A stretch of DNA of 64,000 nucleotides from Nocardia sp. BSTN01 (GCF_015354405.1 NZ_JADKYP010000026.1:23994-87993), one strand, 5' to 3'. Shown: positions 1 through 64,000, counted from the stretch's first letter. Translations and numbers: made by a program. Notes: generated from the letters alone by a model not told the origin.

Positions 1-1129
1 TCGCGGTCGTGGCCTCCATGCGTGCCAGGGCGGCACCGAGACAGTGATGGATGCCGTGCCCGAAGGCGATGTGCCGGTTCCCGGGTCGTTCGAGGTCGAT
101 GCGGTCCGGCTCGGCGAACCGGGCGGGGTCGCGGTTGGCGGCGGCGAGCGAGATGAGGATGAATTCGTCCGCGTCGATGTCCTTATCGCCCAACGTGATC
201 GGAGCGGTGGTGTAGCGAGCCGTGGCCAAGTTCAGCGACCCCTGGCAGCGGAGGATCTCCTCGACGTAGGCGGGGATGGCTTCGGGGTCTGTCCGCAATC
301 GCTGAGCGATTGCGGAATCGCGCAGTAGCTCGAGTACCGAGTTGCCGATCAGGTTGACCGTGGTCTCATGCCCCGCTATCAGCAGCAGGAGCAGCATGGC
401 GATGAGTTCCTGCTGGTCCAGCCGGTCTTCGTGGTCTTTCGCGATAATCAGTTGGGAGAGCAGGTCGTCGCGGGGGTCGTCGGTGCGTTCGGCGATCAAC
501 TTCGTCAGGTAGGTGAAGTATTTCACCCCGGCGGCGGCGCGTTCCTCGTTCGTGGCCGTGTCGCTGACGACGACGGCGGTCCACGAGCGGAAGTCGGCCT
601 TGTCGTCGTCGGGCACCCCGAGCAACTCGCAGATCACCGCGATCGGCAGCCGGAACGCGTAGCTGTCGATGAGGTCGACAGTCGTTCGCGCGCTGATACC
701 GTCGAGCAGGGTGTCGGCGATCGAGGTGATTCTCGGTTGCAGATCGCGGATGGCGGGCCCCGCGAACGCCTTCGCCACCAGACGGCGCAAACGCGTGTGC
801 TGTGGCGGATCGGCGAACAACATGTTGTCGCTGATGGCGGTGTTGAACATCTCGGCCGCACCGTTTTTGGCCAGCACCGCTTGTCCTTCGGGCGAACCGA
901 TGCGCTTGCTGATGGTCGGCTCCGCCAAGGCTTGCTTGGCCACGTCGTGATCGACGATCAACCAGCCGACCACACCGTCCAATCGAATGCGATGGAGGGG
1001 ACCGCGCTCGCGCAGCGTCCGATAGGTCGCATGCGGATCCTGGTAGAACTCGTCTGTCAGTTCGAGGATCTCCATCTCGGCTGTCACCGGCCACCACCGG
1101 CCGACGAAACCACGGCCGAGCTCGAACAT
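1..1129 (-). CDS. Cytochrome P450, C-terminus cut by window edge
   Basis: Reading the minus strand from the ATG at 1129 gives a typical soluble bacterial P450 that runs off the window start. Visible landmarks are the I-helix (LLLLLIAGHETTVN), the ExxR motif (EEILR) and the heme-binding loop FGHGIHHCLG near positions 40-70, so only the last few dozen residues are missing. A second in-frame ATG at 1075 (MEILELTDEFYQDPH) is a plausible alternative start and resembles the usual P450 N-terminus more closely. The gene should be a heme-thiolate monooxygenase that needs ferredoxin and reductase partners, none of which are seen nearby. Substrate unknown. It is followed upstream by a gene-poor gap and transcribed away from the next P450. 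Confidence 0.88.
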   Translation of the reverse strand, partial: MFELGRGFVGRWWPVTAEMEILELTDEFYQDPHATYRTLRERGPLHRIRLDGVVGWLIVDHDVAKQALAEPTISKRIGSPEGQAVLAKNGAAEMFNTAISDNMLFADPPQHTRLRRLVAKAFAGPAIRDLQPRITSIADTLLDGISARTTVDLIDSYAFRLPIAVICELLGVPDDDKADFRSWTAVVVSDTATNEERAAAGVKYFTYLTKLIAERTDDPRDDLLSQLIIAKDHEDRLDQQELIAMLLLLLIAGHETTVNLIGNSVLELLRDSAIAQRLRTDPEAIPAYVEEILRCQGSLNLATARYTTAPITLGDKDIDADEFILISLAAANRDPARFAEPDRIDLERPGNRHIAFGHGIHHCLGAALARMEATTA

Positions 1130-1539
1130 AGGTGATGCACTGTCCCTCAGTCCTTTCGACGAACATTCTGACTTGCGGCCGATGCGGTCCGGAACGAGTA
1201 ATCGATCAGGGGCGCATCGGCGAGAGGTCGAGCAGTTTCGATCGGGTGAAACAGGGAGGCCCCGGCCACGGATTAGCCATGGCTACCGTCCAGTAAACAT
1301 CTGAGCGCCCGAGCGGCTTCCGCGTGACCATCGCATCGAAATGCGCTGCTCACACGCCAGGGCGGCTCGGAAGTCGTTGAAGCGGAGTTTTATTGGGAGC
1401 CAGCGAGCGAAACCGATGGTAGCTCAGCGTCATCGGCGAATGGTTCCTTGCCGCTACCTTCGATCAGCACGGTGTGATCACGGCTTCGTCGCGAAACATC
1501 ACGACGCACGCAGTCCCCGGCGTTCGACACTGTGGACGA

Positions 1540-1730
1540 CGGCGATATGCGGGCGTCGGCGAATTCGGCGGCGATAGTACTGTCGGACAGCTTGATTCGC
1601 TTGGCCGAGTTCTCCAGCCCGGCGGCAAGATTCATGTGGCCGGCCACCGAATTCCCGGGGCGGCATCGCGGAGCGGGATGGTGATGACACCGACGGCTGC
1701 CAGCCGACGAACACCACCGGGTGCCGCCCG
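1540..1730 (-). pseudogene. Possible decayed GAF-domain regulator fragment
   Basis: Read on the minus strand, 1724-1665 gives a stretch ending VGVITIPLRD, and after a frame change 1656-1543 gives VAGHMNLAAG and then LSDSTIAAEFADARI. In order these resemble the end of a GAF domain and the linker helix of GAF-ANTAR regulators (VxAIPLR, xGxxNL, LSxxDIxxAQxLADVAT). The frame shift and the lack of an ANTAR domain or start point to a relic. The resemblance is short and from memory, so confidence is low. Confidence 0.25.
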
Positions 1731-1867
1731 CACATGGGAACAGTCCCGCTGATTGTCGATACCGAAACAGCCTCGCTAGTACGGCGTTTCGCGGGGTCGA
1801 CCACGGGCACGCCCTTTCGCGAGTCCGATGATCAACATCACGTTCAGACCGCTTGTTGTTCAACTTG

Positions 1868-1896
1868 TTGACCTTTGTGATCGTCATCACTACAGT
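1868..1896 (+). promoter_or_regulatory. Sigma70-type promoter for the P450 at 2024
   Basis: TTGACC at 1868-1873 and TACAGT at 1891-1896 are separated by exactly 17 bp and point toward the P450-SDR operon, which would leave a leader of roughly 120 bases. No other equally good pair is seen before the start codon. Confidence 0.55.
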
Positions 1897-1921
1897 GAGG
1901 TCCGGTATTTAATACACGCGA

Positions 1922-1933
1922 TCGAATATTCGA
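1922..1933. repeat. Perfect 12-bp palindrome TCGAATATTCGA
   Basis: This AT-rich perfect palindrome lies just downstream of the predicted -10 at 1891-1896, in a good place for an operator. The identical 12-mer occurs again at 51285-51296 upstream of the IclR-type gene. Confidence 0.45.
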
Positions 1934-2023
1934 ACGGGCGGCCCTGTTGCCGCCGACTCCGGTCTCCCTGACATCCGGCCCGCGCGACGCGATACCCCGG
2001 TGCCCCACAGAGAGTGAAGTTTC

Positions 2024-3232
2024 ATGACGAACACCGATGACGCTGTCAGCTCCCCTCCCCGATCCACCTGGGCCGAGTTCGATCATCTCGCCGCCGCGGC
2101 GCTGCCCGATCCCCACACGATGCTGCGGGAATTGCGCGAATCATGTCCGGTAGGCCGCAGTGAGCGGCACGGAGGATTCTGGACCGTCACCACGCATGCC
2201 GGAGTGCTCGACGCCGCGATGCGCCCCGACGAGTTGAGTTCGGCGCGTCCGGGTCCCGGGTTTCCGGTCTTCGCGGGCGGACCGCCGCTGATCTCCAGCG
2301 ACCCGCCGTTGCACCGCGATTACCGGGTGCCGTTGCAGAAATTCTTGACGCCGAAACGGGCGGAGGCGCTGCGCCCCGCGATCAGGGATATCGTCACCGA
2401 GCTGATCGACGGGTTCATCGAGCGTGGTTCGGCGGACTTTGCCGGTGAACTGTGTATTCCACTGCCCGCGATGGTGACGAGCGAATTGCTCGATTTTCCG
2501 GCCGAAGGCCGGGAACTGCTGCCCGGCTGGACCGCCTCGATCGTGGCCGAAGGGCCGGCCTCGCCGGTGTTCGGTGATCTGACGGCCTATGTCGAGCACC
2601 TTTACGAGCTGCGTTCGGTATCCCCGGGTGACGACATCACCAGCCAGGCCTTGTCATTCACTGTGGAGGGGCGGCCGATCACTCGTGAGGAGTGGGTCGG
2701 GCTGGTATTCCTGCTGATCATCGCCGGACTGGACACGACATCGAACGGCGGCGCGCTGATGCTGCACTATCTGGCGTCCCATCCGGATCTCCGGGCGGAA
2801 CTGGCCACGGAGCCGGAACACACCAAATCGGCTGTGGAGGAACTACTTCGGCTCGTCTCGCCGGTGCCACAGCATTCCCGGGGCGCGACCAGCGCCTGCA
2901 CGGTCGCGGGGCAGCCGGTCGCCGAGGGGGATGTGGTGCTGCTGCACTGGCTGGCGGCCAACCGCGATCCCGCCGAGTTCCCGGATCCGGATTCCATGAT
3001 CATCGGCCGATCCCCGAACCGCCACGTCGCCTTCGGCTACGGCGCTCATCGCTGCCTGGGCTCGCACCTGGCGAAGGTCGAACTTCAGGTTCTCGTCGAA
3101 GAGGTGCTGGGCCGGATTCCGGACTACCGGGTCGTGGAGGACGAGGTGGTGCGGTATCCCGGGCTGAACCGTGGCATGTCGGCACTCGGCGTGCGATTCA
3201 CTCCGGGCCGGCGGATCGGAGTACCGCAGTGA
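2024..3232 (+). CDS. Cytochrome P450 (402 aa)
   Basis: Complete soluble P450 of normal bacterial length. The I-helix oxygen-activation motif reads IIAGLDTTSNG, the K-helix ExxR is EELLR, and the heme loop is FGYGAHRCLGSHLA with the thiolate ligand at about Cys344. The ATG follows a purine-rich GAGAGTGAAG. The stop overlaps the GTG of the next SDR by four bases, so the two are translationally coupled. A TTGACC-17-TACAGT promoter and a palindrome lie upstream. The likely job is hydroxylation of a small lipophilic molecule whose alcohol product could be oxidised by the SDR that follows. Redox partners are not in the window. Substrate not predictable. Confidence 0.95.
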   Translation: MTNTDDAVSSPPRSTWAEFDHLAAAALPDPHTMLRELRESCPVGRSERHGGFWTVTTHAGVLDAAMRPDELSSARPGPGFPVFAGGPPLISSDPPLHRDYRVPLQKFLTPKRAEALRPAIRDIVTELIDGFIERGSADFAGELCIPLPAMVTSELLDFPAEGRELLPGWTASIVAEGPASPVFGDLTAYVEHLYELRSVSPGDDITSQALSFTVEGRPITREEWVGLVFLLIIAGLDTTSNGGALMLHYLASHPDLRAELATEPEHTKSAVEELLRLVSPVPQHSRGATSACTVAGQPVAEGDVVLLHWLAANRDPAEFPDPDSMIIGRSPNRHVAFGYGAHRCLGSHLAKVELQVLVEEVLGRIPDYRVVEDEVVRYPGLNRGMSALGVRFTPGRRIGVPQ

Positions 3233-4002
3233 CCACAGGTTTGCTCGCGGGCAAGGTGGCTCTCGTTACCGGGGCGTCCAAGGGAATCGGCCGGGCCATC
3301 GCGCTCGCCTTCGCCGAACAGGGAGCGGCGGCGGTCGTCTTGGCCGATCTCGCGCCCGACGGTGAGCCCGGCGAGCCGACGACCGCCGATCTCATCGCCG
3401 AGACTGCGACGAAAGCGCTGTTCGTGCCGTGCGATGTGAGTTGCTCCGCGGAGGTGGATCGCGCGGTGGCCGCCGCGGAAGAGCTGGGCGGACTGGACGT
3501 GATCGTCAACAACGCCGGTATCTCTCCGCCGGTTCCGCCGTTCCCCGACATGGACGACGCCACCTTCGCCCGCATCATGGAGGTCAATCTTTACGGCACC
3601 TTCTACGGTTGCCGGGCCGCCGCCAGAGTCATGCGCCCGCGTGGAGCCGGCTCGATCATCAACATGTCGAGCATTGCGGGTCTGGTCGGCGCCGCCGGCA
3701 ACTGCGCCTATGCCAGTTCCAAGGGAGGAATCCGTCTGCTCACCTACGCGCTGGCGGTAGAGCTGGGTGCGCTCGGGATCCGGGTCAATGCCCTGCACCC
3801 CGGCGTCATCGATACCGATATGTCGCGGCGGGCGTTCGCTGATCCCGCGGTGCGCGAGGCCATCGAGGCGCATATTCCGTCCGCCCGTGTCGGTGGTGCC
3901 GAGGAGGTCGCGCGCGCCGCGGTCTTCCTCGCCAGCGACCTGTCCAGCTATGTCAACGGGGCATCGCAGACCGTCGACGGCGGCCTCGCGATCGCCTTCT
4001 GA
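3229..4002 (+). CDS. Short-chain dehydrogenase/reductase (257 aa)
   Basis: Classical SDR starting at the GTG that overlaps the P450 stop (GTGA). It has the cofactor motif VTGASKGIGRA near residue 14, NNAGIS, the active-site serine region INMSSIAG, the catalytic YASSK, and PGVIDTDM after it. The C-terminal YVNGASQTVDGG is the usual dinucleotide-side strand of FabG-like SDRs. The protein should oxidise or reduce an alcohol/ketone with NAD(P), most simply acting on the product of the co-transcribed P450. A longer open frame upstream only reads the P450 in another frame and is not used. Confidence 0.93.
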   Translation: MTTGLLAGKVALVTGASKGIGRAIALAFAEQGAAAVVLADLAPDGEPGEPTTADLIAETATKALFVPCDVSCSAEVDRAVAAAEELGGLDVIVNNAGISPPVPPFPDMDDATFARIMEVNLYGTFYGCRAAARVMRPRGAGSIINMSSIAGLVGAAGNCAYASSKGGIRLLTYALAVELGALGIRVNALHPGVIDTDMSRRAFADPAVREAIEAHIPSARVGGAEEVARAAVFLASDLSSYVNGASQTVDGGLAIAF

Positions 4003-4048
4003 ATCCCGTTGTGAGCCTTCGACTTCCAGCCGTAGATCAGGAAGATTC

Positions 4049-4387
4049 ATGCCGAAAACCATTGCTGTCGCCTCGATGACCCCGCGTCCGGGAACCTTCT
4101 CCGAATTCGGCGCGGGGCTGGAGGACCTTCGCCGGATCTCGCTCGCCGAACCGGGAACCCGCGAATTCTCCGTCGCCACCGTGGACGGCGAGCAGCCCCG
4201 GTTTCTCGTGGTCGAGGTGTTCGATGACCACGACGCCTATCTCGCCCACGAGGAGAACCCGGATGTACTCACTGTCGCCGAGGTGCTTCAGGAACTGCTC
4301 GCCGCTGCCGATATTCAAGTGGGTTCCGTAGTGGAGCCCGCGCCCGCCCGAGGCGACGGCGGGATGGTCGGTGACTCGCGGCGGTAA
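4049..4387 (+). CDS. Small ABM/EthD-like protein (112 aa)
   Basis: The ATG at 4049 opens MPKTIAVASMTPRPG and is set about 45 bases after the SDR stop, in the same direction. The pattern GTREFSVATVDGE, RFLVVEVFDDHDAYLAHEENP resembles antibiotic-biosynthesis-monooxygenase (ABM, dimeric alpha-beta barrel) proteins, where a central strand ends in an aspartate-rich turn before a helix. Such proteins are cofactor-free oxygenases or product-shaping partners. The C-terminal 15 residues look disordered. Its place in the P450-SDR run suggests a role in the same pathway. Family call is by pattern only. Confidence 0.75.
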   Translation: MPKTIAVASMTPRPGTFSEFGAGLEDLRRISLAEPGTREFSVATVDGEQPRFLVVEVFDDHDAYLAHEENPDVLTVAEVLQELLAAADIQVGSVVEPAPARGDGGMVGDSRR

Positions 4388-4449
4388 GTTCAGGCGCCGC
4401 TGTCCAGCGCAGTCCGAGGTGGCCGAGCCGGTCGGATAAGCTCGGCGGC

Positions 4450-5040
4450 ATGGACCCTGCGGATCGTCCGCCGAGCGAGATAGCGGCGCGGACCGCTTAC
4501 AGCGCGACCAAGCTGCGTACGATCGAGGCCGCGCTGCGGTTGTTCGCCGAGCACGGGATCAGCGGGACTTCGTTGCAGATGATCGCCGATGCACTCGGTG
4601 TCACCAAGGCTGCGATCTACTACCAGTTCCGGACCAAGGACGACATCGTCCTCGCGGTTGCGGAGTCGGAGCTCGCTTGGCTGGACGAGGCGGTGTCGGT
4701 AGCCGAGTCGGAACCCGATGCTGTCCGCGGCCGCCGAGTGCTGCTCGAGCAGGTGATCGCACTGGCGGTGCGGCGACGCCGGTTGGTCGGGCTGCTGCAG
4801 ACCGATCCGGTGATGGTTCGGTTTCTCGCGGAGTACAAGCCGTTCCAGCGGGTGATCGAGCGCCTGTTCGCGATGCTGATCGGCGATACCGCCGCCCCGG
4901 ACATCCGGGTGAAAGCGGCGATGATGTCGGCGGCCATCGGCGGCGCGGCGATTCATCCGCTGGTTACCGATCTCGATGATGAGGTGCTGTACCAGTATCT
5001 TCTCGATATCGCTCATCGACTGTTCCAGCTCCCCGGCTGA
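4450..5040 (+). CDS. TetR family transcriptional regulator (196 aa)
   Basis: The N-terminal helix-turn-helix reads TIEAALRLFAEHGISGTSLQMIADALGVTKAAIYYQF in two overlapping blocks, which is diagnostic of TetR repressors: A-D-A-L-G-V-T recognition turn followed by YYQF and K-D-D. The remaining residues form the variable ligand-binding half. It ends the P450-SDR-ABM run, so it may control that unit. A short inverted repeat, CCGAGC and GCTCGG with an 11-base spacer, overlaps its start region, and CTAG-type operator boxes lie 130 bases downstream of its stop. Ligand unknown. Confidence 0.93.
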   Translation: MDPADRPPSEIAARTAYSATKLRTIEAALRLFAEHGISGTSLQMIADALGVTKAAIYYQFRTKDDIVLAVAESELAWLDEAVSVAESEPDAVRGRRVLLEQVIALAVRRRRLVGLLQTDPVMVRFLAEYKPFQRVIERLFAMLIGDTAAPDIRVKAAMMSAAIGGAAIHPLVTDLDDEVLYQYLLDIAHRLFQLPG

Positions 5041-5589
5041 GATCTCCTCCTGGACAAGCGGTTCGGCTCCGCCGGATGGCTCTCGTCGGCGGCGGCTCGA
5101 CACATGTGGACCGGCAACTCTGCCCGCAGGGCTCGATCACGTGCCGACCGCCCGGCCCTTGTGGCGACCTAGTCGATCGGCTATATTCAATCAGGTCCTA
5201 GCCGATCGGCTAGATGATGGTCTCGTAGGCGCGCCGCGGGGTGAGCCTGCCCGGACGAGGGATGCGATGGCAGAGGGCACCGAGGTTGGCATTATGCGCA
5301 CACGACGATTGGTCGCGGGTTGCGTCACGTTGCCAGCCGGCTGCCGTCCGGCGAAGGGAAATTCCCAGTGATCGAATCCCATGGAGCGAGACGCCCGTGC
5401 CGGGCGGCGGCATCAGCGTCGATCGCGCCTGCTGCGCCAGAATCTTCTGCCATGCAACATATTTGACTTATCCGTGCGCGATTCGTCGTGGTTGTGCGCG
5501 GAAAGAAACCCCCGATCCTTCAGTGTTGTCGCCGACCATGGCTGCCGGTGCCCCGTGATCCGATGCTTCTTCGAGGTGGTGGAGAGCCG
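5041..5589. other. 549-bp gap with two operator boxes, no clear gene
   Basis: The gap contains two CTAG boxes at 5169-5213. From 5294 a short frame begins MRTRRLVAGC, which looks like a signal-peptide start, but it stops after about 25 codons. It may be the remains of an exported protein once controlled by the boxes. Nothing else is convincing. Confidence 0.4.
5169..5213. promoter_or_regulatory. Paired 16-bp operator boxes (CTAGCCGATCGGCTAG family)
   Basis: 5198-5213 is a perfect 16-bp palindrome, CTAGCCGATCGGCTAG. 5169-5184 is a copy with two changes, and the two starts are 29 bp apart. The same box occurs twice at 11169-11208 and once at 13075-13090. CTAG is rare in high-GC genomes, so two per box is notable. 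Dyad symmetry fits a dimeric repressor such as TetR. Confidence 0.7.
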
Positions 5590-6642
5590 ATGAGCGCAAC
5601 AGTTGTCACCACTTCCGGCGGTGTCGATCACGCGGTAGTGCGGGCATGCCAGGAGCTGGCGGAGGCGCTGGTGGCCGGGACGCCGGTGCACGACAGAACC
5701 GGCCGACTCGAAGCGGCCGCGGCGCGGTGGGCGAGAGCTGGAGTCCCGCTGGAGTGGGTCCACGAACAGTTGGGTAAGAGTCTGAACTACCCCAAGCGAC
5801 CTGGCGCCGGGGCCCAAGACGTCGAGGAGCGGGAGTTCGCCGTATTCACCGCCCGGCTCACCGCTGTCCTGGCGACCGTGTCGAAGGCGTATCTGACCGA
5901 GAAACACAGTTGCCTTCCGTCGCGTTCGCGCTTGGTGTCGGCTCTGCTCACCGGAGACGACGGGACCGCATTGGCTCGCGAGTGCGCGGTAGTACTCGCG
6001 CCGAGATACGCAGTGATCGCCGTGGCGCTCCCCGGTTATGGCGAGCCGCACGCGTCGGGAACGCGCGTCGCAACGCGGATCGAGATGGAATTGGCGCGCC
6101 GCTGCGGATCCGCCGGATTGTCTCGCCTGTCCGGTTCCGACGGGACGATTTTGGTACCGGAACCCCTCGAGGAGTCGGTACTGGACCGGCTTCTCGAGGA
6201 CCTGTCGGCGGCGGCGCGGGTACCGCTCACGGCGGCGACCGTCTCGGCGGCACGGCCGGAGCTTGCCGACGCCGCCTGCCGCGCACACGACCTACTGGAG
6301 ATCGCGGTATTGCTGGGCCAGCCGGGCACACTGCACCGTTTCCGCGATCTTGCCGCGGAGTATCAGCTCACCCGTCCCGGTCCCGCCCGCGACCAGCTCG
6401 CCGGCGTACTCGATCCGCTCGACGGCGCTCCGCATCTGATGCTCACCTTGCGGCTTCATCTGTGCGGCACCTATGGCCGCCGGGCCATAGCCCGACGCCT
6501 CGGCATCCATGCCAACACCGTCGAGTATCGACTCAAACGTATCGCCAGTCTCACCGGGCTGGACCCCTTCACCGTGCCCGGGCAGTGGAAGCTTCGCTGC
6601 GCGCTGACAGCTCGCTCACGCCCGGCAATACCATCGGCCTGA
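5590..6642 (+). CDS. PucR/CdaR-type transcriptional regulator (350 aa)
   Basis: The ATG at 5590 follows GGTGGTGGAGAGCCG, a good ribosome site. The last 60 residues carry LRLHLCGTYGRRAIARRLGIHANTVEYRLKRI in overlapping pieces, the PucR C-terminal helix-turn-helix (pfam13556-like). In this family the L-x-I-H-x-N-T-V-x-Y-R-L-x-R-I signature is nearly invariant. The N-terminal half is helical and resembles the RsbT-antagonist-like domain often fused to this HTH (WARAGVPLEWVHEQLGKS). It likely activates nearby metabolic genes. A related regulator lies at 16711-18057. Confidence 0.88.
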   Translation: MSATVVTTSGGVDHAVVRACQELAEALVAGTPVHDRTGRLEAAAARWARAGVPLEWVHEQLGKSLNYPKRPGAGAQDVEEREFAVFTARLTAVLATVSKAYLTEKHSCLPSRSRLVSALLTGDDGTALARECAVVLAPRYAVIAVALPGYGEPHASGTRVATRIEMELARRCGSAGLSRLSGSDGTILVPEPLEESVLDRLLEDLSAAARVPLTAATVSAARPELADAACRAHDLLEIAVLLGQPGTLHRFRDLAAEYQLTRPGPARDQLAGVLDPLDGAPHLMLTLRLHLCGTYGRRAIARRLGIHANTVEYRLKRIASLTGLDPFTVPGQWKLRCALTARSRPAIPSA

Positions 6643-6694
6643 CCAGTTCACTCCCGCAAAAGCCGGCGACAGAGCGCCATATCGTCGCACTCGC

Positions 6695-6994
6695 CTATGC
6701 CGCAGCCAGCCAGGTGCCGAGTAGTTGGCTGCCGATCAGACATACGGCGACAATCGCGATCCAAGCATCGGTGAGCCGCCCCAGCAGGACGGGGGCCCGG
6801 CGAACGTCCATGAACTGGCGGGCGATGAGGCGCACTTTGACCAGGGCGATAACGATCGCGGTGACGGTGACCGCAGTACTGGGAAGCACCACATGGTCGC
6901 GGTCGACGGAGTCGTCGAGGACCAGATAAACCAACGTCAGCACAGTCAGCACCAGCCATGTCGCCGGCAGGCGGAGTTTCGATCCGAGATCCAC
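6695..6994 (-). CDS. Cytochrome c oxidase subunit IV-like membrane protein (99 aa)
   Basis: The small protein starts MDLGSKLRLPATWLVL and has three predicted membrane helices: residues about 12-28, 40-55 and 74-95. The motif ALVKVRLIARQFMDVRRAP between helices two and three is typical of prokaryotic COX4-like/NorF-type accessory subunits. It sits three bases after the stop of the subunit III gene, which is its usual partner. Together they would form accessory subunits of a heme-copper oxidase or nitric-oxide-reductase-like complex. No subunit I or II is present in the window. Confidence 0.8.
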   Translation of the reverse strand: MDLGSKLRLPATWLVLTVLTLVYLVLDDSVDRDHVVLPSTAVTVTAIVIALVKVRLIARQFMDVRRAPVLLGRLTDAWIAIVAVCLIGSQLLGTWLAAA

Positions 6995-6997
6995 GAG

Positions 6998-7630
6998 TCA
7001 CCTCACGATATAGAGCAGGGCGAAGATGAGCACCCACAACACGTCGACGGTGTGCCAGTACGTGGCGGCCGTTTCCACGATCTTCTGGGAGCGGCGAGCG
7101 GGGCTGTAGAGCTGATACATCACCACCCCCATAGCGACGAACCCGATGAGCAGGTGCACGCAGTGGATCGAGGTCAGGAAGTAGTAGTGGGAGAAGAAAT
7201 CGGTCGAGGCGACGGTGTTCCCGGCCTGGATTTGGCGCACCCACTCGAACACCTTCAACGCGAGGAATACCAGCCCCAGTCCGATTGTGGCCGCCGCGCC
7301 GGCCATCGCGGTGGAGTACCGGCCGGCGCGGGCAGCGTGCACACAGCGAGCGACCGACCACGAACTGGTCAGTAGCACAACGGTGTTGAGCACGCCTGTC
7401 GTCAGGCCGAGCTCGGCTTGCGAACGCAGGTACAGCTGCGGATTCTGCGCTCTGCAGAACAGATACACCGAGAAGTAGGCGGTGAAAACCAGCGTTTCGA
7501 AGGCCACGAACGCCCACATGTCCGGCTGCCCCGGCACGAGCCCGGCATGCGTGCCGTTCTCGCCGGCGGTGGAGTCACCGCCGGCGACCTGCGATGACCG
7601 GGAACCGTTGTCGGTGGATTCGGCGGTCAT
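6998..7630 (-). CDS. Heme-copper oxidase subunit III / NorE-like (210 aa)
   Basis: Starting at the ATG at 7630 (MTAESTDNGSRSSQ), which overlaps the preceding stop as ATGA, the protein has a short hydrophilic N-terminus and five membrane helices. Subunit III landmarks are FVAFETLVFTAYF, the acidic FEW in helix three, STDFFSHYYFLTSIHCVHLL and a final ETAATYWHTVDVLWVLIFALLY. Its length matches the short NorE/CoxC class. It is the third gene of a minus-strand operon with two unknown membrane proteins. Whether it serves the housekeeping aa3 oxidase or a separate enzyme cannot be told. Confidence 0.88.
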   Translation of the reverse strand: MTAESTDNGSRSSQVAGGDSTAGENGTHAGLVPGQPDMWAFVAFETLVFTAYFSVYLFCRAQNPQLYLRSQAELGLTTGVLNTVVLLTSSWSVARCVHAARAGRYSTAMAGAAATIGLGLVFLALKVFEWVRQIQAGNTVASTDFFSHYYFLTSIHCVHLLIGFVAMGVVMYQLYSPARRSQKIVETAATYWHTVDVLWVLIFALLYIVR

Positions 7631-8466
7631 GACGTCCTCACCGGATTGGTCGTTGCGGATTTTTCCTGTGCCACCAGGTCGGGCAGCGGCCCGCTGCCGA
7701 AGTCCTCGCGCCGGATCAGAGTGCGGAGCAGGTGGATGAAGGCGCCGGTGTAGATGCCGAAGACGACCATGTTGATCCACCACGCAATCAGGCCGTTCCA
7801 GGCGAATACACCGCGATGGAACAGGCAGGCGGGGGCGACGACGACCTCGGTGAGCGCGTTGCACAGATTCAGGTAGGCGAACCACTTCGGAAACACCCGG
7901 TTACGGTCGAGCAGGATCGCCAGCATCCACACCAGCGACCCGATCAGGAATACGCCCATGGTCGCCACGAACGTCAGGAACGCGGTGTCGTACAGGCCGG
8001 CCAGCAAAGCCGGGTCCCGGTCGGGGCGCATCGCCCCGACGGTCAGCACAATGCACAGCAGCAGCATGCCGGGCACCGCGCTCAGCGAATACAACACCAG
8101 GTAGGAGTAGGCGAAGGCGCGGCTGACCGACATTCGAGTCATCGAGTACGCGATCAGCGCGTTGCACGGCGCGGTCATACCGGTGAGCGCGAACATGATC
8201 GCGAACCCGACGAGCACGCCGTTGCGGGTGCCGTTGAACCAGGCCGCTACTCCCACTGCGTCGCGGGCGGGACTCGGCGGCGGCTGCGTGCGGGTCATGA
8301 CGAAGAAGACGGCCGCGAACACGTTGTAGAACGCGACCATCGTCCACCACGCAAACCACAACTCGCGCTTGGGATTATGACGGCAGTGCCACACGAAGCG
8401 GCCGACCAGCGACGCGGTGACGGGCACAGACGGTGGTGCCGCTCCCGGCTGGGCCTCGATGCTCAT
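7627..8466 (-). CDS. Seven-helix membrane protein, paralog of its neighbour (279 aa)
   Basis: Start at 8466 (MSIEAQPGAA) overlaps the upstream gene by four bases, and its own stop overlaps the subunit III start. About seven hydrophobic helices follow a short cytosolic N-terminus. I do not recognise a named family. It is clearly related to the next gene at 8463-9230: both share an RPDRDPxL loop, a FxTFxAxxGVFLI-like helix and the terminal FAWNG motif before the last helix. The context (subunits III and IV of an oxidase) suggests a membrane respiratory or redox role, but this is inference. Confidence 0.8.
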   Translation of the reverse strand: MSIEAQPGAAPPSVPVTASLVGRFVWHCRHNPKRELWFAWWTMVAFYNVFAAVFFVMTRTQPPPSPARDAVGVAAWFNGTRNGVLVGFAIMFALTGMTAPCNALIAYSMTRMSVSRAFAYSYLVLYSLSAVPGMLLLCIVLTVGAMRPDRDPALLAGLYDTAFLTFVATMGVFLIGSLVWMLAILLDRNRVFPKWFAYLNLCNALTEVVVAPACLFHRGVFAWNGLIAWWINMVVFGIYTGAFIHLLRTLIRREDFGSGPLPDLVAQEKSATTNPVRTS

Positions 8467-9230
8467 ACCGTCGCCTCGTCCCCGGGTACCGCCGAAGCGA
8501 GTCCTTCCGCCGTGGTCTCCGCGGGTGCGGTGTCGTCGCCGCGCCGACGGGAGACGGCGCGGACGAGCACGGCGGTCATGACGGCAATCCAGGCGGTGAT
8601 CGCGATGTTCTTGACCCAGAACGACAGCACACCGTTCCACGCGAAGGGTCCGCTGTGGGCCAGCGCGGTGAACGCCGCCGGCACCAATGCTGCCGCGACA
8701 ACGAGGTTGAAATGCGCCACCCATCGGCGAAACACCGGACGCGGCTGGCGGTCGGTGTAGATCGCGATCGCCACGAACACGCTCTGCGCGATGAGAAACG
8801 GCACTCCCGCGGTGAACGTCACCCACGCCAAATCGTTGAACATGCGGGTCAGCTCCGGGTCACGGTCGGGCCGGAACGCGGCGATGATCCAGAACAGATT
8901 CGCGGTCAGAAACAGCGTGGGTCCGCCTGCGGCGCAGCCGATTACGCAATAGGAGAAAATCGGCGTGCGGTGCGCCATGCGCCGCATCTGCACCGCGAGC
9001 ACCATCAGGATCGGCACCAGGCCCACGCAAAACCAATTGAACAAGATCATGCTGTAGCGGATACGCGGCACGTTTCCAGGGTCACGATAGAACGCCGCCA
9101 CCTCGTCGGCCGACATCGCCGGGGACATCGGATGGACGAATCCCGGAAAAAGGAAGAATGCAGATATCCACACGATCGCCACGACCGGCACCGTCCAGAC
9201 GAGGATCAGCTCGCCATCTGTTCTTCTCAT
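8463..9230 (-). CDS. Seven-helix membrane protein, first gene of oxidase operon (255 aa)
   Basis: I chose the ATG at 9230 because GAGGAG lies nine bases before it; a TTG three codons earlier is less likely. The protein has about seven membrane helices, an extracytoplasmic loop after helix one (FPGFVHPMSPAMSADEVAAF), and the RPDRDPEL and FAWNG motifs shared with the following gene. The pair looks like an old tandem duplication. Function unknown. The operon lies 133 bases downstream of, and in the same direction as, the GMC oxidoreductase, so it may belong to the same response. Confidence 0.8.
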   Translation of the reverse strand: MRRTDGELILVWTVPVVAIVWISAFFLFPGFVHPMSPAMSADEVAAFYRDPGNVPRIRYSMILFNWFCVGLVPILMVLAVQMRRMAHRTPIFSYCVIGCAAGGPTLFLTANLFWIIAAFRPDRDPELTRMFNDLAWVTFTAGVPFLIAQSVFVAIAIYTDRQPRPVFRRWVAHFNLVVAAALVPAAFTALAHSGPFAWNGVLSFWVKNIAITAWIAVMTAVLVRAVSRRRGDDTAPAETTAEGLASAVPGDEATV

Positions 9231-9363
9231 GTTTTTCAACTCCTCACGCGAATGCGCACCGAAGTACGCGTCCCGCGAAAGCTTCGACGCCCGGTACGAG
9301 ATCGGCCGGTCGTTCTGCTGGATAGCGGGCGATGCAGTCGGCCCGGCATGTCGATGGGCTGGG

Positions 9364-11001
9364 TCAGAAGACGGTTCCGAGGTCTTTGGCGAGGATGTCG
9401 TCGAGACAGCGCTCGGCGAGGGCGGCGATGGTCATCGACGGGTTGCAGGCACCGGTATTGCCGGGGATCAGGGCACCGTCGACAACGTAGAGCCCGCGCT
9501 GGCCGCTGACCCGGCCGTACGTGTCACACACCGCCCCCATCACCGCGCCCCCGAGAGGATGCCAGGTGGAAGTGTCGGTGACACCGGTGTCGATGACGGC
9601 GCCGCCGGGGTCGGGGCCGACGATGCGGCCGATTGTGGCGCGGATGCGACTGGTGAGATCGGCGCTGTAATCGGGTTTCCAGTGCAGGATCGCGTCGTCC
9701 AGCGCGGGGTCGAACACGAACTCGCCTTTGGCGTCGACCGATCCGAATCCCACCATGGACATGAGGTCGAGGTCGACCGGGAAGGGTGCCGGTCCGATGG
9801 CGATCGTGAACGGCCCGGCCGGGTCGTCCCAGAACTTCACCCCGACACACGCCGGACCGCCCTGCTGCGCACCCCAACTGCCGTGGGGTGCACGCACGAG
9901 ATATATGCGGTCGCCGTTGCTGCCCCACCCCTGCCCGGTGGCGTCGGGTAGGTCCCCGATGAGATTCTTGGCTTTGGCCTTGCACAGCAGCCGCGTCGTG
10001 CCCGCCGAGCCGGCCGCCAAGAAGACGGCGTCGGCCATGATCTGCTTACGCTCGACCACCGCGCCGGTGGTGTCGATGCGGTCGGTGTGCAGCAACCACC
10101 GCCCGTCGGCGCGGCGTTCGACGTCACGGACGATGTGCAGGGTCTCCACCGTGACCCGGCCGGTACCCTCCGCGGCCTTGACGTAGGTGACATCGACTGT
10201 GCGTTTGCCGCCGTTGTTCACCCCGTAGGACAGGTCGCTGTTGGTGTAGCTGGGCTTGGCCTGCCCGCGCAGCTCCATGCGCGCGAACTCCCAGTCGATC
10301 GGCAGCGGCACCCGGAAGTGCTCCAGTCCGGCGGCACCGACCATCTCGGCGAACAGCCGGGTCCCCTGATAGGACGGCGAGTTCCACAGATCGTCGGGTA
10401 ACGGTGCCGGGCGCAGCACCTGCGCCACCCGGCGATAGTAGATATCGCGCATCGGTGCGTAGTCCACGCCGGGGATGTCGCGAGTGAAGTTGGCCTCTGT
10501 CGGCTGCAGGGTCATGCCGTGATAGTTCAGCGACCCGCCCCCGACCCCGGCCGCGCACATGATGTCCATCCCCTCCCCCCGCACCCGTTCGAGGATTCCC
10601 GGGAACTTCTCGAAGGTCGCGGGCACCCCTGCTGCGGTGGTGTCGGCGAGGAATGTCGACCGCTTGTCCGGGGTCATCACATGCGAGAACGTCTCGGCAT
10701 TCGGGCCGGTCCTCCAGCGCAGTCCGCGTTCGAGGACCAGCGTTTCCACCCCCGCGCGCGCCAGCCGCGCCGCGGCGACCCCGCCTCCGAACCCACTGCC
10801 GATCACGACCACCCGACGGCGATCCTCGGTCACCTGGGCCCGCACCCGCGGGGTAGGCAGCACACTGAACCCCGCTCCGATCGCGGCCGCACCGGCGCCG
10901 GCCAGCACCGTACGCCGGGATAGGCCTCTACGGCTCGGCCGAAATGCCACGGAGGACAGGCTGGAACTCACGCCCTGTGCGTCGAATCGATTGCCAGTCA
11001 C
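9364..11001 (-). CDS. Tat-exported GMC / cholesterol-oxidase-like flavoenzyme (545 aa)
   Basis: A twin-arginine signal (SRRTVLAGAGAAAIGAGF) is followed by the FAD motif VVVIGSGFGGGVAAARLA. GAAGVGGGSLNYHG-like and C-terminal HPLGGAVMG and GNTGACNPSMTIAALAE complete the class I cholesterol oxidase pattern, with the conserved active-site His and Asn regions. It should use FAD and oxygen to oxidise a sterol or other alcohol outside the membrane. I prefer the GTG at 11001 because AAAGGA sits six bases before it; ATGs at 11004 and 11007 are alternatives. Two CTAG operator boxes lie about 170 bases upstream. Confidence 0.9.
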   Translation of the reverse strand: MTGNRFDAQGVSSSLSSVAFRPSRRGLSRRTVLAGAGAAAIGAGFSVLPTPRVRAQVTEDRRRVVVIGSGFGGGVAAARLARAGVETLVLERGLRWRTGPNAETFSHVMTPDKRSTFLADTTAAGVPATFEKFPGILERVRGEGMDIMCAAGVGGGSLNYHGMTLQPTEANFTRDIPGVDYAPMRDIYYRRVAQVLRPAPLPDDLWNSPSYQGTRLFAEMVGAAGLEHFRVPLPIDWEFARMELRGQAKPSYTNSDLSYGVNNGGKRTVDVTYVKAAEGTGRVTVETLHIVRDVERRADGRWLLHTDRIDTTGAVVERKQIMADAVFLAAGSAGTTRLLCKAKAKNLIGDLPDATGQGWGSNGDRIYLVRAPHGSWGAQQGGPACVGVKFWDDPAGPFTIAIGPAPFPVDLDLMSMVGFGSVDAKGEFVFDPALDDAILHWKPDYSADLTSRIRATIGRIVGPDPGGAVIDTGVTDTSTWHPLGGAVMGAVCDTYGRVSGQRGLYVVDGALIPGNTGACNPSMTIAALAERCLDDILAKDLGTVF

Positions 11002-11355
11002 CATCATTCCTTTCGGGGACACCACCTGGGGCAGCAGGGATGGCGTGCGCACGGAACCACCGTGCCTGGGTGGAAGGGATGAGGGGCCATCCACCCAGGC
11101 CGCGGCCGCCGCAGTGATTCACGGCGTCGTCGAGGTGGTCACGCGACCGGCAGGTCCACGCTGCGAATCTAGCCGATCGACTAGATCGAAGGCTAGCCGA
11201 ACGGCTAGAAGAGCGCAATAGGTACGGACGAACGTGCCGTCACGCCGTGGAGTGCTGGAACCCTTGCGAGACAACACTTTCTGCGGCCCTCCGCCCGGCG
11301 AAGTCATGGCGAGCCATGCCCATCGCACTGCGCAGACGCTGACCACGGCAAGCGA
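11002..11355. other. 354-bp promoter region of the GMC oxidoreductase
   Basis: The space lies between the co-directional MFS gene and the GMC gene. It contains the paired CTAG operator boxes at 11169-11208. Small open frames here have no family features, and I see no gene. Confidence 0.5.
11169..11208. promoter_or_regulatory. Two CTAG-type operator boxes before the GMC gene
   Basis: 11169-11184 reads CTAGCCGATCGACTAG and 11193-11208 reads CTAGCCGAACGGCTAG, starts 24 bp apart. Both match the consensus palindrome of 5198-5213 at 15 of 16 positions. Placement upstream of the GMC start fits repression by a shared dimeric regulator. Confidence 0.7.
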
Positions 11356-13017
11356 TTACTGTGCCGGGTTATCGGCCGGCGCGGCACAGTGCGAGTCCTG
11401 CGAGCTGTCGGCGCCGCCGGTTGCCGGAGTGCGGCCATGGCGCATGAACACGGCCAGGACCAACGCGATGAGCGTCGTGGCGGTGACGAACCAGAATCCG
11501 AGGATGTAGCCGCGGTCTGTGAACACCTGAGGAATCGTCTGCACCGTAGTGTGGCCCATGACGTCGATGCGCGCGGTGAGCGGTGCGTTGTTGAGCAGCG
11601 CGGTGACAACCGCCAGGCCGATCGCGGTTCCGATGTTGAGGGTGACACCGAGCATTCCGACACTGATGCCTTGCTGTTCGTCGGGGACGGCCTCGACGAT
11701 CAGGTTCGGAAGGGCCGCATAGAAGAATCCGAACCCGATCCCGAAACCCACGCTCAAAATGAGAAACAGCGGCCAACTGTAGGAGGGGATCGCGACCGCG
11801 TAGCCGACGCCGACGGCAGCCATGACGGCCAGGGCGATGAGGGTGGGAGTCCGCGGGCCGACACGGCGGGCGAGGTATCCGCCGAGCGGTCCGAAGATCA
11901 GGCTCACCGCGCCGCTCCAAATACCGAGGTGCAGCGCATACTGCAACAGGGTGAACCCACTGCCGTAGCTGTAGCCCGGATCCAGCACCACATGCACGAT
12001 CGACGTGGGGATGTTCACGCCCGCGACCTGGTGAGCCTGCTCGACAACACCCTGCGCCACAACATCTTTCAGCTGATCGGCGCTAGGGGTTTGCGTCATG
12101 TAGCCGAGTGCGTACGACTGGACGGCGAGGATGAACACGCCGAACAACGCGATCAGCAGCACCATGCTGACCCGCGGATGCAGGAGCAGCTTCATGTCCA
12201 TGATCGGCCTGCGCACTCGCTGCTCGATGATGAAAAACCCGGCCAGCAGGACCAGCCCGGCAACCAGCCATGCCCACGCGCTGGGCCGCCCCCACCCCCA
12301 GTCCTGCCCTTTGTCCAGGTACAGCAGGGTGAACAGCACACCGGCCGCCAACAACAGCGCACCTATCGGGTCGAAGCGATCTTTGACACGCAGTTTCGAC
12401 TCCGGCACCACCAGCATGACGATGGGGGTCAGTACGATCACGAAGAGCGCCAGGAACCAGAACATCGCACGCCAGTCGTAATGGTCGACAAGCAATCCGC
12501 CGATCACCGGGCCGAGGATCCCGGAGAACCCCAGTCCAGCACCGGTCAGACCCAAGCCGATCGGAACGTACTTGCGCGGCAGTAGATCCCGAATCAAACC
12601 GTAGGAGATGATCTGGGTGGAGATGGCGAACGCCTGCAGGCCTCGTCCGATCAGAAACCAGGTCCAGTTGTCGGTCACCGCGTCGATCAGGCACCCCGCG
12701 ACGAAAAACAGTCCACTGATGACGAAAAGCCGTTTCTTGCCCCAGATGTCGCTCATCTTGCCCAAAAGCGGTGTGGCTGCCGCTCCGATCAGACCGAGCA
12801 CGATGATGACCCAGCTGAGGTTGGCGCCGACTCCGGGAAACGACGCACTGATTTTCTGCAGCGCCGGCGCGATCATGATGTACTGCAGCGGCGCCATCTC
12901 GGTGTAGAGCACGATCACCGCAAGCACCGTGTAGACGCGTAACCGCGACGCTCCCTCCAGCCGTCCGGTGTCGGGCTCGGCACCCGGGATGCGCGGGGCG
13001 ATGGAACTGGTGGACAT
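11356..13017 (-). CDS. DHA2-type major facilitator drug/efflux transporter (553 aa)
   Basis: Start at 13017 (MSTSSIAPRIPG) has GGAG seven bases before it. The protein has about 14 hydrophobic segments and the MFS loop motif LLGKMSDIWGKKRLFVISG between helices two and three. The motif GLGFSGILGPVIGGLL is antiporter motif C of drug/proton antiporters. An unusually long extracytoplasmic loop (about residues 320-370, TPSADQLKDVVAQG) interrupts the second half. It likely exports a hydrophobic compound by proton exchange. A single CTAG box lies between it and the divergent esterase gene. Confidence 0.92.
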   Translation of the reverse strand: MSTSSIAPRIPGAEPDTGRLEGASRLRVYTVLAVIVLYTEMAPLQYIMIAPALQKISASFPGVGANLSWVIIVLGLIGAAATPLLGKMSDIWGKKRLFVISGLFFVAGCLIDAVTDNWTWFLIGRGLQAFAISTQIISYGLIRDLLPRKYVPIGLGLTGAGLGFSGILGPVIGGLLVDHYDWRAMFWFLALFVIVLTPIVMLVVPESKLRVKDRFDPIGALLLAAGVLFTLLYLDKGQDWGWGRPSAWAWLVAGLVLLAGFFIIEQRVRRPIMDMKLLLHPRVSMVLLIALFGVFILAVQSYALGYMTQTPSADQLKDVVAQGVVEQAHQVAGVNIPTSIVHVVLDPGYSYGSGFTLLQYALHLGIWSGAVSLIFGPLGGYLARRVGPRTPTLIALAVMAAVGVGYAVAIPSYSWPLFLILSVGFGIGFGFFYAALPNLIVEAVPDEQQGISVGMLGVTLNIGTAIGLAVVTALLNNAPLTARIDVMGHTTVQTIPQVFTDRGYILGFWFVTATTLIALVLAVFMRHGRTPATGGADSSQDSHCAAPADNPAQ

Positions 13018-13074
13018 ACACACTCCAAGGTCGAACATGTGCGGCAGCCCAGCGTGGCCACCTCTTTACGCGAC

Positions 13075-13090
13075 CTAGCCATTCGGCTAG
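13075..13090. promoter_or_regulatory. Single CTAG-type operator box between divergent genes
   Basis: CTAGCCATTCGGCTAG sits 57 bp from the MFS start and 47 bp from the esterase start, so one bound dimer could control both. It matches the consensus at 14 of 16 positions. Confidence 0.65.
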
Positions 13091-13137
13091 TGTTGCGCAT
13101 CACATGGTAACCGCGTTCCCGGAAAAGGAAAGACCGT

Positions 13138-14121
13138 ATGTTCCGCAGTCTGGCCACCCTCTGCGCCGCCGCATCGACGGCGTTCACACTGTGCGGGCTT
13201 CCCGTTGCGCAGGCCGAACCAACGCCCGTACCCGCGGCCGACACGGTGGCGTCGGCTGGATGCGGCCCCGCCGCAGCGCCGCCGGGCACGTCGATCGAAA
13301 GGTTCACCGGCAGCGGCAAGTCCGGCGTCTACATCCGTGACATCCCGGACTTGCCCGCCGGGCGCCCGGCGCCGCTGGTTGTCGACCTGCACGGCTATCT
13401 CGAACCGGCGATGATCGAACACTCCGGCACGGGCATCGGCCGCTTCGGCCTCGAGCACGGCTTCGCCACCATCACCCCCGAACTCGACCAGCCCGGATTT
13501 CCCCGCTGGGACCCTGGCCCCGGTAGTCCCGACATCGCCTACCTGTCGGAATTGCTCACCCACATCGAGACCACTGCGTGCGTGGATCAGCGCCGGATCT
13601 ACGTGACCGGGCTGTCACTGGGCGCGGCCATGACCTCCTCGTTGGCCTGCCGGCTTGCCGATCGAATCGCTGCCGTCGCCCCGGTCGCCGGGCTACAGAA
13701 CTACCCATGGTGCATCCCGGCGCGGCCGATGCCGACCATCGCGTTCCACGGCACCGAAGATCCGTTCGTCTCCTACCACGGCGGCATGGGCCCCACCGGC
13801 GCACTGCTGCCGACCCTCGACGGGCCGCTGCCGTTCCAGCCGCAGCCCATCCCCGACCAAGCCGCCGCCTGGGCCACCCGCAACGGCTGCGCCGCCACAC
13901 CGGCCCAGCAACAGATCGGCAGCGATATCACCGTCACCAGCTACCGCTGCCCGACCGCTGCGGAGGTCCGGCTGTACACCGTCGCCGGCGGCGGGCACAC
14001 TTGGCCCGGCAGCACCTCGCCCGTCTATCCCGCCGCGATGGTCGGCGCCACCACAACCACGATCGACGCCAACATGGTCATCTGGGACTTCTTCCAGGCG
14101 CACCCCCTGCCCCGTCGATAA
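13138..14121 (+). CDS. Secreted PHB-depolymerase-like esterase (327 aa)
   Basis: A cleavable signal peptide (about residues 1-26, ending VAQAEP) precedes an alpha/beta-hydrolase of the LpqC/Esterase-PHB class. The oxyanion region is VVDLHGYLEP, the nucleophile elbow is GLSLGAAM, the acid lies in HGTEDPFVSY, and the catalytic His in GGGHTWPG. Cysteines near residues 41, 141 and others fit extracytoplasmic disulfides. It probably hydrolyses esters outside the membrane. It is divergent from the MFS pump with a shared operator, which suggests a joint response to an ester-containing compound. Confidence 0.88.
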   Translation: MFRSLATLCAAASTAFTLCGLPVAQAEPTPVPAADTVASAGCGPAAAPPGTSIERFTGSGKSGVYIRDIPDLPAGRPAPLVVDLHGYLEPAMIEHSGTGIGRFGLEHGFATITPELDQPGFPRWDPGPGSPDIAYLSELLTHIETTACVDQRRIYVTGLSLGAAMTSSLACRLADRIAAVAPVAGLQNYPWCIPARPMPTIAFHGTEDPFVSYHGGMGPTGALLPTLDGPLPFQPQPIPDQAAAWATRNGCAATPAQQQIGSDITVTSYRCPTAAEVRLYTVAGGGHTWPGSTSPVYPAAMVGATTTTIDANMVIWDFFQAHPLPRR

Positions 14122-14307
14122 CACCGTGACGCCGCAGCACAGCACCACAATGACCGGCACCGAGCGGCCACCGCGTTGGCGACCGGCGCGGAAACGGACA
14201 GGAACAGGGCAAGCCACAGCCGCGCATGCATCAACGACGGATTGGTGTACGCGTTGGTGAGATTCGCCAATCGAGTTGCCCCCGACGGGGCGGCGGCGAA
14301 TCGTGCG

Positions 14308-15237
14308 CTACTCCGGCGCGGCCTCCGGTCGCCGCACAACCCCCGGGGCGCCGGTCAGCCCGAATCGGACGCCGGTCAGTTCTTCGGAAGCCTCCCAGAG
14401 CGTGTGCGCCAGTCCGAGATCACTCGCCGCGGCGGTGCGGCCGGCGAGGGCCGGATGACCCCGGTATTCGAGAAACCGATCGGGGCCGACATAACTTCCA
14501 CCGGGGAGGTCCTGGCTGGCGGCGAACAACACGGGCCACGCACCGGCTTCCGCCGGCTGGGCGAGCAGCCGGTTACCGATTCGGCCGAACAGATCGAAAA
14601 TGGCGTTGCCCGTTCGGGTTTGCAGATTCGTGGCGGCGTACCCGGGATGCGCCGCCAGGGAACGAACAGCGGACCCCGCCCGCGTGAGCCGCCGCTGCAG
14701 TTCCAGCGAGAACAGCAGATTGGCCAGTTTGGACTGATTGTATGCGGCGGTCCGGCTGTAGCGGCGGCGCTGCCAGTTCAGGTCGTCGAGGTCGATCGTG
14801 CCGGAGCGATGCATCACCGACGACATTGTGACGACTCGATCGGTGATATGCGGGAGTAGCAGATTGGTGAGCGCGAAGGTACCGAGATGGTTGGTGCCGA
14901 ACTGGGTTTCGAATCCGTCCGCGGTGCGCCCCTCCGGCACGTTCATCACGCCGGCATTGTTGACCAGGACATCTATCTCCCCGGTCCACTCGTCGGCGAA
15001 TCTGCGAATCGAAGACAGATCGGCGAGATCGAGGACCCGCACTTCGGTCTCGCCGGTAATGGTCGCCGCAGCCTGCCTTCCCCGCGACGGGTCACGGACG
15101 GCCAGGACGACGTGCGCACCGACTCCTGCGAGGTGGCGTGCGGCCACCAGCCCGAGCCCACTGTTTGCTCCGGTGACGACAACGGTGCGATGCGCGAAGC
15201 TGGGTAGATCCGCCGAAGTCCAGGTAGCCTCAGTCAT
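14308..15237 (-). CDS. SDR of the retinol/protochlorophyllide-reductase-like group (309 aa)
   Basis: The N-terminal TGANSGLGLVAARHLA, VLDLADLSSI, NNAGVMN and the catalytic YNQSKLANLLFSLEL mark the SDR subgroup of protochlorophyllide and retinol dehydrogenase-like enzymes, here about 309 residues as usual. It should use NADP for a carbonyl/alcohol step on an unknown lipophilic substrate. The start region is AT-rich (TTATTAACGC) and probably the promoter. It is convergent with the secreted esterase, with about 190 bases between and no clear terminator. Confidence 0.9.
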   Translation of the reverse strand: MTEATWTSADLPSFAHRTVVVTGANSGLGLVAARHLAGVGAHVVLAVRDPSRGRQAAATITGETEVRVLDLADLSSIRRFADEWTGEIDVLVNNAGVMNVPEGRTADGFETQFGTNHLGTFALTNLLLPHITDRVVTMSSVMHRSGTIDLDDLNWQRRRYSRTAAYNQSKLANLLFSLELQRRLTRAGSAVRSLAAHPGYAATNLQTRTGNAIFDLFGRIGNRLLAQPAEAGAWPVLFAASQDLPGGSYVGPDRFLEYRGHPALAGRTAAASDLGLAHTLWEASEELTGVRFGLTGAPGVVRRPEAAPE

Positions 15238-15635
15238 AACCCAAATGTAAGCGTTAATAACATTGCTGTCAACGGCCTCGAATCAGCGGGCTCCACACGG
15301 ACCCGGAGTCGCGCCGACGAGCGATCACCGGAGTCGGGATCGGTCGACAGGCAAGGTTGCGATGCGGTAGCCGGATGAGCACGCGTCGAAGTACCGCACA
15401 CGTCGCGTCCGGTCAGCACCGAGATCGCCCGGGTTTTCGGCCCCACGGTCGCGGCTGCCCGAACTGGGTCACCAGCCTCGACAGCGACATCGACGCCGCC
15501 CGCACCACCGCAGGCATGGCGAACGCCGACCGCGGTACCGACCCGGCGCTGCCGGTGGCCACGCCGCGCCCCCCTCGAGGTGCCGTCACTGCCGGGGATC
15601 AGCACGGGCGCGGGCGGACCCACCCGGCACGATCG
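15238..15635. other. 398-bp gap, no supported gene
   Basis: The space lies between two minus-strand genes. The first 30 bases next to the SDR start are AT-rich and likely promoter. Open frames on both strands are arginine-rich composition artefacts. I see no operator or hairpin of note. Confidence 0.4.
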
Positions 15636-16628
15636 TCAGGGTTCACGGACGGTGAGCAGCACTTTGCCGACGGTCTCGGCCGAATCGAGCAGCGGGTGCG
15701 CCTGTGCGACGTCGGCGATCGGAATCGTCGCGGAGACGACCGGCGCGACCGCGCCGGCGGCGATCAGCGGCCACAGTTCGCGGCGCAACTCGCCCACGAT
15801 CTCGCCTTTCGAACCGGGACCGGTCTCCGGGCGGCGGCGCAGATTGGTGACGTGGATCGAGCCGCGCTTACCCAGCAGCACACCGAGATTCACCTCCGCG
15901 ACGGCACCGCCCTGCAATCCGATGATCGTCAGGTCACCATCTTCCGCCAGAGCGTCGACATTGCGGGCCAGGTACCCGGCGCCCATGATGTCGAGAATCA
16001 CATCGGCGCCGCCGTATTCGTCGGTCACGACCGACACGAAATCCTGTTCCCGATAGTTGATCAGCGTATTCGCGCCGAGATCGCGGCAGCGGTCGAGTTT
16101 GAACTGCGAGCCGGCCGTCACCGCGACGCGGGCGCCGAGCGCGCGGCCCACCTGGATCGCATGCGTGCCGATCCCACTGCCGCCACCGTGGATCAGCAAC
16201 GTCTGTCCCTCACGGAGCCCACCGACCGTGACGATGTTCGACCAGACGGTCGCGGCCGCCTCCGGCAGTGCCGCGGCCTCGACGAGGCCGACGCCCTCCG
16301 GCACCGGGAGCACGCGCGTAATGGGCACGTTCACGCGTTCGGCGTAACCACCGCCCGGCAGCAGCGCACACACGGCGTCACCGGGCCGCCAGTCCTGCAC
16401 ACCGGCACCGACCTCGGCGACAACGCCGGAAACCTCCAGGCCCAGAATTTCGCTCGCACCCGGCGGCGGCGGGTACACGCCCCAGCGCTGCATGACGTCG
16501 GCACGGTTGACGCCCGCCGCCACGACATCCACCGCCACTTCCCCGGGGCCGGGCGCGGGCAGGTCGTCGACCTGGCGCCACTTCATGACCTCCGGTCCGC
16601 CGAATCCGTCGAGTGCCACCGCGAACAT
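15636..16628 (-). CDS. Zinc-free NAD(P)H:quinone oxidoreductase (330 aa)
   Basis: This medium-chain dehydrogenase has the quinone-oxidoreductase N-terminus (EVMKWRQVDDLPAPGPGEV, GVNRADVMQRWG) and the cofactor motif GGGSGIGTHAIQVGRALGA, close to the PIG3/QorA group. Zinc-ligand cysteines and histidines of alcohol dehydrogenases are absent. AGGAG lies six bases before the ATG. It should reduce quinones or alpha,beta-unsaturated carbonyls with NADPH. It is downstream of, and co-directional with, a PucR-type regulator, and a pair of direct repeats lies in front of it. Confidence 0.9.
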   Translation of the reverse strand: MFAVALDGFGGPEVMKWRQVDDLPAPGPGEVAVDVVAAGVNRADVMQRWGVYPPPPGASEILGLEVSGVVAEVGAGVQDWRPGDAVCALLPGGGYAERVNVPITRVLPVPEGVGLVEAAALPEAAATVWSNIVTVGGLREGQTLLIHGGGSGIGTHAIQVGRALGARVAVTAGSQFKLDRCRDLGANTLINYREQDFVSVVTDEYGGADVILDIMGAGYLARNVDALAEDGDLTIIGLQGGAVAEVNLGVLLGKRGSIHVTNLRRRPETGPGSKGEIVGELRRELWPLIAAGAVAPVVSATIPIADVAQAHPLLDSAETVGKVLLTVREP

Positions 16629-16660
16629 GTCGTCTCCTCATCGCTCGATCCCATGTAGAC

Positions 16661-16698
16661 GGCGCTAACATAGCCTAGTAAATAAACGCCGCTAACAT
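16661..16698. repeat. Direct repeat pair before the quinone oxidoreductase
   Basis: GGCGCTAACAT at 16661-16671 is repeated as GCCGCTAACAT at 16688-16698, 27 bp apart start to start, in an AT-rich spacer. The position 33-70 bp before the gene start suggests tandem sites for a regulator, possibly the PucR-type protein encoded next door. Confidence 0.45.
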
Positions 16699-16710
16699 CA
16701 GGGTCGGCCG

Positions 16711-18057
16711 TTAGCCGGGGCGACCTCGGTTGTGCGCACCGGCGTCCCGGCGGGCGGGCTCCCGCCAATGCAACACCTCCAGCGCGGCGGCGACCGCAAC
16801 GATGTTGTCCGCCAACGGCTTCGGCAGTAATTCGTCGGCGCGAGCCAGGCGCCGGATGATCGTGTTGCGGTGGATGTACAACCGCTGCGCCGTGCGTGAG
16901 GTGTTGCAGAGCTGCTGGATGTAGACCCGAAGAATCGTCAGCGTTTCCAGATCCGCGGTCAGCAACTCGCCCAGCGTCTCCTGAACGAACTCGTCGGCCG
17001 ACGCCGGGTCCCGCGTCATCAGTGCGACCACCGCGATGTCGTCGTAGCGGGCCACCTGCTGCGGCGAGGTCAGGCGTGCCAGCATCTGCTGGGTGTTCGC
17101 CGCCTCGAGGTGACTGCGCCGGAATCCGTCGACACCCCGGCCCGGCCGCCCGATGGCGATGCGGATGGCTTCGTACTGCGCGATGTCCGACGTCAGCACC
17201 GCGGTGTCGACCGCGGCTGCGGTCGGCAACCAGACCCACAGCGCGTTGGCACTCGCGATGACCGTGAGCCGGTTGAGTACGCCCGTGTGCCGGGTCAGCG
17301 CCTCGGCAGCCGCGTCCAGCTGCCCGGCCGCCTCGGCCGACACATCCCAGACGATCGCGGCCGTATGGGGACCCGTCAACCGGTAACCGAGTTGGGTTTC
17401 CGCTCGCGCGGTGGTGATGGCCGTCCCTTCGAGGATCAGCGTCGCGGCGGCCAGCCGCTCGGCATGCGTACCTCGCGTCAGGGCGCGCCGCTCGCTGTCC
17501 ATCGCCACACCGACGGCGTCGGCGATATCGTCGACGTAGGTGCTGATCGATTGCGCCGACAGATCCAGCAGCTCCGGCAGGTCGGCAGGCTCGGATGCCA
17601 GCGAAAAGCAGGTCTGCATCCAGCGCCGCCACACCAGACTCTGACCGGTGCGATAGGCATTGAGAACCGACCTGTCCAGGCCGCGGCGGGCCATGTCCCG
17701 CGCACTGGCCAGCAGTTGCGGTGGCACGTCGGCGGGCACCCGCCGGCCCGGGTGCTGCATGTTGTGCACCGCCCATTGCCGCAGCACGGCCACGTTCCCG
17801 CGCCATACCGCCTCGGCCAGCGCGGGGTCCTCGGCGATCGGGCGCAACTGCTCGCCGGTCAGCGTTTCGGCACCGGGTCCGAACCATGTCTCCCCCGAGG
17901 TGAACGCCACCTCGGCGGCGCGCCGCCAGATCCCGGCCACCCGGTCCGACGGACGCGGCCACTCCCGATCCATCTGAACACTATGCACCTCCGGAAGACG
18001 AATCAGTGGCGTTCCGACCTCGATTCGCGGGTTCGAACGGAGGATCGTCGTTTCCAT
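16711..18057 (-). CDS. PucR-type transcriptional regulator (448 aa)
   Basis: The C-terminus carries VYIQQLCNTSRTAQRLYIHRNTIIRRLARADELL, read as two overlapping segments, the PucR helix-turn-helix with the I-H-R-N-T signature. The middle holds a GGDEF-like CdaR core (RIAIGRPGRGVDGFRRSH) and the N-terminus a helical sensor region. I start at 18057 (METTILRSNPRIEV); an internal ATG at MDREWPRPSD is possible. It is divergent, with only 42 bp between starts, from the DUF3533-like transporter and co-directional with the quinone oxidoreductase. It could control either. Confidence 0.87.
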   Translation of the reverse strand: METTILRSNPRIEVGTPLIRLPEVHSVQMDREWPRPSDRVAGIWRRAAEVAFTSGETWFGPGAETLTGEQLRPIAEDPALAEAVWRGNVAVLRQWAVHNMQHPGRRVPADVPPQLLASARDMARRGLDRSVLNAYRTGQSLVWRRWMQTCFSLASEPADLPELLDLSAQSISTYVDDIADAVGVAMDSERRALTRGTHAERLAAATLILEGTAITTARAETQLGYRLTGPHTAAIVWDVSAEAAGQLDAAAEALTRHTGVLNRLTVIASANALWVWLPTAAAVDTAVLTSDIAQYEAIRIAIGRPGRGVDGFRRSHLEAANTQQMLARLTSPQQVARYDDIAVVALMTRDPASADEFVQETLGELLTADLETLTILRVYIQQLCNTSRTAQRLYIHRNTIIRRLARADELLPKPLADNIVAVAAALEVLHWREPARRDAGAHNRGRPG

Positions 18058-18099
18058 TGCACAGCGACCCCTATCGAGAACCGTGACCAGGAGCATCAG

Positions 18100-19416
18100 A
18101 TGAGCGACCGTCCCGACCACACCGAATCCGCGCCGGCCCCGCCGCGCTCGATAGGTTTGCGATGGATCACACCGGCTGTCGTGGTGACGGTGTTCGTATC
18201 CCTGCTCGGGCTCATGTACCTCGCCTATGTCGCAAAACCCGACCAGAACCTGCACCACTATCCGATCGCGATCGTCGACAGCGATGTCGGTGACACCATC
18301 GCGGGATCGGGCGCACACGTGAACTACGGCCGCCAGGTTCTCGACGCCGTGACCACGCACACCTCACCCGAACGATTCGACCTTCGCGTGGTCGGCATCA
18401 ACGAAGCCCAGCAGCTGATGCAGGACGGTAAGGTCTACGGCGCCTTGATCATTCCCGCCGATTTCACGAAGCGCCTCGGCAATCTCGGTGCCGGTTCCGT
18501 CCTGCCGGGAGATCTGCAGCGACCGACGATCACCATGCAGACCAATCCGCGCCTGGGCCCGTTCGCCACCTCGCTGTCCACCACGTTCGCGAATCAGACG
18601 GTGACGGCCGTCAACACCGCCCTGGGACCCGAACTCGTGGACCGGGTGCAACAGCAACTGGGCCCGGCCACCCAGCTCAGCGCGGCGACCCGGCTGACCT
18701 TGAACGAGCCCGTCCAGCCGGTCGTCGAGGCCTATCACGGTATGCCCGACGGATCCGGCAAGGGCCTGACCGCCTTCTTCTTCGCGCTGACCGTCCTGCT
18801 CGGCGGTATGACCGGCGCGATGACCGTGCAGGGGCTCATCGACTCGTTCCTGGGCTTCGCGCCGACCGAATTCGGCCCGTTCTTCAGCCACGCGCCCGCC
18901 GCACCGATCTCACGCCTGCGCACCTTGCTGATCAAGTGGGGCGTCATGGCCGCGGCAGCGACACTGAGCGCGGGCGCCCTGATCGGTATCGCCGCGGCAT
19001 TGGGCGTACACATGGACCGGCCGTTCGAGTTGTTCCTCTACAGCGCATTCGCGATGACCGCGGTCGGCGTCACCGCATTGACGATCATGGCCGCCGTGGG
19101 TTCGGTGGGAATCCTGATCAACCTCGTGTTGTTCGTCATCCTCGGAATGCCGTCGGCGGGTGGGACACTCCCGATCGAGGCAACGCCACGGGTTTTCGAA
19201 CGGCTGGCCTTGTTCGAGCCGATGCGTCAGGTCTACCTGGCCGTTCGCTCGCTGATGTTCTTCGACGGCAGTGCCTCGGCAGGGCTGGAACGCGGGCTCT
19301 GGATGACCATCGCCGGACTCGCCATCGGGCTCGTGTCCGGTGTCCTGGTGACCGCCTTCTACGACCGGAAGGGATTGATTCGCACCGCCCGCGTACCCGC
19401 CCCGCAGCCGGCATGA
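18100..19416 (+). CDS. ABC-2/YhgE-Pip-like membrane protein (438 aa)
   Basis: The architecture is one N-terminal helix (about residues 25-48), a large extracytoplasmic domain (HYPIAIVDSDVGDTIAGSGAH onward to about residue 215), and five to six C-terminal helices starting at TAFFFALTVLLGGMTGAM. This is the layout of DUF3533/ABC-2-type (YhgE/Pip) membrane proteins, which act in export or envelope maintenance. CAGGAGCATCAG precedes the ATG. No ATPase gene is adjacent. It is divergent from the PucR-type regulator. Confidence 0.8.
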   Translation: MSDRPDHTESAPAPPRSIGLRWITPAVVVTVFVSLLGLMYLAYVAKPDQNLHHYPIAIVDSDVGDTIAGSGAHVNYGRQVLDAVTTHTSPERFDLRVVGINEAQQLMQDGKVYGALIIPADFTKRLGNLGAGSVLPGDLQRPTITMQTNPRLGPFATSLSTTFANQTVTAVNTALGPELVDRVQQQLGPATQLSAATRLTLNEPVQPVVEAYHGMPDGSGKGLTAFFFALTVLLGGMTGAMTVQGLIDSFLGFAPTEFGPFFSHAPAAPISRLRTLLIKWGVMAAAATLSAGALIGIAAALGVHMDRPFELFLYSAFAMTAVGVTALTIMAAVGSVGILINLVLFVILGMPSAGGTLPIEATPRVFERLALFEPMRQVYLAVRSLMFFDGSASAGLERGLWMTIAGLAIGLVSGVLVTAFYDRKGLIRTARVPAPQPA

Positions 19417-19421
19417 TCGAG

Positions 19422-19483
19422 CAGGCCGAGCATCACGACAGGCCGAGCATCACGACAGGCCGAGCATCACGACAGGCCGAGCA
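19422..19483. repeat. Tandem 17-bp repeat, 3.6 copies
   Basis: The unit CAGGCCGAGCATCACGA is repeated exactly at 19422, 19439 and 19456, with a partial copy at 19473. It lies between two convergent genes and runs into the last codons of the TetR gene, so the repeat supplies that protein's C-terminus. It looks like replication slippage. Confidence 0.85.
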
Positions 19484-20042
19484 CCGCCGACACGGCGGCG
19501 CGAACCCGAGCAGCGACGGCCTCCGTCGATGACGTGTCGAACTTTCCGTCCAGATGCAGCATCGCCAAGCCGTGCACCAGCGCCCACATCGCGGTCGCGG
19601 TCGGTTCCGGGTCCGCATCCGGAAATGCTTCTCGCACCAGCGATTCCACATAGTCGTGGATGGCCGCCACCGCGTCGACCCGGTCTCGATCGGTCGGATC
19701 GCAGGATTCGGTGAACATCACCCGGAACATTCCCGGCCGCGTCAACGCGAACTGAACATAAGCGACCGCGACGTCGCCGAGACCTGCGGGAGACACCGGG
19801 CTCGGATGCACCGCCACCAGATGGTCGACCAGGTCGCGGTACCCGACCGCGGCGACGGCGGACAGCAACGCATCGCGATCGGCGAAATGGCGGTACGGCG
19901 CCGCGGTGGAAACACCCGCGCGCCGTGCCGCCCCACGGAGTGACAGCTCCGCAGAGCCACCCTCCTCCAAAATCTCCACCGCCGCCCGCACCAGCGCATT
20001 GGGCAGATCACCATGGTGATACGGCGTTGCCGACATTGTCAT
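19467..20042 (-). CDS. TetR family regulator (191 aa)
   Basis: The start at 20042 reads MTMSATPYHHGDLPNALV and has GGAG nine bases before it. The HTH reads LSLRGAARRAGVSTAAPYRHFADRDALL, split here by helix boundaries, a TetR/AcrR pattern with the YRHF ending. The C-terminal half has the TetR_C WHG-like helix (YVQFALTRPGMFRVMF). The last residues (AVLGLS) are coded by the 17-bp tandem repeat. It is convergent with the membrane protein gene. Target unknown. Confidence 0.92.
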   Translation of the reverse strand: MTMSATPYHHGDLPNALVRAAVEILEEGGSAELSLRGAARRAGVSTAAPYRHFADRDALLSAVAAVGYRDLVDHLVAVHPSPVSPAGLGDVAVAYVQFALTRPGMFRVMFTESCDPTDRDRVDAVAAIHDYVESLVREAFPDADPEPTATAMWALVHGLAMLHLDGKFDTSSTEAVAARVRAAVSAVLGLS

Positions 20043-20331
20043 CAGAATCGACTCCAACAAGTTCCGTCCTCGACTACTCGATTCAACGGTAGCGCCGCGC
20101 CGGAATGCAGCTCGAACGCCGGTGCACGGACAGATCACGTCGAGTCCCTACTGCTTCGCACCGGGCGCGCTCGCCCGGACTTCCGACTGCGAGCGCGCCC
20201 GCGCCGATGCCGTGGAGGCTTTCCGGCGGGTACTTCGCCGACCCCCATCACGCCCCGGTCGCGCACGGTGGCCACAGGATCGGATCGGTCATGTGCCGCG
20301 CAGACACCGGCTCCAGGTCGGGGAATCCGGC

Positions 20332-21711
20332 CTACAGCACCGGCTGAAAACGTCGCTCGTACCCGGCGGCTCGCGCCGCCAATTGCGCAGCGCGCTCGGT
20401 GGCGGTCACGGTTGCCATTCCCGGCGGCACGGCGGCGGCGAGTGAGGAGACGCTCACGACCTTGGCAGAGATGGCCGGCCCGCCTCGTTCCGGCAGCCGG
20501 TCGGACAACACCTGCCAGCGAACGAAGAGGGTGCCGTTCGTCAGACCGTCCGGATCGATCCAATTGCGGTAGCCGGGATCTTCGAGAGAAAGCACGAGGG
20601 TGTAGGTGCCATCCGGGTTCGGGACGGCTTGCTCGTTGTTCAAACTGCTTGTGTGATGGGCGAAGTCGGGTGTGACCATCCACGTGTCGGTGACCGGGAC
20701 GACGAAGTATCCGGCGCCGCCGGGATCGACCGTGATCACAACGGCGGTGTCGTCGTCGATGCGGAAATTCGCGAGCGATTGCTGCTGGGTGGTCAGCGTG
20801 CCGGGGATCGTGTTCGGCGGCGGAGGGGCGGGGATGACGTTCGCCGGAGTGGACAGCGACTGGAGCAGATATGCCTGCCGCTTCGCCGCGCCGCGCATGA
20901 GCACCGACGCGGCCAGGTTCGCCATCTCCTGTTCGGTCATCGGCGGCGGAGGGGGCGGACCCGCAATCCGTTGGACCTCGAGGGCGATCGGTGTCTGCCC
21001 CGCTGGGTCGGTGGTGGTGTTACGGACGAACAGCTGTGCCGTGTCCGGAGTACTTTGCAGATGATTGACCCGTCCGTCGGCCGGTCGGTTGTCTACCGTG
21101 ATCGTGAAGGACCCGTCGGGCGCCACCTCGAGATCGTGAATGCCGATATTGCCGACGAGCCCGAAGTCCGTGACGTCGTCGACGAGCGAGAAGTTCCAAT
21201 CGACCGGGCGTTGCGGAACGACCTTTCCGCGGATCACGTAGCTCGACGATCCGTCCATCGGAATGATGCGATAGGTCGTGTCCGGGTTGTCCCACGCATA
21301 TCGGCTTCCGGGTACGTCGACTCCCAACCAGTTGTGTGGCGGCATGATCGTAGCGAGCACATGCGGTCGATACGGATCGGCATCGACCGCGATCTGAGCG
21401 GCACTGAAAGCCTCCTCCTCGTAGTCGCGATCCGCACGGGCGCGATCTGCCGCGCTGATCGGGCCGTGCGCGGCGGTCACGGCAGCGATCGCTTGCTGTT
21501 CGACGTCATGCTTGGCTTGCCGCACAACGGGATTGCTCACGATCCGTTCGGCGAGTTGCTCGAGGAGAAGCTGATCGGGCGTGGTGAGCGGGTTGAACAC
21601 GGGGCCCGCGACTCCGGCCGGTGAGGCTGTCGCGGCGCCGGCGAACGGAGTAAGGCATGTCAGTGTCAGGGCGCACACCACAGCACGTACAGACGGAGCG
21701 AAATGGCGCAT
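20332..21711 (-). CDS. Secreted DUF1214-like protein (459 aa)
   Basis: A signal peptide is visible (MRHFAPSVRAVVCALTLT to about residue 30). The middle part (NPDTTYRIIPMDGSSSYVI, IGIHDLEVAPDGSFTITV) resembles DUF1214-type beta-rich proteins, which often accompany DUF1254. A proline run (GPPPPPPMTEQEMANLAAS) links to a helical and then a second beta-rich domain. The function of DUF1214 proteins is not established. AAAGGC lies before the ATG. It is divergent from the TetR at 21830 with an inverted repeat between, so that regulator probably controls it. Confidence 0.75.
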   Translation of the reverse strand: MRHFAPSVRAVVCALTLTCLTPFAGAATASPAGVAGPVFNPLTTPDQLLLEQLAERIVSNPVVRQAKHDVEQQAIAAVTAAHGPISAADRARADRDYEEEAFSAAQIAVDADPYRPHVLATIMPPHNWLGVDVPGSRYAWDNPDTTYRIIPMDGSSSYVIRGKVVPQRPVDWNFSLVDDVTDFGLVGNIGIHDLEVAPDGSFTITVDNRPADGRVNHLQSTPDTAQLFVRNTTTDPAGQTPIALEVQRIAGPPPPPPMTEQEMANLAASVLMRGAAKRQAYLLQSLSTPANVIPAPPPPNTIPGTLTTQQQSLANFRIDDDTAVVITVDPGGAGYFVVPVTDTWMVTPDFAHHTSSLNNEQAVPNPDGTYTLVLSLEDPGYRNWIDPDGLTNGTLFVRWQVLSDRLPERGGPAISAKVVSVSSLAAAVPPGMATVTATERAAQLAARAAGYERRFQPVL

Positions 21712-21775
21712 GGATAGCCTTTGCGATCAAGAGTGGAAGTCTGCGTACCCGTGTCGTATGTCGACCACGCTGTAC

Positions 21776-21804
21776 GACAGGTGTATTAACTTACTACATC
21801 TGTC
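21776..21804. promoter_or_regulatory. Inverted-repeat operator between divergent genes
   Basis: GACAGGTGTA (21776-21785) and TACATCTGTC (21795-21804) form a 10-bp dyad with one mismatch and a 9-bp spacer. It is 26 bp before the TetR start and 65 bp from the divergent secreted-protein start. This fits a self-regulating TetR that also controls its neighbour. Confidence 0.6.
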
Positions 21805-21829
21805 TTATTTGCATGTCAAGGAGGAGCGT

Positions 21830-22501
21830 ATGTCGTCGCCGGCTCGCCAGCGCACCCGCGAGCACCTACTGCAGACCGCGGAGCGATTGTTTGCCGAGGA
21901 GGGGATCGCGGCCGTTTCACTGCGCAGGGTGATCGCGGAGGCGGGGCACCGCAACCCCTCGGCAATCCGCTACCACTTCGGCGCCAAGGAGGATCTCCTC
22001 GAGGCCATCATCGCTTCCCGGGCCGGCTCCATGAGCGCGCGGCGCCTCGAACTTCTCACGCACTTCGACCATCACGATCCCGACGCCGCGCCGCGCGGCG
22101 TGATGGAAGCCGTCGTTCGCCCCTTCCTCGAGGTGGGACCGTCGGAGAGGTACTACAGTCGGTTCCTCGCGCGGCTGAATGCCGAGCGCCAACTTGTGCC
22201 ACTCTTCGAAGTCGTTGCGCGGCAGACCGATTCGATCGGGCAGGCAACCAGAACCATCACCGAGATCCTCGCCGACTGCACGGCGCACCTTCCCGCGCCC
22301 ATCGCCGCGCAACGGCGGTCGATGGCGATGGGCCTGGCATTGTCGGCCATAGCCGACCGGCACGGTTCCGGTGACCATCTCGACCAGTTGACCGATGAGG
22401 CATTCCTGTTCAACATCGTCGACGCCGGGACCGCGATCCTGTCGAGTCCGGCGTCCGAGCAAACCCTCGGAGCGGTACTTCCGCCCGCTTCCGAAGCTTA
22501 G
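21830..22501 (+). CDS. TetR family regulator (223 aa)
   Basis: AAGGAGGAGCGT precedes the ATG at 21830, an excellent ribosome site. The HTH reads VSLRRVIAEAGHRNPSAIRYHFG with K-E-D-L-L after it, typical of TetR regulators with a slightly longer recognition turn. The C-terminal half is about 150 residues (VVRPFLEVGPSERYYSRFLA) as in members that sense lipophilic ligands. An operator dyad lies 26 bp upstream. It likely represses itself and the divergent secreted protein gene. Confidence 0.93.
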   Translation: MSSPARQRTREHLLQTAERLFAEEGIAAVSLRRVIAEAGHRNPSAIRYHFGAKEDLLEAIIASRAGSMSARRLELLTHFDHHDPDAAPRGVMEAVVRPFLEVGPSERYYSRFLARLNAERQLVPLFEVVARQTDSIGQATRTITEILADCTAHLPAPIAAQRRSMAMGLALSAIADRHGSGDHLDQLTDEAFLFNIVDAGTAILSSPASEQTLGAVLPPASEA

Positions 22502-22707
22502 GTGGCCCGCGGCTGCACCGGAGGCAGGACATCGCCGTCGGCCCCGTTCGCATCCGAGAAGTGCAGCCCTGACCCGGACCGGCCTGCGCAATCCCGCCGC
22601 CGCCGCGCAACGGCCTAGGGGCGTGTCGCCTACCTAACACCCTAATAGTTTGTGCGTTAACTGTTACTGCACTAATCTAATAGGAGAGGCGATGATCAGG
22701 AGGGACC

Positions 22708-23175
22708 ATGACGGTCGAAACGGACGACCCGCTCCGGCTGGATCGGCAGGTGTGCTTCGCGCTGGCGGTGGCCAACCGGTCCGTTCTCGGGGTATACCGG
22801 CCGCTGCTGGAACCGCTGGGGCTGACGCATCCGCAATATCTCGTGATGCTGGCCCTGTGGGGAGAGGCGCCGATGTCGGTGCGAGACATCGCCGATGCGA
22901 TCCAGCTCGATTCACCGACCCTGTCGCCACTGCTCAAACGGCTGGAAAACGCGGGCTTGATCACCCGACGCCGCGATCCGGTCAACGAACGCGCACTGGT
23001 CGTTGATCTCACCGACGCCGGACGTGAACTGCGGCGGGCAGCCGAGCGAATTCCCGGGGCCGTCGTCGCGCGGCTGGGCGTGAGCCTGGACGATCTCGAA
23101 GAACTGCGCGAAGTGCTCACCCGAGTCAACGAAGCAGCCAAACATGCCACACTCAGAGGAGAAGGCAGTGACTGA
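22708..23175 (+). CDS. MarR regulator, OhrR-like, with N-terminal cysteine (155 aa)
   Basis: The N-terminus LDRQVCFALAVANRSV, then YRPLLEPLGLTHPQYLVML and LDSPTLSPLLKRLENAGLI, matches OhrR-type organic-peroxide sensors, where the cysteine in L-C-F-A-L is the reactive residue (here Cys16). The winged HTH ends with DPVNERALVVDLT. AGGAGGGACC precedes the ATG. Unlike typical ohrR genes it has no ohr gene beside it. Its partner is a DUF5313 membrane protein that overlaps its stop. An AT-rich region with a partial dyad (TTTGTGC and GCACTAA) lies just upstream. Confidence 0.88.
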   Translation: MTVETDDPLRLDRQVCFALAVANRSVLGVYRPLLEPLGLTHPQYLVMLALWGEAPMSVRDIADAIQLDSPTLSPLLKRLENAGLITRRRDPVNERALVVDLTDAGRELRRAAERIPGAVVARLGVSLDDLEELREVLTRVNEAAKHATLRGEGSD

Positions 23176-23545
23176 ACAAACCCCGACCATCTCGCAACGC
23201 ATCCGGTACATCTGCGGAGCGACGCTGCCACCGTCGATGCGCGAGTGGGTGCTTCGCGACCAGACCGGGCCGGGCGCGGCCCGCCGCTATTTCACACGCT
23301 TCCTGGTTCCTCCCATTCCGCTGCTGTGCCTGTTCCTGCTGGTTCCGGGGCCCGTGTGGATGGGACCGGCGATGGCTTCGCTGGTGTATCTGCCGCTCGC
23401 CTTTTTCGCCATCGCGTTGATGTATGTCTACCGGCGCCACGTACTCCTCAAGCACGGCCTGGATCCGGAGCTGGCCAACGAGGAGGAACGCCGCCGCGCG
23501 GCCGAGGAGCGTGAGCGCTACCAGGTGCGCTACGGCCGCGGCTGA
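23168..23545 (+). CDS. DUF5313 family membrane protein (125 aa)
   Basis: The GTG at 23168 overlaps the MarR stop by eight bases and has GAGGAG six bases before it, so the pair is translationally coupled. LPPSMREWVLRDQTGPG followed by two hydrophobic helices (IPLLCLFLLVPGPVW and LVYLPLAFFAIALMYVY) and LLKHGLDPELANEEER is the DUF5313 pattern seen in Mycobacterium and Nocardia. Function unknown. The charged tail faces the cytosol in the likely topology. Confidence 0.82.
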   Translation: MTEQTPTISQRIRYICGATLPPSMREWVLRDQTGPGAARRYFTRFLVPPIPLLCLFLLVPGPVWMGPAMASLVYLPLAFFAIALMYVYRRHVLLKHGLDPELANEEERRRAAEERERYQVRYGRG

Positions 23546-23764
23546 GCCCAGCACCCCACCACTCCCCCGCGGCGCGAGCCCGCCCAGCAGGTGCCGCGAC
23601 GCCCACGGTGGGCATTGTTCAGCCTCCGTTCATGTTTTCACCCGTCAACGATCACCCGGATCGGCTTCGATTCAAGAAATTGGTCGATTGTCCAGGATCT
23701 GGGTGGTTCGCCTGCTTGCGAGCGCCGGCGCCACCTGATTCCACAATGCTGGGAAGAGGTGGGT

Positions 23765-25294
23765 ATGGGTGCGTTCGACGGAATCAACCGGCGAGGGTTT
23801 CTCGCCAAAGCGATGGCCGCCGGCGGGGCAGCGGCAGTCGCCTCATGGGCTGGACCGATCATCGCCAAGGCACACGCCGCTGATCCGGCCGGGACGGGTG
23901 GGCTCGGTGATATCGAGCATTTCGTGTTGCTGATGCAGGAGAACCGGTCCTTCGATCACTACTTCGGAACCTATTCCGGCGTACGAGGTTTCGGCGACCC
24001 GTCACCGGCGTGGCAGCAGTTCGGCTATACACCGGGCGTGGGGCGCGACCCGGACGGGTTCCTGGTGCCCTTCCGGCTCGACACCACCCGCGGCCCCAGT
24101 CTCGACGGTGAGTGCATCAACGACCCTGATCACAGCTGGTCCGGCATGCACGAGGCGTGGAACGGCGGACGTAACGACAAGTGGATGCCGATGTCGATTT
24201 CCAAAGTCGGCGTGGGCAACGGTCCCGCGGCGATGGGTTATTACACCCGCGAGGACATTCCCGTGCACCACGATTTGGCGAATGCCTTCACGCTGTGCGA
24301 CGGCTACCACTGTTCGGTGCTCGGGCCCACCGATCCCAATCGGCTGTATTGGATCTCGGGGACCATCGACCCCGACGGTCACAACGGCGGACCGCACGTG
24401 ATGACCAATCCGCTCATCAGACAGAACACTTTCAGCTGGCGCACCATGCCCGACAACCTGCAAGAGGCCGGAGTCAGTTGGAAGATCTACAACAACAACG
24501 ACGTCGGGCCGATCTCCCAGGTGTTCCTCGACGGAATGCTGAGCTCGTTCAAACAGGCTGCGGACCCGAATTCTCCACTGGCCCAACGTGGTAAGACGCC
24601 GGTGTTTCCACACGACTTCGCCGCCGATGTCGCCGCGGGTACCTTGCCCTCGGTGTCGTGGGTGATCCCGCCGCTGATCAACTGCGAACATCCGGCACTA
24701 CCACCGGCTTTCGGCGCGGTAGGAATCATGCAGGTCCTCGACATCCTCACCTCCAACCCGGCCGTGTGGGAGAAGACCGCACTGATCGTGTCCTACGACG
24801 AGAATGGCGGCTTCTTCGATCACGTCACACCGCCCACCCCGCCGCCGGGCACGCCCGGCGAGTACCTCACCGTGGATCTGAACCGCGTGTGGGACGCGCG
24901 AGGCGTGGCCGGCCCGATAGGCCTGGGCTACCGGGTGCCGTGCCTGGTCATTTCTCCCTACTCCCGCGGCGGACTGGTGGCCTCGGATACTTTCGACCAC
25001 ACGTCCCAATTGCGTTTGCTGGAAACGCGTTTCGGTGTCGAGGTGCCCAACCTGACCCGCTGGCGCCGCTCTGTCACCGGCGATATGACCTCGGCATTCG
25101 ACTTCGCCTCCGCCCCGGACGCCTCGGCGCCGCCGGTCACCGACCCCCACTCGCGCACCGATGCCGCCGCGGCTCAGTGCGGCCCCAACGTCGTCCTCGG
25201 CACAGCCACCGTCGGCACCCCGTATCCGGTGCCGTCCAACTCGATGCCCGAGCAGCAGCCCGGCACCCGTCGTCGCCCCAGCGGCGTCCGCTGA
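23765..25294 (+). CDS. Tat-exported phospholipase C (509 aa)
   Basis: The twin-arginine signal [19 protein letters not shown] precedes the Plc/acid-phosphatase superfamily core. The metal/catalytic motif is [14 protein letters not shown], followed by [14 protein letters not shown], and [18 protein letters not shown] carries the metal ligands. The length matches the mycobacterial PlcA-D enzymes. It would hydrolyse phospholipid head groups at the cell surface. I chose the ATG at 23765 after AGAGGTGGG; the upstream extension has no signal features. Gene name among plcA-D cannot be assigned. Confidence 0.93.
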
Positions 25295-25436
25295 GCGCAT
25301 TACGCACAACCGTCACTCGAATAGCGATGTGCCCGACGGCGCGCGCATCGCCGGAACTTCCTCCACTTCGTCGATCGCTCTCTCGGCCGCGCCGCGGCCG
25401 TGTTCGAGCGTCACCGACAGAAAGACGTCCGATTTC

Positions 25437-26657
25437 ATGCGCTTCACAGCTTCGGCCCCGACGCTCGGGGCAATCGCCGTTACCGCGATCCTCGGCACAG
25501 CCGTCCTGATTCCCTGCGCCGCCCCGGCGAACGCCGAGGCCGGCGAAAGTCTCGCCGCGACGGCCGTCGTGGACGCGGGAGCGATCTGCGGCCATTCCTC
25601 CCCCACCGTCGACGACATCGCCACGGCGACCGCGACAGCCCTCCGCACCGTCGTGCCGGCACCCCAGCAGACGGACTTCGACCAGCGCGTCGAGGAATTC
25701 CGCGGTGCCATCGCCACGCTCCATGTCCATCCCGACCTACTCGCCGTCGGCCCGGTGAACGACCGCACGCAATTCCTCGACGATCCCATCGTCACCAATG
25801 TGGTCAACGCGCTCGATGCCATCCGATCCGGGCGTATCGATCACACGATCCCGCTGTCGGCGTTGACGGTCAACGACGTGATCGAGATCTTCATCCTCGC
25901 TACCCGGGTGGTCAAGATCCCGGCACAGCTGGGTGCGAGCATGGTACCCACGGCGGGTTTCGTGCTCAGGCCGATCGTGGGCGCGCTGTTCAACGGAGTG
26001 AAGGCCCTGGCACGCGCCGTCCAGCGGCAACTGTCCACCACCGGATGCCCGTCACCCGGCAACTATTCGACACTGCAACCGGACCTCCCCGACGAGCACG
26101 TGGATGTCCCCCAGCCGCTGCTGGATCTGGCCGATCAGGTCGTCGTAGCCGACGGTCGTTGCACACCCATCGCCGAGCTCACCACCTCCGAAGTCGCCGA
26201 ACGCACCCGCAATTTCCTCACCAGCACCCCCGGTCTGGTGTCCGACGTCGACGCGGTGAACGCGAATGCGGCTGTGCTGCAAGACTTCCTGCGCGAGAAC
26301 CGGGTCGCGAAGCTCGCGGTCATGCGACGCACCGAGCAACTCGGACCTCTGGTCGACAGCGCCGACAACGGGGTGCTGACCTTCCTCGCGAATCTGGGCT
26401 TCGACATCTACGAAGGTCACGCGCTCGACACGGTACCGCTTGCGCAGGTGCGGGTGGAAAACGTCCTCGCCCTCGTGACACTCGCATTGGACACCACCAG
26501 CCTGCTGCTGACCGCCGGCAATTCCGCGCTCGGACTCGCCGGTGTGCCGGTCACCGTGACGACTCCGTTGGGCATCGCACAAACGCTGGCCTTCGCGCCC
26601 ACGACCTACGGTGCGCCCATCCTGCGCGGCGTCCTGCAGTCGATGTGCGCGGTCTAG
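25437..26657 (+). CDS. Secreted protein of unknown function (406 aa)
   Basis: MRFTASAPTLGAIAVTAILG starts a signal peptide that ends near ANAEAGE (about residue 32). The mature part is mostly helical, with hydrophobic stretches (VIEIFILATRVVKIPAQLG, GFVLRPIVGALFNGVKALA) that may be amphipathic or membrane-associated. Cysteines occur at a few conserved-looking points and at the C-terminus (MCAV). I recognise no family. It follows the phospholipase gene in the same direction with 142 bases between, and ends before a strong terminator. Confidence 0.75.
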   Translation: MRFTASAPTLGAIAVTAILGTAVLIPCAAPANAEAGESLAATAVVDAGAICGHSSPTVDDIATATATALRTVVPAPQQTDFDQRVEEFRGAIATLHVHPDLLAVGPVNDRTQFLDDPIVTNVVNALDAIRSGRIDHTIPLSALTVNDVIEIFILATRVVKIPAQLGASMVPTAGFVLRPIVGALFNGVKALARAVQRQLSTTGCPSPGNYSTLQPDLPDEHVDVPQPLLDLADQVVVADGRCTPIAELTTSEVAERTRNFLTSTPGLVSDVDAVNANAAVLQDFLRENRVAKLAVMRRTEQLGPLVDSADNGVLTFLANLGFDIYEGHALDTVPLAQVRVENVLALVTLALDTTSLLLTAGNSALGLAGVPVTVTTPLGIAQTLAFAPTTYGAPILRGVLQSMCAV

Positions 26658-26695
26658 GGCACGCGAAGATCAGCGGCGCGCCGGTCGACAAGACG

Positions 26696-26736
26696 GCCGT
26701 TGCCCACGTCGGTGAAATCGACATGGGCAACGGCCA
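26696..26736. terminator. Strong bidirectional hairpin terminator
   Basis: GGCCGTTGCCCA (26696-26707) pairs perfectly with TGGGCAACGGCC (26725-26736), and the inner GTCG/CGAC adds to the stem. It lies between convergent genes and can serve both. No strong T run follows on the plus side. Confidence 0.75.
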
Positions 26737-26752
26737 TCCTCGGCGGGCGACT

Positions 26753-27409
26753 TCACCGGTGCCGAGCGGCGATCGAACCGAACGTCCTCAACAACATGCG
26801 GAGCTCGACTTCTTCGAGCTCGGCATTGTCCGGCTCCGCCGTGGTGCGCTCGTTCGGCGTCTGGGACCGGGCCGACGTGACGAATACCGAGCGAGCCAAA
26901 GCGGTTCCGATCAAGGTGAGGGCCATGATGCTGACTTCTGCCGCGTCCACACCCTCATCGAGCTCGTGGCGGCTCGCGGCGCGTGCGGTGAGATCTTCGA
27001 GGGTCTTTCGGGTGACGCGATAGACATTGTCGTGCAGGACCCGGCGCAGTCCGGCGTCGTGGGCGGCATGCCCCATCAGCGACAGCAATGCCGGCCCCGC
27101 GCTCGCGTCGATGATCCGCTGTTTTCGCCGTAGCAGTTCCCGCAGATCGCCTTCGAGACAACCGGTATCGATATCACCGAGTTCGGCGGCCGCGATATGG
27201 GACGCGACCGCGGCGGTGAGCGCCTGTTTCGAAGGCCACCTTCGGTAGATGGAGGCGGTCGAGGCGCCTGCCCGCCGTGCGACTTCGGCCGTGGTGAATG
27301 CCGCATACCCGACCTCGTTCAACACCTCGATCGCCGCCATGATCAGCGCTTCATCCAGACGAGGATCGTTGCTGCGCCCTCTGTTCGAAGGTCTCGGCGG
27401 GCCTGTCAT
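26753..27409 (-). CDS. TetR family regulator (218 aa)
   Basis: HTH block AAFTTAEVARRAGASTASIYRRWPSKQALTAAV, split at the turn, is the TetR subgroup with YRRWPSK, which often controls catabolic or efflux genes. GGAG sits eight bases before the ATG. The C-terminal half carries a TetR_C-like helix set (GPALLSLMGHAAHDAGLR). It lies downstream of the aldehyde dehydrogenase, in the same direction with about 107 bases between. It is the nearest candidate to bind the AACGAAAC dyad in front of that gene. Confidence 0.92.
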   Translation of the reverse strand: MTGPPRPSNRGRSNDPRLDEALIMAAIEVLNEVGYAAFTTAEVARRAGASTASIYRRWPSKQALTAAVASHIAAAELGDIDTGCLEGDLRELLRRKQRIIDASAGPALLSLMGHAAHDAGLRRVLHDNVYRVTRKTLEDLTARAASRHELDEGVDAAEVSIMALTLIGTALARSVFVTSARSQTPNERTTAEPDNAELEEVELRMLLRTFGSIAARHR

Positions 27410-27516
27410 AGCTGGAACTCCAAGTGTTGCGGTGGTTCATTTCGATGTCGAACGTGTTCCTCTCCTCTTTACCAGGATGATCGGCGGGCACCTGAGCCAC
27501 GGGGATCCCGCGACAT

Positions 27517-28938
27517 TCAGCCTCGTCGCAACAGGGTCTGCGCGAATCGACGACCGAGCGCGGAGGTCGGCGGCTGGACAAGCCCCAGCGTGTCGGGCTT
27601 CAGAGGTTTTGTGAGAACCGGCTTGAGGTGTGTGAAAGTTCGCCACGAGTGGATGCCGTGATAAGCGCCCATCCCGCTGGCACCGACACCTCCGAACGGT
27701 AGCCCGGTCGAGCCGGCGTGGATGATCCCCGCGTTGTGAACGATCGCGCCCGAGGAGGTGTTGCGTTCGAACAGATCGCGAGTCTCGGCCGAGGAACTGA
27801 AGACATAGAGGGCAAGCGGCTTGTCCCAGGCGTTGACGACCCGGACCGCTTCGTGGGCGGAGGCGACGGGCACGATGGGGAGAATCGGGCCGAAGATCTC
27901 TTCCCGTAACACCGGCACCGCCGCATCCGGCCCGACAGAGGCGGCACCGTCGGGCACCGTGACAACGGTCGGGGCGATGTAGCGCTCGCCGCGGTCGTGC
28001 TGCCCGCCCACATTCACCTGCACTCCGTCCAGCAAACCGATGAGCCGGTCGAATTGGCGCTCATTGATGATGCGGCCGTACTCGGCACCCACGCGCGGGT
28101 CACTGCCATACAGCTCGCCGATCGCCTTGTCGAGCGCGGCAACCAGGGCCGGGGCCCGCTCGGGGGTGGTCATGACATAGTCCGGGGCGATGCACGTCTG
28201 ACCGGCATTGGTGAATTTCGCCCACGCCAACCGGCGTGCGACATCGGCCAGATTCGCGTCGTCATCGAACCAGACCGGAGACTTGCCGCCCAGTTCGAGG
28301 GTGACGGGCGTGAGATGTTCTGCGGCCGCGCGCATCACGATACGTCCCACAACCCCACCACCGGTGAAGACGATGTGATCGAACTTGCAGGTCAGGAGCT
28401 CCGTTGTCTCGGGGACACCGCCCTGCACGACACGAACGGCCCCGTCGGGGAAGTACTGCGGAACGAGGCGCGCGATCAATGCCGATGTGGCAGGGGCGAG
28501 TTCGCTCGGCTTGACCACTGCGGTGTTACCGGCCGCCAGCGCACCGGTCAGCGGGTCCAGCAGCAACTGCATGGGGTAGTTCCACGGAGCGATGATCAGC
28601 ACCACTCCCAGCGGCTCACGAACGAGTCGAGCGCGGGCCGGAGACAGCGCCGGAGAGATCGGGCCGCGGCTGGGCCGAAGCCAGCGGCGGAGGTGGCGAA
28701 GCGCATGGTTGATCTCGCCGATCGTCACGCTGATCTCGGTGATCTGCGCTTCCGCCGGACTCTTGTGGAGATCCGTCCAGAGTGCGGCCTCGAATGCCGA
28801 CTCGTTCTCGGTGAGCATGGCACGGAGCGCACGAAGGTGTCTGATGCGGCTGTCGACCGGCTTCGTCGCGCCCGAGTCGAACAGGATCCGCGAGGCGGCG
28901 ACGATGTCAGCGATCGAAGCAGATGTCGAAGTGTCCAT
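27517..28938 (-). CDS. Aldehyde dehydrogenase, ALDH3-like (473 aa)
   Basis: The start at 28938 reads [17 protein letters not shown]. The family landmarks are [21 protein letters not shown], the NAD-region [19 protein letters not shown] with the general base, and [11 protein letters not shown] with the catalytic cysteine. The C-terminus [15 protein letters not shown] is typical of class 3 fatty/aromatic aldehyde dehydrogenases. It should oxidise a hydrophobic aldehyde to the acid with NAD(P). A dyad at 28955-28980 lies just before the gene. The longer ATG at 28989 would overlap that dyad and is less likely. Confidence 0.94.
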
Positions 28939-28954
28939 GAGTCGAGCGTACTCC

Positions 28955-28980
28955 AAAACGAAACGGAATAGTTTCGTTTC
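28955..28980. promoter_or_regulatory. AACGAAAC dyad operator before the aldehyde dehydrogenase
   Basis: AACGAAAC (28957-28964) and GTTTCGTT (28971-28978) are perfect inverted arms with a 6-bp spacer; one more pair extends the dyad to 28955-28980. It lies 17-40 bp before the start codon, which fits a repressor site. Confidence 0.65.
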
Positions 28981-29095
28981 CTTCGTCACGTGGATGCCGG
29001 CATTGGCGCAGACCCCCTACGTACGACGCGGAGCGGATCACCGGTCCACAGCGGAAGCCTCAGAAGCCGGCTCGGCAGATCCGTAAACTATGTGC

Positions 29096-29111
29096 AACGT
29101 TTCCACCTAGA
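29096..29111. promoter_or_regulatory. Island palindrome copy (weaker), AACTATGTGCAACGTT
   Basis: It matches AACYATRTAYATRGTT at 13 of 16 positions and lies in the divergent region before the amidohydrolase at 29325. It is the weakest of the five copies. Confidence 0.4.
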
Positions 29112-29324
29112 TGCCCCGGTTGGCCCTACAGAGAAACGGCTTCACTAGCCATTTCTCCCGACAGAAGTAAAGTTTGTGGCGCCGAGGATGGACGTGTGGT
29201 CCAAATTATAGATATAGTTTTAGAAGGTTCGGCACGACTGTCCCCCAGATCGCGGGTGCTCACTCCCGAGCCGCAACGTATTCAGGCTGCCCGTCCGGGC
29301 AGCCGTCTCCTAGGAAGGACCACC

Positions 29325-30596
29325 ATGACGGCGACGTTGCCTGAAGGGGCTGCCACCGACATCGACGATCTCCGGATCGTGGACTGCGACGCCCACCTGA
29401 CCGAGCCTGCCGATCTCTGGACCGCGCGGGTGCCCGAATCGCTGCGTGGACGGGTGCCGGTGCAGGAGACACGCAACGGTGTGACGGCTTGGTACGTCGA
29501 CGGTGAGATGTGGGCGAGTATCGGCGGCAACACCATCGGTCACGGCCCCAAGAAGGTGCTGGGAACCAACACCCTGCAGCCGTTCGAGGAGATCCATCAC
29601 TCCGCCTGGTCTACCAAGGAGCGGCTCGATCTCCTCGACGACCAGGGCGTATGGGCGCAGGTGCTGTACCCGAACGGCGTCGGATTCTCCTCCAACCACA
29701 TCTTCGCGGTCCCCGACCTGGAACAGCGAACGATGATCCTGCAGACCTACAACGACTTCCTGATCGAGGTGCAGCACGAATCCGGAGGGCGGCTGCTGCC
29801 ACAGGGAATGCTCCCGATCTGGGACATGGACCTGACGGTGAAGGAGATGACCCGCCTGATCGACAAGGGAATGACGGGCTTCACCCTGTCGGACAAGCCC
29901 GAGCTGCTCGACCTGCCGGAACTGCCCGAACCGTATTTCGAGCCGATGTGGGACATCTTCAACTCCACCGAGACGGTCGCCAATTTCCACATCGGCGCCG
30001 GCGGCACCCGAGAGGAGTCGGAGGGCATCCGCCGCACCATGCGCGAGCAGCGGGAGGGAAAGACTCCGGTGTCGACCGGGGGCAAGAGGATCGCACCGCC
30101 GAGCTGGGGCAGCTTCGGCCCGCAGCGCTGGCTCGCGGTGATGGCTACGCAGATGTACATGAGCAATGTCCGTATCGTGACGAATCTGTGCATGAGCAAT
30201 CTGTTCGACCGCTACCCGAAGCTCAAGATCGTGTCCGCCGAAAGCGGCATCGGTTGGGTGCCGTTCCTGCTGGAGGCACTGGAGTATCAGCTCGATGAGA
30301 TGGTCACCACCCCGGCCGAGAAATCGCTGCAGCAGCGACGGCCCACGGAGTACTTCCGTGACCACCTGTACGTCATGTTCTGGTTCGAGTCCTCCGCGCC
30401 GCAGAAACTGGTCGACGACATCGGCGTGAACAACATCCTGGTGGAAACCGACATCCCGCATCCGACGTGTCTGTATCCGAATGCCAAGGGGCACTTCGCC
30501 CGCGTGCTGTCGGGTCTCGACCCGGCCAGCCGCCGCCGCATTCTGCAGGACAACGCCGCCGAGCTGTACGGCATCGATATTCCGGCCGTCGTCTGA
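29325..30596 (+). CDS. Amidohydrolase-2 family metal-dependent hydrolase/decarboxylase (423 aa)
   Basis: The N-terminal metal motif is VDCDAHLTEPADLW, and WVPFLLEALEYQLDEM plus VETDIPHPTCLYP give the remaining TIM-barrel ligands and the catalytic Asp of the ACMSD/amidohydrolase-2 family. Members hydrolyse C-C or C-N bonds or decarboxylate aromatic and enol acids, and many act in ring-cleavage pathways. AGGAAGG lies before the ATG. A paralog is at 52902-54083. A perfect terminator hairpin follows. It may open or decarboxylate a ring produced by the oxygenases of this island. Confidence 0.88.
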   Translation: MTATLPEGAATDIDDLRIVDCDAHLTEPADLWTARVPESLRGRVPVQETRNGVTAWYVDGEMWASIGGNTIGHGPKKVLGTNTLQPFEEIHHSAWSTKERLDLLDDQGVWAQVLYPNGVGFSSNHIFAVPDLEQRTMILQTYNDFLIEVQHESGGRLLPQGMLPIWDMDLTVKEMTRLIDKGMTGFTLSDKPELLDLPELPEPYFEPMWDIFNSTETVANFHIGAGGTREESEGIRRTMREQREGKTPVSTGGKRIAPPSWGSFGPQRWLAVMATQMYMSNVRIVTNLCMSNLFDRYPKLKIVSAESGIGWVPFLLEALEYQLDEMVTTPAEKSLQQRRPTEYFRDHLYVMFWFESSAPQKLVDDIGVNNILVETDIPHPTCLYPNAKGHFARVLSGLDPASRRRILQDNAAELYGIDIPAVV

Positions 30597-30617
30597 TCGA
30601 CTGCGCCGGATATGACG

Positions 30618-30659
30618 AAACCGCTGCGGGAGTCGAAAAGTCGACTCCCGCAGCGGTTT
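30618..30659. terminator. Perfect 19-bp-stem bidirectional terminator
   Basis: The arm 30618-30636, beginning AAACCGCTGCGGG, pairs without mismatch with 30641-30659 around an AAAG loop, and T residues follow on the plus strand. It separates the convergent amidohydrolase and SDR genes. Confidence 0.9.
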
Positions 30660-30675
30660 TCTCGTCGGAGCGGAT

Positions 30676-31491
30676 TCAGATCCGGGTGCTGCCGTGGTCC
30701 ACGGTGAATTGCGCCGCGGTGATGGTGCGCGAATCGTCGCTCGCCAGGAACAGCACCGACTTCGCGATGTCCTCCGCGTCGGTGGCGGGCGGATCGAACA
30801 GGATCTGTCCCATCGCGTTCTGATAGGACGGATTGTCGGCGAAGACCTTCTCGCCCTCGGGTCCCAGCGCGCCCATCGGCGTCGACACCGCCCACGGGTG
30901 CAGGGAATTGACCCGGATCCGATACGGCGCCAGCTCCTGCGCGGCGGATTTGACCAGCCCGACGACGCCGTGTTTGGCGGCCGAGTAATGTGCCTGCCCC
31001 GGAAGCGATTTGATGCCGGCCGAGGAACTGGTCGCGATGATCGAGCCACCGTTTCCGGCCTCGATCATATACGGAACCGCGGCCCGCAAGGTGTGGAAGA
31101 CCCCGGTGAGGTTGATGTCGATCATGCTGTGCCAGCGCTCGATGTCCATCTCCCAGAACCGGCCCCACGTCACGATTCCGGCATTCGCCACCACGACGTC
31201 CAGGCGGCCGCCCAACTCGGCGACACCCGACGTCACCACGTCCGACACCGCCTTCAGGTCCCGCACGTCGACCTGGGCCGAGACGATCCGGCGATCGGCC
31301 TTCTCGACCAGGCGTACCGTTTCGGCCAGATCGTCCGGTGTTGCCGCCGGGTAATCGGTGCGGGTCGGTGAGGCGCAGACGTCGATCGCGATGATGTCAG
31401 CGCCTTCTTCGGCGAGGAGCACGGCCTCGGCCCGGCCCTGTCCGCGGGCCGCGCCGGTGACGAACGCGACCCGGCCATCCAGTTTTCCCAT
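30676..31491 (-). CDS. Mycofactocin-coupled type SDR (271 aa)
   Basis: RVAFVTGAARGQGRAEAVL, the long insert after GADIIAIDVCASP and the ATPDDLAETVRLVEKADRR stretch are the pattern of the mycofactocin-dependent SDR family (TIGR03971), which holds NAD tightly and passes electrons to mycofactocin. The catalytic residues are in TSSSAGIKS and HYSAAKHG. One of the typical motifs, NSLHPWAVSTPM, follows. AGGAAGGAAAACAC precedes the ATG. Two relatives occur at 57410 and 62981. Mycofactocin genes themselves are not in the window. Confidence 0.92.
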   Translation of the reverse strand: MGKLDGRVAFVTGAARGQGRAEAVLLAEEGADIIAIDVCASPTRTDYPAATPDDLAETVRLVEKADRRIVSAQVDVRDLKAVSDVVTSGVAELGGRLDVVVANAGIVTWGRFWEMDIERWHSMIDINLTGVFHTLRAAVPYMIEAGNGGSIIATSSSAGIKSLPGQAHYSAAKHGVVGLVKSAAQELAPYRIRVNSLHPWAVSTPMGALGPEGEKVFADNPSYQNAMGQILFDPPATDAEDIAKSVLFLASDDSRTITAAQFTVDHGSTRI

Positions 31492-31608
31492 GTGTTTTCC
31501 TTCCTGTGCCCGGAGCTCTCTCCGGTCGGATTCGCTACAGGGCGGTGCTCACGGCTCCATGAAGATGGACTGCGAGCACCGCCCTACTGCTGCCGAAGCG
31601 GTTGTCGT

Positions 31609-32805
31609 TCAGCCGGTCGCCGACGCTGCGACGCGTTCCGCCGCGTCGGCGCCGAGGATCTCGGACGAATGCTCCCCCCGGTCCGGGGCTCGCCGGATCG
31701 CCGGGAGTGGCGGTGTCACCCGCACCGGCAGGGCAGGGACGGCCGGACCGTCGTTCTCGTCCGCCAGCCACCGCGCCCGTTCCACGAAGTGCGGATCACC
31801 GAGCAGATCGGCGCCCTCGTTGACGGGTGTCACCGGGATGTTGTGCTCGGTGGCCGCCCGAATCCAGTACGCGGCGGGCCGGCTCGCGAAGATTTCCGCG
31901 ATCTCGGCGCGCAGATCGTCGCGGCCGCGCAGCCAGTCCGCCTCTCGATCCGCGGGAAAGGCATCCGATAGGTCCGGCCGGCCCACCAATGCGGCGAAAC
32001 GCTCCAGGAATTTGGGTTCCATCGCCTGGAACAGGACGTGCCGCCCGTCGGCGGTGCGGTAGTACTGCACGAGAACCGAATCCTCGAACAGATCGCCCGC
32101 CATATCTCCTCCGGCGGCGTCGTTCGGTGCGGCCTGCTCGTCGTGGCGCCAGCGCACCACATCGGCCGCCCGCGCATAGGTGGCCGCATCCGCCTGGGCG
32201 ATATCCAGGTAGGCCGGCCGGCCGGTCGCCCGCGCGTGCAGGACCGCGGAAACCGTGGCCAGCGCGGCGTGCAGCGGAGCCGTGAGGACACCGGCCGGCA
32301 TCTGGTTCGGCTGCGGAATGCGAGGGCGACCCCGCGCGTCCGCAGCCGGGGGCAGCGCTCCGGCATACGCGTCGAATGCGGGGCCGTGACTCGGAAACGA
32401 CCGGTACGGTCCGGTGTCGCCGAACCCCGACAGGCAGGTGAAGACGAGCGCGGGGTTCACCCGCAACAAGTCCTCGTAGCCCAGACCGTGCCGGGCCAGA
32501 TATCCCGGCCGGCGCCCTTCCACCACCACCTCGGCGTCGGCGACCAGATCGCGGAAGCGGGCCTGTCCGGCCTCGGTGTCCAGTTCGATCACGACGCTGC
32601 GCTTGCCCCGATTCCACAGCTGATGCAGGTCCGAGGTGCGCTGTCCGGCTCGCCGCCCGATCGAGCGCACATAATCGCCGCTGCCGGACTCGACCTTGAT
32701 CACGTCGGCGCCCAGTTCCGCCAGATGCCCGCCCAGGGCGCTCGGCGACAGGATCGCCACCTCGATCACCCGGACCCCGGCGAGCAGGCCACCCTCAGCC
32801 GACAT
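31609..32805 (-). CDS. CaiB/BaiF family III CoA-transferase, single domain (398 aa)
   Basis: The start at 32805 (MSAEGGLLAG) overlaps the stop of the fused CoA-transferase by 11 bases. Family features are GVRVIEVAILSPSALGGHLAELGADVIKVE, WNRGKRSVVIEL, and YLDIAQADAATYARA, where the aspartate of ADA sits at the usual nucleophile position. It should move CoA between carboxylic acids through a mixed anhydride/thioester chemistry. Coupling to the 806-residue gene suggests a shared complex or sequential steps. Confidence 0.9.
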   Translation of the reverse strand: MSAEGGLLAGVRVIEVAILSPSALGGHLAELGADVIKVESGSGDYVRSIGRRAGQRTSDLHQLWNRGKRSVVIELDTEAGQARFRDLVADAEVVVEGRRPGYLARHGLGYEDLLRVNPALVFTCLSGFGDTGPYRSFPSHGPAFDAYAGALPPAADARGRPRIPQPNQMPAGVLTAPLHAALATVSAVLHARATGRPAYLDIAQADAATYARAADVVRWRHDEQAAPNDAAGGDMAGDLFEDSVLVQYYRTADGRHVLFQAMEPKFLERFAALVGRPDLSDAFPADREADWLRGRDDLRAEIAEIFASRPAAYWIRAATEHNIPVTPVNEGADLLGDPHFVERARWLADENDGPAVPALPVRVTPPLPAIRRAPDRGEHSSEILGADAAERVAASATG

Positions 32806-35215
32806 GACTGACCGCCGCATCCCGTGCGGCGACCGGCCGCGCGCCGGCGCCGATGCCGTCGGGATGCCTGCGCTCCGGCGGCGCCGACCGCGCGATACCC
32901 TCCCGTTCCAGTCGCTCGATCTCGGCATCGGTATAGCCGAGCGAGCGCAACACCGGCTCCGTGTGTTCACCGAGTTCACACGGCAGTCCCTCGACCGGTT
33001 CGGCGCCGGCCATGCGTACGCGCGGCTTCAATCGCCAATACGTTCCGAACGCGGGGTGTTCGGCACTGTCCACCAAACCCGCGTGGACCAGGAAATGCTC
33101 GAGCGTATGGTCGGCGGCCGACACGATCGGCACCCGCTGCGCCACCGCCGCCGCCTCCCACTCCGCGGCGGTCCGGCTGACGAAGACGTCTTCGAGCAAC
33201 CATTGCAGGACCCGATCGTGGGCGGCACGATCGTCTCGATCGGCGAAGCGCTCGTCATCGAGCCATTCCGGTTTGCCCAGCAGGTTCACCAGGCGCGGCC
33301 ACTCGTCATCACCCGAGGCGAGCATGACCCAGCCCTCGGCACATTGATAGAGCCGGTCGAGGGCAGAGAAACCGGTCTGCTCGGTGGTCAGCTCCAGCCG
33401 CGCCGGGCGCCCCTCGTACGACTCCATCCGCGCCGAATGCACCCACCCCGCGCTGACCAGCATGCTGGTCTCGAGGTACTGGCCGATGCCGTGCCGGTCG
33501 CGCGCATAGAGCCCCAGCGCCAGTGCGACACCGGTCGCCAGACCCGAGCACGGATCGGCGTAGGAGTCGTTCACCGGAGGGTTTCCCTTCCCGGCCTGCG
33601 CGATACCGCCGCCGCAGAGGGCGTTCGGCGTCGAATGGAATGCCGCGCGGTGCGCTTCGGGGCCCTTGCTGCCGTAGGAGGCGCCGTAGAGATAGACGAG
33701 GTCCGGCCGAATCGCGCGCGCCTGCTCGTAACCGAAGCCGAGTTTCTCCGGCACCCCGGGACGGAAGTTGTGGATCAGGGCGTCCGACTGCTCGATCAGC
33801 CGATGCAATACCTGCTTGCCTTCCGGCGATTTGAGATCGAGGGCGACGGATTCCTTGCCGTTCCCGATGTGGACGAATTCCAGCCCACTGCTGCGGAAGG
33901 GGTCACCGTCCAGCGGCTCCACCTTGATGACCCGGGCACCGAGTTCGGCGAGCAGAGTCGGTCCGAGGGGCGCCGCCAGGAAGGACGCGATCTCGAGAAT
34001 CGTGTACCCCTGCAGTGGCAGGCCGGCCGATTCGCCGGCACCCGCGGACGTGTCGGGCCGGGTCGCGGGCTCCCAGCCGGACCACGGCGCCGCGGAGTCC
34101 AGCGCGGGCGCCGAGGAAACGACCCGCCCCGGCGTCCGATCCGCGGTGACCAGCGGGCCGAGTTGAAGGATGGGCCCCACCTCCGGATCATCGACCGTGA
34201 CCACGCGTTCGTTGGCTACCAGCTGGGGATGGCGCAGGAATTCCTCCTCGGTCAGGAACGGATCCGCCCCGATATCCAGGGTGCGGAACATGTCCATCCA
34301 TTCCTCCTGGGTCCGCTCCAGCATCCGGTCGCGGACCCGCGCCTCCCACTCCTGCGCGTCCTCGAGACTCTGGACGCCGAGAGGGAGCCCGGCCCAGCGC
34401 GGCTGCTCCAGTTCATCCCCGAGCCCGATCGCATTCATCCAGTTCCGGTACAGGCGCGGTTGGCGGCAGCACATCTGGATATGGCGACCGTCGGCGGTTT
34501 CGACCGTCAGGAAGCACAGCCGGATACCGCGCAGCAGCAGGACCGAGTCGGCGCCGCGGGCCGCCACCGGAACCACCTCCTCACCACGGCGCTCGAAGGC
34601 CAGGCGCATGGTCGCCGCTGATATGCCGTCCAGCAGACTGGTGGACACCGACCGGCCTCGTCCGGTCCGCTCCCGCTGCAACAACGCCGCCACGATGGCC
34701 TGCACGGCCAGCATGGCCGCGCCGTAGGTGCTCGCGGGCGAGGCCAGATACAGCGGCCGGTCGAGGTCGCCGTGGGCTCCGGAGAGCAGATCGTTGCCCA
34801 TCAGCCGGCCGACCTTCGCGGTCACCATCTGTTCGCTGCGGCCGAAGTGTTCCAATTCGGCGGCTTCGCCGAACCCGGTGATCCCGCAGTGGACCAGGCG
34901 CGGATTGCGTGCGGTCGTCAACTCGGGAGTCAGGCCGTATCCGGTGGCCTCGGGCCCCAGCGATTCGACCAGAACATCGGCATCGGCCACCAGAGCGTGC
35001 AGCTCGGCACGTCCCCCCTCCGTGGTGAGATCCAGGACGAGGCTGCGCTTACCCCGGTTCCAGAAGCGAAAGCCCTGCTGCCCGCGCGCGCTGTCGCCTC
35101 CTGGGGGCTCGACCTTGACCACGTCCGCCCCGAAGTCGGCGAGGACCGCGGCGGTTACGGACAACATCCCCTCGGTCAGGTCCACGACGCGGAGACCCTC
35201 GAACAGGCTGACCAT
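32795..35215 (-). CDS. Fused two-domain family III CoA-transferase (806 aa)
   Basis: Two complete CaiB/BaiF domains are joined. Domain 1 (about 1-380) begins LRVVDLTEGMLSVTAAVLAD and domain 2 (about 400-800) begins GYTILEIASFLAAPLGPTLL. In domain 1 the nucleophile region is VSTSLLDGISAAT, with Asp present. In domain 2 the matching stretch is YLETSMLVSAGWV, with no Asp at the aligned point. Interlocked dimers are usual in this family, so a fusion could form an internal dimer with one active site. AAGGAAGATC precedes the ATG. The promoter region upstream carries the island palindrome. Confidence 0.9.
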   Translation of the reverse strand: MVSLFEGLRVVDLTEGMLSVTAAVLADFGADVVKVEPPGGDSARGQQGFRFWNRGKRSLVLDLTTEGGRAELHALVADADVLVESLGPEATGYGLTPELTTARNPRLVHCGITGFGEAAELEHFGRSEQMVTAKVGRLMGNDLLSGAHGDLDRPLYLASPASTYGAAMLAVQAIVAALLQRERTGRGRSVSTSLLDGISAATMRLAFERRGEEVVPVAARGADSVLLLRGIRLCFLTVETADGRHIQMCCRQPRLYRNWMNAIGLGDELEQPRWAGLPLGVQSLEDAQEWEARVRDRMLERTQEEWMDMFRTLDIGADPFLTEEEFLRHPQLVANERVVTVDDPEVGPILQLGPLVTADRTPGRVVSSAPALDSAAPWSGWEPATRPDTSAGAGESAGLPLQGYTILEIASFLAAPLGPTLLAELGARVIKVEPLDGDPFRSSGLEFVHIGNGKESVALDLKSPEGKQVLHRLIEQSDALIHNFRPGVPEKLGFGYEQARAIRPDLVYLYGASYGSKGPEAHRAAFHSTPNALCGGGIAQAGKGNPPVNDSYADPCSGLATGVALALGLYARDRHGIGQYLETSMLVSAGWVHSARMESYEGRPARLELTTEQTGFSALDRLYQCAEGWVMLASGDDEWPRLVNLLGKPEWLDDERFADRDDRAAHDRVLQWLLEDVFVSRTAAEWEAAAVAQRVPIVSAADHTLEHFLVHAGLVDSAEHPAFGTYWRLKPRVRMAGAEPVEGLPCELGEHTEPVLRSLGYTDAEIERLEREGIARSAPPERRHPDGIGAGARPVAARDAAVSHVG

Positions 35216-35380
35216 GATCTTCCTTCCCGGCTGCGCTCAGCGCGCCGCCAAACCCACCGCCGGCGCGACGCGAACACGAGACGGATATGCCGTGGACGGG
35301 CAGTCGCCGAACCGACATGACCGCTGCTCAGGGCGTTGCCGACATCCATACGAATCGTTGTCGACTCACTATGTGACTCA

Positions 35381-35396
35381 AACTATATACATGGTT
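35381..35396. promoter_or_regulatory. Island palindrome AACTATATACATGGTT
   Basis: This imperfect 16-bp dyad has the Y/R pattern AACYATRTAYATRGTT in full. It lies 166 bp before the CoA-transferase start and about 58 bp upstream of the plus-strand -35. Near-identical copy at 59941-59956. Confidence 0.65.
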
Positions 35397-35453
35397 AACG
35401 GCCATATTCAATGCCTACCGTGAGACATGCAGAGAGTTGACGTGACATGCCCA

Positions 35454-35482
35454 TTGACACTGAACATGATTTACGTCATAGT
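35454..35482 (+). promoter_or_regulatory. Island promoter copy 1 (TTGACA-17-CATAGT)
   Basis: TTGACA at 35454-35459 and CATAGT at 35477-35482 have a 17-bp spacer containing GAACATGATTTACG. The spacer and flanks match the promoters at 54176 and 60016 closely. GAAC and GTTC at its edges make an extended dyad over the -10, so a repressor may sit here. Confidence 0.75.
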
Positions 35483-35602
35483 TCAGGCCTGTCTCCATGG
35501 CGGCCCGTAGGGATGTCCCCATGCCGACGCGGTGTCCACCGCGATTCCGGTATCGAGTGCGGGCGTCGCCGAATATCGATTCACACAGAGCGGAATGGAT
35601 CA

Positions 35603-36508
35603 ATGACGACCACTATCGCCGATGATCAGCGACAGGAACCGGCCGAGCCGACGGCTGCCGACCACCTGCAGTTCACCGACCGTCTTCTCCTTGCTCAGCG
35701 CCAAGCCGAGAAGCATATCGAGATCGAGATCACCGAGGATATCGACGACCTCCTCGGGACGCTGGCCGACGACGGGCCGTACGCCTATACGTTGAATCCG
35801 GTGGTCGAGGAGGGGCGCGTCCGCCAGCACCTCATCCACACCCGCGACGAGATCCGCGACTGCTACGTGACCCTGCACAACAACATGGGCCTGCGAGGCT
35901 GGGAGTCCACGACCCAGGTGCTGTCCTCCTGGTACACCTTCCACGCCGGCTTCGCGACCGTCGAGGTGAAGGCGGACGGATCCCACCAGGATTACGAGGC
36001 GCTGGTTCTGTTCCCGACGATGGGCAGCCGGGGTATCACCGGTGAGATGTTCTGGGCGCGGATCACCCCCGGGCCGACCACGGAACCGGGCGAGTCGCTG
36101 TCGCAGATGCGCGCGAGCCTGCGCGCCGAGCACGACGCATACCTGGAAGCCGTGCGCCGCTCGGATATCGAGGGAATGCTCACCGCGATGTCGGACGATG
36201 TCCAGGTCGGGATGCGCGATTACACACTCGGCGCCATCGACCCCTCGAAGTCGCTGGTCGAACTGGACGGCAAGGACGCCGTGCGCGCACACTTGGAGCG
36301 CATGTTCGCCAGCTTCGTCCCCGAACGCGTCGACGTCGTTCAGCGCAACGTGGACGATTGGTACATCTTCAGCGAACTCCGCTGGGTCGTCCGTTCCCGG
36401 CACGACGATCAGCGCATCACCTTCCTGACCGCGGACTACGCGGAACTGGGCCCCGACCGCAAGATCGTCGCTCGCCTCGGGCACGGGACCGCGCCGGTGG
36501 CGGTCTGA
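35603..36508 (+). CDS. Two-part protein with C-terminal SnoaL/NTF2-like domain (301 aa)
   Basis: The ATG at 35603 opens MTTTIADDQRQEPAEP after CGGAATGGATCA. Residues 30-160 form a domain I do not recognise (HIEIEITEDIDDLLGTLAD, YTLNPVVEEGRVRQHLIH, WYTFHAGFATVEVKADG). Residues 175-300 look like a SnoaL cone fold (DAYLEAVRRSDIEGMLTAM, DDWYIFSELRWVVRS). SnoaL proteins cyclise, isomerise or hydrolyse small molecules. A paralog with the same two parts is at 54292-55215, with the same leader and promoter. The alpha/beta hydrolase follows eight bases after the stop. Confidence 0.85.
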   Translation: MTTTIADDQRQEPAEPTAADHLQFTDRLLLAQRQAEKHIEIEITEDIDDLLGTLADDGPYAYTLNPVVEEGRVRQHLIHTRDEIRDCYVTLHNNMGLRGWESTTQVLSSWYTFHAGFATVEVKADGSHQDYEALVLFPTMGSRGITGEMFWARITPGPTTEPGESLSQMRASLRAEHDAYLEAVRRSDIEGMLTAMSDDVQVGMRDYTLGAIDPSKSLVELDGKDAVRAHLERMFASFVPERVDVVQRNVDDWYIFSELRWVVRSRHDDQRITFLTADYAELGPDRKIVARLGHGTAPVAV

Positions 36509-36516
36509 GATCGTCG

Positions 36517-37389
36517 ATGAATCCTCCCGTGCGCACGGTACAACTGCGATGCACGACGGAGACCGGGGCCGGGGTGGCGGGAACAGCGTTCCTGCCACCC
36601 CGGCCCCGCGCCGCAGTGGTGTGTTTTCCCGGCGGCCGGTTCACCCGCGACTACTGGGATCTGCAGGTCTCGCCGGAAGCTCCCGACGACTACAGTTTCG
36701 CCCGGTTCGCCGCGGCCCGTGGAGTGGGTGTGGTGACCATCGACCATCTGGGTACCGGGCACAGTTCCCGGCCCGACCCCGAACCCACCGCCGAACAGGT
36801 CCGTGACGCCAACGCGGCGGCGACGGCGGCCTTCCTGGAGCAGACCGGTCTACGTGGTCTGCCGACGACCGGCGTCGGTCATTCCATGGGCGCCGCCCTG
36901 CTCCTGCATCAGCAATCCACATATCGCAGTTTCGACCGTCTGGCCGTGCTGGGGTATCCGAGCGGCCCGCTGACGATGTGGCGGCCCGACGGCACCCGCT
37001 GGCGGCTCACCGCCGGCAACGCCGCGCACCGGCAGCGCGACGTGCATTACACCAATCTGGGACCCGACCTGCCCGCGCCGGTGCGGGCGGCGGTACGGGC
37101 CGCGGCCACCGTCGTTCCCGGTCCCGTCGCGGAATGGGTTTCCCGTCCCGGAGTCGTGGCCGCCGCGGCCGCCACGGTCGAGGTTCCGGTCCTGCTGGGA
37201 TTCGGGGACCGCGACGTCACCGCGGATCCCGCACTCGAACCTCGCGCGTATCCCCGGGCCGCCGAGCTGCGACTGGTCGTGATCGACGGCTCGTTCCACT
37301 GCCACAACCTGGCGCCGACACGGCGTCGGCTGTGGGCCGCGGTGACCCGCTGGGCTGCCGCCGACGAGGTCGAGCCCACGACGCGATAA
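36517..37389 (+). CDS. Alpha/beta-fold hydrolase (290 aa)
   Basis: The ATG at 36517 gives MNPPVRTVQLRCTTETG. The fold markers are VVCFPGGRFTRDYWDLQ (oxyanion strand), TIDHLGTGHSS, the nucleophile elbow GVGHSMGAAL, LLGFGDRDVTADP with the acid, and SFHCHNLA with the likely catalytic His. It should cleave an ester or a C-C bond of a ketone product. It is co-transcribed with the SnoaL-like gene and ends before a strong hairpin. An internal alignment against known classes is needed to say which bond. Confidence 0.87.
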   Translation: MNPPVRTVQLRCTTETGAGVAGTAFLPPRPRAAVVCFPGGRFTRDYWDLQVSPEAPDDYSFARFAAARGVGVVTIDHLGTGHSSRPDPEPTAEQVRDANAAATAAFLEQTGLRGLPTTGVGHSMGAALLLHQQSTYRSFDRLAVLGYPSGPLTMWRPDGTRWRLTAGNAAHRQRDVHYTNLGPDLPAPVRAAVRAAATVVPGPVAEWVSRPGVVAAAAATVEVPVLLGFGDRDVTADPALEPRAYPRAAELRLVVIDGSFHCHNLAPTRRRLWAAVTRWAAADEVEPTTR

Positions 37390-37395
37390 CGCCGG

Positions 37396-37442
37396 AAGGG
37401 GCGCTACGGGCGGCGTTGTCGCCGTTACCCGTAGCGCCCCTT
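37396..37442. terminator. Bidirectional hairpin terminator
   Basis: AAGGGGCGCTACGGG (37396-37410) pairs perfectly with 37428-37442, and CGGCG/CGCCG inside the loop adds a second stem. It separates the convergent hydrolase and CoA-transferase genes. Confidence 0.85.
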
Positions 37443-37469
37443 TCCCGTCCGAACCGGGCGCCGCGCCGC

Positions 37470-39767
37470 TCAGCGGTAGAGCGCGACCGAGAATTCGGTG
37501 AGCGGACCGCCCTCCGCCACGACCCCGCGGCCGATGAGCTCGTCGATCGCCTCGTCGGCCAGTCCTACGCTGCGCAGCAGTTCCCGGGAGTGTTCTCCCA
37601 GCCCGGGCGCCCGCAAGGCACCACCGATCCGGCCCCGATCGAATCTCGCGTACCGGCCGGGCACGAAGAACTCCTTGCCGTCGGCGCGCGTGATCGGTTG
37701 CAGGTACCCGCCCGAGAGCACATCGGGGTCCTGGGAGAGATCCTGATAGGTGACCGCCGCCACGGCGTCGCCCCCGGCATCGATGACGAGTTTGACGGCG
37801 TCGGCCGTATCCAGCTCGCGCAGACGCCCGGCCAGCTGGTCCTGCAGGTGCATCGGATCCGCCGGAATCGACTCGAGCAACCCACCCTCGGCGAGCAGCC
37901 GCGCCGACGGCAGGTAGAGGCGCACAGCGCCGTCGGCGGTCTCGTAATACCGATCCAGAGGCGACGGTCCCCGATAGTCCGGAGCCCCGAACCGAACGGC
38001 GGGCCGTGCCTGGTAACGAGTGAGCTCGCCGCACTGCATGTAGGCCGCCACGGTGGTGAGCGAGACGTCGAACCGCTGCCCCTCGCCGGACCGAGCGCGG
38101 TGGTACAGCGCCAGGCACGAGCCGAGCGCCATCGCGCATGCCGCGGTCACGTCGTTCACGGCGATACTCGAGAAGACCGGATCACCGGTGCCGCCCTGCG
38201 CCGCCATCATTCCCGACGCCGCCTGCAGAATCGGATCGAAACCGGGTTTGCCGGCGTAGGGCCCGATGTTGCCGAACCCGGTGATCGACCCGGTCACGAT
38301 ATCGGGACGCACCCCGGCCAGCGCCTCGTGGTCGATGCCGAGCCGCTGCAGCACACCGGGCCGGAAGTTGTCGAGAACCACGTCGGACTCCGCGACAACT
38401 GTGCGAAATACCTTGTTGCCCTCGCTGTTTCGAAGATCGACCGGGAAACTGCGCTGGCCGCGGTTGTAATGCCATCCGATGTGGCGGAAGCTGTCGGCAG
38501 CGCTCGGTTCGACCTTCACGACCTCCGCACCCAACTCCGCGAGCAGGGAGCCGGCGAACGGCCCGGCGAGCACCGCACCCAGATCGAGCACCCGGAAACC
38601 CGTGAGCGGACCACCGGCCGACATGTCGGCCGCGGTCCGCCCCACGGGTCCCCGAGCCGGACCGCGGTGCCTCGGCAGCCAGTCGACGTCGTTGTCGAAG
38701 CTGCGCGAGACCGGTTCCACGGCCGGGGTACCGATGAGTTCGACCGGGGTCCACGGCATTTCGACCGCGCCGAACTCGGGGTCGTCGACCACCTTGTGCT
38801 GGCCCAGGGCGACCATCTGGGGATGATCGAGGAATACGCCGGCTTCGGCGACGGCGCTGGCGGGACAATCCACCTCCTCGAGCAATACCAGCCACTCGTC
38901 ACGGGGACGGGCGGCGAAGGCAGCGGCGATGCGCGCACGTACCCAGTCGCGGTGTTCGACCGAGTACAGCTTCGCGTGATCGCCCGCGATTCTCGGGTCG
39001 GTCAGGATGTCGGCCACGCCGAGCAGTTCGAACGCCGCGATCTGGAACTTCGGCAGCAATGCACCGAGCAGCAGCCATTTGCCGTCCGAGCCACGGTAGG
39101 TGGAATACGCCGGATTGGGGCCGTGCGGCCCGACCGCCGTGTCGGGCGGCGCGACGAGGGGGTCGACCACCATCGTGGCCGCGGCGGTGATGAGTGCCGC
39201 GTGCATCCCGTCCACCACGACCTGCTGTCCGGTTCCGGTTCGCTCGCGCTCGATCAGCGCGGCAACCCCGCAGGTCGTGCCCCAGAGGGCCTGCTCATAG
39301 GTCACGTACGGAAAGACCGGTTCGACCGGGCCACCGTCATACGACGACTGCCTGCGGGCGATGCCGGTCGCGGCCGTCATCAGGCCGTCGGCGCTGCGCG
39401 ACGGAGTGTTCTCCCCCACCCGGAATCCGGGCAGCGACAGGTGTACCAGGCCGGTGTCAACGGCCCGCGCCCGTTCTGCCACATTCGCGGCAGCCGACCG
39501 GCTGGTGATCACCAGGTCTGCCTGGGCCAGCAGCGCCGTGACGGTCTCGGCGTCGGGCGCACTGCGCACGACGCGCTTGTTGCGATCCCACATCGGCTCG
39601 CCGGGGTCGCTTTCGTGCCCATCGTGGGCGGACGGCGATACGATCCGGATCACATCCGCCCCGAAGTCGCCGAACAGCATTGCCGCGACCTGACCGGCGG
39701 TGCCGTCACTCAGATCGAGTACGCGTATATCGCTCAGGGCCGATTTCGGCCGCCCCGGACGTTCCAC
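37470..39767 (-). CDS. Second fused two-domain CoA-transferase (765 aa)
   Basis: I chose the GTG at 39767 because GAGAGGAG lies six bases before it; an ATG at 39824 would add 19 residues. Domain 1 starts IRVLDLSDGTAGQVAAMLF and domain 2 starts FRVLDLGAVLAGPFAGSLLA. At the nucleophile position domain 1 reads VVVDGMHAALITA and domain 2 reads FDVSLTTVAAYMQ, so His and Thr stand where Asp is expected. Either Asp lies elsewhere or the protein has another role. It is the last gene of the six-gene minus operon starting at 44641. Confidence 0.88.
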   Translation of the reverse strand: MERPGRPKSALSDIRVLDLSDGTAGQVAAMLFGDFGADVIRIVSPSAHDGHESDPGEPMWDRNKRVVRSAPDAETVTALLAQADLVITSRSAAANVAERARAVDTGLVHLSLPGFRVGENTPSRSADGLMTAATGIARRQSSYDGGPVEPVFPYVTYEQALWGTTCGVAALIERERTGTGQQVVVDGMHAALITAAATMVVDPLVAPPDTAVGPHGPNPAYSTYRGSDGKWLLLGALLPKFQIAAFELLGVADILTDPRIAGDHAKLYSVEHRDWVRARIAAAFAARPRDEWLVLLEEVDCPASAVAEAGVFLDHPQMVALGQHKVVDDPEFGAVEMPWTPVELIGTPAVEPVSRSFDNDVDWLPRHRGPARGPVGRTAADMSAGGPLTGFRVLDLGAVLAGPFAGSLLAELGAEVVKVEPSAADSFRHIGWHYNRGQRSFPVDLRNSEGNKVFRTVVAESDVVLDNFRPGVLQRLGIDHEALAGVRPDIVTGSITGFGNIGPYAGKPGFDPILQAASGMMAAQGGTGDPVFSSIAVNDVTAACAMALGSCLALYHRARSGEGQRFDVSLTTVAAYMQCGELTRYQARPAVRFGAPDYRGPSPLDRYYETADGAVRLYLPSARLLAEGGLLESIPADPMHLQDQLAGRLRELDTADAVKLVIDAGGDAVAAVTYQDLSQDPDVLSGGYLQPITRADGKEFFVPGRYARFDRGRIGGALRAPGLGEHSRELLRSVGLADEAIDELIGRGVVAEGGPLTEFSVALYR

Positions 39768-39839
39768 GCTCGTCTCCTCTCCGGCGCGTCGCGCCAGATC
39801 TTCGCCGGCGCATCGTGCCGGCACCTCACTGCGCGAAGC

Positions 39840-41033
39840 TCAGCTCTTCTTCGCGCTCTCGACCAGGACCGGCGCCACGTCGACCAGCCAGATGTTGTCC
39901 ACGTGCAGATGCTGTGTCAGGACATTCGCATCGCGGACCACGCGGCCCAGCACGCTCGGGTTGCGGAACGCCTGCGTACCACCCCACAGCCGGGCGAAGG
40001 CGACCACGTCGTCCACGACCCGGTGCACCCACACCGCCGCGTGCCGCATCCGGGCGCGCAGTTCCGGTCCGACCTGCTGCTCCTGCCGGGCCTGTTCCTC
40101 GGCGGCGCGATAGGTCTCCAGCAGATACGCCCGGGCGCTGCGGTACTGCGCGTCCGCCTTGGCGAATTCGAACAGGAACACCGGATACTGATCGACAGGT
40201 CCCGGATAGCCGCGGCGAACCTTTCCTTCCACGATCCCGGCCACCTCCTCGAGCGCGCGCTTCATCAGGCCCAGCGCGGCACCCGAGTGGCCGGCGACGG
40301 CGGCGCCGTCCTTGCCGAGGTGGAAGACCGGGTCCGGACGCACGGGCGACAGCGAGTACGCGTCCATGACCCGGCTCTCCGGGACGAATACGCCGGTGGC
40401 GGCCAGGTCGTGGCTGCCGGTCCCGCGCAGACCGGTCACATCCCAGTTGGGCACGATCTCGGCGGATTCGGCGGGTACCACCGCGTACAAGGCCTGGCGC
40501 GAACCGTCCTCGGCGAGAATCGGCTTACCGTCGTCGCCGACGACGACGAAGCCGAGACCGAACCAGTCCGCCCAATCCGAACCGCTGGCGAAGGTCCAGT
40601 TGCCGGAAAGCTCGTAACCGCCCTCGACCTTCCGGCCCTTGCCGACCGGCGCCGCGTATCCGGCGAGCAGCGACGGCGCCCCGACGGGATAGATCTCCCG
40701 GGCACCCTCCTCGGCCATGAAGCCCGCGACCATCGCGGCGGCGCTCACGTTGACCATGGCGACCCAGCCCGTCGAGCCGTCGGCGCGGGCGAGTTCCTCG
40801 ATCGTCTCGATGGCGTCGACCATGCTGCCGCCGCTACCGCCGGCCGCCTCGGGAACCCCGACCCAGAACAGGCCCTGCTCGCGCATCGCCTCGACCACCG
40901 GCGCGGTGAGTTTGCCGCCCTCCTCGATGGCGTCGGCTTGCGATTCGATCAGCGACGCAAGGCTTTTCGCTCGCTCCACGAATGAAGTCGCCGGTTCGGT
41001 GTGCGAGCCGGCAGAGCTGGTGTCGGTGGTCAT
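39840..41033 (-). CDS. Acyl-CoA-dehydrogenase-fold flavin monooxygenase (397 aa)
   Basis: The sequence has the ACAD fold, but the pattern LARADGSTGWVAMV and the C-terminal LWGGTQAFRNPSVLGRVVRDANVLTQHL match two-component flavin monooxygenases such as HsaA and DszC relatives, not true acyl-CoA dehydrogenases. Such enzymes need reduced flavin from a separate reductase, and one lies at 45818-46309. GAGGAGGACAACGC precedes the ATG, which overlaps the stop of the 81-residue gene as ATGA. A hydroxylation or N/C-oxidation step of the island substrate is likely. Confidence 0.86.
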   Translation of the reverse strand: MTTDTSSAGSHTEPATSFVERAKSLASLIESQADAIEEGGKLTAPVVEAMREQGLFWVGVPEAAGGSGGSMVDAIETIEELARADGSTGWVAMVNVSAAAMVAGFMAEEGAREIYPVGAPSLLAGYAAPVGKGRKVEGGYELSGNWTFASGSDWADWFGLGFVVVGDDGKPILAEDGSRQALYAVVPAESAEIVPNWDVTGLRGTGSHDLAATGVFVPESRVMDAYSLSPVRPDPVFHLGKDGAAVAGHSGAALGLMKRALEEVAGIVEGKVRRGYPGPVDQYPVFLFEFAKADAQYRSARAYLLETYRAAEEQARQEQQVGPELRARMRHAAVWVHRVVDDVVAFARLWGGTQAFRNPSVLGRVVRDANVLTQHLHVDNIWLVDVAPVLVESAKKS

Positions 41034-41275
41034 GCGTTGTCCTCCTCGTGAGAAATTCCTTCTTGTCGCGGCGCCGGGCGGCGCTCACGCAGTCGCTTGT
41101 CATCCGTGCCGCCGGCCGGCGTCGCCGACCCGCTGTTCACCACCGACCCCGTCTCGACGGCCCGCAGGACGCGAACGGCGGCGACGGTCCGCCAGCACCG
41201 CGCGCCCCAGCGCGACCCCACTGTCAGCAGTACGGGCACGGCTGCGAGCCGGATGGTTCGGGCACCGAAACTCAT
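41030..41275 (-). CDS. Small protein locked between two oxygenase genes (81 aa)
   Basis: Its ATG overlaps the monooxygenase stop and its stop overlaps the next ATG, both as ATGA, so it is translationally coupled on both sides. The N-terminal half is hydrophobic and basic (MSFGARTIRLAAVPVLLTV), and may hold one short helix; the rest is polar. I recognise no family. The double coupling supports real translation. Alternatively it is only a spacer reading frame kept open to pass ribosomes to the next gene. Confidence 0.6.
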   Translation of the reverse strand: MSFGARTIRLAAVPVLLTVGSRWGARCWRTVAAVRVLRAVETGSVVNSGSATPAGGTDDKRLRERRPAPRQEGISHEEDNA

Positions 41276-42858
41276 GCCGAGATCTCCTCTCGTTCGCGGC
41301 CGTCCGCGGTGGGCGCGGTCTCGCCGACGCGGGGCGTGCCCGATACCACGCGCAGCAAGGGCCCGCGCAGCAGTTTCGTCAGAGCGGCGTAGAGCAGCAC
41401 CCCGTCCGGCCACTGGGTCGCGACCCGGCCGGAGCCGCTGCGGTAGTAGTTGTGCTCGTATTGGAACGCGGTGCCCTGCAGCATGCGCTGAATGAGCTTG
41501 TCGTACAGCTCGGCCGCCCATTCCCGCACCTCGATCTCCGCGGCCTTCGCCCGTTCCACCCGGCTGATCGCGGAGGTCAGAAAGGATGCCTGCAGTTCCA
41601 GGTTGGTGACAATGGTTCCGCCGTTGGTGTTGGGACCGTACATGATGAAGAAATTCGGGAAGTGCGGAACCATCGTGCCCAGGAAGGCGCGCTCGTCGCC
41701 GTTCCAGTAGTCGTGGATCTCGCGGCCGCCGCGTCCGACGACATTCACGGTGGACAAGAAGTCGGCCTTGAACCCGGTCGACATGATCAGCACGTCGCAT
41801 TCGTGCGTATCGCCCGTCGCGTCCACGACGCCGTTCTCGGTCACCTCGCGGACGCCGTGCGGAACCAGCCGGACATTGTCGGCGCGCAGGGCGTCGTAGA
41901 AGTCGTCGCTGATCACCGGTCGTTTACCGCCGTAGGGGTGACGCGGGGTCACCGCCGCGAGCAGCTCCGGGCGATCGCTCAGCGATCGTTCCAGATAGGC
42001 GCGGGCCACCGCCTCGGCCGCCTGATTCTGCCGGGATCCGGGCCGCCACAGGGCACCGCCGAACTGGGCGCGATCGCGCTGGTAGATCATCATGGCGCGA
42101 ACCAGCCGCTGGGCGTGGCGGGAGTCGAGTGCCCGGCGTTCGCGCTCGGTGTAGGCACGGGCGCGCTTGGGCACGATCCAGTTCGGTTCACGCGAGAACA
42201 TGGTGACCTGTTTGGCCTTGTCGGCCAGTGCGGGCACCAGCTGGGTCGCGGTCGACCCGGATCCGACGACGGCGACCCGCTTGCCGGTGAAATCGACCGT
42301 GGGGTCCCATTGCGAGGAATGAAACAGCGGCCCCTCGAAGCTATCCATTCCGGGCAGGTCGGGAAGTTTGGGATCGGACAGCAGTCCGACCGCGCTCACC
42401 ACGTACCGGGCGCGCAGGATCTCGCGTCCGCCGGAGCGGATGGAGTATTCGCGCGCGTCGTCATCCCATTCGACGCGGTCGACCTCCACCCCGAACCGGC
42501 AACGCTCGCGCAGGTCGAACGCGTCCAGCACGGCGGACAGGTAGGCCTGCAGCTCCGCCTGGCGGACGTGGGTGCGGCTCCAGTTCCACGGCATCCACGA
42601 ATAGCTGTAGAGAATCGAGGGAGTGTCGACCTCTGCGCCCTCGTAGGTGTTGTGCCACCAGGTGCCGCCCGGTCCGTCGGCCCGGTCCAGCAGCGTCACG
42701 CGGTGAAATCCCGCTCGCCGCAATCGCACTGCCGCGCCGATGCCGGCGAACCCCGCGCCGATCACAGCGATCACCGGGTCCGGCTCGGTACTGGGGGCCT
42801 TACGGAACATGGGCTGAACCACCTTCGATCGTCGCGTACTCATTCGCTGCGGCCTCAT
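41272..42858 (-). CDS. Baeyer-Villiger-type flavin monooxygenase (528 aa)
   Basis: The FAD motif is IGAGFAGIGAAVRL, then GGTWWHNTYEGAEVDTPS, and the Baeyer-Villiger fingerprint reads FEGPLFHSSQWD, followed by the NADPH motif VVGSGSTATQ. The length is normal for class B monooxygenases (cyclohexanone/steroid type). It would insert oxygen next to a ketone to form an ester or lactone. The ATG at 42858 overlaps the SDR stop as ATGA. With the SDR (alcohol to ketone) and the hydrolase genes beside it, a ketone-to-ester-to-acid sequence is a natural reading. Confidence 0.92.
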   Translation of the reverse strand: MRPQRMSTRRSKVVQPMFRKAPSTEPDPVIAVIGAGFAGIGAAVRLRRAGFHRVTLLDRADGPGGTWWHNTYEGAEVDTPSILYSYSWMPWNWSRTHVRQAELQAYLSAVLDAFDLRERCRFGVEVDRVEWDDDAREYSIRSGGREILRARYVVSAVGLLSDPKLPDLPGMDSFEGPLFHSSQWDPTVDFTGKRVAVVGSGSTATQLVPALADKAKQVTMFSREPNWIVPKRARAYTERERRALDSRHAQRLVRAMMIYQRDRAQFGGALWRPGSRQNQAAEAVARAYLERSLSDRPELLAAVTPRHPYGGKRPVISDDFYDALRADNVRLVPHGVREVTENGVVDATGDTHECDVLIMSTGFKADFLSTVNVVGRGGREIHDYWNGDERAFLGTMVPHFPNFFIMYGPNTNGGTIVTNLELQASFLTSAISRVERAKAAEIEVREWAAELYDKLIQRMLQGTAFQYEHNYYRSGSGRVATQWPDGVLLYAALTKLLRGPLLRVVSGTPRVGETAPTADGREREEISA

Positions 42859-43631
42859 GCGACATCGATCAGCGTGTGCACGACCGACACGCCACCGTCG
42901 ACGACGAGAACCTGGCCACTGATGTAGGACGCCGCCTCCGACGAGAGGAAGACCGCCGCGTCGCCGATATCGTCCGGCCGGCCACGCCGGCGCAGCGGCA
43001 CCTTCGCCGCGAGTTCCGTATCGCCCGCTCGGGCAGGTGTGTCGATGGTGCCCGGTGCGATGGCGTTGACCCGAATGCCGTACTCGCCGTTCTCCACCGC
43101 GAGGGTTCGCACCAGGCTCATCAGTCCCGCCTTGGCCGCCCCGTACGCACCGTGCAGCGTCGATGCGGCCAGTCCGCTCACCGAGGCGATGGCGAGAATC
43201 GACCCCGCGCGGACCGGGATCATGTGCCGCAGCGCTTCCTGGGCGACCACCCACTGCTGGCGCAGATTGAGGTCGAGCACCTCGTCCCAGTCGCCGTCGG
43301 CGATCTCGGAAGCGCGTGCCCAGCGGGAGGCGCCGACGACGTTCACGACCACGTCGATGCCGACATGATTCTCGGCGATGTCGGCGAACGTAGAGCGCAC
43401 CGCGTCACGATCGAGCACATCGACCACATGGGACGAGCCGTCGGCGCCGAGCGCGTGGACCGCCTGCGCGGACGCCTCGGCGGCGTCGGCGTCGCGGTCC
43501 AGGCATGCGACTCGAGCACCCGCCCGCGCGAGAGCTGTCGCGCAGGCACGGCCGATCGCCGGACCGGTGCCGACCACGACGGCGCTCTTGCCGCGCAGCC
43601 CCAGCGGAAGTCCTTCTCCGGATGTCGTCAT
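42855..43631 (-). CDS. Short-chain dehydrogenase/reductase (258 aa)
   Basis: FabG-like SDR with a modified cofactor loop (VVVGTGPAIGRACA instead of TGxxxGxG) and VNVVGAS in place of NNAG. The catalytic set is IASVSG and AYGAAKAG, and the end is YISGQVLVVDGG. GGAAGGAG lies before the ATG, which overlaps the stop of the GDSL gene. It likely makes the ketone used by the following Baeyer-Villiger enzyme, or reduces one. The altered loop may change cofactor choice. Confidence 0.9.
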   Translation of the reverse strand: MTTSGEGLPLGLRGKSAVVVGTGPAIGRACATALARAGARVACLDRDADAAEASAQAVHALGADGSSHVVDVLDRDAVRSTFADIAENHVGIDVVVNVVGASRWARASEIADGDWDEVLDLNLRQQWVVAQEALRHMIPVRAGSILAIASVSGLAASTLHGAYGAAKAGLMSLVRTLAVENGEYGIRVNAIAPGTIDTPARAGDTELAAKVPLRRRGRPDDIGDAAVFLSSEAASYISGQVLVVDGGVSVVHTLIDVA

Positions 43632-44641
43632 CCTGTCACTCCTTCCCGGGTGTGAACCGGGTTCGTGCCGAGCAGTTCGGCCAGTACCGGCCCGACCGCG
43701 GCGGCGATGGCATGGTGTCCGGCGTCGCCGGGGTGGATTCCGTCGACGAGATCGCCCGGGCCGACCAGATCACGGCCGCGGATCAGCCGGACCGGACCGG
43801 CGGACTCGTGCAGTTGCCGAGCCGCGGCTTCGATGGCGTCGCGGAGTTCGGCCAGCGTCGCACCCACCGCATTGCGGGACTGCTCGGCTTCGGGCCGCAC
43901 GATCGGGCTGAGGATCAGCAGCGGTGTGCGTGGATGGCCCGCACGCACCGCGGTCACGAAGTCGCGCACGAGCTCGGCCATGTGACCGGCTCCGGTGGGC
44001 AGCACACTCCAGTTGTTGGTGCCGAAGGCCAGCGAGATCACCTCGGCCTCGACCGTGGCCAGATACTGCGCGGCGGCGATCTCACCCCGTGCCGCGCCGG
44101 CGAATCCCAGGTTCCACGCCTCGAGACCGTGCCGGCGCGCGACGATCGCCGGATAGGCCAGTGCCGGATCGGAGACCGACCAGCCCTGGGTGATCGAATC
44201 GCCGTAGGCGAGCCAGCGCGGGCGCGGCGGGGTGGCCTCGATCCGGCCGCCGACCGGAACGAGAGCGGACACGCGCCCGAGGCGAGCCTCGGGAAGATAG
44301 ATCGTGTAGACCGCCCCGTCGCGCTCCAGTGGGACGGTCACCGGGCCACCGGATTCCGGGACCTCGACGACGCCGACGCATCGATCGCCGCGCCAGACGG
44401 TGAGGCGGTCACCGGTGGTGGGCGACGCCAGCGGATGCCGGGATTCGGTGTCGACAACGAGCACGACCGCATCGGCATGGGACACCAATTCCAGATGCAG
44501 ACCCGCGGGCACCTGCGCCGCGTTCCAGGTATCGGCCGGGAGCCGGGAGCGGTCCGCATCCGGCAACCGCGGCTCGTGACCGCGGCCGCCCCGAATGAAA
44601 TCCGCCAGCCCCGCACCCCGGACGAACCAGTTGCCGGTCAC
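43628..44641 (-). CDS. GDSL/SGNH hydrolase, first gene of six-gene operon (337 aa)
   Basis: The GTG at 44641 (VTGNWFVRGAG) is the best start. Residues 1-165 form a beta-rich N-terminal domain (HLELVSHADAVVLVVD, VTVPLERDGAVYTIYLP). The SGNH part has the Ser block WLAYGDSITQGW, the Gly in NLGFAGAARGE, FGTNNWS with Asn, and DGIHPGDAGHH with Asp and His. It acts as an esterase on small esters or acyl groups. It could cleave the ester formed by the Baeyer-Villiger enzyme two genes downstream. Promoter candidate at 44763-44792. Confidence 0.88.
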   Translation of the reverse strand: MTGNWFVRGAGLADFIRGGRGHEPRLPDADRSRLPADTWNAAQVPAGLHLELVSHADAVVLVVDTESRHPLASPTTGDRLTVWRGDRCVGVVEVPESGGPVTVPLERDGAVYTIYLPEARLGRVSALVPVGGRIEATPPRPRWLAYGDSITQGWSVSDPALAYPAIVARRHGLEAWNLGFAGAARGEIAAAQYLATVEAEVISLAFGTNNWSVLPTGAGHMAELVRDFVTAVRAGHPRTPLLILSPIVRPEAEQSRNAVGATLAELRDAIEAAARQLHESAGPVRLIRGRDLVGPGDLVDGIHPGDAGHHAIAAAVGPVLAELLGTNPVHTREGVTG

Positions 44642-44762
44642 TCGCCCGCCCCGATCCGTGGACCGGCGACCTGTGTCATCGGTTCGCCGCCGCGGCGCCG
44701 GTGGCGCAGGCCAGTGCCGGCACTGGCGACCACGGGCAGATGTAACAGCATTTGAAGACTTT

Positions 44763-44792
44763 CGTTCGAATATAGAGACGTTCGGCTGTAAT
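44763..44792 (-). promoter_or_regulatory. Conserved 30-bp promoter element of the six-gene operon
   Basis: This 30-bp stretch matches 63861-63890 at 24 of 30 positions. In the minus direction it contains a TATATT -10-like box after TCTC. It lies 122 bp before the GDSL gene, as the first element of that operon's upstream region. Confidence 0.45.
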
Positions 44793-44955
44793 CGCGAACA
44801 CACTGAGTGTAGGACCGAACTCGAGTGCGGTCAATCACAGTCGCGCGACCCGTGGCTTCCGGGGCTGCAGACGTCGCATGTTGGATTCATTACTTGACAA
44901 TGAATTCAATAGCGCCGACGATCCGGACTTTGGGATCACAGGAAAGGCAGGACCG

Positions 44956-45777
44956 ATGAAGGACCTCAGCGGCAAGGTGGCCGTCGTAACCGGTGGAGCC
45001 AACGGGATCGGTGAAGCGACCGCGCATGCCCTGGCACGCCGCGGTGCGGCCGTCGCGATCGCGGACAAGGATGCCGAGCGCGCGCCCATAGTGGCCGCAC
45101 AGATCACCGCGGCGGGTGGCAACGCACTGGCAGTGGTCACCGACGTGTCGGACCCGGAGCAGGTGGACGCCCTGATGGCGCGGATCCGCGACCAGTGGGG
45201 CGGCATCGACATCCTGGACAACAACGCCGCCGCGCTCGATCTCACCGCCGAGGACGGCGACATCCTGACCCTGCGGCCCGACACTCTCGCCGGCATGTTG
45301 AACGGCAGTCTGGTCGCTCCGTATCTCATGATCCGGGCAGTACTGCCGGACATGCTCGAGCGCGGCGCCGGCGCGATCGTGAACATCGCCTCGGTGTCGG
45401 GAATGGCCGGTGAACCCGGCCTGACCGCGTACGGCGTCGCCAAGGCGGGTCTGATTCAGCTCACCCGGGCGGTCGCGACGCAGTACGGGAAATCGGGCAT
45501 CCGCTGCAATGCGGTCGCCCCGGCCTTCGTACGAACCCGGCACAACGAGATCTACGCGCCGCCGCGCTTCGGCGCGATCTACAGCCGCAATATGGTCACC
45601 CCCGAGACGGCCACCCCGCAGGACGTCGCCGAGGTGGTCGCGTTCCTGGTCTCCGACGCGGCCCGAATGGTCAGCGGCCATGTCGTTCCCGTCGACGGCG
45701 GGCTCACCGACAGCTCACCGATCAGCGCGGACTACCGGGCATGGATGACGGAAATGGCCGGAGCGCAAGCGGATTGA
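44956..45777 (+). CDS. Short-chain dehydrogenase/reductase (273 aa)
   Basis: The ATG at 44956 (MKDLSGKVAVV) follows GGCAGGACCG. It has VVTGGANGIGEATA, DNNAAAL in the NNAG position, IASVSGMAG and AYGVAKAG with the catalytic Tyr and Lys, and SGHVVPVDGG at the end. It is divergent from the GDSL operon and convergent with the flavin reductase, with a perfect hairpin behind it. A TTGACA at 44896-44901 upstream could be its -35. Likely another alcohol/ketone step of the island. Confidence 0.9.
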   Translation: MKDLSGKVAVVTGGANGIGEATAHALARRGAAVAIADKDAERAPIVAAQITAAGGNALAVVTDVSDPEQVDALMARIRDQWGGIDILDNNAAALDLTAEDGDILTLRPDTLAGMLNGSLVAPYLMIRAVLPDMLERGAGAIVNIASVSGMAGEPGLTAYGVAKAGLIQLTRAVATQYGKSGIRCNAVAPAFVRTRHNEIYAPPRFGAIYSRNMVTPETATPQDVAEVVAFLVSDAARMVSGHVVPVDGGLTDSSPISADYRAWMTEMAGAQAD

Positions 45778-45782
45778 CGCCC

Positions 45783-45813
45783 CTGGGGCTCGCGGATGTT
45801 CCGCGAGCCCCAG
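45783..45813. terminator. Bidirectional hairpin terminator
   Basis: CTGGGGCTCGCGG (45783-45795) pairs perfectly with CCGCGAGCCCCAG (45801-45813) around a five-base loop. It sits six bases after the SDR stop and four before the flavin reductase stop. Confidence 0.85.
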
Positions 45814-45817
45814 CGGC

Positions 45818-46309
45818 TCACGCGGTGAACGTGCCGTACGCGCCGCGGAAGAACACCAGCGGCGCCACGTCGGATGCCGCCTCCAGGTCCGTCACTTCGG
45901 CGACCACGATCGTGTGATCGCCCGCATCGTGCTCTTGAAGCACCCGGCACCCGATCCACGCCACCGCTTCCTCGATCCCCGGACCGGCGGCGCGTTCGTG
46001 CCATGCCACGCCGGCGAACCGGTCCGCGCCCGGGCGCGCGAAGGCTCGGCAGACCTGTTCGTGGTGGCCCGCCATGACGTTCACACAGAATTCGCCGACG
46101 GCGCGCAAGGCGGGCCAGGTGGAAGACGACTTGGCCGGGCATATCAGCAGCAGCGGCGGGTCGAGCGATACCGAGGTCACCGAATTCACCACCATGCCGA
46201 TCGGCCCCTCGGGTCCGTGGGCGGTGACGGCCGTGACTCCGGTGGGCAGGTGACCGAGTACCCGGCGGAACTCCTGCGGCACAACGGAACTCGGCTGTTG
46301 CTGTCTCAT
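45818..46309 (-). CDS. NAD(P)H:flavin reductase (163 aa)
   Basis: Flavin-reductase-like split-barrel protein: FRRVLGHLPTGVTAVTA, IGMVVNSVTSVSLDPPLLLICP, GEFCVNVMAGHHE and the end HTIVVAEV, FFRGAYGTF. This is the HpaC/HsaB type that supplies reduced flavin to two-component monooxygenases. The only such partner in the window is the ACAD-fold enzyme at 39840-41033. I prefer the second ATG at 46309 because GGGAG lies seven bases before it; the first ATG is at 46315. It is followed in the same direction upstream by the cyclase gene. Confidence 0.92.
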   Translation of the reverse strand: MRQQQPSSVVPQEFRRVLGHLPTGVTAVTAHGPEGPIGMVVNSVTSVSLDPPLLLICPAKSSSTWPALRAVGEFCVNVMAGHHEQVCRAFARPGADRFAGVAWHERAAGPGIEEAVAWIGCRVLQEHDAGDHTIVVAEVTDLEAASDVAPLVFFRGAYGTFTA

Positions 46310-46370
46310 TCTCATACTCCCTGTTCGATCCGGCCGGACGCCGGCGGTGGCGTGTGGTCACGCAAAGACC

Positions 46371-47291
46371 TCATGTGATCAGCACGGGGTTGACCGGACT
46401 TCCGCTGCCGCCCGCGATAACGAGCGGCGCCACGACGAGCATGCCGGTGGCGACTCCGGCCTCGACGGGTCCGCGCAGGTCGAGCAGTTCCAGCAGCGGG
46501 ATCCCCCGATGGACGATGAGCTCGACGTGCAGTTCGATGAATCCGGCCTCCGCGCCGAGCACCTCGACCGCGGTGTTGTCCGCGCCCACGGCGGCGACGT
46601 CACGGTCGACGAGAAGGCCGGCGCCGCTGCGGCCCAGCCCCGGCTGCCGGTCCAGCGAGACCGATACCCCGGCCTCGGCCTGCTCCAGGAAGTGCCGGAG
46701 CCAGCCGGTGTGCAACAACACGACATCACCCGCCTCGACAGTCACCCCGTGGTGCGCTTCCGCGCGCTCGATCATCTCGGCCGTGACCGCCTGCCCCGGT
46801 TCGAGGCAACGCACACCCGTCGCCCCGGCCACATCGAGCACCACCGCGCGGCCGACGAGGCCGCCGACCTTGTCGATGCCACACCGGGCCGCCCCGTCCG
46901 ACGGCGTGAAACTGCTACTGGGAAAGCCGTTGTAGAGCTTTCCCTCGGCGAACACATGACACAGCGCGTCCATGTGCGTGCCGTTGTGTGTCGCGGATAC
47001 CAGGAGGTCGGCATTGGCGCCGGTGCCCGCCGGGGCACCGGCGCCCTCCCATCGGTGCGCGTCGTGCTCGTTGGTCAACGTGAGCCGATACGGTGCGCCG
47101 CGGTAGTCGTAGATGGGCACGCCGGTGCGCTGGATCGGCAGTCCGAGGGGATACACGGCCCCGGTGCGCACGCCGCGAGCGGCGGCGACGACGCGATCCG
47201 GCGTCAGCAGATTGAGCGCGCCTCGTTCGTCCTCGGGGCCCCAGCGTCCCCACGCCGTCGCCGACCGATGCGATCCGGATTGTGCGCTCAT
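46371..47291 (-). CDS. Cyclase / kynurenine-formamidase-like metal hydrolase (306 aa)
   Basis: Starting at 47291 (MSAQSGSHRSATAWG), the protein has the cyclase-family N-terminus WGPEDERGALNLLTPDRV and the metal motif SATHNGTHMDALCH (HxGTHxDxxxH). Further signatures are GDVVLLHTGWLRHF and the late ELHVELIVHRGIP. The family hydrolyses amides, lactones or cyclic diketones. It could open a ring or lactone made by the monooxygenases. GAGGAG lies 13 bases before the ATG. It runs toward the flavin reductase with 61 bases between. Confidence 0.88.
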   Translation of the reverse strand: MSAQSGSHRSATAWGRWGPEDERGALNLLTPDRVVAAARGVRTGAVYPLGLPIQRTGVPIYDYRGAPYRLTLTNEHDAHRWEGAGAPAGTGANADLLVSATHNGTHMDALCHVFAEGKLYNGFPSSSFTPSDGAARCGIDKVGGLVGRAVVLDVAGATGVRCLEPGQAVTAEMIERAEAHHGVTVEAGDVVLLHTGWLRHFLEQAEAGVSVSLDRQPGLGRSGAGLLVDRDVAAVGADNTAVEVLGAEAGFIELHVELIVHRGIPLLELLDLRGPVEAGVATGMLVVAPLVIAGGSGSPVNPVLIT

Positions 47292-47691
47292 ACCTGCTGC
47301 GCTCCTCAGTCCTGCCACGGTAGCCGCACTGCTCGCCGACCATCCGAGCCGGCGCGGCCACATCGTTTCGATGATCATCCACCAGCGGCTATCGGCGACC
47401 ACTTCGCTTGCCGTCTGTATATATAGATGACCGTTTGATAATATGAACAACGTAACTATGGGCTCCGACACAGTCAAGCCCGCGAACCTCGTTGACTTCC
47501 CCCGGAACCGTGGCTAGCGTGCCAGCATTCGAGACAACTGTTCGCATACTCGTACGCGGCATATGTCACCTCGGCGGCCGCCCGCCGACGGTCGCCCTCG
47601 AACCATTCGGGACGCCCGGCCGCCTCCGCTCGCCGGGGATCCCGGGATCACCGCCCGCACATCACATTTCGCACATCCGGAGGTATGACAC
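47292..47691. other. 400-bp divergent region, AT-rich core
   Basis: The region lies between the cyclase (minus) and the DUF35 gene (plus). 47410-47460 is AT-rich (TATATATAGATG and TTTGATAATATG) and likely holds promoters for both directions. No palindrome of the island type with a good score was found. No gene seen. Confidence 0.4.
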
Positions 47692-48105
47692 GTGCCGAGA
47701 CAATCGCCGATTCCGGAGCCCCTCGACCGGGAGTTCTACGCCGCGGCGAACGACGAGCGACTCGTCCTGCAACATTGCGCGCGATGCGACCGGTGGCAGT
47801 ATCCACCCGAACCGGTCTGCGCCGAATGCGCGCGGGCCGACACGCTCGCGTGGCGCGAGACCGACGGCCGCGGCACGATTCACTCCTTCGCGGTCATCCA
47901 CGACACACAGGTCGCCTCGTTGCGACCGGATCTGCCCTACACGGTGGCGGTGATCGGTCTCGACGCCTGCCCCGGAATCGTCATGCTCTCCCAGCTGCCC
48001 GGGACCGAGTCGGATGACGTCCGGATCGGCCGACCGGTGCGGCTGACCTTTCTCACCACCGAAGCGACCGGCCAGAAGGTGCCGGAATGGGAGGTGGTCG
48101 CGTGA
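47692..48105 (+). CDS. DUF35/OB-fold zinc-ribbon protein (137 aa)
   Basis: The GTG at 47692 follows CGGAGGT. The rubredoxin-like ribbon is CARCDRWQYPPEPVCAEC (two CxxC pairs) and the rest is an OB-fold (GRGTIHSFAVIHD, IGRPVRLTFL). DUF35 proteins partner thiolase-like enzymes and position the acyl-CoA, as ChsH2 does with the Ltp2 aldolase in steroid side-chain loss. Its stop overlaps the next gene's GTG as GTGA, so the two are made together. Confidence 0.9.
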   Translation: MPRQSPIPEPLDREFYAAANDERLVLQHCARCDRWQYPPEPVCAECARADTLAWRETDGRGTIHSFAVIHDTQVASLRPDLPYTVAVIGLDACPGIVMLSQLPGTESDDVRIGRPVRLTFLTTEATGQKVPEWEVVA

Positions 48106-49466
48106 GCGCGACGCCGCAGGTCCGCGAATCCGCCGCCGGCCTCTATCGAATCAGCGACGCGGAACCGTGGCCCTATCGCGGACAGGTCGCCGCGGTCGGC
48201 ATCGGGCACTCCCCCACCCTGCGACGCTGGGATGGTGATCCGGAGACTTGCATCGGGGCGTGGACGATCCGCGCGATCCGCGAGGCCATCGCGGATGCCG
48301 GCGTCGCACCCGGTGAGGTCGACCTGATCGTGCTGGATCGCAAGACGACCGGCGGCGGATCGCCGTGGCCGGCCGGAACACCGGTACCCCCGGAGATCGC
48401 GGCTCGATTCCACACCACCGACGATCCCCTCGACGGGGTCGCCCAGCTCAGCCCGGAATGGCTGCTGCGCAATATGCCGGAGCTGACCGGCGTCGAGCTG
48501 GTGATCGTGTCCTCGATGTGCATGTCCATGGTGCTGGCGGCCGCGATCGAAGCGGTCGGGCGAGGACTCGGTACCACCTGCGTCGCAGTGAAGGCGTGGC
48601 ACAACTTTCCCGGCCGGTACGGCGTTCGCGGCGCCAACTCCGAGCCGACGGTGACCGGGCCGGGCAAATACGGGACCGCCGTGGCGGGCGCCAACTCGTT
48701 CAACACCGCGGCGCAATTCCGCCGATATCTCCACAAGTACGGCAAGACCCGCGACATGATGGCGCCGTTCGTGGTGAACTCCCGCGCCAACGGCCTGCTC
48801 ATGCCCGAGGGCTACTGGGCCCAGCACGACCCGAAGCCGATCACGGTCGAGCAGTACCTGAACGCGAAACCGATCGCGGAGCCCGCGAATCTGCTCGACA
48901 ACGACATCCCGATCCATGCGGCGGCCGCCTATGTGCTCACCACCGCGCACCGCGCGGCCGATCTGCGGCAGCAGCCGGTCTACGTTCTCGGACATGCCGG
49001 TGCCGGCCGGGTCAGCGGCGACCGCTACGACGGGCTCGCGCCGCGCAGCACGGTCGAAACCCTCGAAGAGACAGAAGAGTTCGCCGCGGCGACCGCCCGG
49101 CGGGTGTATCGATCGGCCGGGGTCACCGCTCGCGAGCTGTCGTTCGAGAACTGCTACGACGGATTCAGTTTCCTGCATCCGTTCCATATCGAGGGTTTCG
49201 GTTATGCCGGAATCGGACGCGGCGAGGCGCTCGATCTCTACCAGACCGACATCAGCATCGCCGGACCGCATCCGGTCTCGCCCAGCGGAGGCAATATCGG
49301 GGGCGGGCGAACCCGCTGGTGGGCGCATACCGACTCGATCCAGCAGATCCAGCGCCGCGCCGGAGCCCGTCAGATCTCGGTGCCCGCGAATGTGGGCCTC
49401 TCCGGGGGCTTCATGCCGTACTGGAGCAACTTCGTGGTCTGGAGCTCGACGCCCGACGGACCGTGA
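48102..49466 (+). CDS. Thiolase-superfamily (SCP-x/Ltp2-like) enzyme (454 aa)
   Basis: It starts at the GTG overlapping the DUF35 stop. The thiolase-like core is VAAVGIGHSPT, AIREAIADAGVAPGEVDLI, and the nucleophile area VIVSSMCMSMVLAAAIEA, where a Cys is available but in an unusual M-C-M-S-M setting. The C-terminal part is FENCYDGFSFLHPFHIEGFG and HPVSPSGGNIGGGRTRW. With a DUF35 partner, the closest known logic is the Ltp2-ChsH2 retro-aldolase. A thiolytic or aldolytic C-C cleavage is likely. Substrate unknown. Confidence 0.85.
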   Translation: MSATPQVRESAAGLYRISDAEPWPYRGQVAAVGIGHSPTLRRWDGDPETCIGAWTIRAIREAIADAGVAPGEVDLIVLDRKTTGGGSPWPAGTPVPPEIAARFHTTDDPLDGVAQLSPEWLLRNMPELTGVELVIVSSMCMSMVLAAAIEAVGRGLGTTCVAVKAWHNFPGRYGVRGANSEPTVTGPGKYGTAVAGANSFNTAAQFRRYLHKYGKTRDMMAPFVVNSRANGLLMPEGYWAQHDPKPITVEQYLNAKPIAEPANLLDNDIPIHAAAAYVLTTAHRAADLRQQPVYVLGHAGAGRVSGDRYDGLAPRSTVETLEETEEFAAATARRVYRSAGVTARELSFENCYDGFSFLHPFHIEGFGYAGIGRGEALDLYQTDISIAGPHPVSPSGGNIGGGRTRWWAHTDSIQQIQRRAGARQISVPANVGLSGGFMPYWSNFVVWSSTPDGP

Positions 49467-49529
49467 AACGGCCCGGCACCGCCCGGTCGGTGCAGCCACG
49501 CCAGCGCTCGGCATGGTACGAAATGCGAC

Positions 49530-50264
49530 ATGGATGAGCCGTTGGTCGAGGGCGAAGGCGTCCCGTTCGTGGTCGAGCGCGCGTCGGGAGAGAAGGTCGC
49601 GCGCCAGATCGCCAGGGCGATCGTGCGCGATATCGTGCACCAAGGCCTGGGGGAGGGTGCGCCACTGCCGCCGGAGACCGTCATGCTCAATACCTACGGG
49701 GTGGGACGTCCGACGTTGCGCGAAGCCCTGCGGATCCTGGAAATGAACGGCCTCTTGACGATCAAACCCGGGCGCAGCGGCGGTCCGCGGGTGCGGCGCA
49801 GCGATACTCAGGATCTCGCCCGCCTGCTGGCATTGCATTTCGGATCTCGCCGAGTGACCTACGCCGAAATCACGGCCGCACGAGAGGCGATCGAACCCAC
49901 GCTCGCGCGGCTGGCAGCGCTCAATGCCACCGAAACCGAACGCCAGCAACTGGCCGAGCTTCTGCATCGGTCGGTCGACTCGTCTACCGGCTCGCTCGCC
50001 GAAAGTCAGCAGTTCCACCGCAGCGTCGCCATCATCAGCCACGATGCGGTCCTCGGCCCGCTCAGTATGTCGCTGCAACTGATCCTCGAGCCGCTGCGGG
50101 TCGATCCGGCACAGCAGTGGTCCGTCCTGATGGCCGAACACATCCCGATCGGGGAGGCGATCATTCGTGGCGCCGCCGACGAGGCAGCGCGACTGATGGC
50201 ACGCCACATGCGGCACTATCCGGCGCTCGTGGAAACCGCGAATCAGATCGTGGACTGGGACTGA
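49530..50264 (+). CDS. GntR regulator of the FadR subfamily (244 aa)
   Basis: The wHTH is LPPETVMLNTYGVGRPTLREALRILEMNGLLTIKPGRSGG in two blocks, followed by a helical FCD effector domain (TYAEITAAREAIEPTLARL, HRSVAIISHDAVL). FCD members usually sense organic acids or acyl-CoA. It follows the thiolase gene in the same direction by 63 bases, so it may report the state of this pathway. It is convergent with the IclR-type gene, with 28 bases between. Confidence 0.92.
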   Translation: MDEPLVEGEGVPFVVERASGEKVARQIARAIVRDIVHQGLGEGAPLPPETVMLNTYGVGRPTLREALRILEMNGLLTIKPGRSGGPRVRRSDTQDLARLLALHFGSRRVTYAEITAAREAIEPTLARLAALNATETERQQLAELLHRSVDSSTGSLAESQQFHRSVAIISHDAVLGPLSMSLQLILEPLRVDPAQQWSVLMAEHIPIGEAIIRGAADEAARLMARHMRHYPALVETANQIVDWD

Positions 50265-50292
50265 TCCTTCGAAGGGCCGGCCCGCCACGACG

Positions 50293-51216
50293 TCAGAGCG
50301 TCGGCGCGCGCCCGCCGGAGGCAACGGTCATGTGCGCGGTGAGGTTCGTGAGGCGACGGACGACATCATCGACATCGATGGTCACACTGTCTCCCAAATG
50401 CACCGTGACCGTCAGCTCCACCTCGCCGGCCGAGTCGAAGACCGGGGCCGAGACGAACCCCGCCGAACCCTGGTTCTCGCCCGGATCGCCCATATACGAG
50501 GCCAAGTCCGCATCGCGGATCCGTTCCTCCACCCACCGTCGCGAATGCGACGCATCCGACGACTCGATCTCCCGCACGGTACTGGCCAGATCGCGCCACA
50601 GTGGGCTGTCACCGCCCGCCACGTATCCGAGCGAGCGTGCCTGCGCGAGCGCCTTGCGGAAGACCTGACGCGCCTGCTCGCCACTGTGCGGCAGAGAATC
50701 CAGCCACGCGTCGATGACCTCGTCGGTGGACCATGCGTAGAACGTCGCACCGACCGGCGGCAACAGCGGAATACGTTGTCCCGCACGCGACATCGCGCTG
50801 AAGACGCTCGCCGGGCCGTAATGGGCCAGATGCAGGATCTCCGAACCGGTCCGGATGCTGACCACCACCGGGACGCCGAGATCATCGGCCAGCGCATGGA
50901 GTTCGGTGCGCGCCACGTCGAGCGGCCGGAACCGCTGCTCGGCGACCAGTCCGAGCGGAATGAGCGCCGGTCCCAGCTGGATCCGGCCGCTCACCGCCCC
51001 GCGGGTCAGGTACTCCTGTTCGACGAGCGTCGTCACGATGGTGTGGCATGTCGCCTTGTTGAGCCCGACGCGGCGAGCCAGATCGGAGATCGTGAATTCC
51101 TCGTCCGGATGCAACGCCAGATAATCGAGCACGCGCATCACGCGCATCACCGGCGGACTCGCCACCTTCAGCCCTTTCCGGCCCGTTCGCACCGACCTGA
51201 TTCGAAAGACATTCAC
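50293..51216 (-). CDS. IclR family regulator (307 aa)
   Basis: N-terminal wHTH: MRVMRVLDYLALHPDEEFTISDLARRVGLNKATCHTIVTTL, in consecutive pieces, typical IclR. The C-terminal GAF-like effector domain contains GVPVVVSIRTGSEILHLAHYG and GATFYAWS. The start at 51216 (MNVFRIRSVR) is followed by a basic tail before the HTH. The palindrome TCGAATATTCGA lies 69 bp before the start, a likely control site. The regulator may act on the neighbouring catabolic genes. Confidence 0.9.
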   Translation of the reverse strand: MNVFRIRSVRTGRKGLKVASPPVMRVMRVLDYLALHPDEEFTISDLARRVGLNKATCHTIVTTLVEQEYLTRGAVSGRIQLGPALIPLGLVAEQRFRPLDVARTELHALADDLGVPVVVSIRTGSEILHLAHYGPASVFSAMSRAGQRIPLLPPVGATFYAWSTDEVIDAWLDSLPHSGEQARQVFRKALAQARSLGYVAGGDSPLWRDLASTVREIESSDASHSRRWVEERIRDADLASYMGDPGENQGSAGFVSAPVFDSAGEVELTVTVHLGDSVTIDVDDVVRRLTNLTAHMTVASGGRAPTL

Positions 51217-51284
51217 CGCCCGCCCCCGGGGTATGGGCGACGGCGCCCGTTCTCGCGACCCCTTCTCTTATTTTAGACGATCAA

Positions 51285-51296
51285 TCGAATATTCGA
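51285..51296. repeat. Second copy of palindrome TCGAATATTCGA
   Basis: Identical to 1922-1933. Here it follows a TTATTTTAGACG stretch and lies upstream of the IclR-type gene. Confidence 0.45.
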
Positions 51297-51380
51297 CTGC
51301 CCGCCACCCGGAGGCGACCGGCGCGACAGCGGTACCGCGCCGGCCACCATCGGGCGGCACGTTCGACCGGCGCCGCCGAC

Positions 51381-51527
51381 GCCCTGCGGCAGGCCACCGA
51401 CACCGAGATTCTTCCGACACCCACGGTGAACGGACACGTCGCGCGGATCCTCGGGAAGCTCGGCTTCGGCTCAAGGGTCCGGATCGCACCCCGGGTGACC
51501 GCATCGCGCAGCCAGCCGCGCGGGTGA
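51381..51527 (+). pseudogene. Remnant of a LuxR-type helix-turn-helix
   Basis: In the frame starting at 51381 the DNA reads ALRQATDTEILPTPTVNGHV then ARILGKLGFGSRVRIA and a stop at 51525. This matches the end of a LuxR/NarL HTH (PATVNGHVARILAKLGLRSRVQIA), but no receiver or full HTH lies upstream and the first HTH helix is degraded. The piece overlaps, on the other strand, the C-terminus of the 51471-51857 gene. Confidence 0.5.
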
Positions 51528-51857
51528 GACGCAGGACGAAACCCCTTCGGGTGGAAGGAATTCCACTACGGGCCGGACCTGCACGTTCGACAGCTGGGTG
51601 ATCCCCAGCAGACGCTGCACGATCTGCGGCGAATCCGCCGCGAACACCGCGAACCAGCCCTGCGGCTCCGGCAGGTAGAAACCACGGAGGTAGATGATGG
51701 GTTCCCCCGCCGCCGACATCCGCGTACTGACGGTGACGATCGCCGCGTGCAGAGCGTCAACCTCGCTCCGCGTCATCCGGCGCCGCCGTTCCTCGGCCAC
51801 GAACAGCGCCGAGGGGCGCAGCGGGCTCCTCCCCGCCGCGCCGGCGTCCGGATTCAC
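51471..51857 (-). CDS. Small protein coupled to DoxX gene (128 aa)
   Basis: The GTG at 51857 overlaps the DoxX stop as GTGA. The recognisable part is ALFVAEERRRRMTRSEVDAL then GEPIIYLRGFYLPEPQGWFA and SPQIVQRLLGITQLSNVQVRP, which resembles short ferredoxin-fold, muconolactone-isomerase- or DUF4242-like proteins. The last 25 residues lie over the LuxR remnant on the other strand and may be an acquired tail. Function unknown. Confidence 0.6.
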   Translation of the reverse strand: MNPDAGAAGRSPLRPSALFVAEERRRRMTRSEVDALHAAIVTVSTRMSAAGEPIIYLRGFYLPEPQGWFAVFAADSPQIVQRLLGITQLSNVQVRPVVEFLPPEGVSSCVSPARLAARCGHPGCDPDP

Positions 51858-52369
51858 GAGCCGGCGGGCACCGGCGGCCGGAAGAAGACCACCAACTGGC
51901 CCACCCCCGCCGCCAGGCCGCCCACGATGCCGATCAGCGCTCCGGCAACGCCGGACAACCCCGTATCCCAGCCGGACAGGTGATCCAGGGAATACCGCCC
52001 CGGGCCGGCGGTCGCGACGGCCGCCCCGATCACGGCGAGGATGAAGTTGTATTCCCAGCCGGATCGGACACTGAAGAAGCCGTTGCCCCGGTGCACCGTA
52101 TATCCGGCGACGACCATGAGCGCTACGAAGGCGGCCCCGGCGAAGGGGGTCGCCAACCCCAGCGCCAGCAGGACACCGGCCGCGATCTCCGTCGCGGCGG
52201 CGAGCAGGGCGTGCACTCGCCCCGGCCGCATGCCGATGCTGTCGAACCATGCCCCGGTGCCGGCGATGCGGCCCCCGGAGAAGAATTTCTGGTAGCCGTG
52301 CGCGGCCATGGTCAGCCCAGCCGCGACCCGCAGCAGTAGCAGACCCGTATCGATCGATGCGCTGTTCAC
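51854..52369 (-). CDS. DoxX family membrane protein (171 aa)
   Basis: Four membrane helices with the DoxX pattern: LLLLRVAAGLTMAAHGYQKFF, GVLLALGLATPFAGAAFVAL, the loop VHRGNGFFSVRSGWEYNFIL, and a final helix GALIGIVGGLAAGVGQLVV. DoxX-like proteins act in thiol or redox stress and in quinone-linked steps. GGAGGGAAGACT precedes the GTG at 52369. Both ends overlap neighbouring frames as GTGA, so it is the middle of a small coupled operon. Confidence 0.88.
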   Translation of the reverse strand: MNSASIDTGLLLLRVAAGLTMAAHGYQKFFSGGRIAGTGAWFDSIGMRPGRVHALLAAATEIAAGVLLALGLATPFAGAAFVALMVVAGYTVHRGNGFFSVRSGWEYNFILAVIGAAVATAGPGRYSLDHLSGWDTGLSGVAGALIGIVGGLAAGVGQLVVFFRPPVPAGS

Positions 52370-52572
52370 AGTCTTCCCTCCGCATTTCGGTGTGATGTGG
52401 GGTGGATATCCACGCCCTCCTCGGCGCTCGGCCCGCCCCAGCTCCCCATCGGCAGCTCGGTGCCGTGTTCGACGATTCGTGTGGGGATCCCTGGAATCGG
52501 AGATCCGCGTGACGGACCACGACCGCCCACCGGCTCACGCATCGCTCGTGCCGGCTCCGGGCCCCGTTGCAC
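52366..52572 (-). CDS. Possible short protein upstream of DoxX (68 aa)
   Basis: The stop overlaps the DoxX GTG, and the last 45 codons have strong G/C third positions (IPTRIVEHGTELPMGSWGGP). The GTG at 52572 has poor start context; the ATG at 52542 is another option. The frame is open further upstream to a stop near 52638, with FCGCGRLFDFAIVAW, so this could be the end of a truncated gene. No family recognised. Confidence 0.35.
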   Translation of the reverse strand: MQRGPEPARAMREPVGGRGPSRGSPIPGIPTRIVEHGTELPMGSWGGPSAEEGVDIHPTSHRNAEGRL

Positions 52573-52901
52573 CCAAGCGACTATCGCGAAATCGAACAGT
52601 CGGCCACATCCGCAAAACCACCTGTTCCGCTACCTGTTTCAGGTCGCGGCACCGCCATCGGGACCTCAACGCGGGGCAACACGTCGATCGACCCTGCCGT
52701 CCGTTGGTTGTGAGCAGCCACATCGACCATCGCACGCAGGATTCTGCGCCGCAGCTGGATCCGGGACCGCGGCACGGAGCCGGCGAATCATCGAACTTCC
52801 AGTGCTGCAACAAAAACCGAGTTCACAATCTCAGCGAAACCTGTTTCCCCGCTCGCTCACACACCGGCGCGAGATACACGCCCGGGGTCAGACCGCCCGA
52901 A
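52573..52901. other. 329-bp gap between minus-strand genes
   Basis: It lies downstream of the amidohydrolase and upstream of the DoxX unit. Apart from the open extension of the short frame at 52573-52637, nothing is recognised; no strong hairpin was found. Confidence 0.4.
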
Positions 52902-54083
52902 TCAGCCGACCTTGTACAGCTCAGCGGCATTGTCGTGCAGGATCTTACGGCGCACGTCCGCCGGCAAGAATCCCATGGCCTCGTGAATGTAGGTATCGGG
53001 ACGGATGGCTGGAGATGCAGGCCCCGGAGACATACTGGTCGGGTGCGGAAAGTCCGTCTCGAACAGGATACGATCGGCGCCCAGCTGTTCGATCGACGAT
53101 GCCAGTGTGCCGCGCTCGAACCAGAACGTGGTGTAGAACTGCCGTTTGAAGTATTCGCTGGGGAGCAGTCTCTTCGGCAATTGTTCGTGCAGGCCGGTCG
53201 CTTGCCATTGCCAGTCCATCGCTTCGAGCTGGAACGGCACCCAGCCGACTCCACTTTCCACCGAGACGAATTTCAACGTCGGGTATCGATCGCAAATGCC
53301 GGAGAAGATGGTATCCACCAGCGCGTTGGCATTGCTCATGAACATCAGCGAGGAAGAGATCGCGTAGTTGACCGACGCTCCGTTGCCCTCGTAGTTGACT
53401 CCGAAGTCCTCGACGCCGCTGCCGCCGATGTGAAAGTTCACCGGCATCTCGAGCTCGGCACAGACTTCCCAGATCGGATCCCAGTGGATATCGGCGATAT
53501 AGGGTTGCCCGAACTTGTTGGGGTGTGAGGAAAACAGGATCCCGCGGTGTCCCAACGCGTGGCAACGACGGATCTCCTCGACAGCCTCGGGCACATCCCA
53601 GAACGGCACGGAACAGTTCATCACGAACCGTTCCGGGGCGACACCGGTGTACTCGACGAGCCAGTCGTTGTAGGCCCGGGTAGCCTCCAACCGCAAGTTG
53701 GCATCGGGCATGGTTGCGTACAGGCCGCCCCCGAATCCGGCGATGTTCGGATACAAGACCTGCGCCCAGATCCCGTAATCGTCCATTCTCTTCAGGCGTT
53801 CGGCCACGTCGTAGGTCGCCGGGTCGGCATCGGCCATTCGTGGCGGCCGGTTCGGCGGGTACTGGCGCCAGCCGGCCATCGCCGCACCGGCGGCCGCCGC
53901 CATCAGGGGCCGGTCCGGCATATACCAGACGTCCTGCTGCTTGCTCTCATCCCAGCGAACTCGCGGCACCTGGTCGCGATACTTCGGCGAGACCCGCGAA
54001 GTCCAGAGGTCGTAGGGCTCGATGATGTGGGTGTCGCAATCGATGATCTTGACGTCGGTATCTGTCGTCACTGCTGCTGTCAT
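52902..54083 (-). CDS. Amidohydrolase-2 family enzyme, paralog of 29325 (393 aa)
   Basis: Metal motif IDCDTHIIEPYDLW at the N-terminus, then GGSGVEDFGVNY, SVESGVGWVPFQLEAMDWQW and FETDFPHPTSMSPG with the catalytic Asp. Compared with the 29325 protein it shares the same order of motifs and the end RRKILHDNAAELY. GGGAGATGAG precedes the ATG. It is divergent from the SnoaL-type paralog at 54292 across a region with the island palindrome and promoter. Likely hydrolysis or decarboxylation of a ring-derived acid. Confidence 0.88.
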   Translation of the reverse strand: MTAAVTTDTDVKIIDCDTHIIEPYDLWTSRVSPKYRDQVPRVRWDESKQQDVWYMPDRPLMAAAAGAAMAGWRQYPPNRPPRMADADPATYDVAERLKRMDDYGIWAQVLYPNIAGFGGGLYATMPDANLRLEATRAYNDWLVEYTGVAPERFVMNCSVPFWDVPEAVEEIRRCHALGHRGILFSSHPNKFGQPYIADIHWDPIWEVCAELEMPVNFHIGGSGVEDFGVNYEGNGASVNYAISSSLMFMSNANALVDTIFSGICDRYPTLKFVSVESGVGWVPFQLEAMDWQWQATGLHEQLPKRLLPSEYFKRQFYTTFWFERGTLASSIEQLGADRILFETDFPHPTSMSPGPASPAIRPDTYIHEAMGFLPADVRRKILHDNAAELYKVG

Positions 54084-54102
54084 CTCATCTCCCTAGGCCT
54101 CA

Positions 54103-54118
54103 AACCATCTAGATGATT
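54103..54118. promoter_or_regulatory. Island palindrome variant AACCATCTAGATGATT
   Basis: It matches AACYATRTAYATRGTT at 13 of 16 positions and has a perfect CATCTAGATG core. It lies 20 bp before the amidohydrolase ATG and 58 bp upstream of the plus-strand -35. Confidence 0.5.
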
Positions 54119-54175
54119 TGCTATAACTCTCGATGCTTGGGGGCCAATACCGGGCTGTATCCGCCCTTTTCACCC

Positions 54176-54204
54176 TTGACACTGTACATGATTCAGATCA
54201 CACT
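54176..54204 (+). promoter_or_regulatory. Island promoter copy 2 (TTGACA-17-CACACT)
   Basis: TTGACA at 54176-54181, 17-bp spacer containing GTACATGATTCAG, CACACT at 54199-54204. It shares the spacer core with 35454 and 60016 but has a weaker -10. Confidence 0.65.
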
Positions 54205-54291
54205 CAGCGATACTGCGGCCGAGCGAACACCCGGCCGCAGGACCCGGACGACTGCGCCAGCCCACTGGACAGCAAGAGCGGAAGTGGATCA

Positions 54292-55215
54292 ATGACGAAC
54301 ACGATCGCCGACGACACGCGTAGCAATCACGCTGCCGGCCCTGCCAACCCCATGCGGCACACAGAACTGCTGCTGCTGGCTCAGCAGCAGGCCGACCGTC
54401 ACATCGAAGTCGAGATCACCGAGGACGTCGATGACATCCTCGACACCTTGGCAGATGCGGGGCCCTACGCGTACACACTCAATCCGACGCTGGAGGACGG
54501 CCGTCTGCGTCAGCACCTGGCCCAGACCCGGGAGGGGATCCGACAGTCCTACGTCGAGCTGCATCTCGGCATGGCCTTGCGTGGCTGGATTTCCACGAGC
54601 CAAGTCCTCGCTCCCTGGTACACCTTCCATGCGGGCTGGGCAACGGTGGAGGTGAAGGCGGAAACCACAATCCTCGGCGAGGTGAAAAAGCCGGGGGATC
54701 GCCTCGACGTGGAATCGCTCGTGCTGTTTCCCACGATGGGGCGCACCGGGATCACCGGCGAGCTCTTCTGGGCACGGACAGGGCCAGGGGCCGGCGCGGC
54801 GAACGGACAATCCCTCAGTGAGCTTCGTCGTGATCTTCTCGCCGATCACGATGCGTATCTGGACGCTCTGCGGTCCGGCGACGTCGACGGCGCGGTCGCT
54901 TCGCTGGCACCCGAGGGACAAGTGGGCCTGCGCGACTACACCAATGACACTCCGGGAGCGCTCGCCGAACTGGATGGTAGACAGGCCGCAGCCGAGCACC
55001 TGAGGCGATTCTTCGCCCGCTACGTGCCCGAGCGGATCGAGGTCGTCCAGCGGCACGCTGACGAGTGGTACGTATTCGCGGAGACACGCTGGACGGTTAC
55101 TTCGGTAGCCGATGGGACTCGGCTCACCTTCCTGACCGCGGACTACGCGGAGATCGGACCTGATCGGAAAATTATCGCCCGAATCGGACACGGGACCGAG
55201 CCTGTACCTGCCTGA
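54292..55215 (+). CDS. Paralog of the two-part SnoaL-like protein (307 aa)
   Basis: ATG at 54292 after GCGGAAGTGGATCA, the same leader as at 35603. The shared N-terminal domain reads HIEVEITEDVDDILDTLAD, YTLNPTLEDGRLRQHLAQ, WYTFHAGWATVEVKAE, with a short insert (TTILGEVKKPGD) missing from the other copy. The C-terminal SnoaL-like half is DAYLDALRSGDVDGAVASL and DEWYVFAETRWTVTS. A second, separate SnoaL protein follows 53 bases later. Function not established; both copies sit next to hydrolases. Confidence 0.85.
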   Translation: MTNTIADDTRSNHAAGPANPMRHTELLLLAQQQADRHIEVEITEDVDDILDTLADAGPYAYTLNPTLEDGRLRQHLAQTREGIRQSYVELHLGMALRGWISTSQVLAPWYTFHAGWATVEVKAETTILGEVKKPGDRLDVESLVLFPTMGRTGITGELFWARTGPGAGAANGQSLSELRRDLLADHDAYLDALRSGDVDGAVASLAPEGQVGLRDYTNDTPGALAELDGRQAAAEHLRRFFARYVPERIEVVQRHADEWYVFAETRWTVTSVADGTRLTFLTADYAEIGPDRKIIARIGHGTEPVPA

Positions 55216-55268
55216 TCGATCTCGCCCGGTTCGATCGGTAATGGCTCGAAGGAGTGAGGACGACACCC

Positions 55269-55676
55269 ATGCTGGCACCCGACGACCATCTGGCAATCCA
55301 TCGATTGGTGGCCCTCTACGGTCACGTGATCGACGAGCGGCAGTTCTCCCGCGTCGGCGAGATCTTCACCGCTGACGCCGAGTACGACGTGCGCAATCGC
55401 GGTGCGGGATACCATCGCGGCATCGCTGCCATCCGCGAGCTGTGGACGGCGACCGGCAACCGGCATCCTCTCGCTCATCACGGAACCAACGTCCTGATCG
55501 AAGAACGTTCCGACGGTGGCGTCGACGTACTGTCCAAAGGGGTCTGTGTACACCCCGACGGCACAGTCCACTCGACCACGTACCGCCAGGTCGCCGTTCG
55601 GACAGCTGATGGATGGCGACTCTCGAGTCTGGTGGCGGAACTACGCACCACCAGCGGTATTCCCGCCGTTTCCTGA
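55269..55676 (+). CDS. SnoaL-like (NTF2-fold) protein (135 aa)
   Basis: The ATG at 55269 has GAGGA eight bases before it; a GTG at 55254 is an alternative. The fold pattern is HLAIHRLVALYGHVIDERQFSRVGEIFTADAEY in two parts, then YHRGIAAIRELW, HHGTNVLIEE and TTYRQVAVRTADGWRLSS, typical of SnoaL_4-like cone folds. D-H in the first helix and the H-H-G-T-N strand could form an active site. It ends before a perfect hairpin and is probably co-transcribed with 54292. Confidence 0.88.
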   Translation: MLAPDDHLAIHRLVALYGHVIDERQFSRVGEIFTADAEYDVRNRGAGYHRGIAAIRELWTATGNRHPLAHHGTNVLIEERSDGGVDVLSKGVCVHPDGTVHSTTYRQVAVRTADGWRLSSLVAELRTTSGIPAVS

Positions 55677-55692
55677 TCGCCGACAGCACAAC

Positions 55693-55731
55693 GACCGGCC
55701 TGCGGCATGTTCAACGGGCCGCAGGCCGGTC
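55693..55731. terminator. Bidirectional hairpin terminator
   Basis: GACCGGCCTGCGGC (55693-55706) pairs perfectly with GCCGCAGGCCGGTC (55718-55731). It separates the SnoaL gene from the convergent dehydrogenase. Confidence 0.85.
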
Positions 55732-55748
55732 CTCGTTCGATCGCGGTG

Positions 55749-56645
55749 TTATCGCGGATGTCCGTGTTGCTTTTCCAGGCGCTCCAATAGAGATCGGTTG
55801 AGCGATCCGATCAGGCCCAGATCGAGTTCGAGTTGCTCGGCGAGCTCGTCGACAACGGTGAGATCCTTGTAGAGGAATCGTCCTCCGTACTCCCAGAAAC
55901 GCTCCTCGGTCACCGCTGTCCCGACCAAATGCATTGCCGTGCTGCCGCCCGTGCAATAGGTGAGGCCACGCAGCAGCCGATAGGAATCCAAACCGAGCTC
56001 TCGCCCGAGTCGCGCGACATCGGAAACCAGCTGCAGGTGGGCACCGAGGACCGCGTTGTTGAGCAATTTCATACACATACCGGAGCCGAGCGGACCCATA
56101 TAGTGCACTGGATACGCATACGTCTCCAGCAGGGGCATACATCGCGCGATGTCGTCGGGGTCACCGCCCACCATCAGGCTCATCTCACCGAGGGCGGTGT
56201 ACGCCGGTGCCCACGCACCACCCGCATCGACCACTCGGACCCCATGGACGGCTGCCCGTGCGCCGATATCTCGCATTGTCCTGGGACTACCCGTGGTGTG
56301 GATGATGAGGATCGCGTCGGGATCCATGGATTCCACGAGCCCGTCGTCAATGGCGACCTGGCGCGTCTGTTCGTCGGAATAGACGTAACTGATGACGAAG
56401 TCCCGGCCGCGGGCCAGGGCTCGGACATCGGGTTCGACGAGGACGCCCATGTCCTCCAGCTCGGACTTCACCTCGTCTCGCCGCACATAGGCGGCCACAT
56501 CGAACCCCCGCGCCTTCAGTCGCTCGACCACCGGCCGACCCATGGCGCCGACGCCGACGATTCCGATACGCCCCTCAGCAAATGTGTCGGGGAATTCGGC
56601 TGCCTCACTATCACCGTTCTGTGGTCCGTTGATATTTGTAGTCAT
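55749..56645 (-). CDS. Beta-hydroxyacid-dehydrogenase-like NAD(P) enzyme (298 aa)
   Basis: Rossmann motif RIGIVGVGAMGRPVVERL, then HTTGSPRTMRDIG, DAGGAWAPAYTALGEMSLMVGG and the catalytic-lysine region SGMCMKLLNNAVLGAHLQ, as in 3-hydroxyisobutyrate dehydrogenases and related imine/keto reductases. The usual DAPVSGG is changed to DAGGAWAP, so substrate choice is probably different. The start region lacks a good ribosome site. It precedes the SnoaL gene at 56675-57172 in orientation, 29 bases downstream of it. Confidence 0.87.
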   Translation of the reverse strand: MTTNINGPQNGDSEAAEFPDTFAEGRIGIVGVGAMGRPVVERLKARGFDVAAYVRRDEVKSELEDMGVLVEPDVRALARGRDFVISYVYSDEQTRQVAIDDGLVESMDPDAILIIHTTGSPRTMRDIGARAAVHGVRVVDAGGAWAPAYTALGEMSLMVGGDPDDIARCMPLLETYAYPVHYMGPLGSGMCMKLLNNAVLGAHLQLVSDVARLGRELGLDSYRLLRGLTYCTGGSTAMHLVGTAVTEERFWEYGGRFLYKDLTVVDELAEQLELDLGLIGSLNRSLLERLEKQHGHPR

Positions 56646-56674
56646 CGCAAATAATCGTTTCGGTCGCGGGGGGA

Positions 56675-57172
56675 TTAGGTCAGGTCAGCAGGCAACGGAA
56701 CGACCGGCGCATCGTATCGCTCGGTCAGTGCCGCCGATCCCGACGACGGGTCGAAATCGCCGTAACCTTCCCGGAGGTACTGGCGCGTCAGTTTGTGGTC
56801 ATCGATAAGCCAGCCGCGGTCGGTCTTCACATAACGCTGGTGGTAATGGCCATACCCGTGCACCCAACGCTTGACCCCGTCCTCTTCCCACAACAGAAGG
56901 TCTTCCATCGGCACGATGCCGCGGGCGGTCAGAGAACCTGTGATCTCGATTTCGGGGAGATGTAGCTGATGGATCGTGCGCACACCTTCCAGAACCTTGC
57001 GCACATGCTCGACGACAGCACGGCCGCCCTTGACGCCGAGATGGTGACCGACGACATCGTCCGTGTACACCTCGACCAATTTTTCCCAGTGCTTTCCATC
57101 GATCAGGCGTGTTCGCCGCGACAACAGTTGACGAATTTCCTCGATCGCGATCAGCTTTTCCAGAGGGTCCAT
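56675..57172 (-). CDS. SnoaL-like (NTF2-fold) protein (165 aa)
   Basis: N-terminus LEKLIAIEEIRQLLSRRTRLIDGKHW, then YTDDVVGHHLGVKGGRAVV, IHQLHLPEIEITG and YHQRYVKTDRGWLIDDHKLTR give the SnoaL_4 pattern. AAGGACG lies before the ATG. It is divergent from the mycofactocin-type SDR at 57410 across a region with two island-type half-palindromes, and co-directional with the dehydrogenase. Probably an isomerase, dehydratase or hydrolase of the pathway. Confidence 0.88.
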   Translation of the reverse strand: MDPLEKLIAIEEIRQLLSRRTRLIDGKHWEKLVEVYTDDVVGHHLGVKGGRAVVEHVRKVLEGVRTIHQLHLPEIEITGSLTARGIVPMEDLLLWEEDGVKRWVHGYGHYHQRYVKTDRGWLIDDHKLTRQYLREGYGDFDPSSGSAALTERYDAPVVPLPADLT

Positions 57173-57294
57173 CTCGGACGTCCTTCACTTCTCGGCAACG
57201 ATCAGCGCCTTGGCATTCATGGCTTCTCCCCCGGTGGCTCGGCAGCATTCGGTCAGCGCTTATACCACACGGCCAGCTCTGGCACTGGTCAGTT

Positions 57295-57380
57295 AACCAT
57301 ACACATGTTCTGCGAACAAGGATGGTGTTATCCATAGCATTTCGCACTTCTTTCTCGATTCAGATGATTAACTATGTACA
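57295..57380. promoter_or_regulatory. Two island-palindrome-like sites in divergent region
   Basis: 57295-57309 reads AACCATACACATGTT, a version one base shorter, and 57370-57380 reads AACTATGTACA, an intact left half. The first lies 123 bp before the SnoaL start and the second 30 bp before the SDR start. Confidence 0.45.
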
Positions 57381-57409
57381 GGAAATATTGCTATACCGAA
57401 GGAGTGCTC

Positions 57410-58246
57410 ATGGGACGCGTCGAAGGCAAGGTCGCCTTCATCACCGGTGCCGCCCGGGGACAGGGCCGCAGTCATGCTGTCCGCCTCGCCGGCGAGGGGG
57501 CCGACATCATCGCCGTGGATATCTGCGAGCAGATTCCAGGCGTGCCGTATGCGATGTCCACGCCGGAGGACCTCGAGCAGACCGTCCACGAGGTGGAGAA
57601 ACTGGGTCGACGAATCGTCGCCAGGGTCGCTGACGTCCGCGACCCCGGACAGCTCGAGAACGCACTGAGGGACGGGCTCGCCGAGTTCGGCAGGCTCGAC
57701 ATCGTCTGTGCGAATGCCGGCATCTTCGGCCCTCTGGACCCATTGCCCGATATCGCCGCGCGTGTCGCCAATTTCCGACTGATCGTGGACGTCAACCTGA
57801 CGGGCGCCTACAGCACCGTCGAAGTCTGCCGCCAGCCGCTCATCGACACGGGCGGCGGCTCGGTGATTCTCACCAGCTCACTGGCGGGCTTGCGCCGACT
57901 GGGCGCGGGCGGCGGCTACGCCGAGTCGAAACACGGGATGGTCGGCCTGATGCGCACGCTGGCCGGAGAACTCGCCCCATACGGGGTCCGCGTGAACAGT
58001 ATTCACCCCACAAATGTCGACACCCCGATGATCATGAACGACACGATCTCGCGCGCGTTCCGACCCGATCTCGAAAACCCGACCAAGGAGGAGGTCGAGC
58101 AAGCCCTGAGCTTCCTCAACCTCATACCGGTGCCATTCGTCGACTCCGGCGATGTCAGCAATGCTGTCCTGTGGCTCGCTTCCGACGAGAGTCGCTACAT
58201 CACGGGAGTGACCCTGCCCGTCGACGCCGGTGGGGCCATCAAGTAG
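57410..58246 (+). CDS. Mycofactocin-coupled type SDR (278 aa)
   Basis: GAAGGAGTGCTC precedes the ATG. KVAFITGAARGQGRSHAVR, GADIIAVDICEQIPGVPYAM and the following STPEDLEQTVHEVEKLGRR match the mycofactocin-dependent SDR family. Catalytic motifs are LTSSLAGLR and GYAESKHG, and NSIHPTNVDTPMIMND and SRYITGVTLPVDAG close the protein. Such enzymes oxidise secondary alcohols with non-exchangeable NAD. It has a relative at 62981-63808 with about the same layout. Confidence 0.93.
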   Translation: MGRVEGKVAFITGAARGQGRSHAVRLAGEGADIIAVDICEQIPGVPYAMSTPEDLEQTVHEVEKLGRRIVARVADVRDPGQLENALRDGLAEFGRLDIVCANAGIFGPLDPLPDIAARVANFRLIVDVNLTGAYSTVEVCRQPLIDTGGGSVILTSSLAGLRRLGAGGGYAESKHGMVGLMRTLAGELAPYGVRVNSIHPTNVDTPMIMNDTISRAFRPDLENPTKEEVEQALSFLNLIPVPFVDSGDVSNAVLWLASDESRYITGVTLPVDAGGAIK

Positions 58247-58265
58247 GAATCTGCGACTGCGACGT

Positions 58266-58305
58266 GCACTCTGACCGGCCCGTGAGTTCCGGTCGGCCAG
58301 AGTGC
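58266..58305. terminator. Hairpin terminator
   Basis: 58266-58280 (GCACTCTGACCGGCC) pairs with 58291-58305 at 13 of 15 positions around a 10-base loop. It lies 20 bases after the SDR stop and serves the convergent MFS gene too. Confidence 0.65.
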
Positions 58306-58388
58306 CCCGATTCGACACGCCGGTCCCCCGGTCCCGCCGGGCTCGTTTGCGCATATTCGAGAACAACGAGACCGATCGCGAGCTGAGG

Positions 58389-59753
58389 TCAGCGAGCGTG
58401 CTCGGGATCCGCCTTCGATGTCACGACCGGAGAAACGACCTCGGCCGCTGCGCGCACGCGCAGACTGGCGACGAGTCCGATGGCCCCCCACAGCACGACC
58501 CAGGCGAAGAACCAGTTCTCCTGGCCCGCTTCACGCAGGCCCAGCGCCATGACGTCAGCAGTCCCGCCGATCAGGGCGATGGCGAGCGCGTATGGGAGGC
58601 TGATGCCAAGTGTCCGAACCGCGGTGGGAAACGCCGACGCGGTGACCGTCGCCATGACGGACAGCATCATGGCGATGGCAACGATGCCCAACGTCAGCAG
58701 TGCCAGCGACAGACCGTAGGAGCCGGTTCCGAACCCCCGAAAGATCGGAACCACAGCAACGGATGAGAGCACGAAACCGGCGACCAGCATGGGCCGTCTG
58801 CCGACGCGGTCCGACAGCAGGCCGAACACCGGCAACGCGAACAACATCACGACCTGACCGATCAAACGCAGCTGCGTCGCTTCCGGACGACTCATTCCCG
58901 CGGTGTTGACCAGATAGGTGGTGCTGTAGGACGCGATCGTCTGGAAGATCAGCGTCGATGACGCCCCGAGCGCGAAGACAGTGAGCAAGGATCTGCGATA
59001 CCGCCACAGGACCCGGAAGCTCCCCCTGTCGTCCGCCCTGATCCCCGGGTTGTCGGCCTGCGCCTGACGGACCCGGCGCTCTTCCGTCCGGAAGGCTTCG
59101 GTTTCCGACATCGTGCGGCGGACCGCGAATACCGCGAGCGCTACCAACCCCATGAAGGTGAAGGCGAGCCGCCATCCCCATCGCTCGATAGCCCCTTCAG
59201 GGAAGACCGCCTGACAAACGATCAGAACGATGATCGACAGCAGGCCGCCTACCGTCACACCGATGTACTGGAGGCTGGACGCGAAGCCCCGACGGCTTTC
59301 CGGCGCCGACTCGATGATGTACGCGGCCGCCGCACCGTGTTCGCCGCCGACGCTGAGGCCCTGCAGGATGCGCGCGAGAAGAAGTATGACCGCGCCGGTG
59401 AGGCCCGCCGTTCGGTAGTTCGGCGCCGCGGCGATCGCGAACGAGGACACCGCCATCAATGTCACCGAGAAAGTGAGGCTGAGCCGGCGGCCGCGTTTGT
59501 CGGCGAGCTTGCCGAACACGATGCTGCCGAGCGGCCGGGCGATCTGCCCGACCGCGAATATCCCGGCGCCGTACAGCAATTGGGCCGTCTGGTTTTCGAC
59601 GGGGAAGAACTGTGTGGTGAAGTACAGCGCGAAGGCGCTCCACATGGCGAAGTCGGCATACTCGACGGCGTTGCCCGCGACGCCGCTGATGACGTCGCGA
59701 CGCCATCTTCGCGGCCGGGCGCCGGACGACTGCGCTGTCGTGGTCGCGGTCAT
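58389..59753 (-). CDS. MHS-type MFS transporter (454 aa)
   Basis: Twelve hydrophobic segments with the metabolite:proton symporter signatures: VISGVAGNAVEYADFAMW in helix one, RPLGSIVFGKLADKRGRR between helices two and three, and LQGLSVGGEHGAAAAYI. Members import organic acids such as alpha-ketoglutarate, shikimate or aromatic acids. AGGAAGTGAATC precedes the ATG. It is divergent from the P450-transporter pair across a region with the island palindrome and promoter. Confidence 0.93.
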   Translation of the reverse strand: MTATTTAQSSGARPRRWRRDVISGVAGNAVEYADFAMWSAFALYFTTQFFPVENQTAQLLYGAGIFAVGQIARPLGSIVFGKLADKRGRRLSLTFSVTLMAVSSFAIAAAPNYRTAGLTGAVILLLARILQGLSVGGEHGAAAAYIIESAPESRRGFASSLQYIGVTVGGLLSIIVLIVCQAVFPEGAIERWGWRLAFTFMGLVALAVFAVRRTMSETEAFRTEERRVRQAQADNPGIRADDRGSFRVLWRYRRSLLTVFALGASSTLIFQTIASYSTTYLVNTAGMSRPEATQLRLIGQVVMLFALPVFGLLSDRVGRRPMLVAGFVLSSVAVVPIFRGFGTGSYGLSLALLTLGIVAIAMMLSVMATVTASAFPTAVRTLGISLPYALAIALIGGTADVMALGLREAGQENWFFAWVVLWGAIGLVASLRVRAAAEVVSPVVTSKADPEHAR

Positions 59754-59940
59754 GATTCACTTCCTGTCGGTGTCCGAGCTGGAGGCATCGGATGTCGGCA
59801 GCCACCCGCGCCACATCCGGCCCCGCTTCACTCATCGACGGCGGGACAGGCAGAGGCGCGGCGGTCTCCGCTATGGGGCACGCGGCGGTCTGACTCCGCT
59901 CGGGATGCGCGCATGGTTCGCAAGACGCCTTAGATACTTA

Positions 59941-59956
59941 AACTATATGCATGGTT
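59941..59956. promoter_or_regulatory. Island palindrome AACTATATGCATGGTT
   Basis: One base different from the copy at 35381-35396. It lies 60 bp upstream of the TTGACA at 60016, nearly the same distance as in the other copies (58 bp). Confidence 0.65.
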
Positions 59957-60015
59957 ATAGCGCATGCTGTGCGCTTGCGGGGCGAAAACCCGTACTAATC
60001 CCCGAGATTGAGCGA

Positions 60016-60044
60016 TTGACAATGAACATGATTTAGGTCATAGT
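60016..60044 (+). promoter_or_regulatory. Island promoter copy 3 (TTGACA-17-CATAGT)
   Basis: TTGACA at 60016-60021, spacer containing GAACATGATTTAGG, CATAGT at 60039-60044. From -35 to past the -10 it differs from copy 1 at only two positions. Confidence 0.75.
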
Positions 60045-60086
60045 TCGAGGCGCGGCGCTATCGAGCGCGCTCGCCGAGCGGACATC

Positions 60087-60101
60087 AGCGGAAGTGGATC
60101 A
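60087..60101 (+). pseudogene. Leader scar of a lost SnoaL-type gene copy
   Basis: AGCGGAAGTGGATCA is the exact leader end that stands before the ATG at 54292 (AGCGGAAGTGGATCAATG) and nearly so at 35603. Here it continues CCGACGCGACG where ATGACGA is expected, and no coding remainder is found. It suggests a third copy whose coding part was deleted. Confidence 0.5.
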
Positions 60102-60263
60102 CCGACGCGACGCGGCTCAGCGAATCCACGTCATGTGACTGGCCTCATGAAGTGCGCCACACCGGGCGGGCATGGTGCGCCCCTCGGCCTTCGCCGGCTC
60201 GCTCGGTGTGATTCCGCCCGGGACTACAGCACGCCGGTCAGCATTCGAGAAGGAGCGGTGTCG

Positions 60264-61490
60264 ATGACGACAGCGACCATTCCGAGTCACGTACCCGACT
60301 ATCTGGTGCGCGACATCGACGTCTACAACATCCCCGGGATGAACAACGGTGTCACGACCGATGACATCCATCAGCTGTGGAAGAACGTTCAGGACACCTG
60401 CCCACCAGTATTCTGGACACCCCACTACGGCGGGCACTGGGTCGTCACGCGATTCGAGGATCTACGCCGCGTCGCATCCGAATACGAGAACTTCTCGAAC
60501 GCCGAGATGTTCGTCCCGCAGGGCATTGTCCCGATGCTGACACCGACCCAGCTCGACCCGCCGGAGCACAGCGCCTACCGACGACTCCTGACACCCGCCT
60601 TCACCCCCGGCCGCCTGCGCGCCATCACCGAAGAGGCACGGGCCGCCGTCGTGGCCGCGATCGAGGGTGTGTACCACCGGGGCGGGTGCGAGTTCGTGAC
60701 GGAAATCTCCGGTGCGATGCCGACCGCGGCGTTCCTCACCCTGGTCGACCTGCCGGTCCAGGATGGCGAACGTCTGCGAAGGGCCTTCGAGCGGGCGCCG
60801 GCGATGGACAACCCGGAAGAGTCACGCGCCGCGTGGGCGGAAATATCCGCTTATGTGCAACAACAGATCGACGAGCGCATCGCCAGGCCGCGCGAGGACT
60901 TCATCAGCTCGCTGATCCGCAGTGAGGTCGACGGTCGCCGGCTGCGGACCGATGAGGTATTCAGCATGTGCCTGCTGCTGCTCTCCGCAAGCCTGGACAC
61001 CACCGCCTCGCTGACCACATTCGTCGCTCGTTTCCTGGCCGAGCATCCCGCACATCGCGCGGAGCTGATCGACAATCCGGAATTCCTGAACCACGCGGTC
61101 GAGGAGTTCTGCCGGCGGTTCGGGCTCACCCAGACCGCACGGCTGGTGCGCCACGATGTGGAACTGAACGGCGCACCCCTGCGCGAAGGCGACATCGCGC
61201 TCGCGATCTTCGCGGTCGGCGGCCTCGACGAGACCGTCAACGCGAACCCGATGGTGGTCGATTTCGCACGGCTGGACCACCATTACGTGACCTTCGGCCA
61301 CGGCCCCCACTCCTGCGTGGGAATGCGTCTGGCGAAGCTGGAGCTGAAGATCTTCCTCGAAGAATGGCTGAAGCGGATTCCCGATTTCCGAGTCGCCGAC
61401 GGCGCGGAGGTGCGAGCGTCCACCGGTGTCCTGTCCCGTCTGAATCAACTCGATCTGCAGTGGGCCACAACAGGATTCGACAACAGATGA
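60264..61490 (+). CDS. Cytochrome P450 (408 aa)
   Basis: AGAAGGAGCGGTGTCG precedes the ATG at 60264. The I-helix reads LLLLSASLDTTASL, with Ser-Leu where Ala-Gly is usual, the K-helix area is HAVEEFCRRFG, and the heme loop is FGHGPHSCVGMRLAK with the ligand at about Cys351. The sequence before the heme loop lacks the common NRDP motif (NANPMVVDF instead). It should hydroxylate an alicyclic or terpenoid molecule. The stop overlaps the transporter ATG as ATGA. Confidence 0.94.
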   Translation: MTTATIPSHVPDYLVRDIDVYNIPGMNNGVTTDDIHQLWKNVQDTCPPVFWTPHYGGHWVVTRFEDLRRVASEYENFSNAEMFVPQGIVPMLTPTQLDPPEHSAYRRLLTPAFTPGRLRAITEEARAAVVAAIEGVYHRGGCEFVTEISGAMPTAAFLTLVDLPVQDGERLRRAFERAPAMDNPEESRAAWAEISAYVQQQIDERIARPREDFISSLIRSEVDGRRLRTDEVFSMCLLLLSASLDTTASLTTFVARFLAEHPAHRAELIDNPEFLNHAVEEFCRRFGLTQTARLVRHDVELNGAPLREGDIALAIFAVGGLDETVNANPMVVDFARLDHHYVTFGHGPHSCVGMRLAKLELKIFLEEWLKRIPDFRVADGAEVRASTGVLSRLNQLDLQWATTGFDNR

Positions 61491-62893
61491 AGGATTTCAC
61501 CGGACGCGTGGCCACCGCCCCGGCTCGCCGAGCACTGGTCGCCGCGTCGGCCGGCACGATCATCGAGTGGTTCGACTACGCTCTCTATGGCGCCCTCGCC
61601 GCGATCTTGGCGGGCGATCTTTTCTTTCCGCGCTTCTCCCCCGGTCTCGCCACTCTGGCCGCGTTCGGCGCCTATGGAGTTGCCTTCTTCGTCCGTCCGC
61701 TCGGCGGTTTGGTCCTGGGCCGGATCGGTGACCGGCGCGGGCGCAAACCGGCCTTGATGATCAGTCTCGTTCTGATGGGCGGCTGCACCGTCGCGGTCGC
61801 GCTCGTGCCCACCTACGCCATGATCGGGGTATGCGCCCCCATCCTGCTCGTCCTGCTCCGGGTGGGCCAGGGCTTCGGGGCCGGCGCCGAGGTCGCCGGC
61901 GCGATCGCTCTGGTCGCCGAGTACGCGCCGCTCGAGCGGCGCGGGCTCTACACGGCGATCTTGCAGAGCACCTCGCTCATCGGTGTTCTGTTGTCGAGCC
62001 TGGCCTTCCTCTCCGTTTCCTCGCTGCCCCACGCGGCCATGCAGTCGTGGGGGTGGCGGGTGCCGTTCCTGTCGGCCGGTCTGCTGTTCGGGGTCGCGCT
62101 CTATCTGCGCACCCGCCTCGAGGAATCCCCCGAATACCGCACGGCTACGGCCCGGGCCGAAAACCGCGCCGCGCGTGAGCATCGGCCACTCGCCCTGCTT
62201 TTCGCGACGATGAAACGGCGGCTGTTCCTCGCGTTCATGTTGATCAACGCCTGGAATGTGCTGGCCGCGGTGCTGGCCGTCTTCATTGCCAGCTACTTGC
62301 GGAATACCGTTCGGATGCCGGCGACCTACGCGTTCGCGATCCTCTCGGTCGGCACAGTCGTGGGCGTAGTGTCCACCATCTTCTTCGGTGCTGTCTGCGA
62401 CAAGTACGGGTTCCGCCGGATCTGGATGACTTCGCTGGTAGTGACCATCCCGGGTGTTTTCCTCTTGTTTCTCGGCCTGCGAACAGGCGTCTTCTGGCTC
62501 GCGGCGGGCAGCATGGCACTGGCATATGCGATTGCCTACGGTCCGGGCGCGGGTGCGTTCCCCGGCGTTCTGGCCAACCTCTTCCCGACCGAGGTCCGCT
62601 ATTCGGGTATCGCGGCCGTTCGCGAGGTAAGCGCGGCGACGGTTGCCGGGACCGTCCCCTTCGTCGCCACCGCCCTCGTCCTCGCCGGGGGCGGTACACC
62701 ATGGCTGGTCGCGGGCTATGTCGCTGTCTGGGCGTTGCTGGGCCTGATCTGCTACACATTGCTGGGCAACGAGTCCGAGACACCGGAAAGCCCGAACCTG
62801 TTCGTGGAACATCCCAACGCGCCGGAGCCCACGATGCCCGAGACGACGCGCCGACCGGCCACAGAGCCGGTCCAGCCGGCTGTGAAACAGTAA
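61487..62893 (+). CDS. MHS-type MFS transporter coupled to P450 (468 aa)
   Basis: The ATG overlaps the P450 stop. Helix one is AASAGTIIEWFDYALYGALAA, the MHS signature, then RPLGGLVLGRIGDRRGRKP and RVGQGFGAGAEVAGAIALVAE. About twelve helices are followed by a 40-residue hydrophilic tail. With a P450 in the same transcript it probably imports the P450 substrate or a related acid. The second MHS transporter in the island (58389) is divergent from this unit. Confidence 0.93.
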   Translation: MKDFTGRVATAPARRALVAASAGTIIEWFDYALYGALAAILAGDLFFPRFSPGLATLAAFGAYGVAFFVRPLGGLVLGRIGDRRGRKPALMISLVLMGGCTVAVALVPTYAMIGVCAPILLVLLRVGQGFGAGAEVAGAIALVAEYAPLERRGLYTAILQSTSLIGVLLSSLAFLSVSSLPHAAMQSWGWRVPFLSAGLLFGVALYLRTRLEESPEYRTATARAENRAAREHRPLALLFATMKRRLFLAFMLINAWNVLAAVLAVFIASYLRNTVRMPATYAFAILSVGTVVGVVSTIFFGAVCDKYGFRRIWMTSLVVTIPGVFLLFLGLRTGVFWLAAGSMALAYAIAYGPGAGAFPGVLANLFPTEVRYSGIAAVREVSAATVAGTVPFVATALVLAGGGTPWLVAGYVAVWALLGLICYTLLGNESETPESPNLFVEHPNAPEPTMPETTRRPATEPVQPAVKQ

Positions 62894-62927
62894 TTTCTTC
62901 GCTTCGGCTACGGCTCGTTCGGTCCGA

Positions 62928-62959
62928 GGCCGTAGGTGCCGCCGGGCAGCCATACGGCC
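62928..62959. terminator. Weak hairpin between convergent genes
   Basis: GGCCGTA (62928-62934) and TACGGCC (62953-62959) form a short stem with an inner GCC/GGC pairing. It is weaker than the other terminators of the island. Confidence 0.35.
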
Positions 62960-62980
62960 CCCGTGCGGCCGCCGGACGAT

Positions 62981-63808
62981 TTATTTGATGTTCGTTCCCG
63001 CATCAACCGGCAGTGCCACGCCCGTGATGTAGCGTGCTTCGTCCGAAACGAGGAACAGTACTGCGTTCGACACGTCGACCGACTCGACCCAGGGCACATC
63101 GAGGACCGCCAAACCACGTGCGGCCTGGGTGAAATCGGCCCGGTCGGGTCCGGTGAGATCAGGCCGGAAGAGCTGGTACATCGCCTCGTTCTGGACCATC
63201 GGCGTATCCACCGTTCCCGGTAGCACACAGTTCACCCGGATGGAGTCACCGGCCAGTTCCAATGCCAGAGTCCGCATGAGCCCGATTACGCCGTGCTTGG
63301 ACGAAACGTAGTGACCGATATTCGGACTCGCGTGCACACCCGCGCCGGAACTCGTGATCACGACAGCCCCACCGCCCGCGGCCCGTAGGTGCGGGATTGC
63401 GGCCTTGACCGTGAGCCACGCGCCGGTGAGGTTGACATCGAGCATCTCCCGCCACGCCTTCTCGGGCAGAGTGTCGAGGCGGCCGACGCCGAAGATGCCG
63501 GCATTGGCGACAACCGTGTCGACTCGACCGAATCGTGCCACCCCTTCGGCAAGCGCCTGCTCGAGTGCCTCATAGTCGCGAACGTCGGCTTCTGTCGCGA
63601 CGATGTTCCGACCGAGAGCTTCCACCGCCTGCACCGTCTCGGCCAGGTCGTCCGGTGTCGCCCCGGCATAAGGCACAGTCGGCAATGATGCCGCCAAGTC
63701 CAGTGCGACGATATCGGCGCCCTCCTGCGCGAGCCGGATCGCATGACTGCGTCCCTGCCCACGCGCGGCACCGGTTACGAAGGCGACTTTGCCTTCCATT
63801 CTTCCCAT
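62981..63808 (-). CDS. Mycofactocin-coupled type SDR (275 aa)
   Basis: KVAFVTGAARGQGRSHAIR, GADIVALDLAASLPTVPYAG and ATPDDLAETVQAVEALGRN again mark the mycofactocin-dependent SDR family. The catalytic motifs are ITSSGAGVHA and HYVSSKHG, then NCVLPGTVDTPMVQNEAM and ARYITGVALPVDAG. GAGGGGACGGT precedes the ATG. It is the closest relative of the 57410 enzyme and convergent with the transporter. A conserved 30-bp element lies 53 bp upstream. Confidence 0.93.
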   Translation of the reverse strand: MGRMEGKVAFVTGAARGQGRSHAIRLAQEGADIVALDLAASLPTVPYAGATPDDLAETVQAVEALGRNIVATEADVRDYEALEQALAEGVARFGRVDTVVANAGIFGVGRLDTLPEKAWREMLDVNLTGAWLTVKAAIPHLRAAGGGAVVITSSGAGVHASPNIGHYVSSKHGVIGLMRTLALELAGDSIRVNCVLPGTVDTPMVQNEAMYQLFRPDLTGPDRADFTQAARGLAVLDVPWVESVDVSNAVLFLVSDEARYITGVALPVDAGTNIK

Positions 63809-63860
63809 ACCGTCCCCTCAGGTGATCGGCTGCAGATACTCGTTCGAAAACAGCAACCTG

Positions 63861-63890
63861 CGTTCGATTATATAGACGGCTGACTGTAAT
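63861..63890 (-). promoter_or_regulatory. Conserved 30-bp element before the SDR
   Basis: It matches 44763-44792 at 24 of 30 positions. In the minus direction it has CTATATAATCG with a TATAAT -10 box. This is probably the SDR promoter, shared in design with the six-gene operon. Confidence 0.5.
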
Positions 63891-64000
63891 GGAAGACAAA
63901 ATGCTTCACACAGCCGTCGAATCGCCGGGTCGACGACGAGAACCTGCTTGCCGAGATCGCCTCACAGGTCAGGATCGCCCGTTACAAAGCGCGGAGCCTG

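Follow-up and report, generated by a model that had tools for sequence, protein, structure and literature searches.

Gene content of the island

The DNA under study (the window) is a 64,000-nt stretch from Nocardia sp. BSTN01. Positions 27517–63808 are filled by 31 genes, g25–g55, as shown by gene prediction (Table 1), which agrees with the 30 or so genes that an earlier reading of the nucleotide sequence without database searches (the sequence-only reading) had placed there. These genes encode oxygenases, hydrolases, CoA enzymes, SnoaL proteins, importers and regulators, as that reading stated; the two PF04909 proteins (g26 and g46) may be oxygenases and not ring hydrolases.

Table 1. Features of the window, with the matches that identify them and their identities in foreign clusters.
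Feature	Position	Strand	Evidence
g01 P450, g02 SDR, g03 ABM protein	2024..4387	+	Pfam; matches Gordonia cluster trio (57, 73, 41% identity, reciprocal best hits)
g25 aldehyde dehydrogenase	27517..28938	-	PF00171
g26 PF04909 protein, DitZ/PtmU3-like	29325..30596	+	PDB matches, ligand motifs; orthologues 83% in Gordonia and in Rhodococcus
g27 mycofactocin-type SDR	30676..31491	-	TIGR03971; 77% in Rhodococcus
g28 class III CoA-transferase without catalytic Asp	31609..32805	-	PF02515; 59-68% in three clusters
g29 tandem class III CoA-transferase	32795..35215	-	PF02515 twice; 69-73% in three clusters
g30 SnoaL_2 protein	35603..36508	+	PF12680; 54% in Gordonia; paralogue of g47 (61% identity)
g31 alpha/beta hydrolase	36574..37389	+	PF12697; 53-64% in three clusters
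g32 second tandem class III CoA-transferase	37470..39767	-	PF02515 twice; 69, 65% in foreign clusters
g33 two-component flavin monooxygenase, HsaA/HpaH-like oxygenase	39840..41033	-	74, 71, 49% in foreign clusters
g34 type I Baeyer-Villiger monooxygenase (BVMO)	41272..42810	-	Fingerprint; 81, 73% in foreign clusters
g35 SDR	42855..43631	-	PF13561; 77, 73% in foreign clusters
g36 GDSL hydrolase, proposed lactonase/esterase	43628..44641	-	PF14606; 69, 57% in foreign clusters
Palindrome TGAATTCA, single, upstream of g37	44901..44908		
g37 SDR	44956..45777	+	PF13561; 59% in Gordonia L013 (tblastn), absent from reciprocal best-hit table
g38 HsaB-like flavin reductase, presumably paired with g33	45818..46282	-	PF01613; 49% in two foreign clusters
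g39 PF04199 "cyclase"	46371..47291	-	HNGTHMDALCH; 66, 66, 60% in foreign clusters
g40 DUF35/ChsH2-type zinc-ribbon OB protein	47692..48105	+	PF01796, PF12172; CxxC-x10-CxxC; 66% in Streptomyces (reciprocal), 59% in Gordonia (tblastn)
g41 SCP2-thiolase/aldolase family, YDGF motif	48102..49466	+	73% in two foreign clusters
g42 GntR/FCD regulator	49530..50264	+	PF07729, PF00392; 77, 72, 67% in foreign clusters
g43 IclR regulator	50293..51192	-	PF09339; 56% in Gordonia
g44 protein without assigned family, g45 DoxX	51471..52369	-	g45: 43% in Rhodococcus
g46 PF04909 protein, DitZ/PtmU3-like	52902..54083	-	PDB matches; 88% in Streptomyces
g47 SnoaL_2 protein	54292..55215	+	PF12680; 66, 61% in foreign clusters
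g48 SnoaL_4, g49 3-hydroxyisobutyrate dehydrogenase-like, g50 SnoaL_4	55269..57172	+, -, -	
g51 mycofactocin-type SDR	57374..58246	+	TIGR03971; 68% in Rhodococcus
g52 MHS-type metabolite/H+ symporter	58389..59753	-	TIGR00883 (315 bits, below cut-off 443); 59% in Gordonia
g53 cytochrome P450	60264..61490	+	PF00067, haem-Cys motif; 53% in Rhodococcus
g54 MHS-type metabolite/H+ symporter	61487..62893	+	TIGR00883 (333 bits, below cut-off 443); 61% in Gordonia
g55 mycofactocin-type SDR	62981..63808	-	TIGR03971; foreign matches are paralogous SDRs only

Conservation of the gene set in other genera

The genes were compared with clusters in Streptomyces sp. CME 23, Gordonia sp. ABSL11-1 and a plasmid of Rhodococcus sp. 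USK10. Reciprocal best hits in these foreign clusters are present for 24 of the 31 island genes as against 4 of 24 genes in the flanks, thus the gene set of the island is more than a chance assembly. The window holds only part of the shared set and does not contain a whole island, as had been supposed: a second locus, at C174:5453-26200 on a separate contig of this genome, carries 21 more genes of the set, each of which has a reciprocal best hit among the foreign clusters. This locus encodes two AMP ligases, acyl-CoA dehydrogenases, a MaoC-type pair, crotonases, SDRs and a thiolase that gives 355 bits with a steroid thiolase model (below the cut-off of 515). A submodule similar to the C174 locus is also found on C35 and on a plasmid of Streptomyces sp. 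NBC_00080.

On one 49.7-kb Streptomyces contig, 15 of the 31 island genes and 21/21 C174 genes have their partners. In Gordonia the partners are divided between a 45.6-kb contig and the locus L013. The gene row g34-g35-g36 is preserved in both genera. In the 100 kb of the Rhodococcus plasmid that were read, g32, g34 and g41 have no reciprocal partner (the best g34 match is 37%), which shows that the gene set is modular.

The borders of the island as first drawn need correction. There is no reciprocal partner in the three foreign clusters for g25, g44, g48–g50 and g55, and g01–g03, which lie outside the interval of the sequence-only reading, do have such partners. Membership of g48–g50, which display a low GC3, and of g25 is doubtful; aldehyde dehydrogenases with 33 and 32% identity to g25 adjoin distant tandem CoA-transferases.

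The tandem CoA-transferase g29 is rare. It is detected in 1 of 149 genomes of the genus at E ≤ 1e-150 and in 1 of 401 genomes of the family at E ≤ 1e-120, in both cases its own genome; at the latter threshold 2 of 396 genomes of the phylum are positive, the second with 38% identity. PF04909 proteins similar to g46 (43-52% identity) are commoner than g29 and occur in 13 of 394 genomes of the class, its own included, at E ≤ 1e-100. The island is part of a larger, rarely found gene set that one strain each of Streptomyces, Gordonia and Rhodococcus also has. The libraries searched yielded no characterised match to the cluster, and conservation of the set in three other genera supports a coherent system for ring catabolism, as first proposed.

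Palindromic sequences

An operator-like palindrome, TTGAATTCAA, marks the C174-type part of the gene set in three genera, where the same diverged promoter carries TTGAATTCAA twice, at a spacing of 46-50 bp. In the window, TGAATTCA is not enriched (1 seen, 0.27 expected), and a search for words of 6 to 8 bases in 58 intergenic regions of matching genes, 16 of which lie in the window, found none above the highest of 10 shuffles. Because the palindrome marks the C174 part and is not enriched in the window, the "common operators" reported for the island find no counterpart there, and co-regulation of both loci gains no support from it.

The PF04909 proteins g26 and g46

Among all proteins of the cluster, the two "amidohydrolases" g26 and g46 are the most telling. 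The best PDB matches of both are DitZ (6e-29 for g26, 3e-44 for g46) and PtmU3 (4e-25 and 5e-37). PtmU3 and DitZ are also the top Foldseek matches of g46, with 26% identity to each in a fold alignment that uses a weak predicted model of g46 (pLDDT 57). The metal ligands of the AibH2 type are Asp-x-His, His, Glu, Asp and His, as given in excerpts of PMC7782822 and PMC10401708. All six are kept in g46 (D17, H19, H218, E276, D344, H347) and in g26 (D22, H24, H222, E306, D376, H379), and the motifs are also present in three foreign orthologues.

PtmU3 is described in an excerpt of PMC7782822 as a diterpenoid beta-hydroxylase and a biosynthetic enzyme; the same paper states that an acidic residue (Glu313 in PtmU3, Asp342 in AibH2) is conserved only with binuclear centres. 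At this seventh position the alignment displays Asp in DitZ and Glu in PtmU3; the acidic residue is absent in g26 (Thr381) and g46 (Thr349), thus oxygenase chemistry is not assured. On sequence similarity, g26 and g46 are proposed to be acyl-CoA beta-hydroxylases.

CoA-transferases and the thiolase-DUF35 pair

The catalytic Asp of class III CoA-transferases is Asp169 in formyl-CoA transferase. In the alignment g29 and g32 carry it in their second half alone; this column has Val in g28 and Thr in the first halves of g29 and g32.

The g41 gene adjoins the DUF35 gene g40. Retro-aldolases of the Ltp2/Sal type are marked by a second catalytic Tyr and by loss of the thiolase nucleophile. Their motif is Y-D-H/C-F/Y (PMC12329534); the YDGF of g41 aligns with the YDHF of Ltp2, with the base Tyr kept and Gly at the His/Cys position. 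Among proteins of solved structure, ordinary thiolases match g41 best (2.6e-19 and 4.4e-18), ahead of Ltp2 at 1.3e-14, thus g41 could be a thiolase.

Oxygenases, hydrolases and SDRs

Type I BVMOs have the fingerprint FxGxxxHxxxW[P/D]. g34 carries it as FEGPLFHSSQWD at residue 158, in addition to GAGFAG (a GxGxxG nucleotide site), and its best PDB matches are cyclohexanone monooxygenases. The closest solved relative of g33 is Rv3094c. With the HsaA model g33 gives 134 bits, and the cut-off of 450 is exceeded by three genes on other contigs (C136, C130 and C144); g38 gives 159.7 bits with the HsaB model (cut-off 230). PF04199, the family of g39, comprises metal-dependent hydrolases, and g39 matches isatin hydrolase weakly (8e-5). 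The SDRs g27, g51 and g55 score 357, 374 and 392 bits with TIGR03971 (cut-off 300), and a mycofactocin radical-SAM gene is present in the genome (TIGR03962, 654 bits). KR-domain matches among the window genes are SDR proteins.

At E 0.001 the Pfam tables for g25–g55 list neither a Rieske oxygenase nor an extradiol dioxygenase; g48 weakly matches a dioxygenase small-subunit model (20.8 bits, cut-off 230). Scans of 19 of the 21 C174 genes, with one or two libraries each, reported no ring-hydroxylating or ring-cleaving dioxygenase.

Possible substrates and alternative explanations

The island appears to be part of a CoA-based catabolic pathway, presumably acquired horizontally, whose substrate would be an alicyclic carboxylic acid, probably of terpenoid type, or a compound oxidised to such an acid; the probability of this reading is put at about 0.5. 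An alicyclic substrate, as the sequence-only reading suggested, or a terpenoid one is plausible from the BVMO fingerprint, the PtmU3/DitZ-like proteins and the mycofactocin-type SDRs, but the polyketide-like substrate named with it has no support apart from the SnoaL names.

Phenol hydroxylation is the normal reaction of the HsaA/HpaH family, to which g33 belongs. The substrate might then be aromatic, quinone or polyketide-like, with g33/g38 hydroxylating a phenol and g39 or g26/g46 opening a cyclic diketone or decarboxylating. The weak isatin hydrolase match of g39 is consistent with this, as is the presence of decarboxylases and hydratases within PF04909 (PMC10811679), but neither the island Pfam tables nor the C174 genes scanned show a ring-cleaving dioxygenase, and a BVMO with CoA-transferases would suit alicyclic acids better, so that such a substrate seems rather unlikely. 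The steroid-nucleus markers reported as missing are indeed not seen: no KstD-, KshA- or HsaC-type model is among the matches listed for the island genes. A canonical steroid pathway was rejected (no above-cut-off HsaA and no KshA-/HsaC-type Pfam match in g25–g55). A variant steroid or bile-acid pathway is decidedly unlikely. In it the thiolase-DUF35 pair and the acyl-CoA dehydrogenases, along with the MaoC-type pair and the HsaA/HsaB-like proteins, would have a sterol side chain or ring fragments as their substrate; the HsaB-like g38, the C174 thiolase match and the FadE/MaoC/Ltp2-type logic of the gene content fit it, but the low HsaA score of g33 and the three above-cut-off HsaA genes elsewhere speak for a non-steroid substrate, as first suggested.

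Division of the set over two contigs in Gordonia and in this genome, the partial set on the Rhodococcus plasmid, and the C174-like submodules elsewhere would also be expected of independent catabolic operons that adjoin by chance and form no single pathway. The Streptomyces contig that unites partners from both loci, and the preserved g34-g35-g36 row, make this very unlikely. Least credible is a role in biosynthesis by way of catabolic chemistry, as in the making of platensimycin with the biosynthetic enzyme PtmU3 (PMC7782822): terpene cyclase, ketosynthase and condensation domains are all absent from the Pfam tables for the 55 genes of the window, and importers and a beta-oxidation set are present.

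Proposed pathway

For the catabolic pathway of an alicyclic acid, we infer the substrate and all catalytic steps as follows. The compound would be imported by the MHS symporters g52/g54, which suggest small polar acids more than hydrophobic resin acids, and oxidised to a ketone or acid by the P450s g53/g01 and the mycofactocin-type SDRs g27/g51/g55. CoA would be attached by the two C174 AMP ligases and passed on by the CoA-transferases g28, g29 and g32. The ring carbon beta to the thioester would be hydroxylated by g26 and g46, although the MaoC-type pair on C174 could be the source of the beta-hydroxyl in their place. Retro-aldol cleavage of a ring bond by g41/g40, comparable to Ltp2/ChsH2 on the steroid side chain, would leave a ketone. 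The BVMO g34 may convert a ring ketone to a lactone, g36 may open it, and the SDR g35 may re-oxidise the alcohol. A further hydroxyl could come from g33/g38, with hydrolysis of a cyclic intermediate by g39 and isomerisation or dehydration by the SnoaL proteins g30/g47; the enzymes of the C174 locus would complete the breakdown by beta-oxidation. The gene set looks made for degrading ring-shaped, probably terpenoid-like acids by a route for which no known counterpart turned up.

Comparison with known systems

Alicyclic ketone and monoterpene pathways with a type I BVMO and a lactone hydrolase include those for cyclohexanone and for limonene/carveol of Rhodococcus. The window resembles them in that g34 adjoins the hydrolase g36 and the SDR g35, and in its mycofactocin-type SDRs, but its gene set is far larger, with CoA-transferases and PtmU3-like proteins.

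The dit clusters for resin acids (abietane diterpenoids) of Pseudomonas and Paraburkholderia, compared here by description, contain a P450, a dehydrogenase and the sterol-carrier-like DitF; in P. abietaniphila a 5-hydroxylated resin acid was seen, its enzyme not identified (both from an excerpt of PMC13063091). C5 would lie beta to the carboxyl. The island resembles dit as a large, possibly mobile cluster with a P450 and a dehydrogenase, and its probable terpenoid acid would be akin to the polycyclic one that dit degrades; however, according to the same excerpt, dit needs the ring-hydroxylating dioxygenase DitA and has the ring-cleavage dioxygenase DitC, and neither the Pfam tables of the island nor the scans of the 19 C174 genes show enzymes of these types.

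PtmU3, DitZ and AibH2 are amidohydrolase-related dinuclear oxygenases, a group that carries out O2-dependent C-H hydroxylation with Fe/Fe or Mn/Fe. DitZ and PtmU3 are closest in sequence to g26/g46 and closest in fold to g46, but differ from both in their acidic seventh residue. DitZ, a PDB entry from Rhodococcus rhodochrous, is tied to diterpenoids through its name. The steroid side-chain aldolases Ltp2-ChsH2 and Sal-Shy share with g41 the SCP2-thiolase family, the DUF35 neighbour and the base Tyr; they differ in the motif (YDHF or YDCY in place of YDGF), the similarity is weak (E 1e-14), and g41 is not surrounded by steroid genes. Islands on pJCM13574 of Mycolicibacterium madagascariense and pISP0 of Sphingomonas sp. 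MM-1, with only 26-45% identity and annotated by family names, also display a tandem CoA-transferase and a thiolase with an OB-fold protein, to which pJCM13574 adds amidohydrolase, NTF2 and cyclase family proteins.

Conservation of the gene set in other genera

The island is part of a rare degradation gene set common to four genera. A codon-based script predicts 55 genes in the window, which is the end of contig C126 in a genome of 7.79 Mb and 206 contigs, and 31 of them (g25–g55) exactly fill the interval that the sequence-only reading had delimited. The gene classes named there (oxygenases, hydrolases, CoA enzymes, SnoaL proteins, uptake systems and regulators) are borne out by NCBIfam and Pfam searches of the island. 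The importers are two MHS-type proteins and the regulators are of the GntR/FCD and IclR types. The earlier observation is right in part, and its interpretation is supported in part: gene content and non-steroid character hold, and the common operators are not confirmed.

Relatives were sought in genome contigs with g29, a tandem CoA-transferase of 806 residues, using exact peptide patterns; relatives without those patterns would be missed. This yielded three loci, in Gordonia sp. ABSL11-1, Streptomyces sp. CME 23 and a Sphingomonas MAG, and a plasmid search added Rhodococcus sp. USK10. Larger stretches of the foreign records were then compared, with reciprocal best matches taken at ≥40% identity over ≥60% of the length. 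Partners are present for 24 of the 31 island genes versus 4 of the 24 flanking genes, and 14 of the matched island genes have such partners in at least two organisms. Reciprocal partners are lacking for the other seven island genes (g25, g37, g44, g48, g49, g50 and g55); g37 shows a 59% match by tblastn in the Gordonia locus L013, and g55 has paralogous SDR matches only. The lowest GC3 of the island (0.70–0.73) is found in g48–g50 and g55. The flanking genes with a partner are g01, g02, g03 and g13. The first three (P450, SDR, ABM) correspond to a trio within the Gordonia cluster and are probable members of the pathway.

Positions of the features discussed
Feature	Sequence	Position
Island, g25–g55	window	27517–63808
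g29, tandem class III CoA-transferase, first half without catalytic Asp	window	32795–35215
g32, tandem class III CoA-transferase, first half without catalytic Asp	window	37470–39767
TGAATTCA, single copy	window	44901
Inverted repeat CTAGCC-N4-GGCTAG	window	5198–5213, 11193–11208, 13075–13090
Block of four genes unrelated to the island: domains of cytochrome oxidase subunits III and IV, and two proteins lacking a Pfam match	window	6695–9230
Second locus, 21 genes	C174	5453–26200
L076, acyl-CoA dehydrogenase and thiolase pair	C35	104249–106556
L015, two adjoining PF04909-like genes	Sphingomonas MAG	6461–8996

A second locus on contig C174

Twenty-one Streptomyces genes without a close counterpart in the window have their best match (42–79%) on the Gordonia contig. 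A search of the Nocardia genome with the Streptomyces DNA places most of these genes on another contig, C174, at positions 5453–24920. All 21 genes predicted in the C174 block have reciprocal partners, with 52–87% identity to the Streptomyces genes. In Streptomyces, a single contig carries partners for all 21 C174 genes and for 15 of the 31 island genes. Four unrelated genes precede the pathway block on C174, and for this reason an adjacency of C126 and C174 cannot be stated.

The domain scan, which covered 19 of the 21 C174 genes, shows two AMP-forming ligases, three acyl-CoA dehydrogenases, four crotonases, a thiolase, a pair of FAS1-type and MaoC-type dehydratase-domain proteins, SDR or epimerase-type proteins, an alcohol dehydrogenase, a CMD-family protein, another CoA-transferase and an F420-type luciferase-like oxidoreductase. 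A second acyl-CoA dehydrogenase and thiolase pair on contig C35 has 70 and 74% identity to Streptomyces pathway proteins. A similar submodule also occurs on a plasmid of Streptomyces sp. NBC_00080, where its neighbors are an amidohydrolase, P450s and mycofactocin-type SDRs.

Rarity and probable transfer

At E ≤ 1e-150, g29 is detected in one of 149 genomes of the genus, which is the present one. At 1e-120 it is found in one of 401 family genomes (again the present one) and in two of 396 phylum genomes, the second with 38% identity and one internal stop; the three samples overlap. Proteins with PF04909 that resemble g46 are commoner: at E ≤ 1e-100 they occur in 13 of 394 class genomes, the present one among them and the others with 44–52% identity. 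Identity to the foreign partners is 88% for g46 (Streptomyces) and 83% for g26 (Gordonia, Rhodococcus). Horizontal transfer of the set is the natural reading, and the gene set is probably mobile. GC content is uninformative as a sign of transfer (0.666 in the island, 0.658 in the flank). Plasmid searches with the single proteins g29, g41, g32, C174|22 (gene 22 of C174), g46 and g33 gave no second near-complete copy among the matches listed, and g41 had no plasmid match at 1e-50.

The PtmU3/DitZ-like proteins g26 and g46

PF04909 proteins are usually read as hydrolases or decarboxylases. Both g26 and g46 carry this domain, and the solved proteins closest to them in sequence are DitZ and PtmU3. 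These two also rank first in a Foldseek search with a g46 model, which is weak (pLDDT 57) and serves only as support for the sequence result. The predicted structure of g47 (pLDDT 45) was too poor for use. PtmU3 is described as a diiron beta-hydroxylase of diterpenoid biosynthesis acting on CoA-linked substrates (PMC7782822). For DitZ, the diterpenoid link is taken from the name, as given in the PDB title; the papers that literature searches listed for DitZ looked unrelated by their titles.

All six metal-ligand positions are kept in g26, g46 and three foreign partners. The acidic residue that PtmU3 has in addition, Glu313, is replaced by Thr in g26 and in g46. Judged from these residues, the two proteins plausibly work like PtmU3, but they are not classed as dinuclear oxygenases. 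The Sphingomonas locus L015 has two adjoining PF04909-like genes, one with the metal ligands and one that has lost the DxH pair, an arrangement that recalls AibH2/AibH1.

Other enzymes and the steroid question

The g34 sequence has the BVMO fingerprint, and among solved proteins it best matches cyclohexanone monooxygenases. An SDR and a GDSL hydrolase share a conserved gene row with it, an arrangement that fits a conversion of ketone to lactone and then to hydroxy acid. For SAR202, CoA-transferases, SDRs and type II BVMOs are described as an alicyclic toolkit (PMC5395668); these BVMOs are of another type than g34.

In g29 and g32 the catalytic Asp is present in the second halves only, in this genome and in Streptomyces, and the same is seen for g29 in Rhodococcus. 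The single CoA-transferases g28 and C174|24 are without it. The tandem proteins may be fused pairs with one active and one structural half. Three SDRs (g27, g51 and g55) score above the cut-off for the mycofactocin type, and the genome carries a mycofactocin radical-SAM gene.

The g41 protein, whose gene adjoins that of the DUF35 protein g40, can be aligned with Ltp2, a steroid aldolase, and retains the base Tyr in a YDGF motif; ordinary thiolases outscore Ltp2 as relatives of g41. A steroid pathway was weighed as the function of the island, in which g33 is HsaA-like. The HsaA model gives g33 only 134 bits versus a cut-off of 450, three genes above the cut-off lie elsewhere in the genome (on contigs C136, C130 and C144), and the Pfam tables show no Rieske or extradiol dioxygenase in the island. 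The steroid pathway is rejected on these grounds. Given the three HsaA-model matches elsewhere, this genome could contain several distinct steroid clusters.

Operators and regulators

Common operators had been claimed for the island. No 6- to 8-base word in 58 intergenic regions of matching genes from four organisms rises above the highest of 10 shuffles, and the 8-base palindrome core TGAATTCA occurs once in the window, at chance level. The longer word TTGAATTCAA, with at most two mismatches, is found there 3 times versus 5.7 expected.

The first 40 kb of C174 contain 6 copies of TGAATTCA, the Streptomyces contig 7 and the Gordonia contig 5, mostly in intergenic positions. The exact core in the first 20 kb of C174 gives 3 copies versus 0.09 expected from shuffles; the other two 20-kb stretches give 5 versus 0.01 and 4 versus 0.20. 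In three genera, the crotonase gene C174|13 and its orthologues have a divergent promoter with two TTGAATTCAA copies 46–50 bp apart, set in DNA that has otherwise diverged. This makes the paired word a good operator candidate for the C174 locus. Counted with two mismatches in the first 20 kb of C174, TTGAATTCAA is not striking (4 versus 1.7 expected; 16 of 200 shuffles).

All three foreign organisms retain the GntR/FCD regulator g42, and the word search of intergenic regions of matching genes gave no operator for this protein. C174|15, the presumed regulator of the C174 locus and GntR-like as judged by eye, shows no similarity to g42. Outside the island, three exact copies of an inverted repeat lie near g05 (PucR-type), g11 (MFS transporter) and g12; this is probably the operator of another regulon.

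Proposed pathway and related clusters

No characterised counterpart of the gene set was found in the searches made, and no paper listed in searches of open-licence PMC papers was recognised as describing the cluster. To our knowledge, apart from the resin-acid dit genes, the ways in which alicyclic terpenoid carbon is degraded are poorly mapped. The chances that the chemistry and a terpenoid-type substrate are correctly assigned are about even. In the full scheme, which has a probability of roughly one in four, about 50 genes would encode a complete, undescribed actinomycete pathway that degrades a polycyclic terpenoid acid. Ring carbons of CoA thioesters would be beta-hydroxylated by two PtmU3/DitZ-like oxygenases, which would form a new subgroup in which Thr replaces the acidic seventh ligand. 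Half-dead tandem CoA-transferases would shuttle these thioesters, and a thiolase-DUF35 retro-aldolase would then open the rings without an aromatic dioxygenase.

The set is well bounded, occurs in four genera and has a recognisable candidate operator at one of its loci, which opens the pathway to simple growth and expression tests. The PtmU3/DitZ-like group is also a place to check the link of the acidic seventh ligand to a two-metal centre.

One stretch of a Mycolicibacterium madagascariense plasmid carries two CoA-transferases of tandem length, an amidohydrolase, a thiolase, an OB-fold protein, an NTF2 protein, acyl-CoA dehydrogenases and a cyclase-family protein, and Sphingomonas sp. MM-1 has a smaller version of it. 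The proteins of both show only 26–45% identity to those of this genome. The island may therefore belong to a wider type of degradation cluster with CoA-based chemistry.
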